Below, in pieces: positions 1-64,000 of a stretch of 64,000 nt of DNA. The stretch spans positions 62,001 to 126,000 of the forward strand of contig NZ_CP115484.1 in assembly GCF_027627475.1 (NCBI RefSeq). The letters run 5' to 3'. Position 1 is the stretch's first letter; every line of letters begins with the position of its first letter. A program made the translations under genes and the position numbers. The notes beneath the pieces are model-generated. The model was not told the origin of the DNA. It ran no database searches and was given only the letters and a program-made list of their open reading frames with translations. This stretch comes from Paenibacillus sp. SYP-B4298 (GTDB taxonomy: Bacteria; Bacillota; Bacilli; Paenibacillales; Paenibacillaceae).

Positions 1-243
1 GCGCTAGTGAAGAACGGGGAAAATCAAAAGGGTATGGCGGTGTGGAAGGATGGGATGAAGAAGTACCCGCATTCTGAGGCACTGCAACGGAGAGCCAAAG
101 CCAAGTCTGATGAGGAGGCGTTCGATATTGTCCGGCAAATTCGGGGAATTGATGTGTTCGAACGCCCCGAGCGATCCATATCAGATATTAGTATACTATG
201 GAATAATCATGCTGCAGGAGAGTCCCAAGATGATGAGAAATGA
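1..243 (+). CDS. C-terminal end of an unidentified protein (TPR-like tail), cut by the window edge
   Basis: The reading frame is open from the first base, so only the C-terminal 80 residues or so are visible. The pattern 'KNGENQKGMAVWKDGMKKYP' followed by a basic helix resembles the last helix pair of a tetratricopeptide-type repeat, but one repeat is too little for a family call. The stop overlaps the start of the following ketosynthase by 14 bases, so the gene is probably translationally coupled to it and part of the same operon. Function cannot be inferred from what is visible. Confidence 0.5.
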   Translation, partial: ALVKNGENQKGMAVWKDGMKKYPHSEALQRRAKAKSDEEAFDIVRQIRGIDVFERPERSISDISILWNNHAAGESQDDEK

Positions 244-1402
244 TCCCATTATTGTAACGGGAATCGGGGCGATTACCTCCATAGGAGCAAATGTAGAGAG
301 TACATGGGAAGGTTTACTGACCGGGAGAAGTGGTGTGAAACGAATCCGATCCTTTGACGTATCTCGCCACGCCAGCCAAGTGGGATGCGAGATAGAAAAT
401 ATCGAGTCTTACTTTCTACACCATCAGCCCGCGGGACGGGCAACAAGCTTGCTATTGTTAGCTACAGAGGATGCTCTGCATGATGCACGAATGACAGACA
501 GTGAGGGGAAGAGGATCGGGATCTGCGTAGGAACGACAATGGGGGAGATTGCCCCCTTTGAGGAGGTGCTTGCAGGCAACCGGCCTAGCGGATACGGGGG
601 AACCCGTGTGATTGGCCAATGGGTGGCGGATGAACTGAACTTGACGGGACCGCGCTGGACCATTACGAATGCTTGCGCCGCGGGCAACATCGCCATTATG
701 CGGGCCATGGAGGAGCTATGGGCAGGTCGAGCGGATGTCATGGTTGCGGCAGGCGTAGACGCGATGTCCTGGATAGCATACACGGGATTTGGAAGTATAA
801 GGGCATTATCTTCTGACGTGTGTCGACCTTTTGATAGGAACCGTAAAGGATTGTTGCTTGGTGAAGGGGCAGGGGTTCTTATATTGGAGAGGTACTCTAC
901 GGTTGTACAACGGGGAGGCCCTGTACGAGCGTCAATATTGGGGTATGGAGCGAACTGTGATGCCCATCATATTACACAGCCCGACCCAGGCGCATACGGT
1001 TCTATTCGTGCAATGAATGCCGCATTGGAGATGGCGGGCGTCAACAGTGGCCAGATCGGTTATGTGAGTGCCCATGGTACTGGAACATTGGCGAATGACC
1101 GCATGGAATCCAAAGCGCTCAACGACGTTTTTGGAGGTGCAATCCGAACGAGCTCCATTAAGGGGCATATTGGGCATACGCTGGGCGCTGCCAGTGCGAT
1201 TGAAGCGGCGATGTGTGTCAAAGTGCTTGAGACAGGGCTTCTGCCTCCGACATTGAACTTGATCTCCAAAGATCCGGATTGTCAGGTGGATGTCATTGCC
1301 GGGGAACCCGTTCAGGCAGACGTAGATTATGTACTATCCAATGCCTATGCCTTCGGAGGCATTAATACGTCTGTCATATTCGGACAGGCAAGAGAAATGT
1401 AA
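230..1402 (+). CDS. Beta-ketoacyl-ACP synthase (FabF/KAS II-like)
   Basis: Condensing enzyme of the thiolase fold, expected to perform decarboxylative Claisen condensation of an acyl chain with malonyl-ACP in the cytoplasm. The start is taken at the ATG at 230 because an AGGAG lies 9 bases upstream; an upstream extension to 110 has no ribosome site and overlaps the previous gene. The catalytic cysteine is in 'TNACAAGN', the first histidine in 'SAHGTGT' and the second in 'KGHIGHTLGA', so the Cys-His-His triad is intact. About 390 residues, slightly short of a typical FabF. It is the first of three ketosynthase-type genes in tandem, followed by a reductase and an ACP, which points to a dedicated secondary pathway rather than housekeeping fatty acid synthesis. 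Confidence 0.92.
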   Translation: MMRNDPIIVTGIGAITSIGANVESTWEGLLTGRSGVKRIRSFDVSRHASQVGCEIENIESYFLHHQPAGRATSLLLLATEDALHDARMTDSEGKRIGICVGTTMGEIAPFEEVLAGNRPSGYGGTRVIGQWVADELNLTGPRWTITNACAAGNIAIMRAMEELWAGRADVMVAAGVDAMSWIAYTGFGSIRALSSDVCRPFDRNRKGLLLGEGAGVLILERYSTVVQRGGPVRASILGYGANCDAHHITQPDPGAYGSIRAMNAALEMAGVNSGQIGYVSAHGTGTLANDRMESKALNDVFGGAIRTSSIKGHIGHTLGAASAIEAAMCVKVLETGLLPPTLNLISKDPDCQVDVIAGEPVQADVDYVLSNAYAFGGINTSVIFGQAREM

Positions 1403-1437
1403 ATACAATCCTGAGAGATTCAAAGGAGTAGCAGCGA

Positions 1438-2301
1438 ATGAAAAGAGTAGCAATCACTGGTGTTGGGGCCATTACTCCAGCAGGATTAGGACTCTCCTTT
1501 CTTCCTTCTCCAGAAGGGTTTAAAGACTGGGGAAACCACATGCTGCCTGACCTTAATCCAGCCGACTATGGTTGGAAGGGTCTCACCCGTCTATCTCGTA
1601 TGAGTCAGTATGGTTGCATGGCGATCGGAGAAGCTCTGAAGCATGCGGGTTGGGAGGTACCCCCTGCAAAGATGTCAGAAAGAAGCGATACAGGAATGAT
1701 CATCGGCACGAGTTATTCCAACCTGGAGCCCATCTTGTCGATGAGGGATGAAGCCGATCGTTATGGAGTGACGGGTGTGAATCCGGCATTATTCCCAGAA
1801 ACAGTGATGAATGCCATCGGTGGGCACGCATCCATCTATTATCAGATTACGGGCGCCAACATGACCATTTCCGACGGGCCGCTATCTGGCCCGAAATGTC
1901 TTGTCTATGCCATCGACTTATTGGATAGGGGGGCTCTGGATTATGTTGTGTGCTGCATGATATCCATTGAGCCGCCTAAAGCATTCGCGGGAGTCGTGCC
2001 CCGTGAAGCACGAGGGTCCGAATCGGTCGTTGCATTACTGCTGAGACGAGATACGGAAGCGTCCGCTACAGGCTCGGACATCCTATTAGAATGGAACGAG
2101 CCTAACGATGCTTATGATCCATCGGATTCGTTGGTTCTCTCCAGCGATGCGCTGCTGGGTATTGCATCCTCGTATAAGAGGATTGCCTCCGCGAAGCAAC
2201 CCTCTCAACAACTGGTGATCAGCGGGGAGCAAGAGGGCTACTATCGGGTGCGATTGTATAATCGTTCTCATTCCTGCTCGGGACCGGATGGTACGCTATG
2301 A
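1438..2301 (+). CDS. Truncated ketosynthase-like protein without active cysteine
   Basis: The N-terminal half is clearly a beta-ketoacyl synthase fold (opening 'VAITGVGAITPAG'), but at 287 residues it lacks the C-terminal half that carries both catalytic histidines. Where a normal enzyme has the nucleophile motif (A-C-A/S-S), this one reads 'SDGPLSGP', so the cysteine is replaced. It cannot be a normal condensing enzyme. By analogy with chain-length factors of type II polyketide synthases it may act as a non-catalytic partner of a neighbouring ketosynthase; that role is inference. It overlaps the next ketosynthase by 4 bases (ATGA), consistent with coupled translation of a heterodimer. RBS AAAGGAG lies just before the ATG. 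A decaying gene is the alternative, but the frame is clean. Confidence 0.85.
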   Translation: MKRVAITGVGAITPAGLGLSFLPSPEGFKDWGNHMLPDLNPADYGWKGLTRLSRMSQYGCMAIGEALKHAGWEVPPAKMSERSDTGMIIGTSYSNLEPILSMRDEADRYGVTGVNPALFPETVMNAIGGHASIYYQITGANMTISDGPLSGPKCLVYAIDLLDRGALDYVVCCMISIEPPKAFAGVVPREARGSESVVALLLRRDTEASATGSDILLEWNEPNDAYDPSDSLVLSSDALLGIASSYKRIASAKQPSQQLVISGEQEGYYRVRLYNRSHSCSGPDGTL

Positions 2302-3557
2302 GTAATCGCGATGTTGCCATTACCGGAAGCGGGATGATTGCTTCCGGTGGAGTAGGCTCCGAGCAAGTGTGGCAGTCTATACTCTATCGTCCAGCTTCAC
2401 CCGAATCCAGGGTGTATCAGATGGGGGATGGGAGCGAGCTGGAATATCCTGTCTATCAAGCCCCGAAGGTGAATCCGGGGGATTGGTTAACTCCCTTTCA
2501 ATGCGAGTGGTGGAAGGAAGAGGGGATCTATGATGACCCGGACTTCACCTTAATGATGGCCGCTGCCCGGATGGCGCTAGAGGATGCAGGCATTCGAGAG
2601 TCCGAGCGAGAATCCGTGGCTCTTGTTATCGGTCACGAGAACCTGGGGATGAATCGATTGATCGACGGTATATTAACCAGCACTCATCATGACGGCAATC
2701 GTCACCCGCTTCATCCCATTACCCCCTTGTTGGCCTATGAAGCCTATCAGGAAAGATTCTACAAGTTGCAAACATTCCCCTATTTATTTTATTTATCGAA
2801 GACATTACATTTAGGTGGAATCGGATATGTAACCAATAATGCATGTGCAACGGGATTATACGCCATGGAGCTGGGGAGTCAACTGATCCGCTCAGGACAA
2901 GCCGATATTGTCCTCGTGGTTTGCTCCGACTATGCTCATGTAACCGAGCATTTATGGCTTGCCAATAAAGGGTTCGGTTCAGAGAAACAATCATTACGCC
3001 CCTTTGACCTGCATCGGGATGGATCGATTCTGGGAGATGGAGCAGCGGCTGTCGTACTGGAGTCATCTGAGCGTATACAATCAAAGTCGAGCAAGCCCAT
3101 GTATCGCTATGCCGGATCGGCATTTAAGCAGGACAGGTGGCAAATGACTCTTCCCGATGTGACATCGCATGCCTATTCCCGTGTTATGGAATTGGCGAAC
3201 AGCCGATGGCTTCGTGCTCCAGTTGATCTGCTGGTACCTCATGGAACGGGGAATACGCTGTGGGATCGCTATGAGGCTATGGAAATTAAGCGAGCGTTCA
3301 CTGATCTTCCGGCGATTACCGCATTCAAAGGATATATAGGTCATACGCTTGGCGCCAATAGCTTGATCGAGTCGATCCTGCTTTTGAAGTGCCTGGAGCA
3401 TCAGATTATACCTCGAACGGCCAACTACGAACATTCAGACCCGCAGATTCATCTTCCTATCCTATCGGACACTGTAGAGAGACCCATAAAACGTGTGATG
3501 AAAAGTGTACCTGCTTATGGCGGATTTATTGCTGCCTCAGCATTCGAGCTTCTATAA
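2298..3557 (+). CDS. Beta-ketoacyl synthase (second intact ketosynthase)
   Basis: A 419-residue ketosynthase with cysteine in 'NNACATGLYA', histidine in 'PHGTGNT' and second histidine in 'KGYIGHTLGA', so the triad is complete. It differs from the first ketosynthase in its first 160 residues, which include an acidic/aromatic stretch and a His-rich loop ('HHDGNRHPLHP'). It starts inside the last codons of the truncated ketosynthase, so the two are probably made together and may pair as an alpha/beta heterodimer as in type II systems (inference). It is followed within 12 bases by the reductase gene. Confidence 0.9.
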   Translation: MSNRDVAITGSGMIASGGVGSEQVWQSILYRPASPESRVYQMGDGSELEYPVYQAPKVNPGDWLTPFQCEWWKEEGIYDDPDFTLMMAAARMALEDAGIRESERESVALVIGHENLGMNRLIDGILTSTHHDGNRHPLHPITPLLAYEAYQERFYKLQTFPYLFYLSKTLHLGGIGYVTNNACATGLYAMELGSQLIRSGQADIVLVVCSDYAHVTEHLWLANKGFGSEKQSLRPFDLHRDGSILGDGAAAVVLESSERIQSKSSKPMYRYAGSAFKQDRWQMTLPDVTSHAYSRVMELANSRWLRAPVDLLVPHGTGNTLWDRYEAMEIKRAFTDLPAITAFKGYIGHTLGANSLIESILLLKCLEHQIIPRTANYEHSDPQIHLPILSDTVERPIKRVMKSVPAYGGFIAASAFELL

Positions 3558-3569
3558 AGGGGGATACGT

Positions 3570-4334
3570 ATGACCCAAGCACAAGCATACTGGGATTTTC
3601 GGGGGAAACGGGCCATAGTTACCGGAGGCTCCCGGGGGATCGGCAGAGCCATAGTCAAGCTTCTTGCAAAATCAGGCGCCGAGGTTGTATTCACGTATAG
3701 CAAGGATCATGCTTCAGCGCATCAACTGGAGGAGGAATGCCGGTTTGAAGGGGGCTTGGTATCTGCTAGCTGCTGTGACCATTCCAGCGAAGAGGCGATC
3801 GACAGATTTGTAGCTGAAACCGAGTCTTTTGTATCCGAGGGCCTGCATTTCCTTGTTAATAACGTGGGCATTACCAAAGATGGTCCGATGTACAAAATGA
3901 ATTCAGATCAATGGAATGACGTTATTCAAACGAACCTCGGATCGATGTTCTGGCTAACAAAGCGTCTAATGAGACCATTGGCACTCGCAGAAGGTCAGGT
4001 CGTCAATATGACCTCTGTTGCAGGTGTGACGGGAATGAGCGGACAGGTCAATTACGCTTCCTCTAAAGCAGGAATTATCGGATTTACCAAATCACTAGCC
4101 AAAGAATGGGCGTCATTAGGTATTCGTATTAATGCGGTCGCCCCGGGGTATATAGATACCTCGATGTTAGACAGGTTGCCACCTGGAAAAAAGAATCAGG
4201 TTCGGCAGCTATCATTAATGCGAAGAGCAGGCAGACCGGAGGAGATTGCGCAAGTAACAGCCTTTCTCCTCTCTGAAGCAGCTTCCTTTGTCACAGGTCA
4301 GATCATCGTTGCAGATGGCGGGCTTACACTATAA
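3570..4334 (+). CDS. 3-oxoacyl-ACP reductase (FabG-type SDR)
   Basis: Classical short-chain dehydrogenase/reductase of 254 residues. The cofactor motif 'TGGSRGIGRAI' near residue 18 and the structural 'NNVG' are present. The catalytic Ser-Tyr-Lys set is seen in 'MTSVAG...YASSKAG', and the C-terminus ends in the typical 'VTGQIIVADGG'. It should reduce the beta-keto group of the ACP-bound intermediate made by the neighbouring ketosynthases, with NADPH by family expectation. RBS AAAGGGGG precedes the ATG. The ACP gene follows after about 20 bases. Confidence 0.93.
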   Translation: MTQAQAYWDFRGKRAIVTGGSRGIGRAIVKLLAKSGAEVVFTYSKDHASAHQLEEECRFEGGLVSASCCDHSSEEAIDRFVAETESFVSEGLHFLVNNVGITKDGPMYKMNSDQWNDVIQTNLGSMFWLTKRLMRPLALAEGQVVNMTSVAGVTGMSGQVNYASSKAGIIGFTKSLAKEWASLGIRINAVAPGYIDTSMLDRLPPGKKNQVRQLSLMRRAGRPEEIAQVTAFLLSEAASFVTGQIIVADGGLTL

Positions 4335-4353
4335 TGCAGAAGGAGTGAACTCT

Positions 4354-4605
4354 ATGACCAATCATAAGGATGAACTAACGCAACGTGTAATGGAGATAAT
4401 CGGGGAAATGACCGATCAACAGTTGGATGAACAAGCGCTTGATCGTCCTTTCCACGAATTAGGGGTTGACTCTCTCATGGCGTTAGAGCTAGCCGTATAT
4501 ATCGAGCGGGAGTACAAGGTCAGGCTAGATGAGAGCGAGCTGGCCGAAATTGCCTCAATGCGTCAACTGCTGCATATCATTAAGACAAAGAGCATGAAAT
4601 CATGA
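4354..4605 (+). CDS. Acyl carrier protein
   Basis: Small acidic four-helix carrier of 83 residues. The phosphopantetheine attachment serine lies in 'LGVDSLMALEL' at about residue 42, in the canonical position at the start of helix II. The start at 4354 is chosen because AAGGAG sits 7 bases upstream; the longer frame reads back into the reductase. It carries the growing chain between the ketosynthases and the reductase of this operon. The stop overlaps the next start by 4 bases. Confidence 0.93.
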   Translation: MTNHKDELTQRVMEIIGEMTDQQLDEQALDRPFHELGVDSLMALELAVYIEREYKVRLDESELAEIASMRQLLHIIKTKSMKS

Positions 4606-5609
4606 TACTCATCGGAATGATACTGTTGATTATAATCGCTGTGTTGATGCTGCCCTCGTTATACCTGTCTATGTTTCGTCAACATATCCCGCGAATGCAG
4701 CAGCGTTTTCAGAAGGGATATGTCGGGGACATTTACTCCAGGCGCTTCCCACGAATATTGGAAGCCTTCCTTACAGGGAATAACCGTGTGCTCAAGCGCT
4801 TCTGGAAGGTAGATGAAGTCTATTCTTCGTTAAATAACGATTTCGGTTCATTCTATCGCGGTTTTGCATTTGAAGGGGCAGGGATGGGGTTGGCTGTTCA
4901 GGCATCACGGTACTATGGACGCGCGAAACGTTTTGAGGGGATGATCCACGCGCTCTCCCCTCATTATATTTATCAATATTACGTAGGGCTAGGCTGGTAC
5001 TTAAATATTCGTTACGGTTACAGGTATAGTGGCTACAAGCGATGGGTTACCAACCTAACTCCCCGTTATGCGTCGATTCTCTTTGACGGTGTCGGATTTC
5101 GTGCTGCATTGTTTCGATTGGAGCAGGACCCGCTGATCCATCAGAAGTTTGAGAGATTTCCGTTTAGCTATAGTCGGGTTTGCTATCAAGGGTTTGGCAG
5201 AGGGCTATGGTTCGTCAATCGGTTTCAATTGCCCTTGGTCGTCAATGATATTCAACAATTGCCCATGAAGTACCGCAATGATGCTTATAGTGGCCTGGGA
5301 CTTGCAGTGGCCTATAGTTTTTTCGACAACATGGCTTTTGCTATTCGTGCGGAAAGTCTGATTACGAAACAGCACCGTCCGGCCTTCCGTCAAGGGGTTG
5401 CTTTTGGTTGGGAAGCACGCCGGCTTCATGATATAGAGTATTGGGCGGCACAGTTAAGCCGTTATCCTGACACATTATCTAATCAGGCAGAATGGTATAT
5501 TGCATGTGTGCACCAGGCACGGGAAATGGACGATGAGGAAAGTGAACAAGATCTATATACCGCTTGGATGGATCGGACTCGAGCGCTTCTGGCAGGAGAG
5601 ATGAACTAA
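4602..5609 (+). CDS. DUF1702 family membrane-anchored protein (enediyne-cluster type)
   Basis: A 335-residue protein with one hydrophobic N-terminal segment ('MILIGMILLIIIAVLMLP') and a cytoplasmic or peripheral remainder with repeated G-[LF]-G-x motifs such as 'YRGFAFEGAGMGLAV' and 'YVGLGWYL', which I recognise as DUF1702. Members are best known from enediyne polyketide clusters, where the function is unassigned. Here it directly follows an ACP and precedes an ASPIC/UnbV-type gene. I infer a role in processing, holding or exporting the ACP-derived product at the membrane; no catalytic motif is evident. Confidence 0.82.
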   Translation: MILIGMILLIIIAVLMLPSLYLSMFRQHIPRMQQRFQKGYVGDIYSRRFPRILEAFLTGNNRVLKRFWKVDEVYSSLNNDFGSFYRGFAFEGAGMGLAVQASRYYGRAKRFEGMIHALSPHYIYQYYVGLGWYLNIRYGYRYSGYKRWVTNLTPRYASILFDGVGFRAALFRLEQDPLIHQKFERFPFSYSRVCYQGFGRGLWFVNRFQLPLVVNDIQQLPMKYRNDAYSGLGLAVAYSFFDNMAFAIRAESLITKQHRPAFRQGVAFGWEARRLHDIEYWAAQLSRYPDTLSNQAEWYIACVHQAREMDDEESEQDLYTAWMDRTRALLAGEMN

Positions 5610-5628
5610 TTAAAGGAGGCAGTGCCGC

Positions 5629-7368
5629 TTGAAACCATACCGAATAACTCTCTTCATACTTTTATTTATTGTTGTGACCATTCTGTCCGCATGTGGAGGG
5701 GGGACGCAGCAAGATTACGGCTTTACGTATAACGACGTTACGGAGACAGCAGGAATCAGCTTTGTACATGAAACCTCAGAGTTTGATCCCAAGCTTGCTC
5801 ATATGCTCCCGTGGTTTGCTTCTACTGGAGCCGGAGTGGCTGTAGCGGACTTTGATGGAGACGGCTTGATGGATATTTATTTTGCCAATAGTAAACCGGG
5901 CAGTATGAATGCTCTATATCGTAACAACGGGGATGGAACGTTTACGGATGTGGCCGCAGAGGCTGGCGTGGCTGATGTCAATCAAGGGGGCGTTACACAA
6001 GCCGTATTATGGTTTGATTACGACAATGACGGTTTCCCTGATTTGTTTGTCGGGATGTGGGGCAAGAGCCGTCTATTCCATAATAACAGGGATGGAACGT
6101 TTACCGATATTACGGATCAGGCGGGGGCCGGTTATCAAGGGTATGTCAATAAGGTCATCACATTGGATTACAATAAGGATGGTCATCTGGATCTATATTT
6201 AGGCACTTATTTCAGGGAAACGGATGATTTGTGGAATCTAACGTCTACGAAGGTGCTGTACGACGATTTTGAACGGGCACGTAATGGCGGACGGAATGTT
6301 CTCTTGCGAAATAATGGCGATGGCACATTTACAGATGTGACTAAGGAGCTGGGGGTAGACGATACCGGCTGGACACTGGCCGTTGGAGCTGCGGATCTTG
6401 ATCATGATGGCTGGCCGGATATTTATGTGGCGAATGATTTTGGGCCAGATACGCTCTATATGAATGAACAGGGGCGTTCCTTCCGAAAGGTTGTGCAAAG
6501 CCGTGGTATCGGGGACGATACATTTAAAGGGATGAATGTTGATTTTGCTGATGTGTTCCGTGATGGGAAATTTGTGAATTATGTAAGCAATATCACCAAA
6601 GAAAAATACCTGCTGGAAGGAAATCAGCTCTGGCACGAGGATGAGAACGGGGTGTATCGAGACCGTGCGGAGGAAATGGGCGTGAAGCAGTCCGGGTTCT
6701 CATGGGGAGCGAGATTTTTCGACGCCAATAACAGCGGTAATATGAGTCTGATGGTGACGAATGGATTTATCTCTGCAAGTAAAAAGAGGGACTATTGGTT
6801 TGATATGGGCACACTGGCGACAACTCCGGGCTATGTGGTCGAAGATGCGCGTAACTGGCCGGCCTTCAAGGACAAGAGCATGTCAGGCTATGAACAGAAG
6901 AGCCTGTTCTTGAACGATGGCAAAGGATTCACGAACGTTGCACAGGACGTAGGAATCACATTCGTTGAAGATGGGCGGGGGATTGCTGCGGTAGATTTGT
7001 GGAACCGGGGCGTCCTGGATCTTGTATTTGCTAATCAGGGTGGTCAGGCCAGAATGTACAAGGTGAATAACGAAACCGGGAATCACTGGATTAAGCTGCA
7101 TCTGATTGGTCAAGCCCCAAGTAATCGTGATGCAGTGGGTGCCCGCGTGACCTTCACAGTAAAAGGGATATCGACCGTAATCGAAAGAGATGGCGGGAAC
7201 AGTCATGGCGGACAGAGTGACCCCCGTATTCACTTCGGGTTGGGGGATTCAGAGCAAGTGGATTCGATCCGCATCGAATGGCCGAGCGGACGCGTGCAAG
7301 AGCTCCACAATGTAAAAGCTGATCTGCAGTTGCAGATCATTGAGGAAACGGAAAGTGGGTCTAAATAG
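5629..7368 (+). CDS. Secreted lipoprotein with FG-GAP/VCBS repeats and ASPIC/UnbV domain
   Basis: A 579-residue CRTAC1-like protein. It begins with a lipoprotein signal ('ILLFIVVTILSACGGG', lipobox LSAC), followed by at least five calcium-loop FG-GAP repeats of the type 'VADFDGDGLMDIY' and 'NNGDGTFTDV' that would form a beta-propeller, and ends in an ASPIC/UnbV module ('GARVTFTVKG...HFGLG'). The start is TTG at 5629 with AAAGGAGG nine bases upstream. UnbV homologues occur with enediyne synthases, but similar proteins are also widespread elsewhere. Its surface location suggests a late, extracytoplasmic step. A strong hairpin terminator follows. Confidence 0.88.
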   Translation: MKPYRITLFILLFIVVTILSACGGGTQQDYGFTYNDVTETAGISFVHETSEFDPKLAHMLPWFASTGAGVAVADFDGDGLMDIYFANSKPGSMNALYRNNGDGTFTDVAAEAGVADVNQGGVTQAVLWFDYDNDGFPDLFVGMWGKSRLFHNNRDGTFTDITDQAGAGYQGYVNKVITLDYNKDGHLDLYLGTYFRETDDLWNLTSTKVLYDDFERARNGGRNVLLRNNGDGTFTDVTKELGVDDTGWTLAVGAADLDHDGWPDIYVANDFGPDTLYMNEQGRSFRKVVQSRGIGDDTFKGMNVDFADVFRDGKFVNYVSNITKEKYLLEGNQLWHEDENGVYRDRAEEMGVKQSGFSWGARFFDANNSGNMSLMVTNGFISASKKRDYWFDMGTLATTPGYVVEDARNWPAFKDKSMSGYEQKSLFLNDGKGFTNVAQDVGITFVEDGRGIAAVDLWNRGVLDLVFANQGGQARMYKVNNETGNHWIKLHLIGQAPSNRDAVGARVTFTVKGISTVIERDGGNSHGGQSDPRIHFGLGDSEQVDSIRIEWPSGRVQELHNVKADLQLQIIEETESGSK

Positions 7369-7418
7369 ACGTGAGTCTTAGCTATGTTCAAATAGGTCTC
7401 CAAGAACTGAAATAAGTA

Positions 7419-7457
7419 AGCCCGCGACTCCCTCATGAAGAGAAGGAGTCGCGGGCT
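7419..7457. terminator. Bidirectional hairpin terminator between convergent genes
   Basis: A perfect 13-bp stem (AGCCCGCGACTCC / GGAGTCGCGGGCT) with a 13-nt loop lies between the convergent UnbV-like gene and the SRPBCC-PDZ gene. It can serve both strands. Confidence 0.85.
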
Positions 7458-7470
7458 TTGCTTCAATAGT

Positions 7471-8328
7471 TTAAGTTGAGGATTTCTGAATACGTTGATT
7501 GACCAGCTCCTCTACTGTAACATGCGCCGGGTCGATCATACCGGTAAATTGATCGTCATACGTTAAATGAATGATGGTCTCAAAAGGCTGACCGAGTGCA
7601 TAATAGTTGACGGGGACGGAGCAATTTTTGCCATAGTAGCTGGAGAGCGCCTTCACCAAGTCATTATAAGTGGGAACCGGCATTCCGCCGATCTGAGTAA
7701 TAATGATACCATCCCGCAGGCCCGCCTGATGTGCTGGACTGTTGGGATAGACAGTCTTGATATAATTCCCTCGAATCCCTAGCTGTAATAGTCCACTGGC
7801 CTGAAGCTGCGCTGTTGTCGCGGTATAGTTGAGAACGCCAAGTCGGGGATAATTAAATATCGCGTTGCGTAAATCCAATCCCAGCTCAATTACGGTTTTT
7901 AGATGAAATAGAGATTGTCTCCATCCGGTTTCTCCGCATTCCCGCACCCACTGCATCATTTCATCCTCCGTATACCCTTCCACGTTAACGGTCACCTTGG
8001 TAGTCGATAGGAGCTGCTCAAGCGAAAAGGTCGTTTGGAGTCGATATTCCCACAGCCCTCCGTCAGGCAGGACTACGGAATAATGCTCATCAAAAGCGAT
8101 GAGCTCATACGGCTTGCACGCCATGCAAACCGCATGATTATGCAGCTCTCCGATCGTAATGTGAACCTGATCCCCATCATGAAACTCGCTGTCTCCAGAA
8201 GTAATGGTTACATCACTCAAAAAATGGTTCCACCCGTCAACAGTAGATACAAAGGGCCAAATTTCGGTTGCAGGCGCATCGATATAAACGATGTTCTGCG
8301 ACCCTGTTGTGCTTGTCATCATCATCAC
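7471..8328 (-). CDS. SRPBCC (START-like) domain fused to a PDZ domain
   Basis: A 285-residue cytoplasmic protein with no signal peptide. Residues 10-140 look like a polyketide-cyclase/START-type SRPBCC fold ('IDAPATEIWPFVSTVDGWNHFL'), the cavity fold that binds hydrophobic ligands. Residues 165-265 form a PDZ domain with the carboxylate loop 'GNYIKTVYPNSPAHQAGLRDGIIITQIGG'-like pattern. Of several consecutive ATGs, the GAGGT ribosome site favours one of the last. Divergent from the UnbU-like genes and convergent with the ACP operon, so it probably belongs to the same cluster; a ligand-binding or cyclase-like role on the product is speculative. Confidence 0.75.
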   Translation of the reverse strand: MMMMTSTTGSQNIVYIDAPATEIWPFVSTVDGWNHFLSDVTITSGDSEFHDGDQVHITIGELHNHAVCMACKPYELIAFDEHYSVVLPDGGLWEYRLQTTFSLEQLLSTTKVTVNVEGYTEDEMMQWVRECGETGWRQSLFHLKTVIELGLDLRNAIFNYPRLGVLNYTATTAQLQASGLLQLGIRGNYIKTVYPNSPAHQAGLRDGIIITQIGGMPVPTYNDLVKALSSYYGKNCSVPVNYYALGQPFETIIHLTYDDQFTGMIDPAHVTVEELVNQRIQKSST

Positions 8329-8483
8329 CTCAAATAACAGGGTACGATAAGTAGTGACGATACACTCGGGTAATTATCTCTAATCTCCACGATTAGATTC
8401 ATACGAATCATCAATAGTAGCCGAGGCTCTGAGCCTGGCTTTTCTTATACTGGATATAGGTTCGATTACGGAGGAGGAAACGA

Positions 8484-8657
8484 ATGAATAGGAAAGAAAT
8501 CCCGAAGCGTCCGAAGAACACCAACTCCCCAGAGTCTGGCGAAGACAATAAGAAGTGCTCTCCCGAGCAAAGGTACTCTTGGCTAAGATGGGATCACCTG
8601 GATTACCGTGTTCTCAATAGATCCTTTATATATTGGAATTATTGGAACAAGCGCTGA
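8484..8657 (+). CDS. Small 57-residue protein coupled to the UnbU-like gene
   Basis: A short ORF with an excellent ribosome site (GAGGAGGAAACGA before ATG) encodes a polar, lysine-rich peptide ending in an aromatic tail that includes 'WDHLDYRV'. Its TGA overlaps the ATG of the following membrane protein (TGATG), a classic coupling arrangement. The 'LDYR' sequence resembles 'WLDYRIDPR' at the N-terminus of the second UnbU-like protein, so this may be the N-terminal part of the first one split off by a frameshift, or a genuine leader. Confidence 0.55.
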   Translation: MNRKEIPKRPKNTNSPESGEDNKKCSPEQRYSWLRWDHLDYRVLNRSFIYWNYWNKR

Positions 8658-9436
8658 TGATGTGGATATATCGAATTGACCCGCGTTACCTCGTATTGCT
8701 ATTTTTGTGCAGCTTCGCCGTTGCAGGTCAGGTATTCTTGGGATTCTTTCAAAAGTGGGATGCTATACTTGCCGCAGTCATCGCTGCTGTCGCAGTAGAA
8801 TTAGTTGTGAACAGAATAGTAAACAAAAAATGGATTTATCCTCTCAGCTCCGTAATTACAGGTCTTGGTATTAGTCTGCTCCTGAGCTCACATCAGGTAT
8901 GGCCTTATGTTGTAACCTCGATACTCGCCATAAGTATCAAATATATGATTCGTCTGCAGGGAAAGCATTTATTTAATCCCAATAATGTGGCAATGGTCGT
9001 TATGTTGTTCTTTTTGCCTCAATATGCGGTGAGCACACCTAAACAGTGGACAAATAGTTATGAAATCATGGTCTTCATTTTAATCCTGGGGATCATTGCG
9101 GCACATGCGGCCAAGCGGCTGGATACCGTTATGGCCTTCATAATCTCCTTCTCTGTTTTTGCTTATGTGCGACATATAGGGTTTGGTGAGCCGATTTTAT
9201 TCGCATTTGGTCCACTGCTGGGAGCGTCCTTTCAATTATTTTGTTTCTTTATGATTACCGATCCGAAGACAACCCCTCCAACTCGTATGGCCAGAGTGAT
9301 ATTCGCTAGCTTGATTGCGCTTACCGATGCGATGATGCGTATCCATGAGATTACAAATTCTACATTTTATGCGGCGTTCGTTGTGACCCTTCTTATTGGG
9401 GTACCTTATCGGCTATTACGGCACAGGGCACAGTGA
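8657..9436 (+). CDS. RnfD/UnbU-like integral membrane protein, copy 1
   Basis: A 259-residue, highly hydrophobic protein with about eight predicted membrane segments. Conserved stretches such as 'FNPNNVAMV' and 'FFMITDPKTTP' are typical of RnfD/NqrB-family flavin-binding subunits and of UnbU proteins of enediyne clusters. The T in 'ITDPKTTP' sits where RnfD/NqrB carries covalently bound FMN (family knowledge). The start chosen is the ATG overlapping the previous stop; a TTG at 8633 in frame is possible. A close paralogue lies 950 bases downstream. Membrane redox or transport linked to the polyketide product is inferred. Confidence 0.8.
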   Translation: MMWIYRIDPRYLVLLFLCSFAVAGQVFLGFFQKWDAILAAVIAAVAVELVVNRIVNKKWIYPLSSVITGLGISLLLSSHQVWPYVVTSILAISIKYMIRLQGKHLFNPNNVAMVVMLFFLPQYAVSTPKQWTNSYEIMVFILILGIIAAHAAKRLDTVMAFIISFSVFAYVRHIGFGEPILFAFGPLLGASFQLFCFFMITDPKTTPPTRMARVIFASLIALTDAMMRIHEITNSTFYAAFVVTLLIGVPYRLLRHRAQ

Positions 9437-9467
9437 ATACATACATTACATGAGGAGGACAGCTATA

Positions 9468-10358
9468 ATGCGTGGAAACGTATTAACAAAAACGCATACA
9501 CTTACAGCCGAGGAGTGGCTCATGTGGTGGAGAAGCGGCATATCTGGCCATGAAGCCGCTGCAGTATGCGGGGTTGATAAATGGAAGACAGCGCTGGAAG
9601 TGTATCTGGATAAAACGAACAGTAGCCCCGAAGGCAAGACTACAGAGGCAATGCATCTCGGTAAGCAAATGAAAACTATGATTGCCCGAGAATTTATGGC
9701 ACGAACCGGAAAGAGGGTTGTCAGGTGCAACGCGATCTATCAGCATCGAGAGCACCCGTTCATGATCGCGACAATTGACCGATGGCTTGTCGGGACAAAC
9801 GAAGGATTGCTGTGTAAGTCGGTTGGCGAATACCGTAAGGACGAATGGAAGGATGGAGTCGTGCCCGAAGCGATTCATCTGCAATGTCAGCATCTGATGG
9901 CTGTAAGCGGGGCCAGTAACTGGTGGGTGGCCGTTCTCATTGGTGGCAACAAGCTGCGAACGGTTCGTGTTGACCGTGACGAAGGAGCAATGGAGAAGCT
10001 TATTCGTTCAGAGATGTTCTTCTGGCGAGAGCATGTGGAGAAGCGGATTCCTCCTCAACCGGATGGCAGTGATGCCTCCTCCAGGCTATTAAGAGAGATG
10101 TACCCTGCTGCTGTAACAACACCCAAAGCCATTGAATTGCCAGTCGAGGCGCTGCAATGGATTGAACAGTATAAGACGGAGGCTGCTGTAGAGAAGGGGG
10201 CTGCTCATCGCAGGCAAGAAGCCGAGAATCAGTTGAAAAATATACTGGGCAGCAGCGAGCTCGGCTATGTGGACAATTATCGAGTCGAGTGGAAGACCAT
10301 ACGCCGCAAAACGGATAAACTAAACGAATATCGCAGATTTTCCATCTATCCAATCTAA
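9468..10358 (+). CDS. YqaJ-type recombinase/exonuclease-fold protein, active site incomplete
   Basis: A 296-residue protein of the YqaJ/lambda-exonuclease superfamily (PD-(D/E)xK fold). Recognisable are the N-terminal 'GISGHEAAAVCGVDKWKTALEVYLDK', the metal-site Asp in 'IATIDRWL', and the later 'HLQCQHLMAVSGASNWWVAVLIGG'. In active members an ExK motif precedes the Lys; here the sequence is 'GLLCKS', with Lys but no Glu, so catalysis may be lost. Start at 9468 has AGGAGG nearby. It is an unexpected gene between two UnbU-like genes and may be a domesticated or relict phage function. Confidence 0.78.
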   Translation: MRGNVLTKTHTLTAEEWLMWWRSGISGHEAAAVCGVDKWKTALEVYLDKTNSSPEGKTTEAMHLGKQMKTMIAREFMARTGKRVVRCNAIYQHREHPFMIATIDRWLVGTNEGLLCKSVGEYRKDEWKDGVVPEAIHLQCQHLMAVSGASNWWVAVLIGGNKLRTVRVDRDEGAMEKLIRSEMFFWREHVEKRIPPQPDGSDASSRLLREMYPAAVTTPKAIELPVEALQWIEQYKTEAAVEKGAAHRRQEAENQLKNILGSSELGYVDNYRVEWKTIRRKTDKLNEYRRFSIYPI

Positions 10359-10387
10359 CAAAACAAAACAAGCCAGGAGGCAGATAA

Positions 10388-11227
10388 ATGCGCAATGAAC
10401 GTGAAAAAAAGCTACGACCCGTAATATCCTGGTTGGATTATCGTATTGACCCGAGATTTTTTATCCTGTTGTTTTTATTAAGCTTTGTGGTTGCAGGTCA
10501 GGTATACCTTGGGTTCTATCAACAATGGAACGCTGTCTTCACAGCGGTGGGCTGTAGTACAGCAACTGAATTATTGCTGAGTCGAGTGAAATATAAAAGA
10601 TGGATGTGGCCGATCAGCGGGGTAATTACTGGACTTGGAGTGAGCCTGCTGCTTAGTTCTCATAAGCTCTGGCCTTATGCCTTAGCGGCCGTCTTATCCA
10701 TTGGCTTAAAGTATGCCATTCGTTTCAAAGGATCGAATATCTTTAATCCAAATAATGTGGCCATGGTGATCCTGTTGTTTTTTCTTCCGCAGTTTGCAGT
10801 CAGCACCCCTAAACAATGGACCAATGGCATCGAAATCATGATTGTTATTCTTTGCTTAGGTGTTTTCGCTTGTTATATGGCTAACCGCCTCGATTCCGTC
10901 ATTGCCTTCTTCGGCAGCTTTGCCCTCTTTGCCTGGATGCGGCATCTGTTTTTTGGAGCTCCCTTATATGCTGCATTTGGGCCGATGATGGGGGCCTCTT
11001 TACAGCTCTTTACGTTCTTTATGATCACCGATCCGAAATCAACGCCGACAACACGTAAAGCGCGTATGGCATTCGCGGTGTTGATCGCCCTAATTGATGC
11101 GATATTCCGCATTAACCGGATTCCGAATCCTCAGTTCTATGCCCTCTTCCTTGCTTGCCTTATTATGATTATTCCTTATCGGATTTGGATCAACCGTAAA
11201 ATTCAGAACGAGCTGTCCCTTTCATGA
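10388..11227 (+). CDS. RnfD/UnbU-like integral membrane protein, copy 2
   Basis: A 279-residue paralogue of the protein at 8657, sharing 'YRIDPRF', 'FNPNNVAMVILLFFLPQFAVSTPKQWTNG' patterning and 'FFMITDPKSTPTTR'. The N-terminus is longer and begins with a basic stretch before the first membrane segment. RBS AGGAGG stands before ATG. Tandem duplication of this gene around an unrelated nuclease-fold gene is unusual. Expected location is the cytoplasmic membrane; by family it could bind flavin and participate in electron transfer, but nothing here proves a substrate. Confidence 0.82.
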   Translation: MRNEREKKLRPVISWLDYRIDPRFFILLFLLSFVVAGQVYLGFYQQWNAVFTAVGCSTATELLLSRVKYKRWMWPISGVITGLGVSLLLSSHKLWPYALAAVLSIGLKYAIRFKGSNIFNPNNVAMVILLFFLPQFAVSTPKQWTNGIEIMIVILCLGVFACYMANRLDSVIAFFGSFALFAWMRHLFFGAPLYAAFGPMMGASLQLFTFFMITDPKSTPTTRKARMAFAVLIALIDAIFRINRIPNPQFYALFLACLIMIIPYRIWINRKIQNELSLS

Positions 11228-11293
11228 ATCGTTTATTGATTATCCCCACAAGCGAATTTTTGCCAAGTGAATGGAACAAGGGAGGTAAGCTCA

Positions 11294-12358
11294 TTGACCA
11301 AGATCGTTAATCAGATCGTTCCTTACAACGACATTTGGCTAGATTGCTTCAGTAACAATTTAATTTCAACCTTAATTAGTAGAAGTGAGACCTCTAGGAT
11401 GCTTCCTCTAGCGATGGAGGCTTCATACATAAAAATGCTTACAGATCAACATTATGACTCTGAAAACGATCGAAGGACGATGCTTACAGGCGGTAATCTA
11501 TTTCCTACCGTAGAATATTCTAGTGATATTATTAAAGATCATTTCGAGATCCGATATAAAGAATATCAAGAATATAAAGAAATCATTGAAAGTCTAAAGT
11601 CTAGTCTAGCGGATGGCTTGAGCACATTTTTGATGATAGACCGTTATTTTTATCCGTCGGGAAGAGAAGCGGGTACACTGCATTTGGCTCATTCTGTTTT
11701 CATTCTAGGCTACGATGATGATAAGAACATGTTTCATGCAATTGAAGATTGCGTAACCTTAGGCGTCTTGAGCTATTATGACATCCCTTACGAGTCTGTT
11801 GAAAGATCTTGTCAGTACTTTTTGAAACAAGGGAAACCCTTATTGCTTACAACGTGTAGGCCTTTGGAGTTATCACTTCATAATATTGCAGAGAACACAA
11901 AGGATGCAGCTATGAAAATGATCGCCAATTTATTTGATGAGACTACGTCTTATAATACACAGTACAATCTACATTTTTATTCCGGACTAAAGGCTCTTAG
12001 GAAATTTCAAGAGGAAATGGACTATTTATTTACCCATTTAAGCGAGATGTCGCTATCTTTTGTAGCCTTATTTCTGTTGCGATTTCCCCAGCTCCATGGG
12101 CGAAACCAACAATTAGTCCGTTTTCTGAATGAGAGTGGTTACCTGCACGATTCCGATTGTTCAGCACTTGTTGAAAATTATAAGTTGCTACAGCTTCATT
12201 GGACTAACTATAAAAATCGAAGTTACTATTTTTTTGAAAAAAGAGGAAGTGAAGCTGGGAAGAATTCAGAATTGATTCTCAGCTTAAGTAAGCGATTGGT
12301 TGAAATTATTGAATTGGAATTAGCAACGGCCCAGAAATTTAAAGATGCCATGATCTAG
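11294..12358 (+). CDS. BtrH-like protein (cysteine-protease-fold acyltransferase family)
   Basis: A 354-residue protein resembling butirosin biosynthesis protein H: an N-terminal domain with 'DIWLDCFSNNL' (candidate Cys nucleophile), a central 'HSVFILGYDDDKNMFHAIEDC' region with candidate His and Asp, then a helical C-terminal half. BtrH moves an acyl group from an ACP to an amine in butirosin synthesis. With an ACP and ketosynthases upstream, an analogous chain-releasing acyl transfer is a reasonable inference. The start is the TTG at 11294, with GGGAGG upstream; the more upstream ATG lacks a ribosome site. AT content is higher than its neighbours. A strong terminator follows. Confidence 0.62.
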   Translation: MTKIVNQIVPYNDIWLDCFSNNLISTLISRSETSRMLPLAMEASYIKMLTDQHYDSENDRRTMLTGGNLFPTVEYSSDIIKDHFEIRYKEYQEYKEIIESLKSSLADGLSTFLMIDRYFYPSGREAGTLHLAHSVFILGYDDDKNMFHAIEDCVTLGVLSYYDIPYESVERSCQYFLKQGKPLLLTTCRPLELSLHNIAENTKDAAMKMIANLFDETTSYNTQYNLHFYSGLKALRKFQEEMDYLFTHLSEMSLSFVALFLLRFPQLHGRNQQLVRFLNESGYLHDSDCSALVENYKLLQLHWTNYKNRSYYFFEKRGSEAGKNSELILSLSKRLVEIIELELATAQKFKDAMI

Positions 12359-12482
12359 GACGTGTATGCAAACCCGCATAAGGGCATCTATCCTCGCCTT
12401 ATCGTCCCCTGCTGTTGCTTTTTCTAGACGTACCCCCGGTACGCCGCCTGTCCATTCGTGAGTTCCCCTATCGCAACAAAGT

Positions 12483-12522
12483 AGAGCATCCTCTGAAGCG
12501 ACGTCGCTTCAGAGGATGCTCT
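12483..12522. terminator. Strong hairpin terminator
   Basis: A perfect 20-bp inverted repeat centred at 12502/12503 (arm AGAGCATCCTCTGAAGCGAC), followed by TTCCTTT on the + strand. It ends the polyketide-like region and could also stop transcription coming from the right. Confidence 0.85.
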
Positions 12523-12600
12523 TTCCTTTATGGCTTGGGGAAGCGCCTGAATCAGCAACGACTGCCTTCGCACAGTTATTGCTGGTTCAGGCTACACCCC

Positions 12601-13932
12601 TTATTGTGGACAGGTCGGTTGAAATTGTGGCAAATAGGCCGCGTTCGCTTGCAATAGCTCATCGAGCACGGCCCGCGCGGCCTGCTCGTCACCGACCAGC
12701 GGATGGATTGTCAGTGCCTGCAGAGCTTTGCCGTAATCACCATGGACAGCGGCTTCCACCGTTAATTCCTCGTAAGCCTTGACCACTTGCAGCAGTCCGC
12801 GTATCTGTGTCGGCAGCGGACGGCTGAGCGAGAGCGGGTGAGGGCCGTCGGACTTGATGACACAATTGACCTCGATGGAGGCATCGTCAGGCAAGCAGGA
12901 GATGATGCCGTTGTTGCGGACATTGACCGTCTGCACATCGCCGGTATCGTTGTAGATGGATCGCATCAGGCGCACGGCGGCTTCGGAATAATAGGCGCCG
13001 CCGCGCTGCTCAAGCTGCTTCGGCTTATGCTTCAGCTCCGGCTGCTTATACAGCTCGAACAGCTCCGCTTCGACGGCCTTCACATCATCCGCGCGCGTCG
13101 TTCCTTGCTTCTCCAGCTTGTTCAGCAGCTCCTCCAGCATCTCATTCTTCATATAATAGTAGCGATGATAGGCGCAGGGCAGCGCCCCCAAGGAGCGGAT
13201 GAAGGACTGATCCCATGCCAGATCGGGAATATTCGTCATGGAGAAGCTCTTGCCATCCGAGAGACGCCCCAGGAAGTCCTTCGTCACATCGATCCCGTCG
13301 ATAACGACCTTCGTCGTCCAGTTCAGATGGTTGATGCCGGCCATCTCGATGAATAGCTCCTCGGGCTTCCGATTGTACAGCTCGGCAATCTGCATCTTCG
13401 TATCGATCGGCAGGTTGCACAAGCCGACGGTGCGGATCGGGGAGTACTTCAGCACGGCCTCTGTCACCAGACCGGCCGGATTGGTGAAGTTGATCAGGAA
13501 GGCGTGGGGCGCCAGCTCCTCCATCTCCCGGCAGATATCGAGGATGACCGGAATCGTGCGAAGCGCCTTGGCGAAGCCGCCAGCTCCGGTCGTCTCCTGG
13601 CCGATCAGATGATGGGCCAGGGGAATCCGCTCATCCCGTGAACGGGCGTCGAGCATGCCAACACGGATCTGGGTGGTCACGAAGTCCGCGCCGCGTATCG
13701 CCGCGCGTCGATCGAAGGTAGGCACGATCCGCATCGGTACACCGCTCTCCTCCACCATCCGCTGGGCGAGCGCGCCGATGATGTTCAGCTTCTCCGCCCC
13801 CTCCGGGATGTCGACGAGATACAGCTCGCTTACAGGGAATACGTCATAATAGCGGATCAGTCCTTCAATTAATTCAGGTGTATATGAGGAGCCGCCGCCG
13901 ATTACTGCGATTTTCAGGCTTTTTTTAGTCAT
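12601..13932 (-). CDS. GH4 family 6-phospho-beta-glucosidase
   Basis: A 443-residue NAD- and metal-dependent glycosidase of family GH4. The Rossmann motif 'IAVIGGGSSYTPELIEGLI' opens the protein; 'NFTNPAGLVTEAV', the metal-site 'GLCNLP' and 'GINHLNW' follow in the usual order and length. GH4 enzymes hydrolyse 6-phospho-glycosides by an oxidation-elimination mechanism. The gene overlaps the upstream kinase by 4 bases, so the pair is an operon: the kinase would phosphorylate an imported disaccharide and this enzyme would cleave it. Beta-glucoside specificity is the best match but alpha is not excluded. Confidence 0.9.
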   Translation of the reverse strand: MTKKSLKIAVIGGGSSYTPELIEGLIRYYDVFPVSELYLVDIPEGAEKLNIIGALAQRMVEESGVPMRIVPTFDRRAAIRGADFVTTQIRVGMLDARSRDERIPLAHHLIGQETTGAGGFAKALRTIPVILDICREMEELAPHAFLINFTNPAGLVTEAVLKYSPIRTVGLCNLPIDTKMQIAELYNRKPEELFIEMAGINHLNWTTKVVIDGIDVTKDFLGRLSDGKSFSMTNIPDLAWDQSFIRSLGALPCAYHRYYYMKNEMLEELLNKLEKQGTTRADDVKAVEAELFELYKQPELKHKPKQLEQRGGAYYSEAAVRLMRSIYNDTGDVQTVNVRNNGIISCLPDDASIEVNCVIKSDGPHPLSLSRPLPTQIRGLLQVVKAYEELTVEAAVHGDYGKALQALTIHPLVGDEQAARAVLDELLQANAAYLPQFQPTCPQ

Positions 13933-14912
13933 GGCTTATTTGCCTCCAGATAAGATTCAAATTGGGATAATGTATCCGCTGATGTTTCGATGCCCGCTTG
14001 ATCCATCGCCGTTAATAGCGCGCCGAACATGGGCGGCAGAACCGGAATCACCGGATAGGCGTTCGGATAAGCGGCCTGCACCCGGTCGGTGAGCGCCGAG
14101 AGCAGCAGGGGATGACGTCCATGCTGCAGGATACTGCCGGTCAGAACGATCGGCACGGGCTGCTGCTTCATCTCGCCCAGCTTGCTCAGGACGGCTACGG
14201 CTGCGGTGCCGAGCTCTCGCCCCATATCCTCCAGCAGCTCGATCGCCAGCCAGTCGCCTGCACTTGCCTCCTCATGCACGATCAGCACCAGGGGCAAGGG
14301 AGCAGACGGCGGATCAAGCTTCAGATAGTGCTCGACCATATCCGCCATCCGCTCAAAGCCGAGCGCCGCCGGGATGCGCTCCACTAATGTGGTATGCGGC
14401 TCGCGACCCTCCCAAGCGCGAATGGCCCGTCCGAACGCCTGATCGGCCAAGTAATAGCCGCCTGCCCGATCACCGAACAGGGTGCCTGTGCCGCCTACGA
14501 CGGCGGTTTTGCCGTCCTTGCTGCGACCGGCCGCATTGGTATTGCTGCCGCATACGAGCACGACGCCGGTATGATCGGCTGTTGCAATCCGCAAGCCTTC
14601 GAACACGTCGCATTCGATCGTATAGGGTGTATGAGGGAGCTGCGCTTCGATCTCGGGACGCAGAATCTCGAAGTCGTGGGGGCGGTCGGCGCCCGCCAGC
14701 CCGTAATGGACAAAAGTCAGCTCGTGTTCCTCCAGTCCTGCTTGCTCCAGCGCCGCACATAGCGCCTGGCGTATGTTGGCGACCGCTGCTTGGACACCGT
14801 TAATCTGATGGTTGCCACAGCCTGCCCGACCAACGCCCAATACATGTCCCTGCGCATCCGCTATGATCGCTTCCGTCTTGCTGCCTCCTCCATCGACTCC
14901 TGCCACAAACAC
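13929..14912 (-). CDS. BadF/BadG/BcrA/BcrD-type sugar kinase (N-acetylglucosamine kinase-like)
   Basis: ASKHA-fold kinase. The phosphate-1 loop 'GVDGGGSKTEAII' is at the N-terminus, the second phosphate motif is 'VVGGTGTLFGDRAGGY', and the adenosine region 'IVLTGSIL' appears later. I place the start at the GTG at 14912 (AAAGGGG 8 bases upstream) rather than the TTG at 14960, since the latter falls in the promoter region. Members phosphorylate N-acetylglucosamine or related sugars; beside a GH4 phospho-glycosidase, phosphorylation of an imported glucoside or disaccharide is likely. Divergent from its probable GntR regulator. Confidence 0.87.
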   Translation of the reverse strand: MFVAGVDGGGSKTEAIIADAQGHVLGVGRAGCGNHQINGVQAAVANIRQALCAALEQAGLEEHELTFVHYGLAGADRPHDFEILRPEIEAQLPHTPYTIECDVFEGLRIATADHTGVVLVCGSNTNAAGRSKDGKTAVVGGTGTLFGDRAGGYYLADQAFGRAIRAWEGREPHTTLVERIPAALGFERMADMVEHYLKLDPPSAPLPLVLIVHEEASAGDWLAIELLEDMGRELGTAAVAVLSKLGEMKQQPVPIVLTGSILQHGRHPLLLSALTDRVQAAYPNAYPVIPVLPPMFGALLTAMDQAGIETSADTLSQFESYLEANKP

Positions 14913-15009
14913 ATGCTCATCCCCTTTTGATAATTTGTATAGTTGGTTGTTTATTTTCAAAAATTGGCGTATTATAATACAACAAACTCATAATTAGGAG
15001 CATGTTGTC
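14913..15009. promoter_or_regulatory. Divergent promoter region between kinase-GH4 operon and GntR gene
   Basis: A palindromic GTATTATAATAC at about 14970 provides a -10-like element on both strands. TTGTTT 17 bases or so upstream could be the -35 of the GntR gene. The TTGTATAGTTGG stretch near 14934 lies downstream of the kinase promoter and is a candidate GntR operator. Assignment is by inspection only. Confidence 0.5.
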
Positions 15010-15723
15010 ATGACAAAGCGTAGCCATAATTCACTCTACTTCACCATTAAAGAACAATTGCTGAAACAAATTCAAGCCGGCGTCTATGAGGTGGGGCAGA
15101 AGCTGCCCACCGAAGCCGATCTCGGTAAAATCTTCAACGCTAGCCGGACAACGATTCGCATGGCGCTTAGCGAGCTGGAGGTGCAAGGCCTCGTGGAGCG
15201 GCTGCAAGGCAAAGGCACCTTCGTCAAACGCAAGGAATTGCAGCTCATCCAGTCCCGCAGCTTCGCGGAGGATGTGCTGATGAATGGCCAGGAGCCCGCG
15301 AGCCAGATTATCGAAGCCAAGGTGGTACCGGCCGAATATCCGCTTCAGGAGCATCTGGGCATCCCGCTGCAGGCGCCGGTCAATCAGCTTATGCGTATCC
15401 GCTTCGCCGACGGCGAGCCGCTGCTGTACGAGCGCACGTTCATCCCATGGAGTCTGGCGCCGGGCCTGATCAACGACTATAAGGACGGCTCCCTCTTCGC
15501 CTTCCTGGAGAGCCAGTACGGGCATAAGGTTCACCGCTCGGTAGAGCAGCTCAAGCCGATTCTGGCGGACAAGCAAGAGCGCAAGCTGCTCGGCGTCAAG
15601 GAAGGCGCGCCCTGCCTGCAGGTGCGGACGATCTCCTATCTGGCCGACCAGACGCCGATAGAATACAGCTTCGGCGTGTTCCGCGGCGATTACCCTAGCT
15701 ACACCATCGAGCGGCATTTCTAA
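15010..15723 (+). CDS. GntR family regulator with UTRA ligand domain (HutC/NagR subfamily)
   Basis: A 237-residue regulator. A winged helix spans residues 8-72 ('LPTEADLGKIFNASRTTIRMALSELEVQGLVERLQGKGTFV', with recognition helix in SRTTIRMAL). A UTRA effector domain follows, with its typical 'LMRIRFADGEPLLYERTFIP' and C-terminal 'ADQTPIEYSFGVFRGDY'. UTRA proteins sense sugar phosphates or similar; here the likely effector is the product of the divergent kinase-GH4 operon (inference). RBS is TTAGGAG. A hairpin terminator follows at once. Confidence 0.92.
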   Translation: MTKRSHNSLYFTIKEQLLKQIQAGVYEVGQKLPTEADLGKIFNASRTTIRMALSELEVQGLVERLQGKGTFVKRKELQLIQSRSFAEDVLMNGQEPASQIIEAKVVPAEYPLQEHLGIPLQAPVNQLMRIRFADGEPLLYERTFIPWSLAPGLINDYKDGSLFAFLESQYGHKVHRSVEQLKPILADKQERKLLGVKEGAPCLQVRTISYLADQTPIEYSFGVFRGDYPSYTIERHF

Positions 15724-15729
15724 TGGATG

Positions 15730-15759
15730 CAATAGAGGAGGGGAGCCCCTCCTCTATTG
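15730..15759. terminator. Hairpin terminator between convergent genes
   Basis: Arms CAATAGAGGAGGGG and CCCCTCCTCTATTG with a 2-nt loop, placed between the convergent GntR and propeller genes; suitable for both strands. Confidence 0.8.
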
Positions 15760-15772
15760 TGCACTATGGAAT

Positions 15773-18331
15773 CTACTCCTTGATAATCTCGAAGTAACGA
15801 CCGAGCCAATAAGGCAAGGTGAAGACTGTACCGGCTTCCATGGAGCCTGTATTATAGTTGTAGTTCGGGTTGGCGCCATTCGTCTGATTGCGGCTCTCGA
15901 ACGGGTTGCTGTTATGCTTCATGGTTCTGCGCTCATCAGGAGCCAGTGCATAGTTTGTCTGCTTGTTCTCCTCTTTGTCCCGATCCCCAGGCTCAATATA
16001 CAGCACATCCTGACGATTCCACTGCACATTGAACTCAATCATATATTCGTAGGAGCGATACAAGTATCGTACAGCTGATGCCACATCCACATCTTTCTTG
16101 TCGGGATGGGCGAGCTGATACAGGAAGGTATAGAATGGATTTTGCTCTCGCACCTCATTACTGTACCATTGGTCGAATACCTGTACAATCTGCTGATGTC
16201 TGGCCGGATTCTCCTCCAGCAATAGCAGGATGTAAGTCGGGAACCAGGCCAGCTCTTCATCCGAATAGTTGATGTATTGCGTCCAGTCATTATGGATGGT
16301 CGCGTTAGCATTCGTATTGGGCTTGACCAGATTGTCGCGGGTGACGACCGTATTATCGTTATCATTGTAAGCATTGGTTGCTTGACGCACAAGCCGACGG
16401 TCGATATACTCCATCGCCATCTGAATGTAGCCCTTGCCGTTCACGAACGGCTCTTCCTTGCTGTAGCTGCTGTCAAAGGCCAGGTCATACGCATCTTTAT
16501 ACTTTTGCAGCGTCTCCGGGTGCGTATTACCGGTGATATAGATCGCGGTTTTCAAGATCGCCAGGACGTCCAGCGCCTTGAGCGGCCCGTCCTCGTAGCC
16601 ATAGGACAACGCATCCTCGCCATTCTCATCCACACCCACCTTGTGCTGCCACGCTGGCTGCTGCTCCATCACCTTGAGTCCGTCATTGAAATATTTCGCC
16701 GACCAGCGCGACCATTGGGTAGACTTGCCTGTTGCATCCTCAATGTAGTAATGATTATCCTTGAGGATCAGCTCCGTCATCCGATGCGTGACTTCCTCAA
16801 TGTAGCCCTTCATCTCGAGCATGTCAGCGTCCTGGGAGTCGCCGACCAGATACTTGTAGGCGGTAAAGAACAGTGCATAGTGGCCGTCCACCTCGTCTGA
16901 GGACGTATCGGCTTTGTAGACGATCTGATTCATATCCACCTTGCCATCCACGATAACTGACGCAGGGAACAGCTCATTGAAGAATGTCGGGATCTGCTCA
17001 TACACGGGCGCTGTCAACTGGAACAGCGGCTGGTTGTTGATGCCGGTTGTTTTGTCCTCGGCGGCCATGGCGTTATTCGTCGCCGCGGTGATGACAGGCA
17101 ACACCTGGTATACGGGCTGTCCGTCAACGACCTCAACGATCGTCTTAATGTCCGTGCCGAGCTTCTGTCCATCGGGGCGCGTCTCATTCAGCGCGTCGAT
17201 GGCTGCCTGGCTCAAGCCCAGACCGTTATAGTTCATGACATCCGTGCCGCCGCTAGGGAACAAGCGCGAGCCTTTTTTGGTCTGTGCATCCTTCGTCACA
17301 CGGGCGATGGAATAGCCGATCGGGGTAGCGCCTTCCTTCTTCAAGCTCGGAATAATGCCGTTCGGGTTCACCGCATTGTCGCCTACTACGTTCTGGAACC
17401 AGAAGCCGCTCTGATTCTGGAAGCTGTACACGGATCCGGTTTCGTCAATGGTCTGAGCACCATATTCACTCGTTAACATATAGGAGCGGGACGGGAAGCC
17501 GTTGCCGCGGCCAGATACATAGCTGAGTACAAGTACAGCCTTCGTAGCACGTACAGCCGCTTGCTTCGCCGCTTGAATTTCTTCGCTCTGCTCCTCAGTC
17601 GGATTAGGACCATACTGCTCCTGCAGCGACCTGTACCGGAAAATCTCGCCCATCGCATACATGGACGTCCATAGCCCATCGTTGTCTGAGGTGGCAGGCA
17701 CGGAGCTAAATACACCTGTCGGCGAGTTGTAGTTGATCACGCCGGCTGGAGCATTGCTGTCGTTGAAGCTGAAGCTGGAGGAGGATACCATCCCCCAACG
17801 GTCATGCACATTACGAATAATGCGCTCATAATTCTCGGTTTTTTGTTGCAGGGTCATCTTGGGCATCGCGATATGCGTTACTCCGCTTGCCGTGCGAACC
17901 CAGATGCCATCGGCGCCATCGCTGGCAAGCCCCGTTACATGGTCATCGCCGCCGTACAGATAGCGAGGTCCGGCGAAGTATTGTACGATGTCCCGAGCGT
18001 CCTGCTCGGAGAAATGGACGCGCTGCAGTCCGGTCTTGGTACCAATCCAATAGACGCCTGAGCTGTCGCGAAACGCGCTGGTCACATCGCCAATCACGTT
18101 CGCAGGCAGGAAGGAGAGGTCCTTCACCTTCTCGATCCACTGAATCTGCGGCAGGGCAGCACCTGCTTTATAATAGGTGACTTGCTTCGTCGGTACTGCT
18201 TGAAGTTGAACGGTCGGGTAGCTGGCAGAAGGCAGCTTCGCGGCAAATACGGATGACATCGGCATGGTAGCCAGCATGGAAGCGGCCAGTGTAGCGGTGA
18301 GAGCGATGCGATATTTCTTCATCTTAGACAT
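15773..18331 (-). CDS. Secreted protein with sensor-type propeller repeats and helical (alpha/alpha) region
   Basis: A large secreted protein of about 852 residues with a clear signal peptide ('RIALTATLAASMLATMPMSSVFAA'). Residues 70-160 carry two propeller-type repeats of the two-component-regulator class ('SGVYWIGTKTGLQRVHF', 'DGIWVRTASGVTHI'). The remaining 650 residues are rich in helices and aromatic residues ('DGLWTSMYAMGEIFRY', 'HYALFFTAYKYLV') and look like an alpha/alpha-toroid as in many polysaccharide-degrading enzymes, but I do not recognise the family. ATG at 18331 has AAAGGGG at good distance. It follows the SLH gene by 17 bases and is co-directional; the two probably act together on the cell surface on a polysaccharide. 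Confidence 0.7.
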   Translation of the reverse strand: MSKMKKYRIALTATLAASMLATMPMSSVFAAKLPSASYPTVQLQAVPTKQVTYYKAGAALPQIQWIEKVKDLSFLPANVIGDVTSAFRDSSGVYWIGTKTGLQRVHFSEQDARDIVQYFAGPRYLYGGDDHVTGLASDGADGIWVRTASGVTHIAMPKMTLQQKTENYERIIRNVHDRWGMVSSSSFSFNDSNAPAGVINYNSPTGVFSSVPATSDNDGLWTSMYAMGEIFRYRSLQEQYGPNPTEEQSEEIQAAKQAAVRATKAVLVLSYVSGRGNGFPSRSYMLTSEYGAQTIDETGSVYSFQNQSGFWFQNVVGDNAVNPNGIIPSLKKEGATPIGYSIARVTKDAQTKKGSRLFPSGGTDVMNYNGLGLSQAAIDALNETRPDGQKLGTDIKTIVEVVDGQPVYQVLPVITAATNNAMAAEDKTTGINNQPLFQLTAPVYEQIPTFFNELFPASVIVDGKVDMNQIVYKADTSSDEVDGHYALFFTAYKYLVGDSQDADMLEMKGYIEEVTHRMTELILKDNHYYIEDATGKSTQWSRWSAKYFNDGLKVMEQQPAWQHKVGVDENGEDALSYGYEDGPLKALDVLAILKTAIYITGNTHPETLQKYKDAYDLAFDSSYSKEEPFVNGKGYIQMAMEYIDRRLVRQATNAYNDNDNTVVTRDNLVKPNTNANATIHNDWTQYINYSDEELAWFPTYILLLLEENPARHQQIVQVFDQWYSNEVREQNPFYTFLYQLAHPDKKDVDVASAVRYLYRSYEYMIEFNVQWNRQDVLYIEPGDRDKEENKQTNYALAPDERRTMKHNSNPFESRNQTNGANPNYNYNTGSMEAGTVFTLPYWLGRYFEIIKE

Positions 18332-18348
18332 GCCCAATCCCCTTTCTG

Positions 18349-19905
18349 TTATTGGTAGATATGCGAGACACCAGTTTCGGTTATAACGAATACGCCCTTT
18401 GCGCCGTCATCAATCAGCAGCAGCACGCGGTTATCCGCCAGGTGCTTATCTGCTGCCGTATAGGACGTCAACGTATTGGAGGTCAAGTCTACCTTGGTTA
18501 CCCCATCGTTCGTTCCGAGCCACAGTGTCGTCCGCTTCTCATTCAGCACCGAGCTGTTAATATCCCGCATGGAAGGGAAGATCGACGGCTTGACAGTATA
18601 TTCGTAGTTGACGAAGGTTTTGGCATTGACCAGATCTGGCATCTTCGCGCCCGGACTAGCCGTAGCTGGCTTGTAGGTCGGGTCGTTCAGGAAGACCAGA
18701 TATTGCTTGACCAGACCTTCGGCGCCTGTGTCGGAGAATTGGCTCTTGACCTGCTCGTGCGTATAGAGCTGCGTGGCTTTCGGTTTCTCTGGTGTATAAA
18801 CCCAACCGCCCCCGGAGGATGAGCTTCCGTTGCCGTTGCCAGCGCCAGATTCATTCTCCTTACCCGGCTGCGTCTCTTCTTTGCCGATCGTATCGCGCGT
18901 CTTCGCCTTGCCGTTCACCAACACGGAGTCAGTCTCGAGGGTCCACTTGCTGACGGAGCTCCCTGTGCCAAGCTCCAACTGAACACCGCTGGAGGCTACA
19001 ACGATCGAGTCGATGGTTGAAGCGCCTTCAATAACGACCCTTACAGGGCCTTCAGCACGATGGATGATCAGATGGCCGATGGTGCTATCGGTAATCGTAA
19101 TGCTGTTCACGCCACCGCCATGGACATAGACCGTGCCAGCAATGGCAGACTGACTAATCGCGAAGTTGCCATCGCCAAGTGCTGACGTCAGGTAGAGGCT
19201 GCCAGACAGCTTCGCCTGCTGCAGCGCGCCGCCCGCCGTGTTCACGACCAGGTTACGGCCATTCACATCACTATGGCTGCTGGCATCCTGGATAAGGCCG
19301 CCCATGAGATTATGCAGCATCTTGACCGCCTCGGCTCGTGTCAGCGCCTTGAGCGGGTGGAAGCTGCCATCCGCACTGCCTTGGACATAGCCGGCAGCCT
19401 TCAGTGCGTACACCGCATCCTTAGCCCAAGCACTGACTTGCGAATCATCTGCGAATAAGTGATCCGCCGTCCCTTCCAACGTGATCCCGAAGGCACGCGC
19501 GGCCATCGTTGCCGCCTCCTGACGGGTGACGGTGCTGAGCGGCTGGAATTGCCCGTTGCCCGTTCCCTTGAGGATGCCCGCTGCGGAAGCCTTGCTAATA
19601 TCGTCCGCATACCATGCATCGGCAGAGACATCGCTGAAGTGTTCTTGACTCCTTGCGTTGAATTTGAAGATTCGATCCAGCATCGCCGCCATCTCGGCAC
19701 GGGTCACATTGCGCCCGGGCTGAAGCTCGCCCTTCTCATTTCCCTTCAGCAGCCCCGCTGCTTGCCAATACGTCAATTCCGCTGACGCCCATTCCGGCAA
19801 TTGCTCCGCTGCGGTCGTCTCCGCTGCCGATACCGCAGAATACATCGTGCTGATCAGCATCACGGCTGCCAGCATGGCGATCATGCGCCTCCATTGCATG
19901 AACAT
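18349..19905 (-). CDS. S-layer homology (SLH) protein with C-terminal propeller repeats
   Basis: A signal peptide ('MIAMLAAVMLISTMYSAVSA') is followed by three SLH modules (about residues 35-85, 90-145, 150-210), each ending in the 'VTRAEM/A' pattern, which anchor the protein to pyruvylated wall polymer. Residues 220-320 form a hydrophobic beta-repeat region like a beta-helix, then comes a Gly/Ser linker ('NGSSSSGGGW'), and the last 80 residues hold propeller repeats ('TTLWLGTNDGVTKV', 'GVFVITETGVSHI') of the same kind as those at the N-terminus of the downstream gene. The propeller may thus be split over two polypeptides. Start at 19905 has GGGAGG; an upstream extension has none. Confidence 0.85.
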   Translation of the reverse strand: MFMQWRRMIAMLAAVMLISTMYSAVSAAETTAAEQLPEWASAELTYWQAAGLLKGNEKGELQPGRNVTRAEMAAMLDRIFKFNARSQEHFSDVSADAWYADDISKASAAGILKGTGNGQFQPLSTVTRQEAATMAARAFGITLEGTADHLFADDSQVSAWAKDAVYALKAAGYVQGSADGSFHPLKALTRAEAVKMLHNLMGGLIQDASSHSDVNGRNLVVNTAGGALQQAKLSGSLYLTSALGDGNFAISQSAIAGTVYVHGGGVNSITITDSTIGHLIIHRAEGPVRVVIEGASTIDSIVVASSGVQLELGTGSSVSKWTLETDSVLVNGKAKTRDTIGKEETQPGKENESGAGNGNGSSSSGGGWVYTPEKPKATQLYTHEQVKSQFSDTGAEGLVKQYLVFLNDPTYKPATASPGAKMPDLVNAKTFVNYEYTVKPSIFPSMRDINSSVLNEKRTTLWLGTNDGVTKVDLTSNTLTSYTAADKHLADNRVLLLIDDGAKGVFVITETGVSHIYQ

Positions 19906-20031
19906 GTTTATGCCTCCCTTGTTTGTCTCACTTCGTCTGTGCTTGCCATCATGCGAGCTTCGCCATTTAATAAGAAACAAGCTGCCCCTTAGCCCTCCCT
20001 TATCTTAGTATCCTGTCATGTCACCCCTAAT

Positions 20032-20081
20032 TTGTAGTAACATATACGTGTATTTTATTTTTAATAATAACAAGTTGTCAA
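20032..20081 (-). promoter_or_regulatory. Promoter and operator of the SLH-propeller operon
   Basis: On the minus strand TTGACA (20076-20081) is followed after 18 bases by TAAAAT (20052-20057), and about 9 bases further by the dyad ATGTTACTACAA (20032-20043). The same dyad sits at the same place relative to the divergent transporter promoter. Confidence 0.65.
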
Positions 20082-20226
20082 TCTATTTATTTTTTATGGA
20101 AGATTAATGTGAACTTTTTCCATGGATTCTATAAAATATAACCGGGGATCAAGCAGGATCATTAGAGGTTGAAGAGAGGTTTCATGCCATGAAAATCAAT
20201 GATTGCGCTATCATCGAAAAAATTCA
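20044..20226. other. AT-rich intergenic stretch between divergent promoters
   Basis: No gene is supported in the middle of this divergent intergenic region. A 13-codon ORF (starts near 20190, ends just before the transporter promoter) has no good ribosome site. The region separates two copies of the same operator, oriented towards each other. Confidence 0.4.
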
Positions 20227-20278
20227 TTGACACTTTGATAACCTACGCCCTAATATAAGAGATAAGTTGTTACTACAA
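20227..20278 (+). promoter_or_regulatory. Promoter and operator of the ABC sugar transporter operon
   Basis: TTGACA (20227-20232), 18-base spacer, TAATAT (20251-20256), then the perfect dyad TTGT-TACT-ACAA at 20267-20278, just past the expected transcription start. This is the position of a repressor operator. The dyad matches the one before the divergent SLH operon. The regulator is not identified; the nearby GntR protein is a candidate because HutC-type regulators bind GT(N)AC-cored dyads. Confidence 0.68.
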
Positions 20279-20419
20279 ATAGATAGTTGTTATCTAAGAA
20301 AAGGTTTGGAGGCGAGTGGGGGGCGTAGTAGCTTAGACATCCCTAAGGGGGAGCTAGGCAGCAGCATGAATCGGGTTGCCTGTAATGTGGCGGCACCACA
20401 CGAATAAGGAGTGTTGTAG

Positions 20420-21691
20420 ATGAAGAAGGGGCTAGCGGGAATGGTTTCACTGATCGTGGTCGTCACCTCAGTGACAGGATGCAGCGGTGGAGGCACGGCT
20501 GAAGGCGGGGAGAAGGTTCTGCGGATCGCGATGGGCTCACCGGGTGAGGCGTTGATTAAAGTATGGGAAGGGATCGCCGACGAATTCGAAAGTCAACATC
20601 CAGGAATGCGGGTTGAATTCACCTATCAGGATGATGATACGTATCAAACGATTGGCCTGCCGAATCTGCTGGGCGGCAAGACACCCCCGGACCTTTATTT
20701 CGAGTGGGCGGGCGAACGGTTGAATACCCGGATCAAGGACGGGTTCGCTGCCGATATTACAGAACAGCTTCAGCAATCTGGTCTCGGGGAGATGTTCGAA
20801 GAGGGCAGCTTCAACGGGATGAAGGTGGACGGCAAGACGTATATGGTGCCTACGGCAGGAGATGTGACCAACGTTATCTTCTATAATAAGAGCATTTTCG
20901 ATTCCCTTCAATTGTCGGCGCCGACGACCTGGGAGGAATTCCTGAATGTCGCAGAGACCGTCAAAAACGCCGGCATCACCCCGATTACAATCGGCAACCT
21001 GGATCTGTGGACAGCCGGCAACTGGGTTGGACATATTATCTCTCGCGTCGTTGGCGAGCAAGCGTATAGCGATGCCCTGCAGCTGGAGCAGCCGTTCCTG
21101 ACCGATGATTTCATCAAGGCGTACAGCCTCGTTCAGAATCTCTGGGATAAGGGCTACGTGAACAACAACGTGAATGCGATTGCTGATAATGAATCCGATA
21201 TGCTCTTCCTCACGGGCAAAGCAGCCATGCACCCGATCGGCAGTTGGCTCGTCTCGGAGGCGGCAGCACAGGCTCCGAATCTGGAGCTCGGCTACTTCAA
21301 CACGCCTCCGATTGCCGGGGGCAAGGGAAATCAGGAGAGCGTCATCGGCGTGCTGAATGGCATGGTTGTGAACAAAAAATCGGCGCTGATTGATGAAGCC
21401 ATCGACTTCATGAAGCTCTACAGCTCGGATGCGTCGTCGGCCAAGCTGTCGGCTGCAGGTGCGGTACCGATGACCAAGACCGGACTTGATCGTAACAACA
21501 CCTCCCCGATTTCCGTCAGCCTGAACGACCTGATGCAGGACGCGCCGGTGGTGGTGTCCCCGCCGGATACAGGCTACTCGATTGAGGTGGCCAATGCGCT
21601 GAATATGGCGACGTCCCAGGTCATCGGAGGTGCCAAGACGCCGGAGGAAGCCTTGAAGGAGCTTGAGAAAACGATCGCTCCGTTGAAATAA
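20420..21691 (+). CDS. ABC transporter sugar-binding lipoprotein (family 1 extracellular solute-binding)
   Basis: A 423-residue binding protein with lipoprotein signal ('LIVVVTSVTGCSGGG', lipobox VTGC). It shows the 'GWANIADEFESQHPGMRVEF'-type opening ('GIADEFESQHPGMRVEFTYQ'), the hinge region 'VPTAGDVTNVIFYNKSIFD' and 'GKAAMHPIGSWLV' typical of carbohydrate-binding components. It captures an oligosaccharide outside the membrane and delivers it to the two permeases that follow. No ATPase gene is in the operon, so a shared MsmX-type ATPase encoded elsewhere is expected. A long leader (140 bases) separates the promoter from RBS AAGGAG. Confidence 0.92.
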   Translation: MKKGLAGMVSLIVVVTSVTGCSGGGTAEGGEKVLRIAMGSPGEALIKVWEGIADEFESQHPGMRVEFTYQDDDTYQTIGLPNLLGGKTPPDLYFEWAGERLNTRIKDGFAADITEQLQQSGLGEMFEEGSFNGMKVDGKTYMVPTAGDVTNVIFYNKSIFDSLQLSAPTTWEEFLNVAETVKNAGITPITIGNLDLWTAGNWVGHIISRVVGEQAYSDALQLEQPFLTDDFIKAYSLVQNLWDKGYVNNNVNAIADNESDMLFLTGKAAMHPIGSWLVSEAAAQAPNLELGYFNTPPIAGGKGNQESVIGVLNGMVVNKKSALIDEAIDFMKLYSSDASSAKLSAAGAVPMTKTGLDRNNTSPISVSLNDLMQDAPVVVSPPDTGYSIEVANALNMATSQVIGGAKTPEEALKELEKTIAPLK

Positions 21692-21773
21692 TTCCGTTCA
21701 GGAGAGGCCGCAGCCAGTCTGCTTCCCGCTGGTCTTCGGCCTGCTTCCCTATTACGCAACAGGAGGCAACGAA

Positions 21774-22652
21774 ATGTCTTTGCGCAAATTATCGCCTTAC
21801 CTATTTGTCACGCCTGCTGTCCTTATCTTTGCGTTCACCATTCTGGCGCCGATCGTGATGACGTTTGTCTTCAGCTTTTTCGATTGGAATGGGTACGGCG
21901 ACATGTCCTTTACGGGCATCGACAATTATACACGCGCCTTCAATGACAGCATTTACTTGAATTCCTATACCCATATTTTGATCTATATTGCAGTTACGGT
22001 CGTGGTCGAGGTGTTGGTTGGTCTGGGGCTCGCCGGGTTGATCACGATGGGACGCAAGGGGAGCAGCTTGTTCCGCGTCGCCCTGTTTACACCGGTCATG
22101 CTGCCTATGATCGTCGTCTCGTATCTGTGGCGCTTCGTATATAATTCCGACTTCGGATTGATTAATACGGTGCTGCGATTCATCGGGCTGGAGAGCTGGA
22201 CGCAAGTATGGCTCGGCAATCCCAACACGGCGCTCCTGGCGATCTGTGTGGTGTCTGGCTGGGTCTATGCCGGGTTCTATATGACGATCTTCTATACCGG
22301 CATCTCGCGAATCTCCAAAGAAATCTATGAATCGGCTTATCTGGATGGGGCAAATGAAGGGACGATATTTTTCCGTATCAAGGTGCCGATGATTCGCAGT
22401 CTGGTCGATACAGCGATCATGCTCTGCGTCTTGACCGGCTTCCAGTCCTTTGACCTCTTCTATGTCATGACCAATGGCGGTCCGTACAATGCGACAGAGA
22501 TCGTGCCGACCTACCTCGTCAAGGTGGTGTTCAGCCACATGAGCATTGGCTATGGCTCGGCGCTGGCCGTTATTCTGACCGTCGTCATTGCTGCGATCGG
22601 GCTGCTGGCTGGCAAGCTGAAGAGCAGAGGAAGCAACTCGCTCGAATATTAA
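21774..22652 (+). CDS. ABC sugar transporter permease (MalF-like)
   Basis: A 292-residue inner-membrane permease with six membrane segments. The ATPase-contact EAA loop reads 'EIYESAYLDGANEGTIFFRIKVPMI'-like at about residue 190, normal for the first permease of a CUT1 importer. RBS ACAGGAGG. It should pair with the next permease and the upstream binding protein. Confidence 0.94.
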   Translation: MSLRKLSPYLFVTPAVLIFAFTILAPIVMTFVFSFFDWNGYGDMSFTGIDNYTRAFNDSIYLNSYTHILIYIAVTVVVEVLVGLGLAGLITMGRKGSSLFRVALFTPVMLPMIVVSYLWRFVYNSDFGLINTVLRFIGLESWTQVWLGNPNTALLAICVVSGWVYAGFYMTIFYTGISRISKEIYESAYLDGANEGTIFFRIKVPMIRSLVDTAIMLCVLTGFQSFDLFYVMTNGGPYNATEIVPTYLVKVVFSHMSIGYGSALAVILTVVIAAIGLLAGKLKSRGSNSLEY

Positions 22653-22682
22653 ATTGACTAAGAACTGTCTGGAGGTGCCTTT

Positions 22683-23561
22683 GTGTCGAGTGCTGCCTTA
22701 AAGCTGCAAGAGTCCAATCGGAATTATGAGATCGCTTCCCGCAAGCAGAGGCGAGCCCGTATTGTGTATTATCTCGTGATGATTATGATCTCGCTGGGAA
22801 CCTTCTATCCGCTGATCTGGCTGCTGCTGTCCTCGTTCCGGGAGAACATCGACATCTTCTCCACGCCCTTTGCTCTGCCGGAGCGCATCAACTTTCAGAA
22901 CTGGGTGGATGCCTGGCAGATAGGCAATATGAGCACCTACGCGACCAATAGTGTGATCGTGACTTCACTGACGCTGGTGGGCATCCTGCTGTTCGCCAGC
23001 ATGGCGGCCTTCGCCTTCAGCAAGCTGCGCTTCCGCGGCAGCGGGTTCATGCTGCTGCTGTTTGTCTTCGGGCTGTTCATGCCGCTGCAATCGTTCTTCA
23101 TTGCCCAGAGCTATATGTTTGAACAGCTTAATCTGAAGGATACGCATCTGGGGCTGATCCTGCCGTATATTGGCGTCGGTCTGCCGCTGGCCATCTTCCT
23201 GCTGAAGGCGTATCTGGATTCCATCCCGAAGGAGCTGATCGAGGCTGCCCGGATGGATGGCTGCAATGACTGGATCTTGTTCCAGAAGATCGTGTTCCCG
23301 CTGCTGCTGCCTTCGCTTGCGACCGTCGGCATCTTCTCTGCGCTGAACACCTGGAATGAGCTGCTGCTCGCCATGCTCTACATTCAGAATGATGCGTTGA
23401 AGACGATTCCTGTCGGCCTGCTGGCCTTCTCCAGCCGCTACATGACCGACTACAAGCTGCTGTTCTCGGCGCTGGCGCTCATTACGCTTCCTATGATCGT
23501 GCTGTATATTTTCTTCCATCGGTATATCGTGGCCGGGTTGACAGAGGGCGCGGTCAAATAG
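22683..23561 (+). CDS. ABC sugar transporter permease (MalG-like)
   Basis: A 292-residue second permease with six membrane segments. Its EAA loop is 'IPKELIEAARMDGCNDWILF', at about residue 185. The start is GTG at 22683 preceded by CTGGAGG. The N-terminal 30 residues are charged and cytoplasmic, as in MalG homologues. Completes the binding-protein/permease/permease set; substrate is probably a beta-linked glucose oligosaccharide given the flanking glycosidase and phosphorylase genes (inference). Confidence 0.94.
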   Translation: MSSAALKLQESNRNYEIASRKQRRARIVYYLVMIMISLGTFYPLIWLLLSSFRENIDIFSTPFALPERINFQNWVDAWQIGNMSTYATNSVIVTSLTLVGILLFASMAAFAFSKLRFRGSGFMLLLFVFGLFMPLQSFFIAQSYMFEQLNLKDTHLGLILPYIGVGLPLAIFLLKAYLDSIPKELIEAARMDGCNDWILFQKIVFPLLLPSLATVGIFSALNTWNELLLAMLYIQNDALKTIPVGLLAFSSRYMTDYKLLFSALALITLPMIVLYIFFHRYIVAGLTEGAVK

Positions 23562-23837
23562 AGCGGGGGTCTCCCTCGTTGACGTGCTTGTGTTGGCATA
23601 GAGCAGCCGCGTGACGGAGAGCTTCAGCTTAATGAAGCTATAGCTTGAATAGGTATCTGGCACTGCTTACTTACGTGAATCAACGAAAATAACCCGCCCA
23701 GGTTAGCGCCATGGGAACGGGTTATATTCTGGAATTAGCTGGAGGTTTACCATCCAAGAGATTGTGCAGGGAGAGCGTTGGTACGCTCTCCTTAGTTCTA
23801 TTGTAAGCAAGAACATACCGACCGCCACTACTACAGG
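23562..23837. other. Intergenic stretch between convergent operons
   Basis: No gene seen. It contains two hairpins, one with arms ATAACCCG/CGGGTTAT at 23689-23725 and one at 23770-23791, both suitable as transcription ends. Confidence 0.5.
23770..23791. terminator. Hairpin terminator
   Basis: Arms GGAGAGCG and CGCTCTCC with a 6-nt loop, followed by a T-rich TTAGTTCTATT on the + strand. Located between the transporter operon and the convergent phosphorylase gene. Confidence 0.6.
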
Positions 23838-26273
23838 TTAGCCCAATACCACCTCAACCTGATACGTGCCGCCACTGCCGGATACCGGAATGGTGTTGCC
23901 CTCTAGCAGCTTGCCGTCTACCTTGAGGGACGCGACGCCCTTGGACACGCCGCTTGGGTTGGAGATTGTGATGTTGAACGTGTTGCCGCGGAATTCGCGG
24001 ACGATCGAGAAGCCGCTCCATGCCTTCGGTATGCACGGATCGATCCGCAAGCCGTCGAAGTCGGCCTGAATGCCAAGGATGGACTGCGTGATCGCGATAT
24101 AGTTCCAGGCCGCCGTTCCCGTCAGCCAGGAATTCTTCGCCTCGCCGTGGCGCACCGCGTCCCGTCCAGCAATCATCTGTGCATAGACGTAGGGCTCCAT
24201 GCGGTGAATCTCGCTGATGTCCTCCAGGTAGGCCGGAGCGATCTTGCGATACAGCTCGAACGCGCGATCCCCGTTGCCCAGCACCGTCTCGGCGATCATG
24301 ATCCACGGATTGTTGTGGCAGAATATGCCTGCATTTTCCTTATAGCCTGGCGGGTAGGACGAGATTTCGCCCAGGTTGAGATAGTACTTGGAATACGGAG
24401 GCGTCTGCAAAATAATGCCGTAATCCGTCTCCAGATGCTCCTCGACCGACTGCAGCGCCTTGGCGGCAAGCCCCTCTTCGACGCCGATGCCCGCCATGAC
24501 GCAGAAGCCTTGCGGCTCGATGAAGATTTTGCCTTCCGCGTTCTCCTTGCTGCCGACCTTGTTGCCGTAGTGGTCGTAGGCGCGGAGGAACCAGTCGCCG
24601 TCGAAGCCATGCTCTAGCGTCGTCTTTCTCATCGCTTCGATGTGCGCGCGTGCCTCCTCAGCCTCTTCATGAAGTCCGCGACGCTTGCACAGCTCCACAT
24701 AGTCCGGCCCGACGAACACGAACAGTCCAGCGATGAAGACGGATTCCGCTACACGCCCTTCGATATTTGCCGTCGTCTGGAAGCTTTCGCCTGGCTCCTT
24801 GGAGAAGCAGTTCAGGTTAAGGCAGTCGTTCCAGTCGGCGCGTCCGATCAATGGCAGGCCATGCGGCCCCAGGTTATGGATGACATGGAGGAAGGAGCGC
24901 TTCAAATGCTCAAACAATGTAGCCGTATTGTCCGGGTTGCTGTCGAATGGCACCTGCTCGTCGAGGATGCTGTAATCACCGCTTTCCTTAATATAGGCGG
25001 CTGTGCCGAGAATGAGCCATAGCGGATCGTCGTTAAAGCCGCTGCCGACCTCGTTATTGCCTTTCTTGGTGAGCGGCTGGTATTGGTGGTAGGCGCTGCC
25101 ATCCTCGAATTGGGTGGAGGCGATGTCGATGATGCGTTCACGGGCGCGCTCCGGAATCTGATGGACGAAGCCGAGCAGATCCTGGTTGGAGTCGCGGAAG
25201 CCCATGCCGCGCCCGATGCCCGATTCGAAGTAGGAGGCGGAGCGGGACATGTTGAACGTGACCATGCACTGATACGGATTCCAGATGTTGACCATCCGAT
25301 TCAGCTTGTCGTCTGGCCCGTTCAGCGTGTACTTGGATAGCAAGCCGTCCCAATAGGAGGCGAGTGCGGCCATCGCTTCATTTACGCCTTCATCGGTGGC
25401 GAATTGGTCGATCATCGCTTGGGCTCTGGATTTGTTGATGACGCCTGGCGACTCCCACTTCTCATCCTCCGGGTTCTCCACATAGCCGAGCACGAAGACG
25501 AAGGTCTTCTCCTCACCGGGCTGGAGTCTGATGTTGATGCCATGGGAGGCAATCGGCGACCAGCCGCTAGCTACCGAATTGGCGGATCGACCCTCTGCTA
25601 CAACAGCAGGCGTATCCAGACCATTATAGGCGCCCAGGAAGCTGTCGCGGTCCGTGTCGAAGCCGTCGATCTCCGTATTGACGGAGTAGAAGGCATAGTG
25701 GTCGCGGCGCTCGCGGTATTCGGTCTTATGATAAATGACCGATCCCTTGATCTCGACCTCGCCCGTGCTCAGGTTGCGCTGGAAGTTGGTCATGTCGTCA
25801 TTGGCGTTCCACAGACAGAATTCGATAAAGGAGAACAGCCGCGCTTCCTTCGGCGCGTTGGATAGGTTGGATACGGTCAGTTGATGAACCTCTCCGGTAA
25901 AGCCGAGCGGGACGAATTGGAGCTGCTTGACGCGCAGACCGTTGCGTTCCCCTGTAATGGAGGTGTACCCGAGGCCGTGGCGACATTCATAGAAATCCAG
26001 CTCGCGCTTGACCGGCATCCAGCCCGGTGTCCAGTAATCGCCTTGATCATGAATATAATAATAGCGTCCGCCGTTGTCGAGCGGGATATTGTTGTAACGG
26101 TAACGGGTCAGGCGTCTTAGTCTCGCATCACGATAGAAGCAATAGCCGCCGCCCGTATTGGACACCAGGCCGAAGAACTGCTCCGAGCCGAGGTAGTTAA
26201 TCCAGGGGTAAGGCGTCTTGGGCGTATCAATGACATATTCCTTGCGGGCATCATCAAAGTGACCGAATTTCAT
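23838..26273 (-). CDS. cbp: Cellobiose phosphorylase (GH94)
   Basis: An 811-residue protein that matches clostridial cellobiose phosphorylase from the first residues ('[20 protein letters not shown]') to the last, in length and in every block I can compare. The catalytic general-acid Asp is in '[14 protein letters not shown]'; the substrate loop '[23 protein letters not shown]' region is intact. It converts cellobiose and phosphate to glucose 1-phosphate and glucose in the cytoplasm, saving ATP. The gene is preceded by a LacI-type operator and sits beside a LacI regulator. Cellobiose would be delivered by the ABC importer encoded at 20-23.5 kb. Confidence 0.95.
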
Positions 26274-26299
26274 ACGTATCCTTCTCCTTTAGTGGGTTA

Positions 26300-26314
26300 T
26301 GAACGCGCGTTTAC
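26300..26314. promoter_or_regulatory. LacI-type operator before the cellobiose phosphorylase gene
   Basis: TGAACGCGCGTTTAC, centred on the CpG-rich core GCGC typical of LacI/CcpA-class sites. The same sequence recurs before the LacI gene at 27494-27513. Confidence 0.75.
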
Positions 26315-26425
26315 GAATAGGTGGAGGGAGTTCTTCATCCGTTCATGTCCGCGAAGTCTGCCAGACTGCGCGGGGATGAAGACTCAGGAATGCAGACTTG
26401 AGTATGCAGGCTATAGCTGTCCAGG

Positions 26426-27475
26426 CTATAGCTGTCTGCAGGAATCCCGCACGATAAGCGGGGCCGGGAAGCTGACCGTACTGAAGGCGGTGACCGTCTG
26501 CTCGCAGAGAGCGACGACCTTATGCACCGCTTCCCTGGACATGTCATCGATCGGCATTCGCACAGTGGACAGCTTGGGAACAAGCTGTGTCGCGATCGGG
26601 CCGTCATCGAATCCGACGATGGAAATATCTCCGGGAATGGAGAGGCCGAATTCGTGGAACGCCTCGTAGGCCGCGGCTGCCATGTCGTCATTCGCTGCGA
26701 AAAAAGCGGTAGGCAGCTCCTGCCCGGATGCCAGCAGGCCCTTGACCTCATGGTAGGCGTTATGCTTGAGAAACTCGCCATTCAAAATGTAATGCGGCTC
26801 CAGCGGCAGACCGTGGCTGTGCAGCACGGCTTCGTAGGCATTATACCGCTCGGAGCCGGAGAATGTGCTGACAGAGCCATTGATCATGCCGATGGTACGA
26901 TGACCGAGGGCGATCAGATGCTCGACCGCCGCGACCGCCCCATCGTAATCCTTGGAATTAATGACGGATACATTGCTTCGATCCAGGCGATGCTGGATGA
27001 TCTCTCCGATGTCATAATCAATCAGAACGATCGGCGCATCCAGGCTGACCAGCTCGCGGATGACATCGACCTGCTTGCGGGTGCCGACCAGAATTGCGCC
27101 GTCGATCCTTTTTTGCAGGCAGGCCTGCTTGACCTTCTGGTAATCCTCCAGAGCATACAGCGTATGAATGAGCACATAATAGCCCAGCGAGTTAGCTGTA
27201 TCCACCACCGATTCCACAAAGGGCGCAAAATAATTGTTCCGGTAAATACGATTCCCGGCGGTCTTCTCCGCTGTGCTCACGACAAATAAGCCGATGGTGT
27301 TCGTCGCCTTGCCAGCTAATGCTCTGGCATAGCTATTCGGCTGGTACTGATGCTGCTCGATGACCTTGAGCACCTTGTCCCGCGTTGCCGGGGGCACATT
27401 GGGGTAATTATTGATGACCCTGGAGACCGTGCTGCGTGACACGCCCGCCAATCTTGCAATATCTTCGCTGCGCAT
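26426..27475 (-). CDS. LacI family transcriptional regulator
   Basis: A 349-residue repressor. The helix-turn-helix at the N-terminus ('IARLAGVSRSTVSRVINNYPNV') is followed by the hinge helix ('NSYARALAGKATNTIG') and a periplasmic-binding-protein-type sugar domain. The start at 27475 has AGGAGG upstream; a longer frame has no ribosome site. Palindromic operators lie just upstream of this gene and of the phosphorylase gene, so I infer autoregulation and control of cellobiose phosphorolysis. Confidence 0.93.
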   Translation of the reverse strand: MRSEDIARLAGVSRSTVSRVINNYPNVPPATRDKVLKVIEQHQYQPNSYARALAGKATNTIGLFVVSTAEKTAGNRIYRNNYFAPFVESVVDTANSLGYYVLIHTLYALEDYQKVKQACLQKRIDGAILVGTRKQVDVIRELVSLDAPIVLIDYDIGEIIQHRLDRSNVSVINSKDYDGAVAAVEHLIALGHRTIGMINGSVSTFSGSERYNAYEAVLHSHGLPLEPHYILNGEFLKHNAYHEVKGLLASGQELPTAFFAANDDMAAAAYEAFHEFGLSIPGDISIVGFDDGPIATQLVPKLSTVRMPIDDMSREAVHKVVALCEQTVTAFSTVSFPAPLIVRDSCRQL

Positions 27476-27493
27476 AATGCTTCCTCCTGTTTG

Positions 27494-27513
27494 TGTGAAC
27501 GCGCGTTTACACC
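27494..27513. promoter_or_regulatory. LacI-type operator before the LacI gene
   Basis: TGTGAACGCGCGTTTACACC, near-perfect palindrome with the same 15-base core as the site at 26300. Position fits autoregulation. Confidence 0.78.
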
Positions 27514-27586
27514 TTGATTGTAAAATAAAACCAAGGTGCATGCAAGCATTTTCCATAAATGTTCATGAAGCTGTTATAATGAAGGC

Positions 27587-27730
27587 GATCGGTGTTGGAA
27601 CGGCCCCATAAATGGTGTACAATAAGGGAACACCCATTCTGCTCACTGCAGCGGTTATGGGAGCATAGACCATCCAAAAGCATTGGAGATCTTGTGTTTG
27701 TCGTCAGGCAAACAGGGGGTCTCTTTTTTT
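27587..27730 (+). ncRNA. Candidate small structured RNA or attenuated leader
   Basis: TATAAT at 27575-27580 is followed by a stretch with no ORF that can form three helices: GGTGT/ACACC near 27614-27635, GCTC/GAGC near 27640-27664, and a terminator stem (GAGAT...GTCTC, 27686-27723) with a run of seven T. It is about 145 nt long and ends 135 bases before the recombinase gene. I recognise no known riboswitch or housekeeping RNA class. It could be an independent sRNA or an attenuator. Confidence 0.45.
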
Positions 27731-27836
27731 ATGGATCGAAGAAAAGGTAACGTGCAGTTGGATTCGGATTTTGCGTAACGAAGCCCGGTCTATGTAGGAT
27801 GGGCAGACATTTACTCGTATGTTGGCTGTTGATATT

Positions 27837-27847
27837 TTTGGTATAAT
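27837..27847 (+). promoter_or_regulatory. Extended -10 promoter of the recombinase gene
   Basis: TTGGTATAAT fits an extended -10 (TGnTATAAT) located 19 bases before the recombinase start codon; no clear -35. Confidence 0.5.
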
Positions 27848-27865
27848 GAGGGGAGATAGGAGAAA

Positions 27866-29262
27866 ATGCATGTTTTTGTAGGTAAAAAGGATGAAATGTC
27901 GTTAACCTTGAGAACCGAGCGCTATAACGCGGAGGATGTACAGCGGATCAAGCGGCTGAAGCAGCGGCAATGGAATCCGGGTGAGCGAGTGTGGCTGGTG
28001 CCCTATACGCTCGCCAGTATGGAGGAGCTGTGGCAGTTGATCTTATCTGAAGGCGCTACCATTGAGGTACAGCGAGAATTGCTGGAGGAATGTCCGTTCT
28101 GGATGGATAAGCTGGAGGAGCGACAGCGTGGGCAGGCGGAGGAACGGCAGCAAGGAGAAGCGGAGGGTCGGCAGCAAGGAGAAGCGGAGGAGCGGCAGCA
28201 AGGAGAAGCGGAGGAACGGCAGCAAGGAGAAGCGGAGGATCGGCAGCGAGGAGAAGCGGAGGAACGGCAGCGAGGAGAAGCGGAGGATCAGCAGCATGGA
28301 CAAGTGAAAGAACGGCAGCGAGGACAAGTGGAGGAACGGCAGCAAGGAGAAGCGGAGGGGCGGCAGCGAGGACAAGTGGAGGATCGGGCTGGCGTTACGA
28401 AGGGGGCAGGCGGGGAGGCCGACCAGGCAGCTCTAGCGTTGGTTATGGTGAAGCAACTGAAGCTGCGCGGCTATAGTCAGCGGACGATCAAAGCCTACTG
28501 TGGGCATGTGCGGCGGTTCGAGGTGTTTCGGAGGCAAGGTGGGGAGAAGGTTGGGTCAGGGAAGGAGATTGAGGCTTATTCACTGGCGCTCCTGGAAATG
28601 GGCAGATCCCATGCTTATGTTAATCAGGCGATTAGCGCCCTGAAGTTTTATATGGAGCATGTGCTTGGGGAGCGGCGCGGGGCATCGTATGTACGACCCA
28701 AAAAGGAGCGAAAGCTGCCTAATGTGCTGTCTGCGGAAGAAGTGCTGGCTTTGTTGAAGTCGGTGAACAATATCAAGCATCGGGCATTGCTGTATGTACT
28801 GTATTCGGCAGGGCTGCGGGTTGGCGAGGTCGTTCGGCTGCGTGTGAATGATCTGGATTATGAGAGGAGAACGATCACCGTGCGGCAAGGCAAAGGCCGC
28901 AAGGATCGCGTCACGCTGCTATCGGATGCCGCCGCTCTCGTGATCAAGGAATATGCTGAGGGCATGAGCGCCCAGCAATGGTTGTTCCCAGGCCAGGATG
29001 GGCGCAAGCACTTGACCGAGCGGAGTGTTCAGAAGCTGTTCGAGAAGTGTAAAGGGGAAGCGGGAATCGTAAAACCAGTCGGCGTTCATTCCCTTCGGCA
29101 TTCCTTCGCAACGCATCTGCTGGAGGGCGGAACAGACCTGCGGTATATTCAGGAGCTCCTGGGTCATCAGAGCAGCAGACGACGCAGCGCTACACCCATG
29201 TAAGCGTGAAGGATGTTCGGCGGATTCGTAGCCCGCTGGATGGCTTGATGGGCGAGAAGTGA
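27866..29262 (+). pseudogene. Tyrosine recombinase next to the cassette array, frameshifted before its catalytic tyrosine
   Basis: Residues 1-75 form a HARP-like module ('QRQWNPGERVWLVPYT'), residues 84-175 a repeat-rich linker, 190-275 a SAM-like core-binding domain, and the rest the catalytic domain. Visible catalytic residues are Arg in 'SAGLRVGEVV', Lys in 'GKGRKDRV', 'HSLRHSFATHLL' and His in 'LLGHQSS'. A missing A near 29176-29178 shifts the frame, so translation ends at 29203 with 'RRRSATPM'. In the other frame the expected 'KTTQRYTHVSVKDVRRIRSP' continues to TGA at 29260-29262, with the nucleophile Tyr. As read, the protein lacks its nucleophile. It resembles XerC/D more than IntI, since the insertion between the Lys motif and box II is absent. 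Sequencing error or programmed frameshifting are alternatives. Confidence 0.85.
28115..28386 (+). repeat. 24-bp minisatellite inside the recombinase gene
   Basis: About eleven imperfect tandem units encode the 8-residue repeat 'EERQQGEA' with variants (EGRQQGEA, EDRQRGEA, ERQRGQVE). The unit is a multiple of three, so the frame is kept. The linker it encodes is highly charged and probably helical or disordered, and its copy number is likely to vary between strains. Confidence 0.93.
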
Positions 29263-29285
29263 GGAGAGTAGGCTGATGTGACGGG

Positions 29286-29316
29286 CGTGAATGCCTGCCG
29301 GGAGGAGGCATTCACG
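29286..29316. repeat. Perfect hairpin between recombinase and array, sharing the attC arm sequence
   Basis: Arms CGTGAATGCCT and AGGCATTCACG with a 9-nt loop. The arm CGTGAATGC is the same as the distal arm of many attC sites in this array, but in reversed order. It may be a transcription terminator (no T run) or a structural part of the insertion site. Confidence 0.7.
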
Positions 29317-29348
29317 AACAGGTTCAGGAATACCAAGCGTGAGGGTGA

Positions 29349-29379
29349 GTTAGTGACATACGTAGATAAGAAGTTAGGC
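29349..29379 (+). other. Candidate attI (primary insertion site) at the head of the cassette array
   Basis: Two core-like sequences, GTTAGTG (29349-29355) and GTTAGGC (29373-29379), stand 24 bases apart downstream of the recombinase gene. GTTAGGCG is complementary to the inverse core CGCCTAAC of the first attC (30253-30260), showing that the first cassette begins here after the G. Two spaced core sites is the layout of attI sites. Confidence 0.7.
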
Positions 29380-29406
29380 GAAATTATATAGAGAGGGTAA
29401 AAGCTT

Positions 29407-30234
29407 ATGGAGAGAAGAGGAATAAGTGATCTGGCTGCGGCTAAACTTTTAAAATATAAGAGCACATATAAAAATGAATCTATAAATTACTATAAGTTAT
29501 GGAATGATGAAACAATAACAATGAAATTTTCTCATCTTTATCCAAGTGGAGTTAGCTATTGGTACGGGGTTACACCGAGTGCGCTTCAAAAATACCAATC
29601 GGAAAATATATCAGCGCTATGTTTAATATTAGGTTATGAAGGCGTTTTGAAAATACCATTTAATTATATTCTTGATTACATAAAGAACGCTGATGAATCA
29701 AAGAATGAAAAGGGGGGAATTAAGCATTATCATTTAAGGATTAAATATGACGACACTATTAAAATGTATAACAAGAGTAAAGAGTTTGATGTTAGTGAAT
29801 ATTTGATTTTTGATGAAGAAGTAATTATTGATGATTTGAATAAAAAAACTATGGATCAAATTGAAATGGAGGCTAAGAAATTTAGTGATTATTCAGTTCA
29901 ATATACTGAGAGTGAGAAAAGAAGCAGAATAAGAAAAGAGAGTAAAGCACAAAAACAAAGAATTGCCAAACTAGAGAAACATACATGTCAAGTATGTGGT
30001 TTTTATCAAGAGTATACCAGAAACAATAGACTGTCTTGGATAATCCATGTTGATCATATTATTGATAAATCTAGAGGAGGTGGGGAAACAATCGACAACT
30101 TATGGGTGTTATGCCCTAATTGTCATTCCAAAAAGACCTACGGTATTATTGAAATTAATAAAGAAGAAAAAACTGTTAAAGAAAATGGACGGTTAATTGA
30201 TATAAGAGATAATCATTTAGGATGGAAAAACTAA
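29407..30234 (+). CDS. HNH endonuclease, first cassette gene
   Basis: A 275-residue protein. The C-terminal third has a full zinc-supported HNH motif: 'CQVCGF', then 'HVDHIID', 'NLWVLCPNCHSKK'. The N-terminal 190 residues are of unknown type and might recognise DNA or a partner. AT-rich codon usage contrasts sharply with the recombinase upstream, indicating separate origin. RBS GAGAGGG before ATG. Closest to the array head, so the most recently inserted cassette in an integron model; a restriction or anti-phage function is plausible but not shown. Confidence 0.87.
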   Translation: MERRGISDLAAAKLLKYKSTYKNESINYYKLWNDETITMKFSHLYPSGVSYWYGVTPSALQKYQSENISALCLILGYEGVLKIPFNYILDYIKNADESKNEKGGIKHYHLRIKYDDTIKMYNKSKEFDVSEYLIFDEEVIIDDLNKKTMDQIEMEAKKFSDYSVQYTESEKRSRIRKESKAQKQRIAKLEKHTCQVCGFYQEYTRNNRLSWIIHVDHIIDKSRGGGETIDNLWVLCPNCHSKKTYGIIEINKEEKTVKENGRLIDIRDNHLGWKN

Positions 30235-30253
30235 TAGCAAGAACTATAACTTC

Positions 30254-30414
30254 GCCTAACATCGTATTCACGCATCGGGCCATCCGGCCCTCGGTCTGGA
30301 CAGAGGGATTGCGGGGAAGCGGGATCAGCCGGACAACCCTGCACTGGCTAAGTCTGACGACCCGGGCTGGCGCCCTTAAGCCAGTGAGGGTTCGTGAATA
30401 CAAGAACGTTATGC
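30254..30414 (+). repeat. attC site 1
   Basis: Inverse core GCCTAAC, arm GTATTCACG paired with CGTGAATAC, core GTTATGC. 161 bp. Own inverse core pairs with the left cassette border at 29373. Confidence 0.9.
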
Positions 30415-30460
30415 GTAACTTCCTAAATCGAAAAAACGAATGTAAAGCAATATAAAAGTT

Positions 30461-31212
30461 ATGCCGGGAAGAGGAATCGAGGAAGCTACAGCCAACGGCA
30501 CTTAAGGAGTCGGCAGAGCATGCCGGGAAGAGGAATCGAGGAAGCGACAGCCAACGGCACTTAAGGAGTCGGCAGAGCATGCCGGGAAGAGGAATCGAGG
30601 AAGCTACAGCCAACGGCACTTAAGGAGTCGGCAGAGCATGCCGGGAAGAAGAATCGAAGAAGCTACAGCCAACGGCACTTAAGGAGTTGGCAGAGCATGC
30701 CGGGAAGAAGAATCGAGGAAGCTACAGCCAACGGGACTTAAGGAGTCGGCAGAGCATGCCGGGAAGAGGAATCGAGGAAGCTACAGCCAACGGCACTTAA
30801 GGAGTCATCAGAGCATGCCGGGAAGAAGAATCGAGGAAGCGACAGCCAACGGCACTTAAGGAGTCGGCAGAGCATGCCGGGAAGAAGAATCGAGGAAGCT
30901 ACAGCCAACGGCACTTAAGGAGTCGGCAGAGCATACCGGGAAGAAGAATCGAGGAAGCGACAGCCAACGGCACTTAAGGAGTCGGCAGAGCATGCCGGGA
31001 AGAAGAATCGAGGAAGCGACAGCCAACGGCACTTAAGGAGTCGGCAGAGCATGCCGGGAAGAAGAATCGAGGAAGCGACAGCCAACGGCACTTAAGGAGT
31101 CGGCAGAGCATGCCGGGAAGAAGAATCGAGGAAGCGACAGCCAACGGCACTTAAGGAATAGGAAGAGCATGCCGGGATGAGGAATCGAAGAGGCAACAGC
31201 CAACGGGACTTA
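30461..31212 (+). repeat. 59-bp tandem repeat array in a gene-less cassette (array A, about 13 units)
   Basis: Direct repeats of exactly 59 bp (starts at 30461, 30520 and so on), beginning ATGCCGGGAAGAGGAATCGA. 59 is not a multiple of three and no ribosome site or steady frame exists, so it is not coding. Each unit can pair TGCCG with CGGCA. The flanks (AACTTCCTAAATCGAAAAAA left, GAAGTAATTCAAAGAAGACG right) are shared with arrays B-E. Confidence 0.92.
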
Positions 31213-31245
31213 TGTTTGAAGTAATTCAAAGAAGACGGAAGCGAC

Positions 31246-31427
31246 GCATAACACCACATTCACGCTTCGGGACGGTCGTCCCTTGGTCTGCTGGAGGAAT
31301 TTCGAGGAAGTAGAATCAAGCAGACAACCCTGCGAGGCTAAGTCTGTCGACCCGGCTTGGCGATTGCTTCGCATGATCGCCGCGGCAGCTTAAGCCTCTC
31401 GGGTTCGTGAATGCAAGAACGTTATGC
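31246..31427 (+). repeat. attC site 2
   Basis: Inverse core GCATAAC and core GTTATGC, arms ATTCACG/CGTGAAT, 182 bp, long-type variant with CGATCGC-like inner helix (GGCGATTGC / GATCGCCG). Pairs with border at 30408. Confidence 0.9.
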
Positions 31428-31468
31428 GTAACTTCCTAAATCGAAAAAACGAATGTAAAGCAAAAGTT

Positions 31469-31922
31469 ATGCCGGGAAGAAGAATCGAGGAAGCTACAGC
31501 CAACGGCACTTAAGGAGTAGGCAGAGCATGCCGGGAAGAGGAATCGAGGAAGCTACAGCCAACGGCACTTAAGGAATAGGAAGAGCATGCCGGGAAGAGG
31601 AATCGAAGAGGCTACAGCCAACGGCACTTAAGGAGTCGGCAGAGCATGCCAGGAAGAGGAATCGAGGAAGCTACAGCCAACGGCACTTAAGGAGTCGGCA
31701 GAGCATGCCGGGAAGAGGAATCGAGGAAGCTACAGCCAACGGCACTTAAGGAATGGGAAGAGCATGCCGGGAAGAGGAATCTAAGAGGCAACAGCCAACG
31801 GCACTTAAGGAATAGGAAGAGCATGCCGGGAGGAAGAATCGAGGAAGCTACAGCCAACGGCACTTCAGAAATAGGAAGAGTATGCCGGGACGAAGGTTCG
31901 AGGAGGCAACAGCCAACGGGAC
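31469..31922 (+). repeat. 59-bp tandem repeat array B (about 8 units) in a gene-less cassette
   Basis: Same unit and same flanks as array A. Later units are more divergent (AATAGGAAGAG replacing GTCGGCAGAG). No plausible gene; the ORF running out of its end into the attC is a by-product. Confidence 0.92.
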
Positions 31923-31958
31923 TTATGTTTGAAGTAATTCAAAGAAGACGGAAGCGAC

Positions 31959-32138
31959 GCATAACACCACATTCACGCTTCGGGACTGTCGTCCCTTGGT
32001 CTGCTGGAGGAATTTCGAGGAAGTAGAATCAAGCAGACAACCCTGCGAGGCTAAGTCTGTCGACGGCTTGGCGATTGCTTCGCATGATCGCCGCGGCAGC
32101 TTAAGCCTCTCGGGTTCGTGAATGCAAGAACGTTAGCT
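31959..32138 (+). repeat. attC site 3
   Basis: Inverse core GCATAAC, core GTTAGCT, 180 bp, nearly the same interior as site 2. The inverse core matches the left border (31421), not its own right core, as expected for a cassette. Confidence 0.9.
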
Positions 32139-32170
32139 GAAATACCTGATACCTTAAGGGGACTGATCTA

Positions 32171-32527
32171 ATGACTTTAAAACTTGTCCCGTTAAGAATC
32201 CCAACGGGCTGGATTATATTAAAGAACTCTTTCACAGAAGCAAATCCAGACAATTTTAATGATGAGGAATATGAACATATATGGGAATTTAAAGAAGATA
32301 TACTACAGTTAAGAAATAAGAATTTAAAGCGAATCGTTGATTTAGGTTGGTATCCAGCGCATAAGGCTGAAGGTCAATATTGTTTAGTGCTGGTTGATAC
32401 TTCAGAGGCTAATGATGAGGGATCATTTTATTGGAAAAAAATAGATAATTATAGATCAAGAAATATAAATGAAATAACAACTAAAATAGAGGATCTACTG
32501 AATAAAGTCAATCAAGGCGAGTTGTAA
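32171..32527 (+). CDS. Unrecognised 118-residue protein, copy 1
   Basis: A soluble acidic protein with many aromatic residues ('GWIILKNSF', 'YEHIWEFKEDILQL', 'GWYPAHKAEGQYCLVLVD'). I recognise no family. RBS AAGGGG lies 11 bases before ATG. An almost identical copy with three residue changes is found at 39859 together with the same border and attC, so the whole cassette was duplicated. The tight conservation, with only three changes, argues for recent copying or selection. Confidence 0.8.
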   Translation: MTLKLVPLRIPTGWIILKNSFTEANPDNFNDEEYEHIWEFKEDILQLRNKNLKRIVDLGWYPAHKAEGQYCLVLVDTSEANDEGSFYWKKIDNYRSRNINEITTKIEDLLNKVNQGEL

Positions 32528-32552
32528 GGTTCTCGAAGAAGTCAGGTACTTC

Positions 32553-32699
32553 AGCTAACACCGTATTCACGCATCGGGCCATTCGGCCCTCGGTCCGGCA
32601 GAGGGATTTCGGGGATGCAGGAGCAGCCGGACACATCGATCTCCCTAAGATAGGAGTTATCTAAGGGGGATCGATGTCGTGAATACAAAGACGTTATGC
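32553..32699 (+). repeat. attC site 4
   Basis: AGCTAAC / GTTATGC, 147 bp, with an inner perfect helix around CGATCTCCCTAAGATA. TTCAGCTAAC pairs over 10 bases with the left border GTTAGCTGAA at 32132. Near-identical to site 15. Confidence 0.92.
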
Positions 32700-32745
32700 G
32701 TAACTTCCTAAATCGAAAAAACGAATGTAAAGCAATATAAAAGTT

Positions 32746-33140
32746 ATGCCGGGAAGAGGAATCGAGGAAGCTACAGCCAACGGCACTTAAGGAATAGGAA
32801 GAGCATGCCGGGAAGAGGAATCGAAGAGGCAACAGCCAACGGCACTTAAGGAGTCGGCAGAGCATGCCGGGAAGAGGAATCGAGGAAGCTACAGCCAACG
32901 GCACTTAAGGAGTCGGCAGAGCATGCCGGGGTGAGGAATCGAAGAAGCGACAGCCAACGGCACTTAATGAATCGAAAGAGTATGCCGGGAAGAAGAATCG
33001 AAGAAGCTACAGCCAACGACACTTAAGGAGTTGGCAGAGCATGCCGGGAAGAAGAATCGAAGAAGCTACAGCCAACGACACTTTAAGGAATAGGAAGAGC
33101 ATGCCGGGATGAGGAATCGAAGAGGCAATAGCCAACGGCA
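32746..33140 (+). repeat. 59-bp tandem repeat array C (about 7 units) in a gene-less cassette
   Basis: Same unit, left flank and right flank as arrays A and B; one unit has an extra T (CACTTTAAGG). No gene seen. Confidence 0.9.
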
Positions 33141-33177
33141 CTTTTATTTGAAGTAATTCAAAGAAGACGGAAGCGAC

Positions 33178-33359
33178 GCATAACACCACATTCACGCTTC
33201 GGGACGGTCGTCCCTTGGTCTGCTGGAGGAATTTCGAGGAAGTAGAATCAAGCAGACAACCCTGCGAGGCTAAGTCTGGCGATCCAGCTTGGCGATTGCT
33301 TCGCATGATCGCCGCGGCAGCTTAAGCCTCTCGGGTTCGTGAATGCAAGAACGTTATGC
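33178..33359 (+). repeat. attC site 5
   Basis: GCATAAC / GTTATGC, 182 bp, same subtype as sites 2, 3, 6 and 8. Pairs with left border at 32693. Confidence 0.9.
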
Positions 33360-33402
33360 GTAACTTCCTAAACCGAAAAATGAATGTAAAACAATATAAG
33401 TT

Positions 33403-33738
33403 ATGCCGGGAAGAAGAATCGAGGAAGCTACAGCCAACGGCACTTAAGGAATCGAGAGAGCATGCCGGGAAGAAGAATCGAGGAAGTTACAGCCAACGGC
33501 ACTTAAGAAATTGAAAGAGCATGCCGGGAGGAGGAATCGAGGAGGCGACAGCCAACGGCACTTAAGGAATTGGAAGAGCATGCCGGGAAGAAGAATCGAG
33601 GAAGCTACAGCCAACGGCACTTAAGAAATTGAAAGAGCATGCCGGGACGAAGGCTCGAGGAGCGACAACCAACGGCACTTAAGGAGTCGGCAGAGCATGC
33701 CGGGAAGAAGAATCGAAGAGGCGACAGCCAACGGCACT
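33403..33738 (+). repeat. 59-bp tandem repeat array D (about 6 units) in a gene-less cassette
   Basis: Same unit and flanks as the other arrays, with more substitutions between units. No gene seen. Confidence 0.9.
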
Positions 33739-33773
33739 TTTGTTTGAAGTAATTCAAAGAAGACGGAAGCGAC

Positions 33774-33954
33774 GCATAACACCACATTCACGCTTCGGGA
33801 CGGTTGTCCCTTGGTCTGCTGGAGGAATTTCGAGGAAGTAGAATCAAGCAGACAACCCTGCGAGGCTAAGCCTGTCGACCCGGCTTGGCGATTGCTTCGC
33901 ATGATCGCCGCGGCTGCTTAAGCCTCTCGGATTCGTGAATGCAAGACGTTATGT
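33774..33954 (+). repeat. attC site 6
   Basis: GCATAAC / GTTATGT, 181 bp, same subtype as site 5. Inverse core matches left border GTTATGCG at 33353, not its own right core. Confidence 0.9.
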
Positions 33955-33999
33955 GAAACCCCTGCATTCATTAAAAAACTAATAGAGAGGAGTATTTTT

Positions 34000-34524
34000 A
34001 TGCTCTCTGAAGAATTAATAAGTTCAAAATCTATAATAATCAGAACAAGTAGTAAAGAAGATTTAGAATTTGTATTGATGGCTGAGCAAGACCCTAAAAA
34101 TAACAAGTACATTATAAGATGGTCGGAACTGGAACACCTAGATGCAATGAATAATAAAGATAAAATCCATATGATTATTGAAAGCACTGATAATGGTAAA
34201 GTTGGATTTTGTATCTTAAGTGGTTTAAGCAATAAGAATGGATGTATTGAATTGATAAGAATAGTAATTGTAAAGAAAGGCAATGGATATGGTAAGGAGT
34301 CAATAAATCTACTACAGAAATATGTATTTGAAAAATTAAAAGCACATAGATTCTGGCTTGATGTGAAAGAGCATAATTACAGAGCAAGAGAATTATATGA
34401 AAACAGGGGATTTGTTATTGAGGGTAATCTGAGAGAAGCGTTAAAGAGTGAAAAGGGATATGAATCACTAGTAATAATGGGGATGCTAGAAACAGAATAT
34501 AACAAAATTCAAAGGAAGTTGTAG
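34000..34524 (+). CDS. GNAT family N-acetyltransferase
   Basis: A 174-residue single-domain acetyltransferase. The acetyl-CoA loop is degenerate but visible as 'VIVKKGNGYGKESINLL' (Q/R-x-x-G-x-G/A region), and the C-terminal 'NYRARELYENRGFVIEGNLRE' is typical of RimI/RimJ-like members. Substrate unknown. RBS AGAGGAG before ATG. One of seven GNAT genes in the array; all differ in sequence, so they were acquired separately rather than duplicated. Confidence 0.88.
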   Translation: MLSEELISSKSIIIRTSSKEDLEFVLMAEQDPKNNKYIIRWSELEHLDAMNNKDKIHMIIESTDNGKVGFCILSGLSNKNGCIELIRIVIVKKGNGYGKESINLLQKYVFEKLKAHRFWLDVKEHNYRARELYENRGFVIEGNLREALKSEKGYESLVIMGMLETEYNKIQRKL

Positions 34525-34548
34525 TATCTCTAGGATGGCAGGGGCATC

Positions 34549-34742
34549 ACATAACACCGTATTCACGCTTCGTCGCTATCGCTCCTTGGTCCGGGCCGAA
34601 GTAGAAGAAGTGTTTCGAAGAAGAAGTTTCAGTAGCAGGGAAGCATAGTCAGCCGGACAACCCTGCACTGCCTAACCGCGTCGCGGCCCCTCCCTTCGGT
34701 CGTTTAAGCCAGTGAGGGTTCGTGAATACAAGAACGTTATGC
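34549..34742 (+). repeat. attC site 7
   Basis: ACATAAC / GTTATGC, 194 bp, the longest site. TCACATAAC pairs with left border GTTATGTGA at 33948. Interior resembles site 1. Confidence 0.9.
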
Positions 34743-34788
34743 GTAACTTCCTAAATCGAAAAAACGAATGTAAAGCAATATAAAAGTT

Positions 34789-35069
34789 ATGCCGGGAAGA
34801 GGAATCGAGGAAGCTACAGCCAACGGCACTTAAGGAGTCGGCAGAGCATGCCGGGAAGAGGAATCGAGGAAGCTACAGCCAACGGCACTTAAGGAGTCGG
34901 CAGAGCATGCCGGGAAGAAGAATCGAAGAAGCTACAGCCAACGGCACTTAAGGAGTTGGCAGAGCATGCCGGGAAGAAGAATCGAAGAAGCTACAGCCAA
35001 CGGCACTTTAAGGAATAGGAAGAGCATGCCGGGAAGAGGAGTCGAAGAGGCAATAGCCAACGGCACTTA
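34789..35069 (+). repeat. 59-bp tandem repeat array E (about 5 units) in a gene-less cassette
   Basis: Same unit and flanks as arrays A-D, shortest copy. No gene seen. Confidence 0.9.
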
Positions 35070-35102
35070 TGTTTGAAGTAATTCAAAGAAGACGGGAGCG
35101 AC

Positions 35103-35284
35103 GCATAACACCACATTCACGCTTCGGGACGGTCGTCCCTTGGTCTGCTGGAGGAATTTCGAGGAAGTAGAATCAAGCAGACAACCCTGCGAGGCTAAGT
35201 CTGTCGACCCGGCTTGGCGATTGCTTCGCATGATTGCCGCGGCAGCTTAAGCCTCTCGGGTTCGTGAATGCAAGAACGTTATCC
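35103..35284 (+). repeat. attC site 8
   Basis: GCATAAC / GTTATCC, 182 bp. Inverse core matches the left border at 34736. Confidence 0.9.
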
Positions 35285-35379
35285 GAAACACCTGAAACTG
35301 ACTCGAAATACTGGCTGCATAGTCCGCGGCAAATGGTTTGAAATAGCCGAGGTTTGGTAAATGTGAATTGGCGTATAAG

Positions 35380-35652
35380 ACCGAAGAACTGTATAGACCG
35401 AAGAACTGTATAGATCGAAGAGCTGTATATCGAAGAACTGTATAGACCGAAGAACTGTATAGATCGAAGAGCTGTATAGATCGAAGAACTGTATAGATCG
35501 AAGAGCTGTATAGATCGAAGAGCTGTATAGATCGAAGAGCTGTATAAGATCGAAGAACTGTATAGATCGAAGAGCTGTATAAGATCGAAGAACTGTATAG
35601 ATCGAAGAGTTGTATAAGATTGAAGAGCTGTATAAGATCGAAGAACTGTATT
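35380..35652 (+). repeat. About 17-bp tandem repeats in a gene-less cassette (copy 1, about 16 units)
   Basis: Units of 17-18 bp of the type CGAAGAACTGTATAGAT with A/G variation (GAACTG or GAGCTG). The conserved flanks, GCGGCAAATGGTTTGAAATA left and AATCAAGAAGCCAGGTGAAT right, recur at 38580-38910. Long minus-strand frames through it are low-complexity and lack a ribosome site, so I do not call a gene. Confidence 0.9.
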
Positions 35653-35682
35653 TTGTATGTGAATCAAGAAGCCAGGTGAATC

Positions 35683-35807
35683 GGATAACATAATGTTCAA
35701 GCATCGTCGCTGTTGCTCCTCGGTCTGGTAGAAGTTGTAGGCAGGGGAGTGGAATCAGCCAGACACACCCGGCATTCGCCGGGCGTCGTGAACACGGAAC
35801 GTTAACC
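35683..35807 (+). repeat. attC site 9
   Basis: GGATAAC / GTTAACC, 125 bp short type with the compact inner hairpin CCCGGCATTCGCCGGG. CGGATAAC pairs with left border GTTATCCG at 35278, while its right core is different. Confidence 0.92.
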
Positions 35808-35843
35808 GAAATTCTTGCACAATATGGAAAGGAATGAAGCTCG

Positions 35844-36731
35844 ATGCCAAGCATATTTTTAAGCCATACTAGTATTGATAAACCATTTGTTGAAAAACTT
35901 GCAAGAGATTTAAAAAGGATCGGAGTTAATGTTTGGTTTGATAAGTGGGAAATTAAGATAGGTGATTCAATTACTTGGAAGATTGAAGAAGGTATTCGTG
36001 AGAATGAATTTCTTGGAATTGTTTTATCTCCCGAAGCCTTAAGTTCTGAATGGGTAAAGAGTGAACTTGGGGCAGCTTGGGTGAAACAAATGCATACAAG
36101 AAAGGTTTTTGTTCTTCCTATTTACTATAGAAGTTGTGAAATTCCTTACTTCTTAGCTGATAGAAGATTTGCAGACTTTCGGTCTGACTATGAATATGGG
36201 TTTAAAGAGTTGGCTTCTATTTTTGGTATTGAAGAGACTGAAGCTATTACTCAAGACAACTGGAGAAAGTTTACGAAAAACAAAAAGGTTGATTGGAAGA
36301 AATATAAAATTAAAGAATTTGAGGAATTGGTTACTACATTAGTAGACCGTGCAATTGATTTTAAATGGTCAGCATGGGTTGGGGGGACAGCGAATGAATT
36401 TTCTATTACACTTCATACACAATCCCATTCTGAGAAGAAATCTGTCTCAATTAAACTTGTTGGTGAAACGAATTCATACATGGCAACATTTATTGATGAA
36501 TATAATCCAAACCACTTAAAGGTTACTGATTTTAATATTTATGTTGGAAATTCTGTGGATTCATGCGATGAGTTTGTTTACAGGATAATGAAAGATTTTA
36601 ATGAACAATTTGGGGCACCTACCGGAAAACCTGAATATGCTACTGAAAGATTTTCAAGAGGAAATGAGGTCTCTGAATTGACGAAAGAAATTATAAAGAA
36701 ATTTAACTGGTATAAAGGTGATAGACTCTAG
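35844..36731 (+). CDS. TIR domain protein
   Basis: A 295-residue cytoplasmic protein. Residues 1-130 are a TIR domain: 'IFLSHTSIDKPFVEKLARDLK', 'VWFDKWEIKIGDSI', 'GIVLSPEALSSEWVKSELGAAW' (candidate catalytic Glu of TIR NADases near SEW or SEL), 'VLPIYY'. The C-terminal 165 residues ('GGTANEFSITLHTQSHSEKK' onwards) are beta-rich and not recognised; they could sense a trigger. TIR proteins with unknown sensor parts are common in bacterial defence, so abortive NAD depletion is a good guess but unproven. RBS AAAGGAATG region; the ATG is at 35844. Confidence 0.87.
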   Translation: MPSIFLSHTSIDKPFVEKLARDLKRIGVNVWFDKWEIKIGDSITWKIEEGIRENEFLGIVLSPEALSSEWVKSELGAAWVKQMHTRKVFVLPIYYRSCEIPYFLADRRFADFRSDYEYGFKELASIFGIEETEAITQDNWRKFTKNKKVDWKKYKIKEFEELVTTLVDRAIDFKWSAWVGGTANEFSITLHTQSHSEKKSVSIKLVGETNSYMATFIDEYNPNHLKVTDFNIYVGNSVDSCDEFVYRIMKDFNEQFGAPTGKPEYATERFSRGNEVSELTKEIIKKFNWYKGDRL

Positions 36732-36756
36732 CTTATTCAGAGATGGCAAGAACATC

Positions 36757-36921
36757 GGTTAACACAGCATTCACGCTGCGGGGCATCAGCCCCTTGATCT
36801 GCCGGAAGAATTATCGAGGAAGCAGGATCAGGCAGACAACCCTGCACCGACTAACCGCGCCGCGGCCGTTCCCGATGGTCACTTAAGTCGGTGAGGGTTC
36901 GTGAACACAAGAACGTTATAG
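36757..36921 (+). repeat. attC site 10
   Basis: GGTTAAC / GTTATAG, 165 bp. CGGTTAAC pairs with the unusual left border GTTAACCG at 35801, a good covariation example. Confidence 0.92.
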
Positions 36922-36954
36922 GAAATATCCAAACACTTTTAGAGGAGTACAAGA

Positions 36955-37371
36955 ATGATTGATCAATTCTTTAGAAGTCCAAAACTACAAGATATATTAA
37001 GCATAATAGAAACAGAACCCCTCAAATACTCTAACCAAGAAATAATTCAGTGTGTAGATAAATTTCTGCCAAGCTACAATTGTGAAGGATCTGCTAAGGG
37101 GTATTTTTGTATTATTTCGCATCTTTGTTACTATAGGCCTGATCTTGAAGTTAGATTAATGAAGATTGCGTTAAAGCCCTTATTTTATCTTGGAATTGAA
37201 GATCCTAACTTAGCTATTAAATGGGCTCAAAGTTATGTCTGTGAGAAAAACAGTAATGATTATTATACATCTAAACAAGGAAGAAACTGGATAGAATATC
37301 ATCTAAAAAATAAGTCTGAAATCATAGCAAGTATCTTTGAAGAAATAGATCTTGAAAATAATGCTGAATAG
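36955..37371 (+). CDS. Unrecognised 138-residue protein
   Basis: A soluble, mostly helical protein ('IIQCVDKFLPSYNCEGSAKGYFCIISHLCYY') with four or more cysteines. No known motif. RBS TTAGAGGAG stands 10 bases before the ATG, and the gene fills its cassette up to the attC, so it is probably real. Helical-repeat architecture resembling an adaptor or immunity protein is only a guess. Confidence 0.75.
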   Translation: MIDQFFRSPKLQDILSIIETEPLKYSNQEIIQCVDKFLPSYNCEGSAKGYFCIISHLCYYRPDLEVRLMKIALKPLFYLGIEDPNLAIKWAQSYVCEKNSNDYYTSKQGRNWIEYHLKNKSEIIASIFEEIDLENNAE

Positions 37372-37491
37372 AGTAGCTGAAATATGAGACAGGAATTAAA
37401 TGAGAAGTGAAAGTAATAAACAAAATTGAGAAGTAGATGAGAGTAATGGAAAATCATATTTAAAGGTGAAATCGAAGAGGCCGGATACATC

Positions 37492-37678
37492 CTATAACAC
37501 CATGTTCACGCATCGTCGCATTCGCTCCTCGGTCCGGCAGGAGTAAAATCACAGAAGTGGAATCAGGCCGGACAACCCTGCAAGGCTAAGTGGCGGAGCC
37601 ACCCGGCAAGAGTCAATCGCTGCGCTGGATTGATCGGCAACTTAAGCCTTTCGGGCTCGTGAACAAAAAACGTTAGGA
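37492..37678 (+). repeat. attC site 11
   Basis: CTATAAC / GTTAGGA, 187 bp. CCTATAAC pairs with left border GTTATAGG at 36915. Inner part carries GGCGGAGCCACCCGGCAAGA, shared with site 32. Confidence 0.9.
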
Positions 37679-37748
37679 GAAATTCTATTTAAGGCATTAA
37701 AACCTAAAAAATGATATAATAAACAAAAACGTTTGGGAGGGATCAAAC

Positions 37749-37991
37749 GTGAAATGGAAAGAAGTTCAAAAAATATATCCAGACCAATTTGTAAAGTTTG
37801 AGATTATAGACTCGATTGAAATGGATGATAAAGAAATCATAGAGGAAGTAGCGTTAATAGGTCCGTTGAAGGATGAAGATGCAACACGAGAGTTGCTAAA
37901 CTGCAAGGATCGGACAATGGTCTACCACACATCCAAAGAAAAGGTAGAAGTCATCATTAGAAAACATATAGGCTTGAGGAGATATTTATAA
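37749..37991 (+). CDS. Small partner protein of the aspartic-protease pair, copy 1
   Basis: An 80-residue acidic protein beginning 'MKWKEVQKIYPDQFVKFEI' from a GTG start with GGGAGGG upstream. It resembles the 86-residue product at 46088-46348 (both open with 'KW', share 'I..D.I' and end with 'E.IE/VEVI...GLR'). It always precedes a retropepsin-like gene, so it forms a two-gene module. TATAAT at 37712-37717 suggests the cassette has its own promoter. Function unknown; toxin-antitoxin or substrate/protease pairing are possibilities. Confidence 0.75.
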   Translation: MKWKEVQKIYPDQFVKFEIIDSIEMDDKEIIEEVALIGPLKDEDATRELLNCKDRTMVYHTSKEKVEVIIRKHIGLRRYL

Positions 37992-37992
37992 A

Positions 37993-38370
37993 ATGCAAAT
38001 TGAACATAGAGATGGTCTTCTATTCACAGAATTAACAATACAGTATAAAGGACAGAGCAAGTTAATCAAAGATATTGTCATTGATACGGGGGCAAGTCAT
38101 ACTTTAATATCACAAGATGCTGTAGATGAAATTGACATCAGAGCAACTAAAGAAGATCACTTTATAACAAGCTATGGAATTGGCGGTGAGGAGCACGCAT
38201 TTATAAAAAAAATAGATGTAATAAAAATAGGGGACTACTGGGTAGAAGATGTTGAAATAGATTTTACTGCTTTTAGGTATAATATAAATGGGTTGTTAGG
38301 TTTAGATCTCCTGCTTAAAGGGAGATTCAATATTGATTTACTCAACCTAGTGTTAAAGCGTCTGCAATGA
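37993..38370 (+). CDS. Retropepsin-like aspartic protease, copy 1
   Basis: A 125-residue single-domain protein of clan AA. The catalytic motif is 'IVIDTGASHTLIS' at about residue 32 and the second structural motif is 'INGLLGLDLLLKG'. Proteins of this size work as homodimers. It starts one base after the previous stop, so the pair is co-translated. A second pair exists at 45711-46348 and a broken one at 56283. The last codons lie in an intrinsic terminator, so this cassette carries its own transcription end. Confidence 0.87.
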   Translation: MQIEHRDGLLFTELTIQYKGQSKLIKDIVIDTGASHTLISQDAVDEIDIRATKEDHFITSYGIGGEEHAFIKKIDVIKIGDYWVEDVEIDFTAFRYNINGLLGLDLLLKGRFNIDLLNLVLKRLQ

Positions 38371-38388
38371 AATTGCAGATTTTTTTTA
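38361..38388 (+). terminator. Intrinsic terminator inside a cassette
   Basis: TCTGCAAT/ATTGCAGA hairpin followed by eight T. It overlaps the stop codon of the protease gene and is kept in the degenerate copy near 56480. Confidence 0.85.
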
Positions 38389-38416
38389 TAGGTGATAACA
38401 GGAGGAAAATAGAACT

Positions 38417-38543
38417 TCTCCTAACACCATGTTCAAGCATCGTCGCTGACGCTCCTCGGTCTGGAAGAAGTTATAGGCAGGGGAGCGGATTCAGCCAGAC
38501 ACACCCGGCGTTCGCCGGGCGTCGTGAACACAAAACGTTATCC
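38417..38543 (+). repeat. attC site 12
   Basis: TCCTAAC / GTTATCC, 127 bp short type. TTCTCCTAAC pairs over 10 bases with left border GTTAGGAGAA at 37672. Confidence 0.92.
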
Positions 38544-38633
38544 GAAACACCTGAAACTGACTCAAAATACTGACTGCATAGTCCGCGGCAAATGGTTTGA
38601 AATAGCCGAGGTTTGGTAAATGTGAATTGGCGT

Positions 38634-38882
38634 ATAAGACCGAAGAGCTGTATAGATCGAATAACTGTATAAGATCGAAGAACTGTATAGACCGAAGAAC
38701 TGTATAAGATCGAAGAACTGTATAGATCGAAGAACTGTATAGACCGAAGAACTGTATAGACCGAAGAACTGTATAAGATCGAAGAACTGTATAGATCGAA
38801 GAACTGTATAAGACCGAATAACTGTATAAGATCGAAGAACTGTATAAGATCGAAGAACTGTATGGATCGAAGAGCTGTATTT
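38634..38882 (+). repeat. About 17-bp tandem repeats in a gene-less cassette (copy 2, about 14 units)
   Basis: Same unit family and same left and right flanks as 35380-35652, with 17- and 18-bp units mixed. No plausible gene. Confidence 0.9.
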
Positions 38883-38911
38883 TGTATGTGAATCAAGAAG
38901 CCAGGTGAATC

Positions 38912-39036
38912 GGATAACATAATGTTCAAGCATCGTCGCTGGCGCTCCTCGGTCTGGTAGAAGTTGTAGGCAGGGGAGTGGATTCAACCAGACACACCCG
39001 GCATACGCCGGGCGTCGTGAACACGGAACGTTATCT
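38912..39036 (+). repeat. attC site 13
   Basis: GGATAAC / GTTATCT, 125 bp, nearly the same as site 9. Pairs with left border GTTATCCG at 38537. Confidence 0.92.
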
Positions 39037-39057
39037 GAAACCGATACAACCCATAAA

Positions 39058-39231
39058 CTAATGATCTATAGTGATAGGGCCATGCTCCTTCTCGAACTCA
39101 TGAATATGCTGCTCAATGAGATATTCAATTTGCATAGCGATGGAGCGTTTATTTTTATCTGCAATCGATTTAATTTTCTGAAAGTTAGAATCCTCTAAAC
39201 GTAAAGTGAAAACCCTCTTATTGGTAGCCAC
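39058..39231 (-). CDS. Arc/CopG-type ribbon-helix-helix DNA-binding protein
   Basis: A 57-residue protein from a GTG start with AAGGAGAG upstream. 'RVFTLRLEDSNFQKIKSIADKNKRSIAMQIEYLIEQHI' has the beta-strand, helix, turn, helix layout of Arc-type repressors. It is on the minus strand, divergent from the next gene in the same cassette. The shared intergenic region is full of GTGAT/ATCAC half-sites, so it probably represses both itself and its neighbour. This is the layout of an antitoxin or small regulator module. Confidence 0.8.
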   Translation of the reverse strand: MATNKRVFTLRLEDSNFQKIKSIADKNKRSIAMQIEYLIEQHIHEFEKEHGPITIDH

Positions 39232-39243
39232 ACTGTTCTCTCC

Positions 39244-39374
39244 TTATTGGTGATACCATTATATTATCACTTAGGTGTCATAATGAATACATCCATATTG
39301 ACATCACTATGAAATCACCATAGAATGGAATTATAAGTGATTTCTAAGTGATGTCACCATATGGAGGGGATAAA
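39244..39374. promoter_or_regulatory. Divergent promoter/operator region of the RHH module
   Basis: TTGACA (39298-39303), 17-base spacer, TAGAAT (39321-39326) forms a good promoter for the rightward gene. At least six GTGAT or ATCAC half-sites are spread over 130 bases, partly overlapping that promoter, as expected for cooperative binding of an Arc-like repressor. Confidence 0.72.
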
Positions 39375-39707
39375 ATGCTTCAAGGGCTGGATCGTTATTT
39401 TAATGCATTTGTAGAACAAAGGACAGAAGAAGTTGGGCAAGTGATTTTAAAGAACAATATATATCATAAAGAACTTGTAAAGAGTAAAAGGAACTCGTTA
39501 GAAGAAGTACTAAAGGGAATAACGAAAACGAGTCGAGAAAAATTGTTAGACTATGAAGATAAAGCAAATTACCAGTCAGCATTTGAGAATGAAATCATGT
39601 ATAGACAAGGATTGTTGGATGGTCTAAATTATAGAAATACAATTATAAAAAGCCATGAAGAAGAGCAATTTGTGGGCGAATTCAAAGAAGGTACCGGCAT
39701 CAGATAA
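39375..39707 (+). CDS. Small helical protein resembling DUF6809, partner of the RHH regulator
   Basis: A 110-residue, charged and probably all-helical protein ('TSREKLLDYEDKANYQSAFENEIMYRQGLLDGLNYRN'). The 'E..Y..AF..E..Y..GL..G' spacing recalls DUF6809; the match is by eye only. The start at 39375 is used because ATGGAGGGG sits just before it. The stop codon lies within the inverse core of the attC, so the gene runs up to the very cassette end. The role may be that of a toxin or effector controlled by the divergent repressor (inference). Confidence 0.65.
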   Translation: MLQGLDRYFNAFVEQRTEEVGQVILKNNIYHKELVKSKRNSLEEVLKGITKTSREKLLDYEDKANYQSAFENEIMYRQGLLDGLNYRNTIIKSHEEEQFVGEFKEGTGIR

Positions 39708-39826
39708 CACCATGTTCAAGCATCGTCGCTGACGCTCCTCGGTCTGGAAGAAGTTATAGGCAGGGAAGCGGACTCAGCCAGACACACCCGGCGTTCGCCG
39801 GGCGTCGTGAACACCAAACGTTAGCT
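39702..39826 (+). repeat. attC site 14
   Basis: AGATAAC / GTTAGCT, 125 bp short type. CAGATAAC pairs with left border GTTATCTG at 39030. Confidence 0.92.
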
Positions 39827-39858
39827 GAAATACCTGATACCTTAAGGGGACTGATCTA

Positions 39859-40215
39859 ATGACTTTAAAACTTGTCCCGTTAAGAATCCCAACGGGCTGG
39901 ATTATATTAAAGAACTCTTTTACAGAAACAAATCCAGACAATTTTAATGACGAGAAATATGAACATATATGGGAATTTAAAGAAGATATACTACAGTTAA
40001 GAAATAAGAATTTAAAGCGAATCGTTGATTTAGGTTGGTATCCAGCACATAAGGCTGAAGGTCAATATTGTTTAGTGCTGGTTGATACTTCAGAGGCTAA
40101 TGATGAGGGATCATTTTATTGGAAAGAAATAGATAATTATAGATCAAGAAATATAAATGAAATAACAACTAAAATAGAGGATCTACTGAATAAAGTCAAT
40201 CAAGGCGAGTTGTAA
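39859..40215 (+). CDS. Unrecognised 118-residue protein, copy 2
   Basis: Differs from the product at 32171 at three residues (TEAN to TETN, NDEE to NDEK, WKKI to WKEI). The upstream 30 bases, ribosome site and downstream attC are also almost the same, so a complete cassette was copied 7.7 kb along the array. Function unknown; no recognisable motif. Confidence 0.8.
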   Translation: MTLKLVPLRIPTGWIILKNSFTETNPDNFNDEKYEHIWEFKEDILQLRNKNLKRIVDLGWYPAHKAEGQYCLVLVDTSEANDEGSFYWKEIDNYRSRNINEITTKIEDLLNKVNQGEL

Positions 40216-40240
40216 GGTTCTCGAAGAAGTTAGGTACTTC

Positions 40241-40387
40241 AGCTAACACCGTATTCAAGCATCGGGCCATTCGGCCCTCGGTCCGGCAGAGGGATTTCGG
40301 GGATGCAGGAGCAGCCGGACACATCGATCCCCCTAAGATAGGAGTTATCTAAGGGGGATCGATGTCGTGAATACAAAGACGTTAGAT
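40241..40387 (+). repeat. attC site 15
   Basis: AGCTAAC / GTTAGAT, 147 bp, near-identical to site 4. TTCAGCTAAC pairs with left border at 39820. Confidence 0.92.
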
Positions 40388-40445
40388 GAAACTCTCAAGG
40401 CATTAAAAACTATAAAGCATTTTTGAAATCTAAGGAGACTAAAAG

Positions 40446-41336
40446 ATGAGAGGGAAATCAATCAAGCTTTATATTATGGGAGAGAAGTATAAGAGTTTAA
40501 AAACGGCTGAACTTAGCAATTGGACAGGTAAAGCATACATTGGTCAGAGGAAACATGTTCAAATGCTTCAAAGTATAGAAGAGTTGGCCTCCCCAGGTAT
40601 CTACATACTGATTTCTGAAATAGAAAATTCTTATCAAAAGAAAATTTACATTGGAGAAGCGGATGAAGTAAATAAACGAATAGCAGAACAGTTCAAGCAA
40701 AAAGACTGGTGGAATGATTTTGTAATATTTATCAGTAAAGATGCTAATTTAACAAAGTCACATGTTAGATATCTTGAAAGAGAGCTTTATGAAGTTGCTC
40801 TTAAAAACAAGACGACTATTGAGACAACCAACGAAAACACACCACCAGGTTCAAAACTGCCTGTTTCTGAATGTGACGACATGAGTGATTTTAATGAAAA
40901 CATTATCTTTGTGCTCAATAACTTAGGAATTATAGATTTTACTAAGACCCAAACGAATAATCAAAATATGGATGACAGTAGGAAGGAAAGCCACGTTTTT
41001 TATATGAGTGTTCCTGGAGCTAAAGGTGAGAGTGCTAAAGAAGCAAAGCTTATAATTATGGAAGGAACATACAGATTATTAACAGGCTCATATATTCGAA
41101 AAGATCATGTCAGTAGCTTCGCTAGTCACAATTATGCAAAGTTAAGAAGGCAACTTGAAGCAGAAGGTTTCTTCGAATCCTCAGAAAGTGAGAGCCATTA
41201 TAAATTATGTAAAGATATTGACTTTAAATCTCCTTCTGCAGCAGCAGCTATTGTCAGAAATAGTTCAATGAATGGAAGGAAGGAATGGAAACTAAAAAAT
41301 GGATTAAGTTTAGATGAATTTGAAAATAGACAATGA
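40446..41336 (+). CDS. GIY-YIG domain protein with C-terminal DUF4357-like domain, copy 1
   Basis: A 296-residue protein. The GIY-YIG core at about residues 50-110 reads 'GIYILISE...KKIYIGEADEVNKRI', with the downstream catalytic-helix region 'LTKSHVRYLERELYE'. The C-terminus has 'SPSAAAAIVRNSSMNGRKEWKLKNG', which I recognise as DUF4357. It starts with a small beta segment ('IKLYIMGEKYKSLKTAEL'). The whole layout recurs at 56682-57581. Possibly a DNA-modifying or restriction-type nuclease; the biological role is unknown. Start at 40446 has AAGGAG 9 bases upstream. Confidence 0.85.
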   Translation: MRGKSIKLYIMGEKYKSLKTAELSNWTGKAYIGQRKHVQMLQSIEELASPGIYILISEIENSYQKKIYIGEADEVNKRIAEQFKQKDWWNDFVIFISKDANLTKSHVRYLERELYEVALKNKTTIETTNENTPPGSKLPVSECDDMSDFNENIIFVLNNLGIIDFTKTQTNNQNMDDSRKESHVFYMSVPGAKGESAKEAKLIIMEGTYRLLTGSYIRKDHVSSFASHNYAKLRRQLEAEGFFESSESESHYKLCKDIDFKSPSAAAAIVRNSSMNGRKEWKLKNGLSLDEFENRQ

Positions 41337-41375
41337 AGTTTTAATGTTTTTGTTATTCAAAGAACTGAGAGCATC

Positions 41376-41559
41376 ATCTAACACCCTGTTCACGCATCGT
41401 CGCATCCGCTCCTCGGTCCGGCAGGAGTAAAATCATAGAAGTGGAATCAGGCCGGACAACCCTGCAAGGCTAAGTCTGGCGACCCGGCATAGCGATTGCT
41501 TCGCATAATCGCCGCGGCAGCTTAAGCCTTTCGGATTCGTGAACACAAGAACGTTAGGT
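41376..41559 (+). repeat. attC site 16
   Basis: ATCTAAC / GTTAGGT, 184 bp long type. TCATCTAAC pairs with left border GTTAGATGA at 40381. Confidence 0.9.
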
Positions 41560-41601
41560 AAAATTTCTTAAAAGCTATCAACTAATCAAGGAGAAATCAT
41601 A

Positions 41602-42231
41602 ATGTACATTTTGATCACTGTATCAGTAATCATCTCCGTAACTATAGCTGTGGGTTATCTTACGTTCAAAATCCAAAACAGACCAAAGAAAGGTCTACTT
41701 GAAGAAGAGTATGATTTAAAAGCGATTACAATAAAACAAATAGACAAAATGGAAGACGGAAGTGAGTTTGAATATTATCTCTATAGATTGTTTCTGGCAT
41801 TAGGATATAAAGCATATAAGACTGTAGGATCTGGAGACTATGGTGCTGATATAGTGTTTACTGATTCTGAAGGTATCAGAAATGTTGTACAAGCAAAGAG
41901 ATATTCAGAACCGGTTGGTATTCACGCAGTGCAACAAATCTATGGATCTATGAGGTTTTATAAAGCCAAAAGATCAATAGTAATCACAAATTCGAGATTT
42001 ACAGACCCATGTGAAAAGCTAGCTGGATATAATCATGTAACGCTTCTTTCAAGAAATGAATTAGAAGGAATCATCAAAGCATATAGAGAGGATCAAGTCC
42101 CAATTGCTAGAAGTATAATAGAATCAGAACCAAGAATTTTATTAGATTCATGGACAGACTATTTAAATGAAGACGTAGAAATAAAGAAAGATAAGAAGGC
42201 AGAGATGAAAGTAAATTCAATGACGAAATGA
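41602..42231 (+). CDS. Membrane-anchored Mrr-like restriction endonuclease
   Basis: A 209-residue protein. An N-terminal membrane segment ('MYILITVSVIISVTIAVGYLTF') is followed by a PD-(D/E)xK nuclease domain of the Mrr_cat type: 'GSEFEYYLYRLFLALGYKAYKT', then 'GDYGADIVF' with the metal Asp, and 'NVVQAKRYS' (Q-x-K catalytic motif), 'GSMRFYKAKRSIVITNSRF'. Membrane attachment of such a nuclease is seen in several defence systems and would act on incoming DNA; that is inference. RBS AAGGAG before ATG. Confidence 0.87.
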   Translation: MYILITVSVIISVTIAVGYLTFKIQNRPKKGLLEEEYDLKAITIKQIDKMEDGSEFEYYLYRLFLALGYKAYKTVGSGDYGADIVFTDSEGIRNVVQAKRYSEPVGIHAVQQIYGSMRFYKAKRSIVITNSRFTDPCEKLAGYNHVTLLSRNELEGIIKAYREDQVPIARSIIESEPRILLDSWTDYLNEDVEIKKDKKAEMKVNSMTK

Positions 42232-42237
42232 AACTTC

Positions 42238-42362
42238 ACCTAACATAATGTTCAAGCATCGTCGCTAGCGCTCCTCGGTCTGGTAGAAGTTGTAGGCAGG
42301 GGAGCGGATTTAACCAGACACACCCGGCATACGCCGGGCGTCGTGAACACGGAACGTTAGGT
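42238..42362 (+). repeat. attC site 17
   Basis: ACCTAAC / GTTAGGT, 125 bp. Matches the left border GTTAGGT at 41553 over seven bases. A textbook RYYYAAC/GTTRRRY pair. Confidence 0.93.
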
Positions 42363-42395
42363 GAAATACCACTAATTATATTGAGGAGCATCAAG

Positions 42396-43982
42396 ATGCT
42401 TAAGATTAAAGAAAAATCACTAAATTGGTCTTTGCAACATATTAATAGATTTGGTGATTCATATGTTTTCCCAAATCCTTTTGAATTTGATGCAATCAAT
42501 GAAAATTGGCAAGAGGTTAAGAAATATTTGTTAAACATAGATGTGTTTTCAAATGGGGTTAGACCATACAGAACAACTATTACACCTAAGAGTAGTTTAG
42601 GTTTCAGAATCTGCACACAGTTAGATCCATTAGATTCTCTGGTATATAATGCATTGATTTATGAGATTCACGAAGAAATAGAAAACAAAAGGGTACCTAT
42701 TTTTCTAGACACAGTGTATTCCTTTAGATTGAGTCCTGATAGTGATGGTTCACTTTTTGACCCGGACTATAATTGGAAAAGCTATGAAGAAAGAACAAGA
42801 GAGTTAATAGAATCAAAAGAATATTCGTATGTAGTAACGACGGATATTACTGATTTTTATCCTAGCATCTATCTCCATAATATAGAGACACATTTGCGGG
42901 AATGTGTAAGAGCAAGCGGTAAAAACGCACATGCTGAAACTTTAATAAATATCATAAAGGCAATGCATATTAGTCAGACCCATAAAGGACTTCCAATAGG
43001 CCCTCAAATCAGCCGTCCTATCGCTGAACTTATTTTAAATGAGATAGATCACATTTTAATTGATAACAATATTATGTTTATTCGGTATGTTGATGATTTT
43101 AGATTATTTTGTCGGTCTGAGAATGAAGCGTATAAATCTTTAGCTTTTCTAGCACAAAAATTGTACGATATATTGAACTTAAAATTGAATGAACAGAAAA
43201 CAAAGATTTTGACAACTGAAAGCTTTATGTCAAAACATTTTTATTTATTCACTGAAAGAGAAAAGGACAGAATCATTAACGAATTTTATGAGTTACTAGA
43301 CAAAATAGGCGCAGGAAATGATTTTTATGGTGAAATCGATATTTCTTCGTTGAATGATGATGATACAAAAAAATTACATGAATTAAATATATTTGAGCTC
43401 CTGGAAGAAGAACTAAGTAAAGATGAGATTGATTTAGCATTTGCAAAATTTTTGATTGGTAATTTAGCGCGATTTGACAATACCGAAGTAGCGGATCTGA
43501 TACTGACAGAAAAAAATATGAGAAAACTTTTTCCTATTCTTAAAACAATTATCAACCACCTTGAGCGTGTTAGATCTTTCAGTGAAGAACAAAAGCACCA
43601 AATTGGAGAGAAAGTAATTAATCTAATTCAGAACAGTTTTATGAGTGAACTTGAATTTAATAGATCCTGGTTACTTCATTTGTTTTCTAAAAATGATGAA
43701 TGGAATAATGAGAAATATTTTTCCGAACTGTTGAAAATATTTGATGATAATTTTACCAGGAGGGAGCTGATTTTGAATCTAGGGAGGGCTAAAAACTTTC
43801 GTTACTTTAGGGAAAATAAATTCAATAATATTTCTGATCCCTGGGTGAAAAGGGCATTTTTAGTTGCGGTTAGTTGTCTTCCTCCAGATGAACGAAATCC
43901 TTATTACAAGTCAAGAAGTTTAACTCAAAGAGACATTTTAGATCAAGTAGTTGAGAAATGGGCACAAAAAAAACCTTTTTAG
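42396..43982 (+). CDS. Reverse transcriptase of the defence (DRT/UG-like) kind
   Basis: A 528-residue protein. Palm-domain motifs are 'VVTTDITDFYPSIY' (about residues 147-160), 'GLPIGPQISRPIAELIL' (199-214) and the catalytic 'FIRYVDDFRLF' (about 229-238), so the polymerase centre (YVDD) is intact. The C-terminal 280 residues are helical and match no intron maturase or retron element I know, and no intron RNA or msr-msd-like inverted repeat surrounds the gene. This single-gene layout fits the UG/DRT class of anti-phage reverse transcriptases (family knowledge; class not assignable by eye). Start at 42396 follows GAGGAG. The cassette is 1.77 kb, the largest here. Confidence 0.85.
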   Translation: MLKIKEKSLNWSLQHINRFGDSYVFPNPFEFDAINENWQEVKKYLLNIDVFSNGVRPYRTTITPKSSLGFRICTQLDPLDSLVYNALIYEIHEEIENKRVPIFLDTVYSFRLSPDSDGSLFDPDYNWKSYEERTRELIESKEYSYVVTTDITDFYPSIYLHNIETHLRECVRASGKNAHAETLINIIKAMHISQTHKGLPIGPQISRPIAELILNEIDHILIDNNIMFIRYVDDFRLFCRSENEAYKSLAFLAQKLYDILNLKLNEQKTKILTTESFMSKHFYLFTEREKDRIINEFYELLDKIGAGNDFYGEIDISSLNDDDTKKLHELNIFELLEEELSKDEIDLAFAKFLIGNLARFDNTEVADLILTEKNMRKLFPILKTIINHLERVRSFSEEQKHQIGEKVINLIQNSFMSELEFNRSWLLHLFSKNDEWNNEKYFSELLKIFDDNFTRRELILNLGRAKNFRYFRENKFNNISDPWVKRAFLVAVSCLPPDERNPYYKSRSLTQRDILDQVVEKWAQKKPF

Positions 43983-44007
43983 AATATTCAATGAAGAGTG
44001 GTACTTC

Positions 44008-44132
44008 ACCTAACACCATGTTCAAGCATCGTCGCTGACGCTCCTCGGTCTGGTAGAAGTTGTAGGCAGGGGAGCAGATTCAGCCAGACACACCCAGCAT
44101 ACGCCGGGCGTCGTGAACACAAAACGTTATGT
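44008..44132 (+). repeat. attC site 18
   Basis: ACCTAAC / GTTATGT, 125 bp short type. TTCACCTAAC pairs over 10 bases with left border GTTAGGTGAA at 42356. Confidence 0.93.
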
Positions 44133-44183
44133 GAAATAACATGGAAAATCATACAACAAAAAAATTGAAAGGAAAAATTCTCA

Positions 44184-44792
44184 ATGGTTATTCGTCCTTA
44201 TCAGGATCAAGATGAAGCAAGTTGGTTAAGATGTAGGGTCCTATCATTCCTTGATACTTCTTATTATGATAATGTACTCAAGGAAAAAGAACATTATCAA
44301 AACCCATCAATTGAATTAGTCGCACTAGAAGGAAATGAAGTCATAGGCTTAATTGATATTGAATTAGAAAACAGCCCTGGAGATGTTTGCTCGAAGAACA
44401 GAAAAGGACTTGGAGGAATGATATGGCATGTAGCCGTCCATCCAGACTACAGACGAAAAGGTATTGGAAGATATCTTCTGTCAGAGGCAATTGAAAGAGC
44501 AAGAAAATATAAAATAAAGCGTTTAGAAGCATGGACACGAGATGATTTATGGGTACAAGAGTGGTACGGCAAGATGGGATTTAATTGGATTGAATCTTAT
44601 CTCCAAGTTTATATTGAAGGAGGGCGAGAACTAAAGGGAACAATCGAAAGTAATATATCCCAGTTATATCCTGTTTTCGTATTTGCGCACTATTCGGGGC
44701 TGGATAAAGCTAATATAAAGAACAAATTTTCAAGAGCCCATGAAACAAATCTTTATGAACTACTTCTAAATTCCGGTGAAGGTGAAGCGTAA
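44184..44792 (+). CDS. GNAT family N-acetyltransferase
   Basis: A 202-residue acetyltransferase with a textbook acetyl-CoA loop: 'VAVHPDYRRKGIGRYLLSEAI' (R-R-K-G-I-G), followed by 'RLEAWTRDD...WYGKMGFNWIE'. It is longer than a minimal GNAT, with a 50-residue C-terminal extension. Substrate unknown; antibiotic or metabolite acetylation possible. RBS AAAGGAAAAA before ATG. Confidence 0.92.
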   Translation: MVIRPYQDQDEASWLRCRVLSFLDTSYYDNVLKEKEHYQNPSIELVALEGNEVIGLIDIELENSPGDVCSKNRKGLGGMIWHVAVHPDYRRKGIGRYLLSEAIERARKYKIKRLEAWTRDDLWVQEWYGKMGFNWIESYLQVYIEGGRELKGTIESNISQLYPVFVFAHYSGLDKANIKNKFSRAHETNLYELLLNSGEGEA

Positions 44793-44813
44793 TCGAGGAG
44801 GTAATGTTACATC

Positions 44814-44974
44814 ACATAACACCGTATCTACGCTACGTCGCTGAGCTCCTTGGTTTGCCCGAGGATTTTCGAAGAAGTAGGATCAGGCAGACAACCCTGC
44901 ACTGCCTAACTGCGTCGCGGCCGGGACTGACGTCCCTTAAGGCAGTGAGGGTTCGTGAACACAAAACGTTATAG
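44814..44974 (+). repeat. attC site 19
   Basis: ACATAAC / GTTATAG, 161 bp. TCACATAAC pairs with left border GTTATGTGA at 44126. Confidence 0.9.
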
Positions 44975-45012
44975 GAAATCAGAGCAAAGATATTAAATGC
45001 CAATGACAAGGG

Positions 45013-45541
45013 GTGATATGTTTGTGTTTTCCAATTATGTATACAACTTTAAATGAGAAAGCACTTCAAGAATTTATTCAATCGAATTACGAAATTGCAG
45101 ATATTGTATATTGTCGATTGTTGGTTAGAGGAATGAACGACACGTACCTGATAAGGACTTTAAATGAGAAGTTTGTATTCAGAGTATATCGTACACCATG
45201 GCGTAGTAATTACTCTGAAGTAGGATTCGAAATTGATCTATTGAACCATTTATTCAAAAATGGTGTACCCGTTTCTACTCCAATTCAAGCAATAGATTCT
45301 GAATATATTCAAGAATTCTTTCTTAGAGGGATATCAATCAATTAGAAGTCTAAGCCCGAGTGATCTTGAATCCATATTGTATTTTTGTGTTGTCAGACAA
45401 ATATGGCTTATGAAACTGACACTTCATTATTTTAGAGATTTGGATATTGTGGGTTCTGTTAACGCAGAAGAAGAATATTTTAATGAGGAAATTGAACTTT
45501 TAAAGAGAATGACTTTGAATTTAGGAATAATAACGACGTGA
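45013..45541 (+). pseudogene. Broken phosphotransferase (APH/choline kinase-like) gene
   Basis: The first 110 residues look like the N-lobe of an aminoglycoside phosphotransferase-family kinase ('GMNDTYLIRTLNEKFVFRVYRTPWRS', 'EIDLLNHLFKNGVPVSTPI'). The frame stops at 45345; a different frame continues with 'SIRSLSPSDL' and then 'VVRQIWLMKLTLHYFRD' and 'EEEYFNEEIELLKRM', which belong to the C-lobe. The segment with the catalytic HxD loop and DFD motif is missing, so a deletion and a frameshift have inactivated it. An antibiotic-resistance-type cargo gene that decayed inside its cassette. Confidence 0.75.
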
Positions 45542-45567
45542 CAGTAACTCAAGAAGGAGCTGACATC

Positions 45568-45694
45568 CTATAACACCATATTCTCGCATCGGGCTATAAA
45601 GTCCTCGGTCCGGACAGAAGATATTGGCAGGGAAATTGAATCAGCCGGACACATCCGACTTCGTCGGACGTCGCGAATATACAACACGTTATAC
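45568..45694 (+). repeat. attC site 20
   Basis: CTATAAC / GTTATAC, 127 bp. TCCTATAAC pairs with left border GTTATAGGA at 44968. Confidence 0.9.
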
Positions 45695-45710
45695 GCAAGT
45701 TCGTTAAAGC

Positions 45711-46091
45711 CTAAAAAACAATTAAATTCTCAAAATCAATTTTCAAACCAAAAGATGAAAGAATGTCAACACCTAGGATTGCATCGAATCCATATGGTTC
45801 TCTAGTCAAACCTAACTGAATTGTAAATGACTCAAGGAAAATATGATTAACTTTGAGATTTTGAATGCGTTGTTGATAACACAATTCACTTTGTCCCCCG
45901 ACCCCATACATTCTTACTGATTTGCCATTGATAAAGTCGGGGTCTAATCCGATTGGCTCTACCGAATCCGTATCGAATATAGTAATGGAACAACCCGTAT
46001 CGAGAAGGACGTTATCTAATGTAATAAATTTATGATTGTATGTTAATAAAAGGGAAACAATAGGAAGACCATTCATTAAATTAATTTTCAT
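45711..46091 (-). CDS. Retropepsin-like aspartic protease, copy 2 (minus strand)
   Basis: A 126-residue clan AA protease with catalytic 'VLLDTGCSITIFDTD' and the second motif 'FDAILGVDILSSFG'. Clearly homologous in layout to the product at 37993 but diverged in sequence. Runs against the array direction, overlapping its partner gene by 4 bases. Reverse-oriented genes in integron cassettes are a minority, so this cassette must have its own promoter, upstream of 46348 on the minus strand. Confidence 0.85.
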   Translation of the reverse strand: MKINLMNGLPIVSLLLTYNHKFITLDNVLLDTGCSITIFDTDSVEPIGLDPDFINGKSVRMYGVGGQSELCYQQRIQNLKVNHIFLESFTIQLGLTREPYGFDAILGVDILSSFGLKIDFENLIVF

Positions 46092-46348
46092 TGAAGACCT
46101 CTGATCCCAGTGAATGGTTGTTCAATAACTTCAATATGCTCATTCCCAGTATAGAAGACGTAAAGTTCACGAGAAGGATCTGAGAAGTGTAATTTTTTAT
46201 ATGTGGCCCAAGCTTCTTTAGGATTGATATAATCAGATATGACAGACATTTCATCTATTGTTCTTTTATTACTAATGGAATGAGTAGATAAGGCTTCTAC
46301 AAGTACCCAACAATTAGGGAATTGATCTCGAATACTAGTCCACTTCAT
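46088..46348 (-). CDS. Small partner protein of the aspartic-protease pair, copy 2 (minus strand)
   Basis: An 86-residue protein opening 'MKWTSIRDQFPNCWVLVEAL', the same size, position and start pattern as the product at 37749. The ribosome site GGAGGTG lies before ATG on the minus strand. It and the protease form a conserved two-gene unit found three times in this window. The function of such a pair is unknown to me. Confidence 0.8.
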   Translation of the reverse strand: MKWTSIRDQFPNCWVLVEALSTHSISNKRTIDEMSVISDYINPKEAWATYKKLHFSDPSRELYVFYTGNEHIEVIEQPFTGIRGLQ

Positions 46349-46427
46349 GAATACACACCTCCGATAAGAACATATAAACTAATTGTACAACCAAAGGAAA
46401 AAACAAGCAATGTGGGGATCTGGAAGA

Positions 46428-46542
46428 GTGTTCAAGTATCGTCGCTGTCGCTCCCCGGTCTGGAAGAATTTATAGGCAGGGGAGCGGATTCAGCCAGACA
46501 CACCCGGCATTCGCCGGGCGTCGTGAACACAAAACGTTATCC
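46428..46542 (+). repeat. attC site 21 (left end lost)
   Basis: Short-type interior and core GTTATCC are intact, but the expected inverse core CGTATAAC (from left border GTTATACG) is absent. The cassette with minus-strand genes is thus probably immobile. Confidence 0.8.
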
Positions 46543-46579
46543 GAAAGACTTGCAAAATAAGACAAAAGTAGCGTGTGAA

Positions 46580-47068
46580 ATGTCCGTACACATTGAGGAA
46601 AAGGAGCCCTTCACAGTTATTGGGAAGGTGGGACAAGGTTTATCGGCCGAAGGCCATAAGTGGATTCCAGCGCTTTGGCAAGAAGCGAATAGTAAGTTTG
46701 ATGAAATTCGCAATTTAGCAAAGACAGATAGTTCAGGATATCCAGTTGGTTTTTGGGGAGCCATGAGTGATGCATCTGAAAGTTTTAAACCTTGGGCAGA
46801 GCAAGGTCTATATTTAGCAGGTTGTGAAGTATTTGATCATTCTGTTGCTCCAATTGGTTGGACAAAATGGGTAATTCCATCATTTAAATACGCAGTAATA
46901 AAGTGCAATCAAACAACATATCAAGACAAATTCAGATATATGATTCATGAATATCTACCAGAAAATAATGATAAACTTGTTGGGGCAGTACATGAATATT
47001 ACAATCCAGTAGAAACAAATGGAGATTTATATTTATATTTTCCAATAGAAAAGAAGAATAAAACATAA
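46580..47068 (+). CDS. GyrI-like / effector-binding domain protein
   Basis: A 162-residue protein similar to the small-molecule-binding domain of AraC-type activators and GyrI: 'EPFTVIGKVGQG', 'GYPVGFWGAMSD', 'YLAGCEVFDHSVAPIGWTKWVIPSFKYAVIKC', 'KFRYMIHEYLP', 'VHEYYNP'. Stand-alone members bind drugs or toxins or hydrolyse electrophiles (family knowledge). The start at 46580 is chosen because upstream codons run through the attC site. Confidence 0.82.
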   Translation: MSVHIEEKEPFTVIGKVGQGLSAEGHKWIPALWQEANSKFDEIRNLAKTDSSGYPVGFWGAMSDASESFKPWAEQGLYLAGCEVFDHSVAPIGWTKWVIPSFKYAVIKCNQTTYQDKFRYMIHEYLPENNDKLVGAVHEYYNPVETNGDLYLYFPIEKKNKT

Positions 47069-47106
47069 TAATAGTATTCAGCATATTCAAAGGTGGCAAG
47101 TCCATC

Positions 47107-47255
47107 GGATAACACCGCATTAACGCATCGGGACATCCGTCCCTTGGTCAGCAGAGGTATTGGCAGAGAAGTAGATCCTGCTGACAACCCTGCGAGCCTA
47201 AGTCTGACGATCCGTTGTGCTTCGCTCCACAAAGGGACGCCAGCTAATACTTAGG
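47107..47255 (+). repeat. attC site 22 (right end lost)
   Basis: GGATAAC inverse core pairs with left border GTTATCCG at 46536. The distal arm and core are missing; the sequence passes directly into the ribosome site of the next gene. Confidence 0.8.
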
Positions 47256-47266
47256 GGGAATCAAGG

Positions 47267-47875
47267 ATGTTTAACTTTTTTCGTAAGAAATCGAAAGAAG
47301 CAAAGATCTCACTAGAAAACCAAATAGAGGTACTCAAAGATATTGGTATATCTTTCACAACTGATGATGATGGTGTTGTTAAAGAGTTGTTGCATCATTT
47401 TGATCGAGAAACTTACGAAGAAGATCCCTATTCTCTCCTACTTTCGATGATCGGTTCAGATCTTATTGATGAAAATGACAATGAAGTTAGATTGTCGAAG
47501 GATGTTTGGAGCTTTGATACCGAATGCGTTGAGAACGAGGAGATTTATTCGACAATCATTAATGAACTCGTAAGTTTAACTCGTGGTAAATTGCAAATAC
47601 AACAGGTAAAAAGCCATGTAGATTTTGATAATGAAGATGCTAAAGTATCGTTTATTTTAGATGATCAGAAATATGAATGGGAAATACATTTTGAAGATGA
47701 TTGGATTGACTTTAATTTGCTGAGGAAGATTGGGAAACTAGCTATCAGAAGTGACAAGGAAAATTACTTTATTCATTTTAATGATGGTCAGAATCTTACA
47801 ATACTATATACAAGTAAAGTCAAACACAAATTAATTAATGATTTAATAAAAGATCGATTTTCTAAGTTAGCGTAG
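47267..47875 (+). CDS. Unrecognised 202-residue protein
   Basis: An acidic cytoplasmic protein with a basic start ('MFNFFRKKSKEAK') and an alternating strand/helix pattern ('KYEWEIHFEDDWIDFNLLRKIGKLA'). No family recognised. RBS AGGGGGAA before ATG. Its left cassette border was lost with the truncation of the previous attC, so it is now joined to the preceding cassette. Confidence 0.75.
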   Translation: MFNFFRKKSKEAKISLENQIEVLKDIGISFTTDDDGVVKELLHHFDRETYEEDPYSLLLSMIGSDLIDENDNEVRLSKDVWSFDTECVENEEIYSTIINELVSLTRGKLQIQQVKSHVDFDNEDAKVSFILDDQKYEWEIHFEDDWIDFNLLRKIGKLAIRSDKENYFIHFNDGQNLTILYTSKVKHKLINDLIKDRFSKLA

Positions 47876-47895
47876 TCGAGGAAGGCATCCACATC

Positions 47896-48074
47896 ATATA
47901 ACAATGTGTTCACGTATCGGCGGACACGCCGCCTCGGTCGCCAGGAGATAAGTCAGGGAAGTGGATTCAGGCGACACACCCTACCACCCAACCGTGGTCG
48001 CGGCCAGTCGTTGAACTAGTCGTTCGACGAGCAGTTTAGGGTGCTGGGACGTCGTGAATACGGAAACGTTATAT
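47896..48074 (+). repeat. attC site 23
   Basis: ATATAAC / GTTATAT, 179 bp, divergent interior (GGCGGACACGCC start). Left border is lost, so pairing cannot be tested. Confidence 0.85.
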
Positions 48075-48113
48075 GAAACTGGTGCAGGATTAAAAAACTA
48101 ATCGAGGTTATAT

Positions 48114-48671
48114 ATGAATAAAATAATATACTCTCAAAGATTGATTTTAAAAACCATCAATGAATCTTACGCAGAGCAAGTTTTGGATTTTGTCTTAAGG
48201 AATAAGCAGTTTTTAATAGAATGGGAGATTCAACGAGATGCAGAATACTATTCAATTGATGTTCATAGACAACTACTAATCGACGACAGTCTCAATATTG
48301 ATAGAGGACAATTATTCAAGGTGTGGATTTATAAGTCTGATCAACCTAATCGAATAATAGGGTCAATATCTTTAAATAATATTATTAGAGGAGCTTTTCA
48401 ATCTTGTCACTTAGGGTATCGAATTGATCAAGAAGAACAAAGAAAAGGGTACATGACAGAAGCTATAAGAGAAGTTATTTTATACGCGTTTAATGAATTA
48501 AAACTTCATCGAATTGAAGCAAATATAATGCCACTAAATAAAGCTTCACTGAGAGTAGTAGAAAAGCTTGGTTTTTGTAATGAAGGATTAGGAAGGAAAT
48601 ATTTAAAGATTAACGGAATATGGGAAGATCACATACATATGGTTTTACTTAATAATGAAGAAATCGAATAA
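48114..48671 (+). CDS. GNAT acetyltransferase (RimJ/RimL-like)
   Basis: A 185-residue acetyltransferase of the ribosomal-protein-alanine type. Key blocks are 'SQRLILKTINESYAEQVLDF', the acetyl-CoA loop 'IDQEEQRKGYMTEAIREVI' (Q-R-K-G-Y-M) and the C-terminal 'NKASLRVVEKLGFCNEGLGRKYLKINGIWEDHI'. Probably acetylates an N-terminal amine or an antibiotic peptide. Starts directly after ATTTGAGGTT-like weak ribosome site (GAGGTTAT). Confidence 0.93.
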   Translation: MNKIIYSQRLILKTINESYAEQVLDFVLRNKQFLIEWEIQRDAEYYSIDVHRQLLIDDSLNIDRGQLFKVWIYKSDQPNRIIGSISLNNIIRGAFQSCHLGYRIDQEEQRKGYMTEAIREVILYAFNELKLHRIEANIMPLNKASLRVVEKLGFCNEGLGRKYLKINGIWEDHIHMVLLNNEEIE

Positions 48672-48713
48672 AAAGAACAATAAGTGAGCAATACAAAGGA
48701 AGGCACCAGCATC

Positions 48714-48876
48714 ATATAACACCGTATTCACGCATCGGGCCATTCGGCCCTCGGTCCGGCAGAGGGATATCGGAGAAGTGGGAGCAGCCTGACAACCCTG
48801 CACTGGCTAAGTCCGTCTGACCCAGGGCTGGCGCCCCTTAAGCCAGTGAGGGTTCGTGAATACAGGAACGTTAGGG
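48714..48876 (+). repeat. attC site 24
   Basis: ATATAAC / GTTAGGG, 163 bp. TCATATAAC pairs with left border GTTATATGA at 48068. Confidence 0.9.
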
Positions 48877-48920
48877 GAAATACCTACAAGAATATCAAAC
48901 TATATAGAGGACAGTGAAAA

Positions 48921-49445
48921 ATGAACACTAAAGAAAATCAAATTCAATTATTAAGGGCTGAAGAACACGATAAACCAGTTATTAGAAACCTCATGCAATA
49001 TTACCAATATGATACTACCGAATATAACAATGAAGACCCAAGTCCGTTTGGGTTGTTTGATTACAATTATCTCGATCATTACTGGACTGATCATGGCAAG
49101 GAAACTGAAGGTCGAGTTGCTTATATTATCAAGATACGTGGAAACTTAGCTGGATTTGCTATGGTTAATAATTTTAGTGTGATTAATTGCGATTCTAATG
49201 CCAAGACTATAGCTGAGTTTTTTATTATGCGAAAGTGGAGAAAGCAAGGAATAGGCAGGAATGTTGCGCTTAGAATATTTGATACTCATATGGGGGGTTG
49301 GGAAGTAAAACAGGAGAAGGAAAACTTAATAGCTCAGAAATTTTGGGAGTCCGTAGTAAAACAATATACCAATGGAAGATATAACAAACAAGAATCATAT
49401 GAACCTAAATGGGACGGACCAATAATATATTTTAATAAACAGTAA
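48921..49445 (+). CDS. GNAT family acetyltransferase
   Basis: A 174-residue protein with 'AEFFIMRKWRKQGIGRNVALRIFD' as its acetyl-CoA loop (R-K-Q-G-I-G). The N-terminal 'HDKPVIRNLMQYYQYDTTEYN' is typical of a predicted acetyltransferase group. It ends immediately before a bare core sequence at 49448, so its attC has been deleted. RBS AGAGGACAG. Confidence 0.9.
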   Translation: MNTKENQIQLLRAEEHDKPVIRNLMQYYQYDTTEYNNEDPSPFGLFDYNYLDHYWTDHGKETEGRVAYIIKIRGNLAGFAMVNNFSVINCDSNAKTIAEFFIMRKWRKQGIGRNVALRIFDTHMGGWEVKQEKENLIAQKFWESVVKQYTNGRYNKQESYEPKWDGPIIYFNKQ

Positions 49446-49447
49446 AC

Positions 49448-49454
49448 GTTATGT
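49448..49454 (+). repeat. Bare core site marking a lost attC
   Basis: GTTATGT stands 2 bases after the stop of the GNAT gene with no preceding hairpin. GTTATGTG pairs with the inverse core CACATAAC at 49991, so it is the left border of the next cassette. The attC of the previous cassette was deleted. Confidence 0.8.
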
Positions 49455-49489
49455 GGAATAGCCTAAAAACTAAAAGGACTGAAAGCAAA

Positions 49490-49972
49490 ATGAAATATAA
49501 ATACATGAAACAAGAGTGGTATGAAGGAGAAAAAACTTACTATTTTGAACTTGATACAGAAGGTACAGTAATGCGGCAAATCATAAAACAGAGAGATCAC
49601 TTATTTGCATCTAATCGACCTAATTTTTGTTTATCTGAGACAACTATTGAATTTGAGCCTTATTTATCAATCCAATGTACTGAATTTGATGAAGCATGGA
49701 CTAAAGCTAACGTGCCTTTCATGAATGATTGGCTAGAAACAATAAAAAGTATAAAAGATGATACAGAAGTGGAAGGTTACATAGAAGTGATTTATCCTCA
49801 AGGAATTATTATCAATCTTGGAAATGGTAAATACGGTATAACAGATTATGAGGAATGCAAGAGAGTATCTGATTCAAGCAATATTTATACAGGAAATAGA
49901 ATCAAAGGTAAAATATCAGGGATAGATAATATTAATTTATGGGTAATTTTAAAAGAAACTAAAGTGATCTAA
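49490..49972 (+). CDS. Unrecognised 160-residue protein with S1/OB-like C-terminal part
   Basis: The N-terminal half is rich in aromatic and acidic residues ('MKQEWYEGEKTYYFELDTEGTV'). The last 65 residues ('VEGYIEVIYPQGIIINLGNGKYGITDYEEC...GNRIKGKISGI') follow the strand pattern of an S1/OB RNA-binding domain. The start at 49490 follows AAAGGA; an upstream ATG lies within the core site. Function unknown. Confidence 0.72.
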   Translation: MKYKYMKQEWYEGEKTYYFELDTEGTVMRQIIKQRDHLFASNRPNFCLSETTIEFEPYLSIQCTEFDEAWTKANVPFMNDWLETIKSIKDDTEVEGYIEVIYPQGIIINLGNGKYGITDYEECKRVSDSSNIYTGNRIKGKISGIDNINLWVILKETKVI

Positions 49973-49991
49973 ATCAGAAGTAAGCAACTTC

Positions 49992-50072
49992 ACATAACAC
50001 AGCATTCACGCTGCGGGGCATCGGCCCCTTGGTCGCCGGTCGGTGACGGTTCGTAAACACAAAACGTTATTT
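49992..50072 (+). repeat. attC site 26 (short)
   Basis: ACATAAC / GTTATTT, 81 bp, the shortest complete site; the inner half is deleted relative to others. CACATAAC pairs with left border at 49448. Confidence 0.87.
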
Positions 50073-50111
50073 GAAATGATTGTAGATATTAGAAAGAAAG
50101 GATTAGAAATA

Positions 50112-50522
50112 ATGAGTGATCTATTAAATCTCTTACCAAGAGATAAACATGACTTTGAAAGAGTAAACGAATTAAAGAAACTAGATAATAATGACCTAAT
50201 AAAGCTAATTCCAGAATTAGTAAAGTGGCTGCAAGATATTAACTGGCCAATTGCTTATGAGATCTCACGACTCCTTTTAACTATCCCCCAAGAAACAATT
50301 CCTTCCGTAATAAATGTACTTACTGGTCATGACGATATCTGGAAAGAGTGGTGTCTTAGATATTTTGTAATGGATTTACCAAGAGAGCTAAGAGATCAAA
50401 ATTTACAAGAACAAATTGAGAGAATTGCTTATAGACCAACAAAGGGAGAAGAATTAGAAGAAGTACATATTACAGCTCAAGAGATATTAAAGAGTGAAAA
50501 CGATTATGTAAGTACATCATAG
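50112..50522 (+). CDS. DUF5071 domain protein
   Basis: A 136-residue helical-repeat protein. 'LLPRDKHDFERVNELKKLDNNDLIKLIPELVKWLQDINWPIAYEIS' matches the pattern of DUF5071, a HEAT-like family common in Bacillales with no assigned function. The start at 50112 follows AAAGGATTAGA; the longer frame begins in the core site. Confidence 0.82.
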   Translation: MSDLLNLLPRDKHDFERVNELKKLDNNDLIKLIPELVKWLQDINWPIAYEISRLLLTIPQETIPSVINVLTGHDDIWKEWCLRYFVMDLPRELRDQNLQEQIERIAYRPTKGEELEEVHITAQEILKSENDYVSTS

Positions 50523-50536
50523 AAGACAATCACTTC

Positions 50537-50623
50537 TGATAACACCATATTCACGCTTTGGGCTTACGCCCTCGCTCCGCAGGAAGTTATTTCAAGAAGT
50601 CAGTTTCAGCGGAAACGTTAGAC
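50537..50623 (+). repeat. attC site 27 (short, mismatched)
   Basis: TGATAAC / GTTAGAC, 87 bp. Its inverse core does not pair with the left border GTTATTTG, one of the few exceptions; probably mutated or recombined. Confidence 0.75.
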
Positions 50624-50674
50624 GACAGACGAAGTGATGATATAAAACTTCAAAACTGAAAGGAGTTATGATGC

Positions 50675-51037
50675 ATGATTATTAGATTTCATCACGCTCA
50701 AATTACAATTCCTAAAGGAATGGAAGAAGAAGCAAAAAGATTTTATTGTGACATATTGGAACTACCAGAGATTTCAAAACCAGATTCATTACTTGGCAGA
50801 GGTGGTTTTTGGGTACAGGTAGGCGATCAACAATTACATATTGGAACTGAAGATGGAATTGATCGTTTATTAACAAAAGCTCATCTAGCTTACGAGGTAG
50901 AGGATTTAAAAACGATTGAAAATCGACTAAAAGAAAATAATGTTGAAATGTTAGAATCTGTGCCAATCCCAGGGTATGAACGATTTGAATGTAGAGATCC
51001 GTTTGGAAATAGAGTAGAAATGATAAAGGCTATTTAA
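50675..51037 (+). CDS. VOC family protein (glyoxalase/bleomycin-resistance fold)
   Basis: A 120-residue protein with the paired beta-alpha-beta-beta-beta modules: 'HHAQITIPKGMEEEAKRFYCDILEL' and, in the second module, 'AYEVEDLKTIENRL'. Metal ligands likely include the N-terminal His, and Glu of 'DPFGNRVEMIKA'. Could be a dioxygenase, a lyase or a drug-binding resistance protein. RBS AAAGGAG. Confidence 0.9.
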   Translation: MIIRFHHAQITIPKGMEEEAKRFYCDILELPEISKPDSLLGRGGFWVQVGDQQLHIGTEDGIDRLLTKAHLAYEVEDLKTIENRLKENNVEMLESVPIPGYERFECRDPFGNRVEMIKAI

Positions 51038-51077
51038 AACGCTAAAGACTAATTGTGTGGTAACTCTAAGTTCCTTC

Positions 51078-51237
51078 GTCTAACACCGCATTCACACTTC
51101 GGGGAATAAGCCCCTCGGTCAGCAGAAGTTTTTGGCAGACCTGCGAGCCTAAGTCTGTCGAACCGGCTTGGCGAGTGCTTCGCACGATCGCCGCGGCAGC
51201 TTAAGCCTCTCGGGTTCTGAATGTAACAACGTTATCA
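51078..51237 (+). repeat. attC site 28
   Basis: GTCTAAC / GTTATCA, 160 bp. TCGTCTAAC pairs with left border GTTAGACGA at 50617. Confidence 0.9.
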
Positions 51238-51273
51238 GAAATTGGCGCAAAACTATTAAGAAGGTGAATCAAA

Positions 51274-51726
51274 GTGAGCAATAAGAAAGATCAAAACAAT
51301 AAGGAAATGATTGTACCGGAACATCATAGTGCTGTTAGACATATTATTAATGAAGCCCACCGAAAACCGAATGATATGTTTGTTGAAAGTTTTCTACAAG
51401 CCCAGAATACTGCTGGTACATATGTGATTATGGAAGGTGATTGGGGTGGACAGATTTATCTGTCTTGTCCAATGAACATAGTTAAATGCAATGAAGACAC
51501 ATTAGAAAACTTACTTATCGATTTAGATATCATAGCTTGGGATTGTAACGAGGGTGAAGGTAGAGGAGTATATTATGAAGTTCGCGAACCTGGAGAAGGA
51601 ATTGGCGGAGGTATGGGTGGTGGAGAAATAAAAGAGGAATTGTGGATCCATAAAGAATTTAGTGATTTAAATTTATATGAAGAGATAGAGGAAGTATTAT
51701 CTGGAGCAAAAGAAAAAATAATTTGA
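51274..51726 (+). CDS. Unrecognised 150-residue protein
   Basis: GTG start after AAGGTGAATC. A soluble acidic protein with a Gly-rich loop ('GEGIGGGMGGGEIKEE') and 'HRKPNDMFVESFLQAQNTAGTYVIMEGDWGGQIYL'. No family identified. Fills the cassette normally. Confidence 0.75.
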   Translation: MSNKKDQNNKEMIVPEHHSAVRHIINEAHRKPNDMFVESFLQAQNTAGTYVIMEGDWGGQIYLSCPMNIVKCNEDTLENLLIDLDIIAWDCNEGEGRGVYYEVREPGEGIGGGMGGGEIKEELWIHKEFSDLNLYEEIEEVLSGAKEKII

Positions 51727-51752
51727 GGTTAATTCGAAGAAGCGCCAACATC

Positions 51753-51838
51753 TGATAACACAGTATTCGTGCTGCGGGGCTGATGCCCCTTGGTCCACTA
51801 GAGGCACTTCGAAGAAGAGGATTCAGGTGGACAACCCC
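51753..51838 (+). repeat. attC site 29 (right half lost)
   Basis: TGATAAC pairs (TCTGATAAC) with left border GTTATCAGA at 51231. The site stops after the first half (GGTGGACAACCCC) and runs into the next gene. Confidence 0.8.
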
Positions 51839-51854
51839 AGAAATCGTTGAAAGG

Positions 51855-52277
51855 ATGAAAGAATTGAAAAATAAACAAATGATTTTTAAGATTTTGATTA
51901 TTTTCAGTTTAGTTATTTTGTTAACTGCATGTGGCAGCAAAAATGGTGATTATGAATTAATGACACTGGAAGATATTAAGGAGAATATTCAATATCAAGA
52001 ATTGACATTATTGAAGTTGGATATTCCTTACAGTATGATTAGTAGAGTAGCTGTGAATCAAGCGGGATATGAAATTGGGAATAGTGGAGACAAGATATAT
52101 ATATACGAATATAAAAGTAATGAGAAATTGAAAGAGGATAAAACAAAAATTCATAATAATTTTAATGGACAATCTATTCCCCCCATTATCATGAGTAATT
52201 ATAATATTTGCTTAGTATATATGAAAAAAGATAAGAATGAATATGAAATTGAAAACAAGATATTAAAGGCCTTTTGA
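51855..52277 (+). CDS. Small lipoprotein of unknown function
   Basis: About 140 residues with a lipoprotein signal ('IFKILIIFSLVILLTACGS', lipobox LTAC). The mature part is hydrophilic with 'KIYIYEYKSNEKLKEDKTKIHNNF', a pattern found in small Bacillales lipoproteins. The start could also be the ATG at 51879; ribosome site is weak. The left cassette border was lost with the preceding attC. Confidence 0.75.
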   Translation: MKELKNKQMIFKILIIFSLVILLTACGSKNGDYELMTLEDIKENIQYQELTLLKLDIPYSMISRVAVNQAGYEIGNSGDKIYIYEYKSNEKLKEDKTKIHNNFNGQSIPPIIMSNYNICLVYMKKDKNEYEIENKILKAF

Positions 52278-52304
52278 GGGTTGTTTAAAGAGGTCGACGA
52301 CATC

Positions 52305-52493
52305 CGATAACACCGTATTCACGCTGCGTCGCTATTGCTCCTCCATCCGGCGGAAGTATGAAGTGGCTTCGATGAAGAAAACTCAGTAGCAGGGAAGCGG
52401 AGTCAGCCGGACAACCCTGCACTGGCTAAGTCCGTCGGACCCGCGCTTACTCGCTTAAGCCAGTGAGGGTTGGTGAATACCAAGATGTTATGT
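52305..52493 (+). repeat. attC site 30
   Basis: CGATAAC / GTTATGT, 189 bp, long type. Left border absent, so pairing is not testable. The distal part has TGGTGAATACC in place of TCGTGAATAC. Confidence 0.85.
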
Positions 52494-52535
52494 GAAACCA
52501 GTGTAAGATCATTAAACCCAAGAGGAGAGTCAAAA

Positions 52536-52913
52536 ATGATGAAGAGATTTATCAGTCATGTTCAAGTCCCTGTAAAAAATTTGGAAGATTCAATTTATTG
52601 GTATGTTAATTGTTTGGGCGGTACACTTGCGGCTGATTTTGGAGTGTTTGCAATTATTGAATTGAACGAAGGACCTAATATAAATTTATGGAAGACGGAT
52701 GATAAAACGACAAGTACATTTACCGTTAATGGAAAGTCATTCCCAACAATAGGTATAGAAGTAGAAAACATAGATCGGGTAATTGCTTCAATTAAAGAAT
52801 CTGGATCTGATTATGAAGGGAATGGCTTACCCGTTATTGACGAAGAAGGGCGTAAGTTCTTCCGTTTTTTTGATCCAACCGGAAATATGATTGTAGTACA
52901 TGAAGAGTCTTAA
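52536..52913 (+). CDS. VOC family protein
   Basis: A 125-residue glyoxalase-fold protein: 'FISHVQVPVKNLEDSIYWYVNCLGG', 'INLWKTDDKTTSTFTVNG', 'TIGIEVENIDRVIASI' and 'FFRFFDPTGNMIVVHEES'. The final Glu and the N-terminal His are candidate metal ligands. Start at 52536 after AGAGGAG. Unrelated in detail to the VOC gene at 50675. Confidence 0.9.
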   Translation: MMKRFISHVQVPVKNLEDSIYWYVNCLGGTLAADFGVFAIIELNEGPNINLWKTDDKTTSTFTVNGKSFPTIGIEVENIDRVIASIKESGSDYEGNGLPVIDEEGRKFFRFFDPTGNMIVVHEES

Positions 52914-52954
52914 GAAATGCGGATTGTAAGCATCTCCAAGACGACAATGGCATC

Positions 52955-53075
52955 CTATAACATCATATTCACGCGTCGTGCTAACGCCCTCGATACCAGA
53001 GTGGCTTCGAAGAGGTGGTTGCTGAGGAAACACCCTGTATTCGCCGGGCGTCGTAAATATACAAAGACGTTATGT
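52955..53075 (+). repeat. attC site 31 (mismatched)
   Basis: CTATAAC / GTTATGT, 121 bp. Inverse core does not pair with left border GTTATGTG, an exception to the rule. Interior partly rearranged. Confidence 0.78.
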
Positions 53076-53133
53076 GAAATCTGGTGAAGTGCTATTTTGA
53101 AGATCATAAATTTCAATATAAGGGACTGATAGA

Positions 53134-53619
53134 ATGTTCTTTGTAAACTCAAGAGCCATCATTGAACGATATAATAATGAAGAAATTGAGATTGTAATTC
53201 AAAGAAGAGCAAAACATGATTCTTCATTAAAATTTGAACTCCCAGGTGGGAGAATCGATCTTTTTGAATCTTTGACGCAAGCGGTTATTAGAGAAGTCAA
53301 AGAAGAAACGGGATTAGATGTTTTTGAAATTGAAGGAAATGAAACAAGAGTAGATACAAAAGGAATTAATTCTGAATTTGAAGTGGAATGTTTAAGACCG
53401 TTTGCAGCCTATCAAACCATAAAAGGACCAGTTGATTCAGTAGGATATTATTTTAGATGTAGAGCAAGTGGAGAGCTATTAGAAGCTGGAGATGAAACAG
53501 TAGATATTCAATGGATTAATATTAAAGAGTTAAATGAACTGTTTTTGAAGAACCCAACAGACTTCTCAGATGTGGATCGGGCAGGAATAAAATATTATCT
53601 AAAATATCAAGGATTTTGA
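53134..53619 (+). CDS. Nudix hydrolase
   Basis: A 161-residue protein with a full Nudix box: 'GGRIDLFESLTQAVIREVKEETGL' pattern, with the REVKEE metal-binding helix intact, at about residues 35-57. Preceded by 'SRAIIERYNNEEIEIVIQRR'. Hydrolyses nucleoside-diphosphate-linked compounds by family; substrate unknown. RBS AAGGGACTGAT. Confidence 0.93.
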   Translation: MFFVNSRAIIERYNNEEIEIVIQRRAKHDSSLKFELPGGRIDLFESLTQAVIREVKEETGLDVFEIEGNETRVDTKGINSEFEVECLRPFAAYQTIKGPVDSVGYYFRCRASGELLEAGDETVDIQWINIKELNELFLKNPTDFSDVDRAGIKYYLKYQGF

Positions 53620-53646
53620 AGTCGATTCAAGATGTCACAAGACTTC

Positions 53647-53830
53647 ACATAACACATTATTCACGCATCGGGCCATTCGGCCCTCGATCCGGCAGGGGGA
53701 GTTCGGGGAAGTAAGGCAGCCGGACAACCCAGCAAGGCTAAGTGGCGGAGCCACCCGGCAAGAATTAATCGCTGTGCTTGATTGATTGGCAACTTAAGCC
53801 TTTCGGGCTCGTGAACAAAGAACGTTAGAT
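53647..53830 (+). repeat. attC site 32
   Basis: ACATAAC / GTTAGAT, 184 bp. TTCACATAAC pairs with left border GTTATGTGAA at 53069. Interior like site 11. Confidence 0.9.
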
Positions 53831-53873
53831 GAAATTACCATATAAACTAGGTAGCAACGTTTTGGAGGAAAGC

Positions 53874-54404
53874 ATGGCAAACACAATTTCATTACCAAAA
53901 GAATTAAATGATATAGTTGAACCTATAGGTATGTCAAATGGATTAACTTCAGTGTTTATTGAAGTTTTAGCTATAAGTGGATCAATACTAGCTAAAACGA
54001 ATCGAGAAAAAGAAATGATTATTTGGCTTGCACAAAGGGATCAGTCTGTAGTTGGAATAGGAACAGTTGGTTTTGATATTGATGAAATGCCTTGGACTAT
54101 AGACTCCTTTGAAAGTGAGAAAGATTTTATACTAGATACTATTTCAAATGCAGCAGATGGCTTAGGGTGGGAGGAATTAAGCTATAAACCACGTCAAGAT
54201 TGGGTTGTTAATTGTTTGAATCAATTTGGCTTAATGATTAAAGCATTTAATAAAGAAGATGTTGACATGGACAATTATATAGAATGGACAGAAATTGAAG
54301 AGGGTGATGATAACCCTACAATCCCAAGGGGCTACCCTAAATGCGAAAAGCATGATATCTATTTAAATTGCCATGGATGTATACTTTGCAATAATGGAAG
54401 CTGA
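53874..54404 (+). CDS. Unrecognised 176-residue protein with C-terminal Cys/His cluster
   Basis: An acidic protein with a central 'DEMPWTIDSFESEKDFILDTISNAADGLGWEEL' segment and a C-terminus 'YPKCEKHDIYLNCHGCILCNNGS' that could bind zinc (C-x2-H, C-x2-C-x2-C). Start at 53874 after TTGGAGG. No family recognised. Confidence 0.77.
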   Translation: MANTISLPKELNDIVEPIGMSNGLTSVFIEVLAISGSILAKTNREKEMIIWLAQRDQSVVGIGTVGFDIDEMPWTIDSFESEKDFILDTISNAADGLGWEELSYKPRQDWVVNCLNQFGLMIKAFNKEDVDMDNYIEWTEIEEGDDNPTIPRGYPKCEKHDIYLNCHGCILCNNGS

Positions 54405-54437
54405 ATTGAAGGTATTTCATAGAAGATGGTAACAATC

Positions 54438-54554
54438 ATCTAACATAATATTCATGCTTCGGGCCATGCAGCCCTTGATCTGCCTGAGGGATTTCGAAGA
54501 AGCCATAGCAGGTAGACAACCCCTTCGGGGTTCATGAATACAGAAACGTTATAA
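54438..54554 (+). repeat. attC site 33
   Basis: ATCTAAC / GTTATAA, 117 bp. TCATCTAAC pairs with left border GTTAGATGA at 53824. Confidence 0.88.
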
Positions 54555-54664
54555 GTAATCTCCGTGAAACAACTGAATAAATGGAGGAAAATACTATAAA
54601 TACCGCAACTCTTTGAGAGAAACAAGAAAGAAATATAAAGGTATTCAAAGAAGGCGGAGACACC
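54555..54664 (+). other. Gene-less mini-cassette
   Basis: A complete cassette (left border GTTATAAG at 54548, inverse core CTTATAAC at 54664) with only about 110 bases between. It contains a ribosome-site-like TGGAGGAAAA but no ORF over 20 codons. Probably a remnant of a deleted cargo gene, or a regulatory cassette. Confidence 0.7.
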
Positions 54665-54788
54665 TTATAACGCGATGTTTAAGCATCGTCGCTAGCGCTC
54701 CTCGGTCTGGTAGAAGTTGTAGGCAGGGGGGCGGATCCAGCCAGACACCCCGGCGTTAGCCGGGCGGCGTGAACACAACACGTTAGCT
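54665..54788 (+). repeat. attC site 34
   Basis: TTATAAC / GTTAGCT, 124 bp short type. CTTATAAC pairs with GTTATAAG at 54548. Confidence 0.9.
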
Positions 54789-54819
54789 GAAATTGTCAGA
54801 ATTGAGAAAGGAGATGAGA

Positions 54820-55296
54820 TTGTTGATACGGCCGATTGATAATAACGATGATTTAAAGTACATAATTGAATCCCATTGGAGGATATACAAGGAAGAATAT
54901 AGCTATGATTATTCTTTTGAAAATTTTATTATTCAGTCTTTAACACAGTTCACAGAGGGAGTAAACAGCGAGAAGGAACACATATGGTTAGTCGATATAA
55001 AAGGAATCCGTCAAGGTTCAATAGGTATTGTCGATGCGGGGAATGACTTGGCACAACTCAGGTGGTTTTTAATAGAGCCCCAAATACGAGGCATGGGGTA
55101 TGGAAATGCATTAATGAATATAGCTATAAGGCATTGTTTGAAATACTACAAACAAATAATACTTTGGACAAACAGCAATCTCATAGCTGCACGTAAGATA
55201 TATGAAAGACATGGTTTTGAACTTAAAGAAATTAAAAAATCCTATTTATCAAACCAAGAGATAATGGAAGAGAAATGGACAAAATCTTTAAAGTAA
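54820..55296 (+). CDS. GNAT family acetyltransferase
   Basis: A 158-residue protein (start TTG at 54820, AAAGGAG six bases upstream; a TTG at 54793 is an alternative). The acetyl-CoA loop is 'IEPQIRGMGYGNALMNIAI' and the C-terminus 'NLIAARKIYERHGFELKEIKK' is typical of MarR-linked GNAT domains ('ESHWRIYKEEYSYDYSFENFI'). Confidence 0.9.
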   Translation: MLIRPIDNNDDLKYIIESHWRIYKEEYSYDYSFENFIIQSLTQFTEGVNSEKEHIWLVDIKGIRQGSIGIVDAGNDLAQLRWFLIEPQIRGMGYGNALMNIAIRHCLKYYKQIILWTNSNLIAARKIYERHGFELKEIKKSYLSNQEIMEEKWTKSLK

Positions 55297-55327
55297 GTGT
55301 AAGTTAACCAAAGTTGCCGACAATTTC

Positions 55328-55448
55328 AGCTAACAATGCATTCACTCATCGGGGTTCAACGCTCCTCGGTCCGCAGAAGTGATGTTCGATGAAGCCAGTG
55401 CTGCTGACAACCTCCTTCGGAGGTTCGTGAATGCAAGAAACGTTATGC
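55328..55448 (+). repeat. attC site 35
   Basis: AGCTAAC / GTTATGC, 121 bp. TTTCAGCTAAC pairs over 11 bases with left border GTTAGCTGAAA-type at 54782. Confidence 0.9.
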
Positions 55449-55511
55449 GTAATTCCTGTAAAACCAATCATATTAAAGTCATGACAAATTTATAGCTGAA
55501 TGGGGATTGCC

Positions 55512-56054
55512 ATGAGAATTAGTAAACGAGAATTTAACATCAAAGGATTAAGGTACTCTATTAGATCGGCAGCTCTCACAGATGCAACAAATCTATCCGA
55601 AGTGAGATTGCAAATAGATGGTGAAACAGAAAATATGGATAGGGAACGAGGAGAGGCTTTCGTAGATCAATTAGGATTTGAACATATTATCAAAGTAGAT
55701 GATGAACACCCAAGAAGGCTATTTTTAGTTGCTGAAGTGGATGGGCGAATTGTTGGATTTTCACGTTGTGAGGGGAATGACTTGAAGAGAACGATGCATA
55801 AAGTGGAATTTGGAGTGTGCATATTAAAAAACTATTGGGGTTATAGTATCGGTAAAAACCTTTTAAAAGAATCAATATCCTGGGCAGATTCTACTGGAAT
55901 AAAGAAAATACAACTGAATGTTCTAGAAACAAATTCAAAAGCTATAGAGTTATATAAATATTTTGGTTTTGAGATTGAAGGTACATTGAAAAACGATAAA
56001 ATACTTTCAGACGGCTATTATAACACTATAGTAATGGGAAGAGTGAAATCATAA
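55512..56054 (+). CDS. GNAT family acetyltransferase
   Basis: A 180-residue protein with acetyl-CoA loop 'ILKNYWGYSIGKNLLKESI' and C-terminal 'NSKAIELYKYFGFEIEGTLKNDKILSDGYYNTIVMG', the RimI/YhhY-type ending. Start at 55512 preferred over 55500 because TGGGGAT precedes it. Substrate unknown. Confidence 0.92.
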   Translation: MRISKREFNIKGLRYSIRSAALTDATNLSEVRLQIDGETENMDRERGEAFVDQLGFEHIIKVDDEHPRRLFLVAEVDGRIVGFSRCEGNDLKRTMHKVEFGVCILKNYWGYSIGKNLLKESISWADSTGIKKIQLNVLETNSKAIELYKYFGFEIEGTLKNDKILSDGYYNTIVMGRVKS

Positions 56055-56103
56055 ATGAAAGTGAAATAGGATCTTGCAGGCTACTCATGCAGTCAGGAAA
56101 TAC

Positions 56104-56222
56104 GCATAACCCATATTAACCCATCAGGCCATCCGGCCCTCGGTCGGGCAGAGGTATTTCGGTGAAGAGGAAGCAGCGGACAACCCTGCACTGTCTAAGT
56201 CCGTCGGACAAGAATATTAGGA
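56104..56222 (+). repeat. attC site 36 (right core degenerate)
   Basis: GCATAAC pairs over 10 bases (TACGCATAAC) with left border GTTATGCGTA at 55442. Right core is degraded to ATTAGGA and the distal arm is lost. Confidence 0.8.
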
Positions 56223-56282
56223 AAAATTCTATTTGAGGAATTAAAACCTAAAAAATGATATAATAAACAAAAACGTTTGAGA

Positions 56283-56512
56283 GGGATCAAATGTAAAATG
56301 GAAAGAAGTTCAAAAAATATATCCAGACTAATTTGTAAAGTTTGAGATTATAGACTCGATTAAAATGGATGATAAGGAAATCATAGAGGAAGTAGCGTTA
56401 ATAGGTCCGTTGAAGGATGAAGATGCAACACGAGAGTTGCTAAACTGCAAGATTTACTCAGCCTAGTGTTAAAGCGTCTGCAATGAAATTGCAGATTTTT
56501 TTATACGCGATA
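56283..56512 (+). pseudogene. Degenerate third copy of the aspartic-protease pair
   Basis: Nearly identical in DNA to 37741-37905 and then to 38333-38390, with about 430 bases deleted between 'CTAAACTGCAAG' and 'ATTTACTCAGCC'. The GTG start became ATGTAA and an early CAA became TAA, so even the remaining partner gene is dead. Promoter TATAAT and the terminal hairpin with T run are kept. Shows deletion decay of a once mobile cassette. Confidence 0.85.
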
Positions 56513-56533
56513 ACAGGAGGAAAATATAACTTC

Positions 56534-56655
56534 TCCTAATACCATGTTCAAGCTTCGTCGCCAACGCTCCTCGATCTGGAAGAAGTTATAGGCAGGGGAG
56601 TGGAATCAGCTAGACACATCCGGCATTCGCCGGGCGTCGTGAACACACGTTATGA
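56534..56655 (+). repeat. attC site 37 (left core mutated)
   Basis: TCCTAAT / GTTATGA, 122 bp. The inverse core has lost its final C; left border is ATTAGGA. Short type, related to site 12. Confidence 0.8.
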
Positions 56656-56681
56656 GAAATCAAATTAAAGGAGAAACAAAA

Positions 56682-57581
56682 TTGGGGAAAAAACTAACTA
56701 TATTTCTTGTGGATGGCTCAGAGACAGGGCCTAGAACAATTGAAATCGGTAATTGGTCAGGAAAGGCTGTATATTCACAAAGGTCTTCCCTGCCCCAAAT
56801 TATAGAGCGCTCTGAGTTTAATAGACCAGGAGTGTATATTTTAAAATCCTTACCCAACAACGACAACTATAATGAACGCATATACATAGGGGAATCGGAA
56901 AATCTTAAAAAGAGATTAAAGAAACACTTAGCTGATTCAGATAAGGATTTTATTGAAATTGTAGCTTTTATAAGTAAAGACGAAATGCTTACTAAATCTC
57001 ATATAAAGTATTTAGAATCTAGAATTATCTCTTTATCTAAAGATGCGAAAACAGCCGAAATCGATAATTCGGTTCAGCCTGAGCTAACGACTCTTCCTGA
57101 AGCTGATATTTCAGACATGGAGTATTTTTTAGAACAGATGAAGTTGATTTTTCCGGTAGTTAATTTTATGTTCTTGGTTCCTTCTATCCTTAAACCATCA
57201 AATGAGACTGTGGTTGCGCCATTACAAGGTAATAGTGATATCGTATATACGCTGAAAAGTAAAAGAGCTTCTGCTAAATTAATTGAAACTGAAAAAGGCT
57301 ACGTTGTTCTGTCTGGATCCCAAAGTTGTAAGCAAACGTCAAGTTCAATCTCTGAAGGATGGATCAAACAGAGAAATAAACTGATAGAAACCGGAGTTCT
57401 GATCGATGGCGGAGAGTTTTATATATTCAACGAAAATGCGATTTTTTCTAGTATTAGTGCAGCGACTGCTGTAGTACTAGGGCGTCAAGCAGCAGGCCCT
57501 GTAGAGTGGATAGATATTAATGGAAGGACATTCAAGCAGAACCAGGAAAAGAAATTTGAAAGTGAGAGCAATGAAGATTAA
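56682..57581 (+). CDS. GIY-YIG domain protein with C-terminal DUF4357-like domain, copy 2
   Basis: A 299-residue protein with the same layout as the product at 40446: short beta start, GIY-YIG core ('GVYILKSL...ERIYIGESENLKKRLKKHL'), 'LTKSHIKYLESRIISL', a spacer, and 'SISAATAVVLGRQAAGPVEWIDINGRT' as C-terminal domain. Sequence similarity is clear but moderate, so this is independent acquisition of a family rather than recent duplication. TTG start at 56682 after AAAGGAG. Confidence 0.85.
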   Translation: MGKKLTIFLVDGSETGPRTIEIGNWSGKAVYSQRSSLPQIIERSEFNRPGVYILKSLPNNDNYNERIYIGESENLKKRLKKHLADSDKDFIEIVAFISKDEMLTKSHIKYLESRIISLSKDAKTAEIDNSVQPELTTLPEADISDMEYFLEQMKLIFPVVNFMFLVPSILKPSNETVVAPLQGNSDIVYTLKSKRASAKLIETEKGYVVLSGSQSCKQTSSSISEGWIKQRNKLIETGVLIDGGEFYIFNENAIFSSISAATAVVLGRQAAGPVEWIDINGRTFKQNQEKKFESESNED

Positions 57582-57590
57582 TTTGACATC

Positions 57591-57687
57591 TCATAACAAA
57601 ATATTCACGCTGTGGACATTAGTCTTTGGTCTGGCATTCGCCAGACACCCGGCATTCGCCGGGCGTCGTGATCACAACACGTTATCA
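57591..57687 (+). repeat. attC site 38 (short)
   Basis: TCATAAC / GTTATCA, 97 bp. TCTCATAAC pairs with left border GTTATGAGA at 56649. Contains the inner CCCGGCATTCGCCGGG hairpin. Confidence 0.88.
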
Positions 57688-57750
57688 GAAATTGGGGTAA
57701 GGTCTATAAAGAGCAATACATACAAAACCATAAGAAAGAAGGGTTTGCTC

Positions 57751-58227
57751 TTGTCACACATTAGGGTTAGATGTACAGGATTGATTATAGAGAAAGAGTG
57801 CGTGTTGCTCGTTGAATATGAAGACAATGGTATTCATTATAACCTTCCTGGCGGTGGTCTGGAACCAGGGGAAACAATTAAAGAAGGAGTTGCCAGAGAA
57901 GTTCTAGAAGAAACGACTGCTAAAGTTACTGTAGGATCACTTGCCCTAACATATGAAATGGCACCCCATAATCAATCAGGAGAATATAGTAATCAAGAAC
58001 CGCATGGATTGCATCTTATATTTGAATGCAAATTAAAAGAGAATTCAATTCCTAAGTTACCTAACAGACCAGACCCGCATCAATCCGCCGTAAAGTGGGT
58101 TCCGATAGATGAGTTAGATTCAATTTTACTATTTCCAAACATTAAGAAAGAAATTAAAGCGTATGTAGAAACCAAGAGAAATATAGAATTAATAGAAGAT
58201 CATCAACTGGAAAGACAAGTATTTTGA
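57751..58227 (+). CDS. Nudix hydrolase
   Basis: A 158-residue protein with Nudix box 'GGGLEPGETIKEGVAREVLEETTA' at about residues 36-58, REVLEE intact. N-terminus 'RVRCTGLIIEKECVLLVEYE' is the usual first strand pair. TTG start at 57751 after AGAAGGG; the longer frame would read through the attC. Substrate unknown. Confidence 0.9.
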   Translation: MSHIRVRCTGLIIEKECVLLVEYEDNGIHYNLPGGGLEPGETIKEGVAREVLEETTAKVTVGSLALTYEMAPHNQSGEYSNQEPHGLHLIFECKLKENSIPKLPNRPDPHQSAVKWVPIDELDSILLFPNIKKEIKAYVETKRNIELIEDHQLERQVF

Positions 58228-58245
58228 AGCAAGGCCCCAAGCATC

Positions 58246-58297
58246 TGATAACACCGTATTCACGCTCCGTCGCTATCGCTCCTTGATCCGGCCGAAG
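58246..58297 (+). repeat. attC site 39 (only the left part remains)
   Basis: TGATAAC pairs (TCTGATAAC) with left border GTTATCAGA at 57681. Everything after CCTTGATCCGGCCGAAG is lost. Confidence 0.78.
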
Positions 58298-58318
58298 TTG
58301 AAAGTAGAGGTGAATGGA

Positions 58319-58981
58319 TTGGACGTTAATGAACTCCAACAGATTGAATGGATTATGAAATCATTTCAAAAACCTTGGTATATTGCCGGAGGTTGGGCGA
58401 TTGATATAGAGCTTGGAGAAGTAACACGTAAACACAAGGATATGGATAGAGGTTGGGCGATTGATATAGAGCTTGGAGAAGTAACACGTAAACACAAGGA
58501 TATGGATATTTGTATTTTTCGAGAGGATGCAGCATACGCTCTTAACTACTTTCAAGATTGGGATATACATGTAACGATACCGGGGGAGAACCGATTAGAG
58601 CCGTGTAAGGATATAGAGGATCTTAAATTACCGAGATATGGTTTACATTTGTATAAAGACAATGAGTTTTTGGAATTGCTGTTAACGGATCAGGAAGAAG
58701 AGGAAATAGTATTTCGGAAGAATAATGAAGTGAGAATGAAGATGAAAGAATTTGAAAAAGGAAGTACAACAAGGCCCTATGTCAACCCTGCTTGGCAACT
58801 ATTATTTAAGAGCTTGAGTACCCGTAAAGAAGATGAACATGATTTCAAGATTTACAGAGATCGAATACAAGACAAGAGCTCAATGAAATGGCTAAGAGAT
58901 AGTATGATAACAACCAATGGAAATAAGGAATGGATCGAAGAATTGAGTAAGCAGCTCGAAGATGGAGGGGACATCTTATAA
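58319..58981 (+). CDS. Nucleotidyltransferase (aminoglycoside-type) with duplicated active-site segment
   Basis: About 220 residues of the DNA polymerase beta-like nucleotidyltransferase fold related to ANT/AbiEii: 'PWYIAGGWAIDIELGEVTRKHKDMDICIF', with the GGWA motif and the H-x-D-x-D metal site. A 60-bp exact tandem duplication repeats 'RGWAIDIELGEVTRKHKDMD' in frame, so the active-site loop occurs twice, which should disturb the fold. The start is uncertain: TTG at 58319 or a codon up to 58283, because the attC fused to it is truncated. The stop lies inside the next inverse core. Confidence 0.78.
   Translation: MDVNELQQIEWIMKSFQKPWYIAGGWAIDIELGEVTRKHKDMDRGWAIDIELGEVTRKHKDMDICIFREDAAYALNYFQDWDIHVTIPGENRLEPCKDIEDLKLPRYGLHLYKDNEFLELLLTDQEEEEIVFRKNNEVRMKMKEFEKGSTTRPYVNPAWQLLFKSLSTRKEDEHDFKIYRDRIQDKSSMKWLRDSMITTNGNKEWIEELSKQLEDGGDIL
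58389..58508 (+). repeat. 60-bp perfect tandem duplication
   Basis: Bases 58389-58448 and 58449-58508 are identical, an in-frame 20-codon duplication inside the nucleotidyltransferase gene. Identity at every base implies a very recent event or an assembly artefact. Confidence 0.95.
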
Positions 58982-59158
58982 CACCATATTCACTCATCGG
59001 GCTATCTGTCCCTTGGTCTGCCGGAGGGATAATCGAGGAAGCAGGATCAGCCGGACAACCCTGCAAGACTAAGTCTGGCGACTCGGTATAGTGATTGCTT
59101 CAAATAATCGCCGCGGCAGATTAAGCCTTTCGGATTCGTGGACACAAGAACGTTATAC
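58976..59158 (+). repeat. attC site 40
   Basis: TTATAAC / GTTATAC, 183 bp long type. Left border missing, not testable. Confidence 0.87.
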
Positions 59159-59184
59159 GACATTCACCAAAGGATGAAAACCGT

Positions 59185-59847
59185 GTGATTAAAGGGATAT
59201 TATTTGATTTAGATGGAACATTACTTGATCGAGACCAATCATTACTCTTCTTTATTCAAAATCAGTATAATCGAATTCAAGCTCTTCAACGTATTGAGAA
59301 ACAAACCTTTGTGCAACGATTTATTGAATTGGATCAGAAGGGATATGTTTGGAAGGATAAAGTCTATCAGCAGCTTTTTGAAGAATATAATTTAGATTTG
59401 AATTGGGAAGACCTATTAGAAGATTATATTCAATCATTCCAATATCACTGCATTGGTTTTCCAGGATTAATTGAGATACTTGACTATTTAAAGGGCATGA
59501 ATCTGAAGCTTGGTATTATTAGCAATGGATTTGGTAGATTTCAAATGAATAATATAAGAGGGCTAAACATAGAGGATTATTTTGATGAAATATTGATTTC
59601 TGAGAATGAGGGTTTAAGGAAACCAGATATTAAAATATTTAACAGAGCACTAGATCGACTAGGATTAGAGCCTCAAGAAACCATATTTGTAGGAGATCAT
59701 CCGGTCAATGATGTAGACGCAAGCATTAAAGCTGGTATGAGAGGGATTTGGAAAGAAGATAACTATTTTGAGAAGCCTTCTAAAGATCATTTGATAATAA
59801 AGGACTTAATAGAAATAAAAGATATTATAGGAAGCATTTCGGGGTAG
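59185..59847 (+). CDS. HAD family hydrolase
   Basis: A 220-residue phosphatase-type protein: motif I 'ILFDLDGTLLD', motif II 'LGIISNGFG', Lys region 'GLRKPDIKIFNRAL' and motif IV 'TIFVGDHPVNDVDASIKAGMRGIW'. A helical cap of subclass C1 lies between motifs I and II. Close to the YjjG/phosphoglycolate phosphatase group; may dephosphorylate a nucleotide or drug phosphate. GTG start; the ribosome site (AAAGGATGA) is distant. Confidence 0.93.
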   Translation: MIKGILFDLDGTLLDRDQSLLFFIQNQYNRIQALQRIEKQTFVQRFIELDQKGYVWKDKVYQQLFEEYNLDLNWEDLLEDYIQSFQYHCIGFPGLIEILDYLKGMNLKLGIISNGFGRFQMNNIRGLNIEDYFDEILISENEGLRKPDIKIFNRALDRLGLEPQETIFVGDHPVNDVDASIKAGMRGIWKEDNYFEKPSKDHLIIKDLIEIKDIIGSISG

Positions 59848-59858
59848 TGGTGTACGTC

Positions 59859-59980
59859 GTATAATACCATGTTCGCGCATCGGGCTTTCAGCCTCGGTTA
59901 GGCAGGAGATAACTCGATGAAGTATATTCAGCCTGACACACCCGGCGTTCGCCGGGCGTCATGAACACAAAACGTTATAC
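59859..59980 (+). repeat. attC site 41
   Basis: GTATAAT / GTTATAC, 122 bp short type. TCGTATAAT pairs with left border GTTATACGA at 59152 except for the last base. Confidence 0.85.
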
Positions 59981-60013
59981 CACAGAATCTAATGTGTAAT
60001 TGGAGGTATTCCA

Positions 60014-60724
60014 GTGAAGTTAAATTCAAATTACTCAAAGAATAACGAAGTTAATATACATTATCTAGATTCTATTAATGATTCAGACTCAACATTAGTA
60101 CCGCTTCTAATTTGTCCTGGCTTATCCGAAGTGGCTGAAGAATATGAAGATTTCATCAAATATATGTTGCCCAGAAGATGCGTTGTGCTCTCCTTCCGAG
60201 GAAGAGGGAAGAGCGACACGCCAAATTTCGGATATGATTTGAAAGATCATATATCAGATGTAGAGTCTGTAGTTAAAGATGCTAAACTGGATCGATTTAA
60301 CCTGTTTGCATATTCACGAGGCGTATCCTATGCATTAGGTTATACCAGAAAGTATCCTGAACAAATTGAAAGACTGATCATTCAAGATTACCCTTCTGAG
60401 CATAAGGCAATGCCAAATCATTGGCCACAAGATTATATTGATAATTATATTGTGCCTTTTAACAGGTCTGGAAATATCAGAGCATTAGCTGTACAGGGAA
60501 TACAAAGAGAATCGACACAAGAAGCGATTCGAATAAAATATACAAAACCGGTACTTGTCATGCATGGATTACAAGAAGGTTCTCTATTATCAAATGAAGG
60601 TTTAGAACAATACAAAGGACAATATTCAAATATACGAATTGAAGGATTTTCAGAAAGTGGACATGATATTAGAAGTAAAGAAAAAACAAAACTGTATGAA
60701 ATAATCAAAGCATTTTTAGATTAA
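60014..60724 (+). CDS. Alpha/beta hydrolase
   Basis: A 236-residue alpha/beta-fold hydrolase. The oxyanion region is 'LLICPGLSEVAEEY', the strand before the nucleophile 'FNLFAYSRGVSYALG' (elbow A-Y-S-R-G, slightly off G-x-S-x-G), acid near 'VLVMHGLQEGS' and catalytic His in 'FSESGHDIRS'. GTG start after GGAGG. Esterase or peptidase activity expected; substrate unknown. Confidence 0.9.
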   Translation: MKLNSNYSKNNEVNIHYLDSINDSDSTLVPLLICPGLSEVAEEYEDFIKYMLPRRCVVLSFRGRGKSDTPNFGYDLKDHISDVESVVKDAKLDRFNLFAYSRGVSYALGYTRKYPEQIERLIIQDYPSEHKAMPNHWPQDYIDNYIVPFNRSGNIRALAVQGIQRESTQEAIRIKYTKPVLVMHGLQEGSLLSNEGLEQYKGQYSNIRIEGFSESGHDIRSKEKTKLYEIIKAFLD

Positions 60725-60743
60725 TCAAAGAATAGACTCCGTT

Positions 60744-60853
60744 ATATAACACTACATCCACGCTTCGGACCTGTCGACTCTCGATCCGTGGAACACATCC
60801 ACACCGACTAACCGCATCGCGTCCACTCCCTTGGTCGTTTATGTCGGTTAACA
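60744..60853 (+). repeat. attC site 42 (decayed)
   Basis: Inverse-core-like ATATAAC, then a recognisable but shortened interior ending in CGGTTAACA. Does not pair with left border GTTATACC; the distal arm is missing. Confidence 0.6.
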
Positions 60854-60903
60854 ATCAGAAATGGCCTCATTAAGGCGCTGAAGTGAAAGGAATAGATATA
60901 AAC

Positions 60904-61458
60904 ATGAACAATTCCGTCCTGAAACTTCGAAATTTTTTTATGCTGATCATAGTGTTTATAGATATAATTTGGTTATTTTCATTTATCATCAATTATGATA
61001 TTACCATATTCAAAAAAAGTAATTTTGTAATCCCTATCGCACTACACCTCATTTTATTTTTTTGGTTAGCCTATAAAAGTAAAGGGAAAAAGTTAATTCT
61101 GTTTGTTGTTTTAATTATTTTTTCTTCTCTTCTTTTGATTAAGCATTCATTTGCTCCAATGTTTAATCCATACAGCTACGAACATCTGCATATCCCTGGT
61201 CCTGGACATGATAGTGAAATTATAGTCGAACATCGAGCTAATCTGATAGATCAAGGCATTACACAGTATCGTGTCTATCAAACGAAAATATGGGGTTTAT
61301 TTTTAACTGAGTTAACGAATAAAGAAGTTGTTATAGAAGAACCACACAGATCATACCTTTCCCAAGAAGATATTTTTGATTACTCTGCTCCAGAATGGAC
61401 GAGAGGGACAGTTAGTTTTGATACGTATAAAGGAAAACTTACACTTAAGCTTAAATAA
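60904..61458 (+). CDS. Membrane protein of unknown function
   Basis: A 184-residue protein with three membrane segments in the first 85 residues ('FFMLIIVFIDIIWLFSFII', 'FVIPIALHLILFFWLAY', 'LILFVVLIIFSSLLLI') and a 100-residue hydrophilic end, probably outside ('HLHIPGPGHDSEIIVEHRANLIDQ'). No family recognised. Start at 60904 after AAAGGAA; 60883 is possible. Confidence 0.77.
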   Translation: MNNSVLKLRNFFMLIIVFIDIIWLFSFIINYDITIFKKSNFVIPIALHLILFFWLAYKSKGKKLILFVVLIIFSSLLLIKHSFAPMFNPYSYEHLHIPGPGHDSEIIVEHRANLIDQGITQYRVYQTKIWGLFLTELTNKEVVIEEPHRSYLSQEDIFDYSAPEWTRGTVSFDTYKGKLTLKLK

Positions 61459-61550
61459 CCGAGTATAAAAACCAAAATATTTGTGAATTAGATTGAATTC
61501 AAGAATGTTATATTCTTCTCCATTTTCATGTATAAAGGTAGGGAGATAGA

Positions 61551-62198
61551 ATGGCAAATCTAGTTATGCTCAGTGATTTAGCAATCGGTCGAAAAAGGCT
61601 TATTGATGATGAATTATTGAAATTGTTAAAGAGCAAAAATTTAAATCCAGCAATTGGATATATCCCATCATGTTCAGATCCGAATAGAATTTACTTTAAA
61701 TCCACAGTTGAATATTACAAGGCAATGGGGATAAACAATGTTAGCTATTTTGATCTCGATATGGAATATGATGAGAGTAAATTATCGGAAGTGTTTAATT
61801 TTGACGCATTACATTTATCCGGTGGGAATACATTCTATTTCCTTAGTACGATAAGGAAAAGAAACTTTATCAATATGATAAGATCATATGTTATGAACAA
61901 CGGAATTCTTATTGGAGTAAGTGCTGGAAGCATACTGATGACAAACTCTATTGAACTTGCAGGTTTTGGGGATTATGCAGACCAAAATTTCGTAGGCATA
62001 ACAGATTTGAGTTCGCTAGGGCTGGTCAATTTTGAATTTCTGCCTCACTGGAATGGTTCGACTGATGGAATAGAGTTATTAAGAAAGTACTCGAAAATGA
62101 AAGATACAATCATTTATGCTTGTAGAGATAATGACGGAATAATAGTTAATAATGATAAGGTAAAACTGATGGGTCAGATTGAAATCATACAAGAATAG
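61551..62198 (+). CDS. Peptidase E / type 1 glutamine-amidotransferase-like protein (S51 fold)
   Basis: A 215-residue protein with 'HLSGGNTFYFL', the nucleophile elbow 'LIGVSAGSILMT' (Ser of G-x-S-A-G) and 'FLPHWNGS' with the candidate His. These are hallmarks of S51 peptidases (aspartyl dipeptidase, cyanophycinase) and relatives. RBS GGGAGA before ATG. A core-like AGAATGTTATATT stands 45 bases upstream, likely the last trace of a lost attC. Confidence 0.88.
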   Translation: MANLVMLSDLAIGRKRLIDDELLKLLKSKNLNPAIGYIPSCSDPNRIYFKSTVEYYKAMGINNVSYFDLDMEYDESKLSEVFNFDALHLSGGNTFYFLSTIRKRNFINMIRSYVMNNGILIGVSAGSILMTNSIELAGFGDYADQNFVGITDLSSLGLVNFEFLPHWNGSTDGIELLRKYSKMKDTIIYACRDNDGIIVNNDKVKLMGQIEIIQE

Positions 62199-62431
62199 TC
62201 TGATCTAAGTGTGGATTCTAAGAGGGCAGGAATATCGCCTAACCGAACAAGTGGGATCAAGCGACCTGCACTGCCTGTCCGCGTAGCGGCCGCTATCGCT
62301 CCCTTAAGGCAACGCCCCTTGCTTGGTCTGCCGGAGGAATTTACGAGAAAGCTGGATCAGGTAGACAACCCTGCACCGACTAATCCCGCCGCTGCCGTTC
62401 CCGTTGCAAACCGTTAAGGAAAGGAGTATTT
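62199..62431 (+). other. Scrambled attC remnants, no gene
   Basis: Pieces of two long-type sites can be recognised (CTGCACTGCCTGTCCGCG, GGTCTGCCGGAGGAATTT, GTAGACAACCCTGCACCGAC), ending in core-like CGTTAAGG at about 62411. No intact arm pair. Probably two attC sites fused by deletion. A short frame across it is not credible as a gene. Confidence 0.65.
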
Positions 62432-63022
62432 ATGAACCGTAAAACTCTACGAAGATCGATATTACTAGTAGTGTTGTTATTATTGGTAATTTATTTGTTT
62501 AATAACTCCGGATATTCTATTATTGAAAATAATGCCATTAGAAACTCATATCCTTTCGAAGATGGTCAAGTGCTAAATGAGAATGATTATGAAAATAAGA
62601 AAGTAGTTATATGGAAGACTAACAATGGAAACTATGTGAAACTAATTGAACGTAAGTGGGGCTTCCTTTTTCACGTATCTAATGTGGCTGTCTTACAACC
62701 TATGTCACCATTAATAGGGAATGAAGGAGACATTAAACGGGCATGGTCGGCGAGCTTAAATTCAAAAAAGATGTACGAAACTATATTCGCAGTAGAATCA
62801 GATCATCCCGATATTAAGAGAGTAATTGTAAGTAATGATAATATCGACAACATAATCCCAGATGATTTGGAAGAAATAAAAGAGAACTCAACAGTATATA
62901 TCGAATTAAAATTAGAAGATGATTTCGCAACAGCTTACAGAGAACTAAATACAAAGGATGCTGGGGGATTTATATTTAGAGGAGTAAACGAAAAGGGAGA
63001 AATAATAGTATTAGGAAGATAA
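62432..63022 (+). CDS. Membrane-anchored protein of unknown function
   Basis: A 196-residue protein with one N-terminal membrane segment ('SILLVVLLLLVIYLF') and an extracytoplasmic domain with 'VVIWKTNNGNYVKLIERKWGFLFHVSN'. Similar short membrane proteins are frequent in Bacillales. RBS AAGGAAAGGAG. No function assigned. Confidence 0.78.
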   Translation: MNRKTLRRSILLVVLLLLVIYLFNNSGYSIIENNAIRNSYPFEDGQVLNENDYENKKVVIWKTNNGNYVKLIERKWGFLFHVSNVAVLQPMSPLIGNEGDIKRAWSASLNSKKMYETIFAVESDHPDIKRVIVSNDNIDNIIPDDLEEIKENSTVYIELKLEDDFATAYRELNTKDAGGFIFRGVNEKGEIIVLGR

Positions 63023-63062
63023 GGGCTTATCATTAAAAATCATTAACTTTTAAGGAGAAACT

Positions 63063-63341
63063 ATGAAGAATTCAAACTTATTAATTGCCGGTCTGATATT
63101 GATAATTTGCTTTTTGATCTATCAAGTGTTTGATTTGAAGCAAGAGATATGGTCAGTGGAAAATTCGCGACCTCCAGTAGTAGTACCTAATGGCTTTAGC
63201 ATTTATGGACAAGTCAGTGGAACTAGCAATGAAGATGGTTTCTGGGTATATAAGGATGATGAAAAAATCGTTTATTTTTTTAATTACGATCCAGAAACTA
63301 AAGAAATCACAAAGATTCAAACAAGTATTTATGATCAGTAA
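63063..63341 (+). CDS. Small membrane or secreted protein
   Basis: A 92-residue protein with one hydrophobic N-terminal segment ('LLIAGLILIICFLIYQVF') and a short hydrophilic domain. RBS AAGGAG before ATG. It lies 40 bases after the previous gene with no attC between, so the two may be one two-gene cassette. Not recognised. Confidence 0.72.
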   Translation: MKNSNLLIAGLILIICFLIYQVFDLKQEIWSVENSRPPVVVPNGFSIYGQVSGTSNEDGFWVYKDDEKIVYFFNYDPETKEITKIQTSIYDQ

Positions 63342-63361
63342 AAAGTCTAATGATAACGTGA

Positions 63362-63411
63362 AGGTCCATACGGACACACCCGGCGTTCGCCGGGTGTCGT
63401 GAACACAACAC
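63362..63411 (+). repeat. attC remnant 44 (right half)
   Basis: GGACACACCCGGCGTTCGCC and the CGTGAACACAACAC arm of a short-type site, without inverse core or a valid GTT core. Confidence 0.65.
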
Positions 63412-63504
63412 AATGAATATACAAAAGGCCAATTTGAAGAGCGGATTGAGAACGGGAAAAGAATACAAACATTTGTCAGCTAATTCAAGAAGGCATGTTA
63501 CATC

Positions 63505-63600
63505 CGATAACATAATATTCACGCTGCGGACATTCGTCCTTGGTTCGGCATTTTACTGTCACCCGACATACGCAGGGCTCGTGAACAGAACACGTTATAA
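63505..63600 (+). repeat. attC site 45
   Basis: CGATAAC / GTTATAA, 96 bp, short and diverged; arms ATTCACG/CGTGAAC. Left border not identifiable. Confidence 0.8.
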
Positions 63601-63649
63601 GAAATCACGGAAAACTAAAGTTCATTTTACAAAGAAGGGTGAAGTCAAA

Positions 63650-64000
63650 ATGCATATTGAATTTGATGGGTTTCTTATTTCTGATAACAAATCTTTATTA
63701 AATTATGAAACCATATGTGGCTTCTTATCAAGAAGCTATTGGGCTAGTACGAGACCTAAAGAAAAGATTATAAGATCATTTCAATCATCGGAATGTGTTG
63801 GTGTATATTATGACAATAGACAAGTCGGCGTGGCGAGGTTAGTTACCGACCATGAGACGGTTTATTGGTTATGTGATGTCTATGTAGATGAAGATTATCG
63901 TGGTAGAGGTATAGGAAAAAAATTAATCGAAAGTATAACGACGTCTGATAAGTATAAGAACCTATTTGGTATTCTCGGAACGAAGGATGCCCATGGGTTA
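63650..64000 (+). CDS. GNAT family acetyltransferase, cut by the window edge
   Basis: The frame is open from the ATG at 63650 (RBS AAGGGTGAAG) to the end of the window, so the gene is partial (117 residues). 'SYWASTRPKEKI', 'YWLCDVYVDEDYRGRGIGKKLIESI' (R-G-R-G-I-G acetyl-CoA loop) and 'LFGILGTKDAHGL' match the GNAT subgroup that includes plant-like and bacterial predicted acetyltransferases. Seventh GNAT gene in the array, showing that the array continues to the right of this window. Confidence 0.92.
   Translation, partial: MHIEFDGFLISDNKSLLNYETICGFLSRSYWASTRPKEKIIRSFQSSECVGVYYDNRQVGVARLVTDHETVYWLCDVYVDEDYRGRGIGKKLIESITTSDKYKNLFGILGTKDAHGL

Follow-up and report, generated by a model that had tools for sequence, protein, structure and literature searches.

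A putative chromosomal gene-cassette capture array in Paenibacillus with an Xer-like integrase of its own class

Results

A one-way array of attC-like sites follows an integrase gene

The chromosome of Paenibacillus sp. SYP-B4298 harbors an array of gene cassettes, with some forty genes, that very probably (about 0.88 in our estimate) captures genes in the manner of an integron, using its own class of integrase. Within the 64,000-nt stretch analyzed here (the window), attC-like sites and genes alternate in one direction, downstream of an integrase gene and an attI-like motif that share this orientation (Table 1). Beyond position 64000 the array goes on in degenerate form to ~71 kb.

Site ends were located by a matrix scan trained on the sites themselves, and a looser pattern added three 3′ ends. 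The window array comprises 40 5′ ends and 36 3′ ends (these three included), all on the plus strand, and both ends are present in 35 sites. At 9 bits, the same matrices gave 5 and 3 matches on the opposite strand of the scanned 164-kb stretch, and one shuffled version of it gave 3 and 7. A covariance model trained on 24 sites, of which the window supplied 11, matched the whole genome 46 times; 45 matches fall in C1:92251-133150, all on the plus strand and 43 within the window, and the remaining one, elsewhere in the genome, is weak (E 0.0025). An earlier note had recognized about 45 attC-like sites between mostly single plus-strand genes, and this observation is confirmed. An Rfam scan of the window returned no match, and a tRNA scan found no tRNA.

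Table 1. Positions of the integrase gene, attI-like motifs, selected cassettes and attC-like sites in the window
Feature	Position	Strand	Remarks
Integrase gene	27866..29203	+	445 codons; N-terminal extension, repeat linker, SAM-like and catalytic domains
Possible second attI-like repeat	29318..29333	+	position -55; not above shuffle in window genome (P 0.31)
attI-like motif	29354..29382	+	with first border G/TTAGGCGAA
Cassette array within window	29373..63603	+	matrix scan, covariance model
Cassette, first copy	32132..32556	+	two non-adjacent copies, 98.3% alike
Cassette, second copy	39820..40244	+
Cassette with TIR-domain protein	35801..36760	+
Cassette with reverse transcriptase	42356..44011	+	close to DRT8 model
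attC-like site	30251..30417	+
attC-like site	31243..31430	+
attC-like site	31956..32141	+
attC-like site	32550..32702	+
attC-like site	33175..33362	+
attC-like site	33771..33957	+
attC-like site	34546..34745	+
attC-like site	35100..35287	+
attC-like site	35680..35810	+
attC-like site	36754..36924	+
attC-like site	37489..37681	+
attC-like site	38416..38546	+
attC-like site	38909..39039	+
attC-like site	39699..39829	+
attC-like site	40238..40390	+
attC-like site	41373..41562	+
attC-like site	42235..42365	+
attC-like site	44005..44135	+
attC-like site	44811..44977	+
attC-like site	45565..45697	+
attC-like site	47893..48077	+
attC-like site	48711..48879	+
attC-like site	49989..50075	+	short
attC-like site	51075..51240	+
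attC-like site	52302..52496	+
attC-like site	52952..53078	+
attC-like site	53644..53833	+
attC-like site	54435..54557	+
attC-like site	54662..54791	+
attC-like site	55325..55451	+
attC-like site	56531..56658	+
attC-like site	57588..57690	+
attC-like site	58973..59161	+
attC-like site	59856..59983	+
attC-like site	63502..63603	+	last complete one of window

In most cassettes the inverse core pairs with the cassette's left border

For the 35 window cassettes with both ends defined, we asked whether the inverse core, once reverse-complemented, reads the same as the ANNN of the left border. It does so in 30 of them, across 18 different cores, while 20,000 shuffles gave a mean of 2.7 and a maximum of 12. 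The earlier note's count, about 33 of 37 with some 17 cores, is of the same order. The same site's own right border, which the note had described as often mismatching, is matched by the inverse core in only 4 of 30 window cases and, with all 22 loci taken together, in 17 of 187. Two of the five window misses can be matched within the cassette instead: inverse cores 49996 and 56538 fit the internal borders 49448 and 56216, respectively, each with one mismatch in 9, and the left border of the latter cassette (55442) is matched exactly by the inverse core at 56101. Outside the window, pairing holds for 141 of 190 cassettes (maximum 45 in 5,000 shuffles) from 21 loci, some of which belong to close relatives, and 48 of the 190 mismatch in at least one of the three variable bases. 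Shuffling of the borders, named in the earlier note as a way for its reading to fail, came nowhere near the pairing rate in the window or in the 21 loci.

Cassettes start at GTTANNNGAA. The site at the cassette end consists of an inverse core (TTCNNNTAAC), 3 nt, the L″ arm, inner stems, the L′ arm, 6 nt and the core GTTA; this 3/6-nt register is found in 183 of 229 sites, and 219 of the 229 form five or all six of the inner arm pairs. Among these 219 sites, arm pairing was above every one of 1,000 shuffles at six of nine positions and not above shuffles at the other three. The consensus fold of 24 chosen sites contains 22 pairs, 11 with double changes. Judged from these alignments, arms and inner stems covary, and by our own scans the sites conform to the attC plan R″-L″-L′-R′ with complementary arms and a core GTT. 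Whereas the earlier note had described a long imperfect hairpin, the consensus of the 24 chosen sites is branched. Bottom-strand folding, another suggested check, gave a divided result: in DNA folds of 22 window sites the bottom strand is favored in 13 but the top strand in 9, so that folding leaves the choice of strand unexplained.

Cassettes have moved as units bounded by GTT

Shared cassettes retain both borders in eight of nine tested pairs, being 82-99% alike between the borders while their flanks differ; the ninth pair (L019) was dropped from the junction test, its right border not having been found. Two cassettes, 98.5% and 96.8% alike, stand in opposite order in two genomes. By sequence comparison, a gene thus travels together with the site that follows it, and the edges of the moved unit fall at GTT. 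Together with the pairing replicated in the 21 other loci, this supports the earlier note's reading, a Firmicute array of integron type whose core pairing is specific to each cassette. Some adjacent cassettes are similar repeats.

A conserved motif ahead of the first border in 19 loci points to an attI next to the integrase gene. For 13 of the 19 the best second copy lies at -54 to -56; in four of these 13, the window's included, it is not above shuffle, and three are nearly identical to one another. L071, whose border is 2 kb from the integrase, was left out of the consensus, and the 19 do not include L019, L020, L065, L068 and L070, in which the integrase end or the border is lacking. In the search for a Pc promoter that might drive the first cassettes, 27500-29500 gave one sigma-70-like site, against 1.6 in shuffles.

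The integrase is Xer-like and scores below the curated IntI cut-off

TIGR02249 (IntI; cut-off 265 bits) scored 178 for the window copy, 200-211 for five relatives, and 468 and 506 for two IntI controls, and its search of the window strain's genome gave nothing above the cut-off. The match of the window protein breaks at profile positions 177-230, whereas the two IntI controls align in one stretch. Going by the positions in IntI1, we take the stretch at 177-230 to be the I2 insertion; an insert of this size is absent from the 19 aligned rows. The NCBIfam XerC/XerD models gave 165-210 bits for the window copy and relatives, below their cut-offs of 330-335. The best match of the window protein, also below cut-off, is NF040815 (recomb_XerA_Arch), which is best for five relatives as well and exceeds its cut-off in two of them. 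This model is described as 'site-specific tyrosine recombinase/integron integrase'.

In the tree, 21 rows group together (99/99), as do three IntI rows (100/100), and a single clade joining the two groups was not rejected (p-AU 0.18). E. coli XerC and XerD share a branch with L001 of the window strain, and the integrase rows lie outside it. Two rows were dropped before the tree was built, L051 because the wrong frame had been chosen and L077 for want of an open frame. PF00589 recombinases occur at nine places in the genome, one of which adjoins the array. This recombinase is Xer-like and, by the curated model, not IntI. Because it also appears to be devoid of the IntI-insertion stretch and to fall outside the clade of three IntI rows, 'integron' serves as a working description, which fits the apparent way of working and not membership of the IntI type.

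The frame of the window's integrase gene breaks ahead of the catalytic tyrosine, and the C-terminal stretch of the family is found in another frame at 29179-29262. The frames of the relatives L019 and L020 likewise end early. As the frame is broken near its end, the array of this strain may now be frozen, unless the break is a sequencing error.

Distribution among relatives and in other phyla

Of 394 genomes sampled from the family Paenibacillaceae, 142 gave integrase matches. Among 20 fetched loci, selected by integrase, the array lies downstream of the integrase in 18 and the contig ends in the other two; the same arrangement is seen in L111-L113, the three loci that represent other families within the order. 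In the genus, sites occur in five of seven genomes, the window's included; only two of the seven contain an integrase at the thresholds used, and three contain sites with no integrase match at these thresholds. Several integrase copies, the window's among them, are broken, and open integrase frames are common among the matches listed; Cohnella endophytica, for example, has an intact integrase (L017:9659-10813). Of 299 genomes sampled from the phylum, one has a true IntI above cut-off; its locus L115 spans 4.2 kb and showed no readable canonical array to serve as control.

For k-mers starting with GTT in six Bacteroidota regions, L074, L090, L091 and L092 were no better than Markov shuffles (k 8, 9, 10), and Rufibacter L093 (k 9, 10) and Pontibacter L094 (k 8, 10) beat them. 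With a narrower GTTA start, picked after the earlier k-mer results were known, L090 and L092 gave no pair, and L091 gave a single one where 0.66 would be expected. Of ten loci from Bacillota of other orders, L102, L105 and L110 gave none with this start, and L106 had as many upstream (2) as downstream; L114, at 1.2 kb, did not enter this comparison. Support for a spread to other Bacillota is good, and for one to Bacteroidota plasmids weak.

Discussion

The recombinase would cut at G/TT. When one strand of a circular cassette folds, the fully paired R″/R′ arm would re-form, and the folded strand could then recombine with a double-stranded attI or another site, the product being resolved by replication as in integrons. 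The choice of strand may depend on the inner stems or on the unequal spacers of 3 and 6 nt, not on an I2 helix. We infer both recombination activity and the single-strand chemistry from sequence.

Alternatively, an Xer-like enzyme might act on double-stranded sites only, the folded form playing no role. The integrase has no stretch of the IntI insertion, and L′-6 nt-R′ resembles the Xer core site (dif-type), which would suit such a reaction; we nevertheless consider it unlikely, because it leaves both the match of inverse core to left border and the covariation of L″/L′ and inner stems without a reason. It is quite improbable that the array is a relic whose sites spread via host XerCD or homologous recombination with no dedicated system. 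Broken integrase copies, the window's among them, and the excess of genus genomes with sites (5/7) over those with integrase (two) would fit, but cassette edges lie at GTT whereas flanks differ, and open frames are common among the integrase matches listed. Still less probable is a classical integron run, now or formerly, by an IntI encoded elsewhere, with the neighboring recombinase a bystander. The site plan, GTT and border rule are those of the integron, and the phylum sample does hold one true IntI; yet the genome itself has none above the curated cut-off, and the recombinase gene precedes the array in nearly all loci (18/20, and 3/3 from other families). A tandem gene family that does not recombine, or repeats arisen by chance, which similar neighboring cassettes might suggest, can be dismissed in view of the border-pairing shuffles in the window and 21 other loci.

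Published work describes I2 as indispensable for cassette capture and as present in no other protein, and proposes that integrons originated from an Xer-like ancestor that gained I2 (PMC7790495, PMC4792948). Among the matches listed from open-licence PMC papers, none described a comparable non-IntI cassette system. We lean slightly toward regarding these arrays as an unrecognized large class of cassette capture across Bacillota, with outliers on Bacteroidota plasmids. If its Xer-like integrases never had the I2 helix, folded-strand cassette recombination would have arisen twice or would predate I2, and the view that I2 enabled integrons would need revision. A widespread natural cassette system devoid of I2 would then be a direct test of the I2-origin idea, and Gram-positive genomes would hold a large mobile cassette pool, anti-phage genes included, unflagged by the curated IntI model. 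IntegronFinder and the published attC models are expected to miss such arrays.

Comparison with known systems

With XerC/XerD and archaeal XerA the array's integrase shares the catalytic family and NF040815 as best-matching model; unlike XerC/XerD, it falls outside their branch, is linked to a cassette array and carries an N-terminal extension. CALIN, arrays without integrase, are resembled by the three of seven genus genomes that have sites and no integrase match at the thresholds used, whereas 18 of the 20 fetched loci, which were chosen by integrase, have an integrase gene ahead of the array. Integrons have sites of the plan R″-L″-L′-R′ with GTT, in which the inverse core matches the cassette's own left border, and combine cassettes of gene plus recombination site with an attI entry site in long arrays carrying accessory and defence genes. 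Like IntI integrons (class 1 and sedentary chromosomal), the array has cassettes of gene plus site, the core GTT, the left-border rule, an attI-like entry site, great length, and accessory and defence genes. In contrast to them, its integrase appears to lie outside the clade of IntI rows, with an N-terminal extension and without the I2-insertion stretch, the integrase gene points the same way as the array, the core is extended to GTTANNNGAA, and the consensus site is branched with 3/6-nt spacers.

The cassette array and its sites

The window spans C1:62001-126000 of a one-contig genome of 6.26 Mb. Between 29373 and 63603, its + strand bears cassettes set apart by attC-like sites, of which the earlier note counted about 45. 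A matrix and pattern scan recovered 40 5′ ends, 36 3′ ends and 35 complete sites, and a covariance model, for which 11 of the 24 training sites were taken from the window itself, gave 45 matches in C1:92251-133150, all on the + strand and 43 of them inside the window. The sole match outside the array in the whole genome was weak (G000:C1:2673640-2673786, E 0.0025).

Features of the window (window coordinates)
Feature	Position	Strand	Remark
Integrase gene	27866-29203	same direction as array	445 codons
Low-complexity EERQQGEAEE-type repeats	28115-28381		integrase residues 84-172, between N-terminal extension and SAM-like domain
Cassette array	29373-63603	+	attC-like sites between cassettes
Five cassettes of 59-bp tandem repeats	30461-35069
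Cassette of 17-bp tandem repeats	35373-35651		no evident gene
Cassette of 17-bp tandem repeats	38632-38880		no evident gene
Two open frames within the array	45711-46348	-	aspartyl-protease match in one of them, weak and under the cut-offs
Exact 60-bp tandem duplication	58389-58508		within a nucleotidyltransferase-like gene

Site anatomy was compared in 229 complete sites from 23 loci. Spacers of 3 and 6 nt (or 4 and 7, a shift of one base) flank the best 8-nt arm in 183 of them. Arm pairing was assessed in 219 sites that had been selected on their inner arm pairs (at least 5 of 6); in this set, pairing at positions 1, 2, 4, 5, 6 and 7 exceeded all of 1,000 shuffles, most strongly at positions 1 and 2 (210 and 201 paired, against shuffle maxima of 172 and 165). 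Neither position 0, mostly A opposite C, nor positions 3 and 8, which hardly vary, exceeded the shuffles in these sites. The consensus fold from an alignment of 24 chosen sites comprises a closing stem and three inner stems with 22 pairs, 11 of which show double-sided changes in at least one sequence. In DNA folds of 22 window sites, the bottom strand had the lower energy in 13 and the top strand in 9, so that fold energies do not account for the choice of strand.

Inverse cores pair with the left border of their own cassette

With the first cassette border set at 29373, the ANNN of the left border is the reverse complement of the cassette's own inverse core in 30 of 35 window cassettes, whereas 20,000 random shuffles of the borders reached at most 12; the pairing described in the earlier note is thereby upheld. 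Two of the five misses have an inverse core that suits a different border inside the cassette (49448 and 56216); in the second of them, an inverse core at 56101 is moreover an exact partner for the left border. The other three misses have no such explanation. An automatic scan of 25 loci detected cassettes in 22 and a left-border match in 167 of 222 (26 of 32 in the window); the 21 loci besides the window contributed 141 of 190, and none of 5,000 shuffles within loci exceeded 45. Over all 22 loci, 17 of 187 inverse cores matched the right border of their own site. Base by base over the three variable positions, agreement was 0.90, 0.83 and 0.88 for the left border and 0.49, 0.40 and 0.44 for the site's right border. 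The match was poor in L061 (0 of 3) and at most half in L019, L064, L068 and L072.

Movement was examined by comparing 216 cassettes. The window has a pair of near-identical cassettes that are not neighbors (32132 and 39820, 98.3%), and such copies are seen in other loci too; two shared cassettes, 98.5% and 96.8% alike, stand in opposite order in two genomes. Both borders could be set in 8 of 9 cassette pairs; between them, gene and site are 82-99% alike, and beyond the right border core the sequences diverge. The last bases upstream of shared cassettes are often alike because they belong to the L′ arm of the neighboring site, which also explains the longer upstream likeness in two same-genome pairs (loci L059 and L020).

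Cargo genes

Thirty window proteins were scanned against Pfam and ten against PADLOC; the matches denote families, and the functions are predicted. Seven of the thirty had no Pfam match. The families include acetyltransferases, NUDIX, glyoxalase, HAD hydrolase, a Cass2-type binding protein, HNH, Mrr and GIY-YIG nucleases, a TIR protein, a DRT8-like reverse transcriptase (484 bits) and an aminoglycoside-nucleotidyltransferase-like protein. Among the 59-bp repeat units, 38 start with ATGCC(A/G)GG; an SD-like motif stands no more than 20 nt before 30 of these, and 24 of the 38 encode a 14-residue micro-ORF, MPGRGIEEATANGT or MPGRRIEEATANGT. The units may be peptide genes or something different.

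The integrase

The best curated match of the window integrase is NF040815 (recomb_XerA_Arch), with a score of 197 bits against a cut-off of 220. It also falls under the cut-off of the IntI model TIGR02249 (178 bits versus 265), whose alignment in the genome scan is split in two, covering 7-177 and 230-289. Five relatives scored 200-211 bits with this model, and two IntI controls 468 and 506 bits, in one piece each. From positions in IntI1, we take the skipped stretch to be I2, the IntI-specific insertion. An N-terminal extension of about 100 residues is common to the aligned relatives and gave no Pfam match in the two scanned. Where the EERQQGEAEE-type repeats stand, the alignment shows gaps or short, dissimilar linkers in the other integrases. 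The window frame terminates in LGHQSSRRRSATPM, and the tyrosine-containing C-terminal stretch of the family, TTQRYTHVSVKDVRRIRSPLD, continues in another frame; the 18 other integrase rows in the alignment, selected for being open, are open frames.

In a tree of 37 proteins, 21 such integrases form one clade (99/99) and three IntI another (100/100); deep forks are weak, and joining the two clades was not rejected (p-AU 0.18). Three proteobacterial plasmid integrases (L080, L081 and L083) lie near IntI with modest support (86/84); L080 matches TIGR02249 in two stretches only, and L083 adjoins an IS91 transposase. A true IntI above the cut-off (375 bits) lies on a 4.2 kb contig of another genome of the phylum (L021, G129).

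Relatives and spread

Named relatives of the integrase come from Cohnella, Paenibacillus and Gorillibacterium, and one family-sample genome (G310) carries the Cohnella protein at 100%. With the sampled family taken as Paenibacillaceae, the order as Paenibacillales and all rank labels inferred, the Cohnella query matched 142 of 394 family genomes and 28 of 299 phylum genomes at 1e-45, and 73 of 246 order genomes at 1e-60. These samples overlap, the counts derive from protein match alone, and some matches carry stop codons; some weaker ones may be other recombinases. A same-strand array follows the integrase in 18 of 20 loci picked chiefly by long contigs; in L065 and L070, the contig stops <450 bases past the gene. 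Density varies, L071 having two sites across 20 kb. Sites are present also in four named loci, with a single site in L018, and in 5 of 7 genomes of the window's genus, two of which have the integrase too.

In ten phylum loci outside the order, GTTA 9-mers had an inverse 250-1700 downstream in 26 cases versus 2 upstream, and Markov shuffles averaged 4.2 and never exceeded 12. No such pairs occurred in three of the ten, and L106 had 2 and 2. Six Bacteroidota plasmid regions gave 12 versus 1 (shuffle mean 4.6, maximum 11), with none in two of them. These regions were drawn from the best integrase matches with boundaries partly set post hoc, and the GTTA start was adopted once a looser test had singled out only 2 of the 6; spread to Bacteroidota plasmids is suggestive only. 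Short hairpin sites on Rufibacter (L093) and Pontibacter (L094) plasmids span 48-61 nt between the inverse core and the following border; their spacers appear to be the same 3 and 6 nt.

Comparison with known integrons

An attI-like motif resembling CGAAGTTCGTAAATAAGAC precedes the first border in 19 loci. In 13 of them, the best-scoring second copy is located at -54 to -56. Three of these 13 are near-identical, and 9 of the 13 reach a shuffle P ≤0.01; the window's own second copy did not exceed its shuffles (P 0.31). Read directly, the attI-like sequences have a box resembling CGTAAATAA, then three bases, then GTTA, the same gap as in the R″-L″ half of cassette sites.

On the sequence tests made, the array works like an integron; its activity and single-strand chemistry are predicted. 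We do not class it as an IntI integron because the window integrase tested negative for a feature that defines this type, an IntI carrying the insertion. I2 is described as the integron-specific adaptation in PMC4792948 and PMC7790495. Firmicutes are named among the integron-bearing phyla in PMC8618304; according to PMC9024848, the only complete integron of a Firmicute was in Limnochorda pilosa, and Firmicutes had a few CALIN besides.
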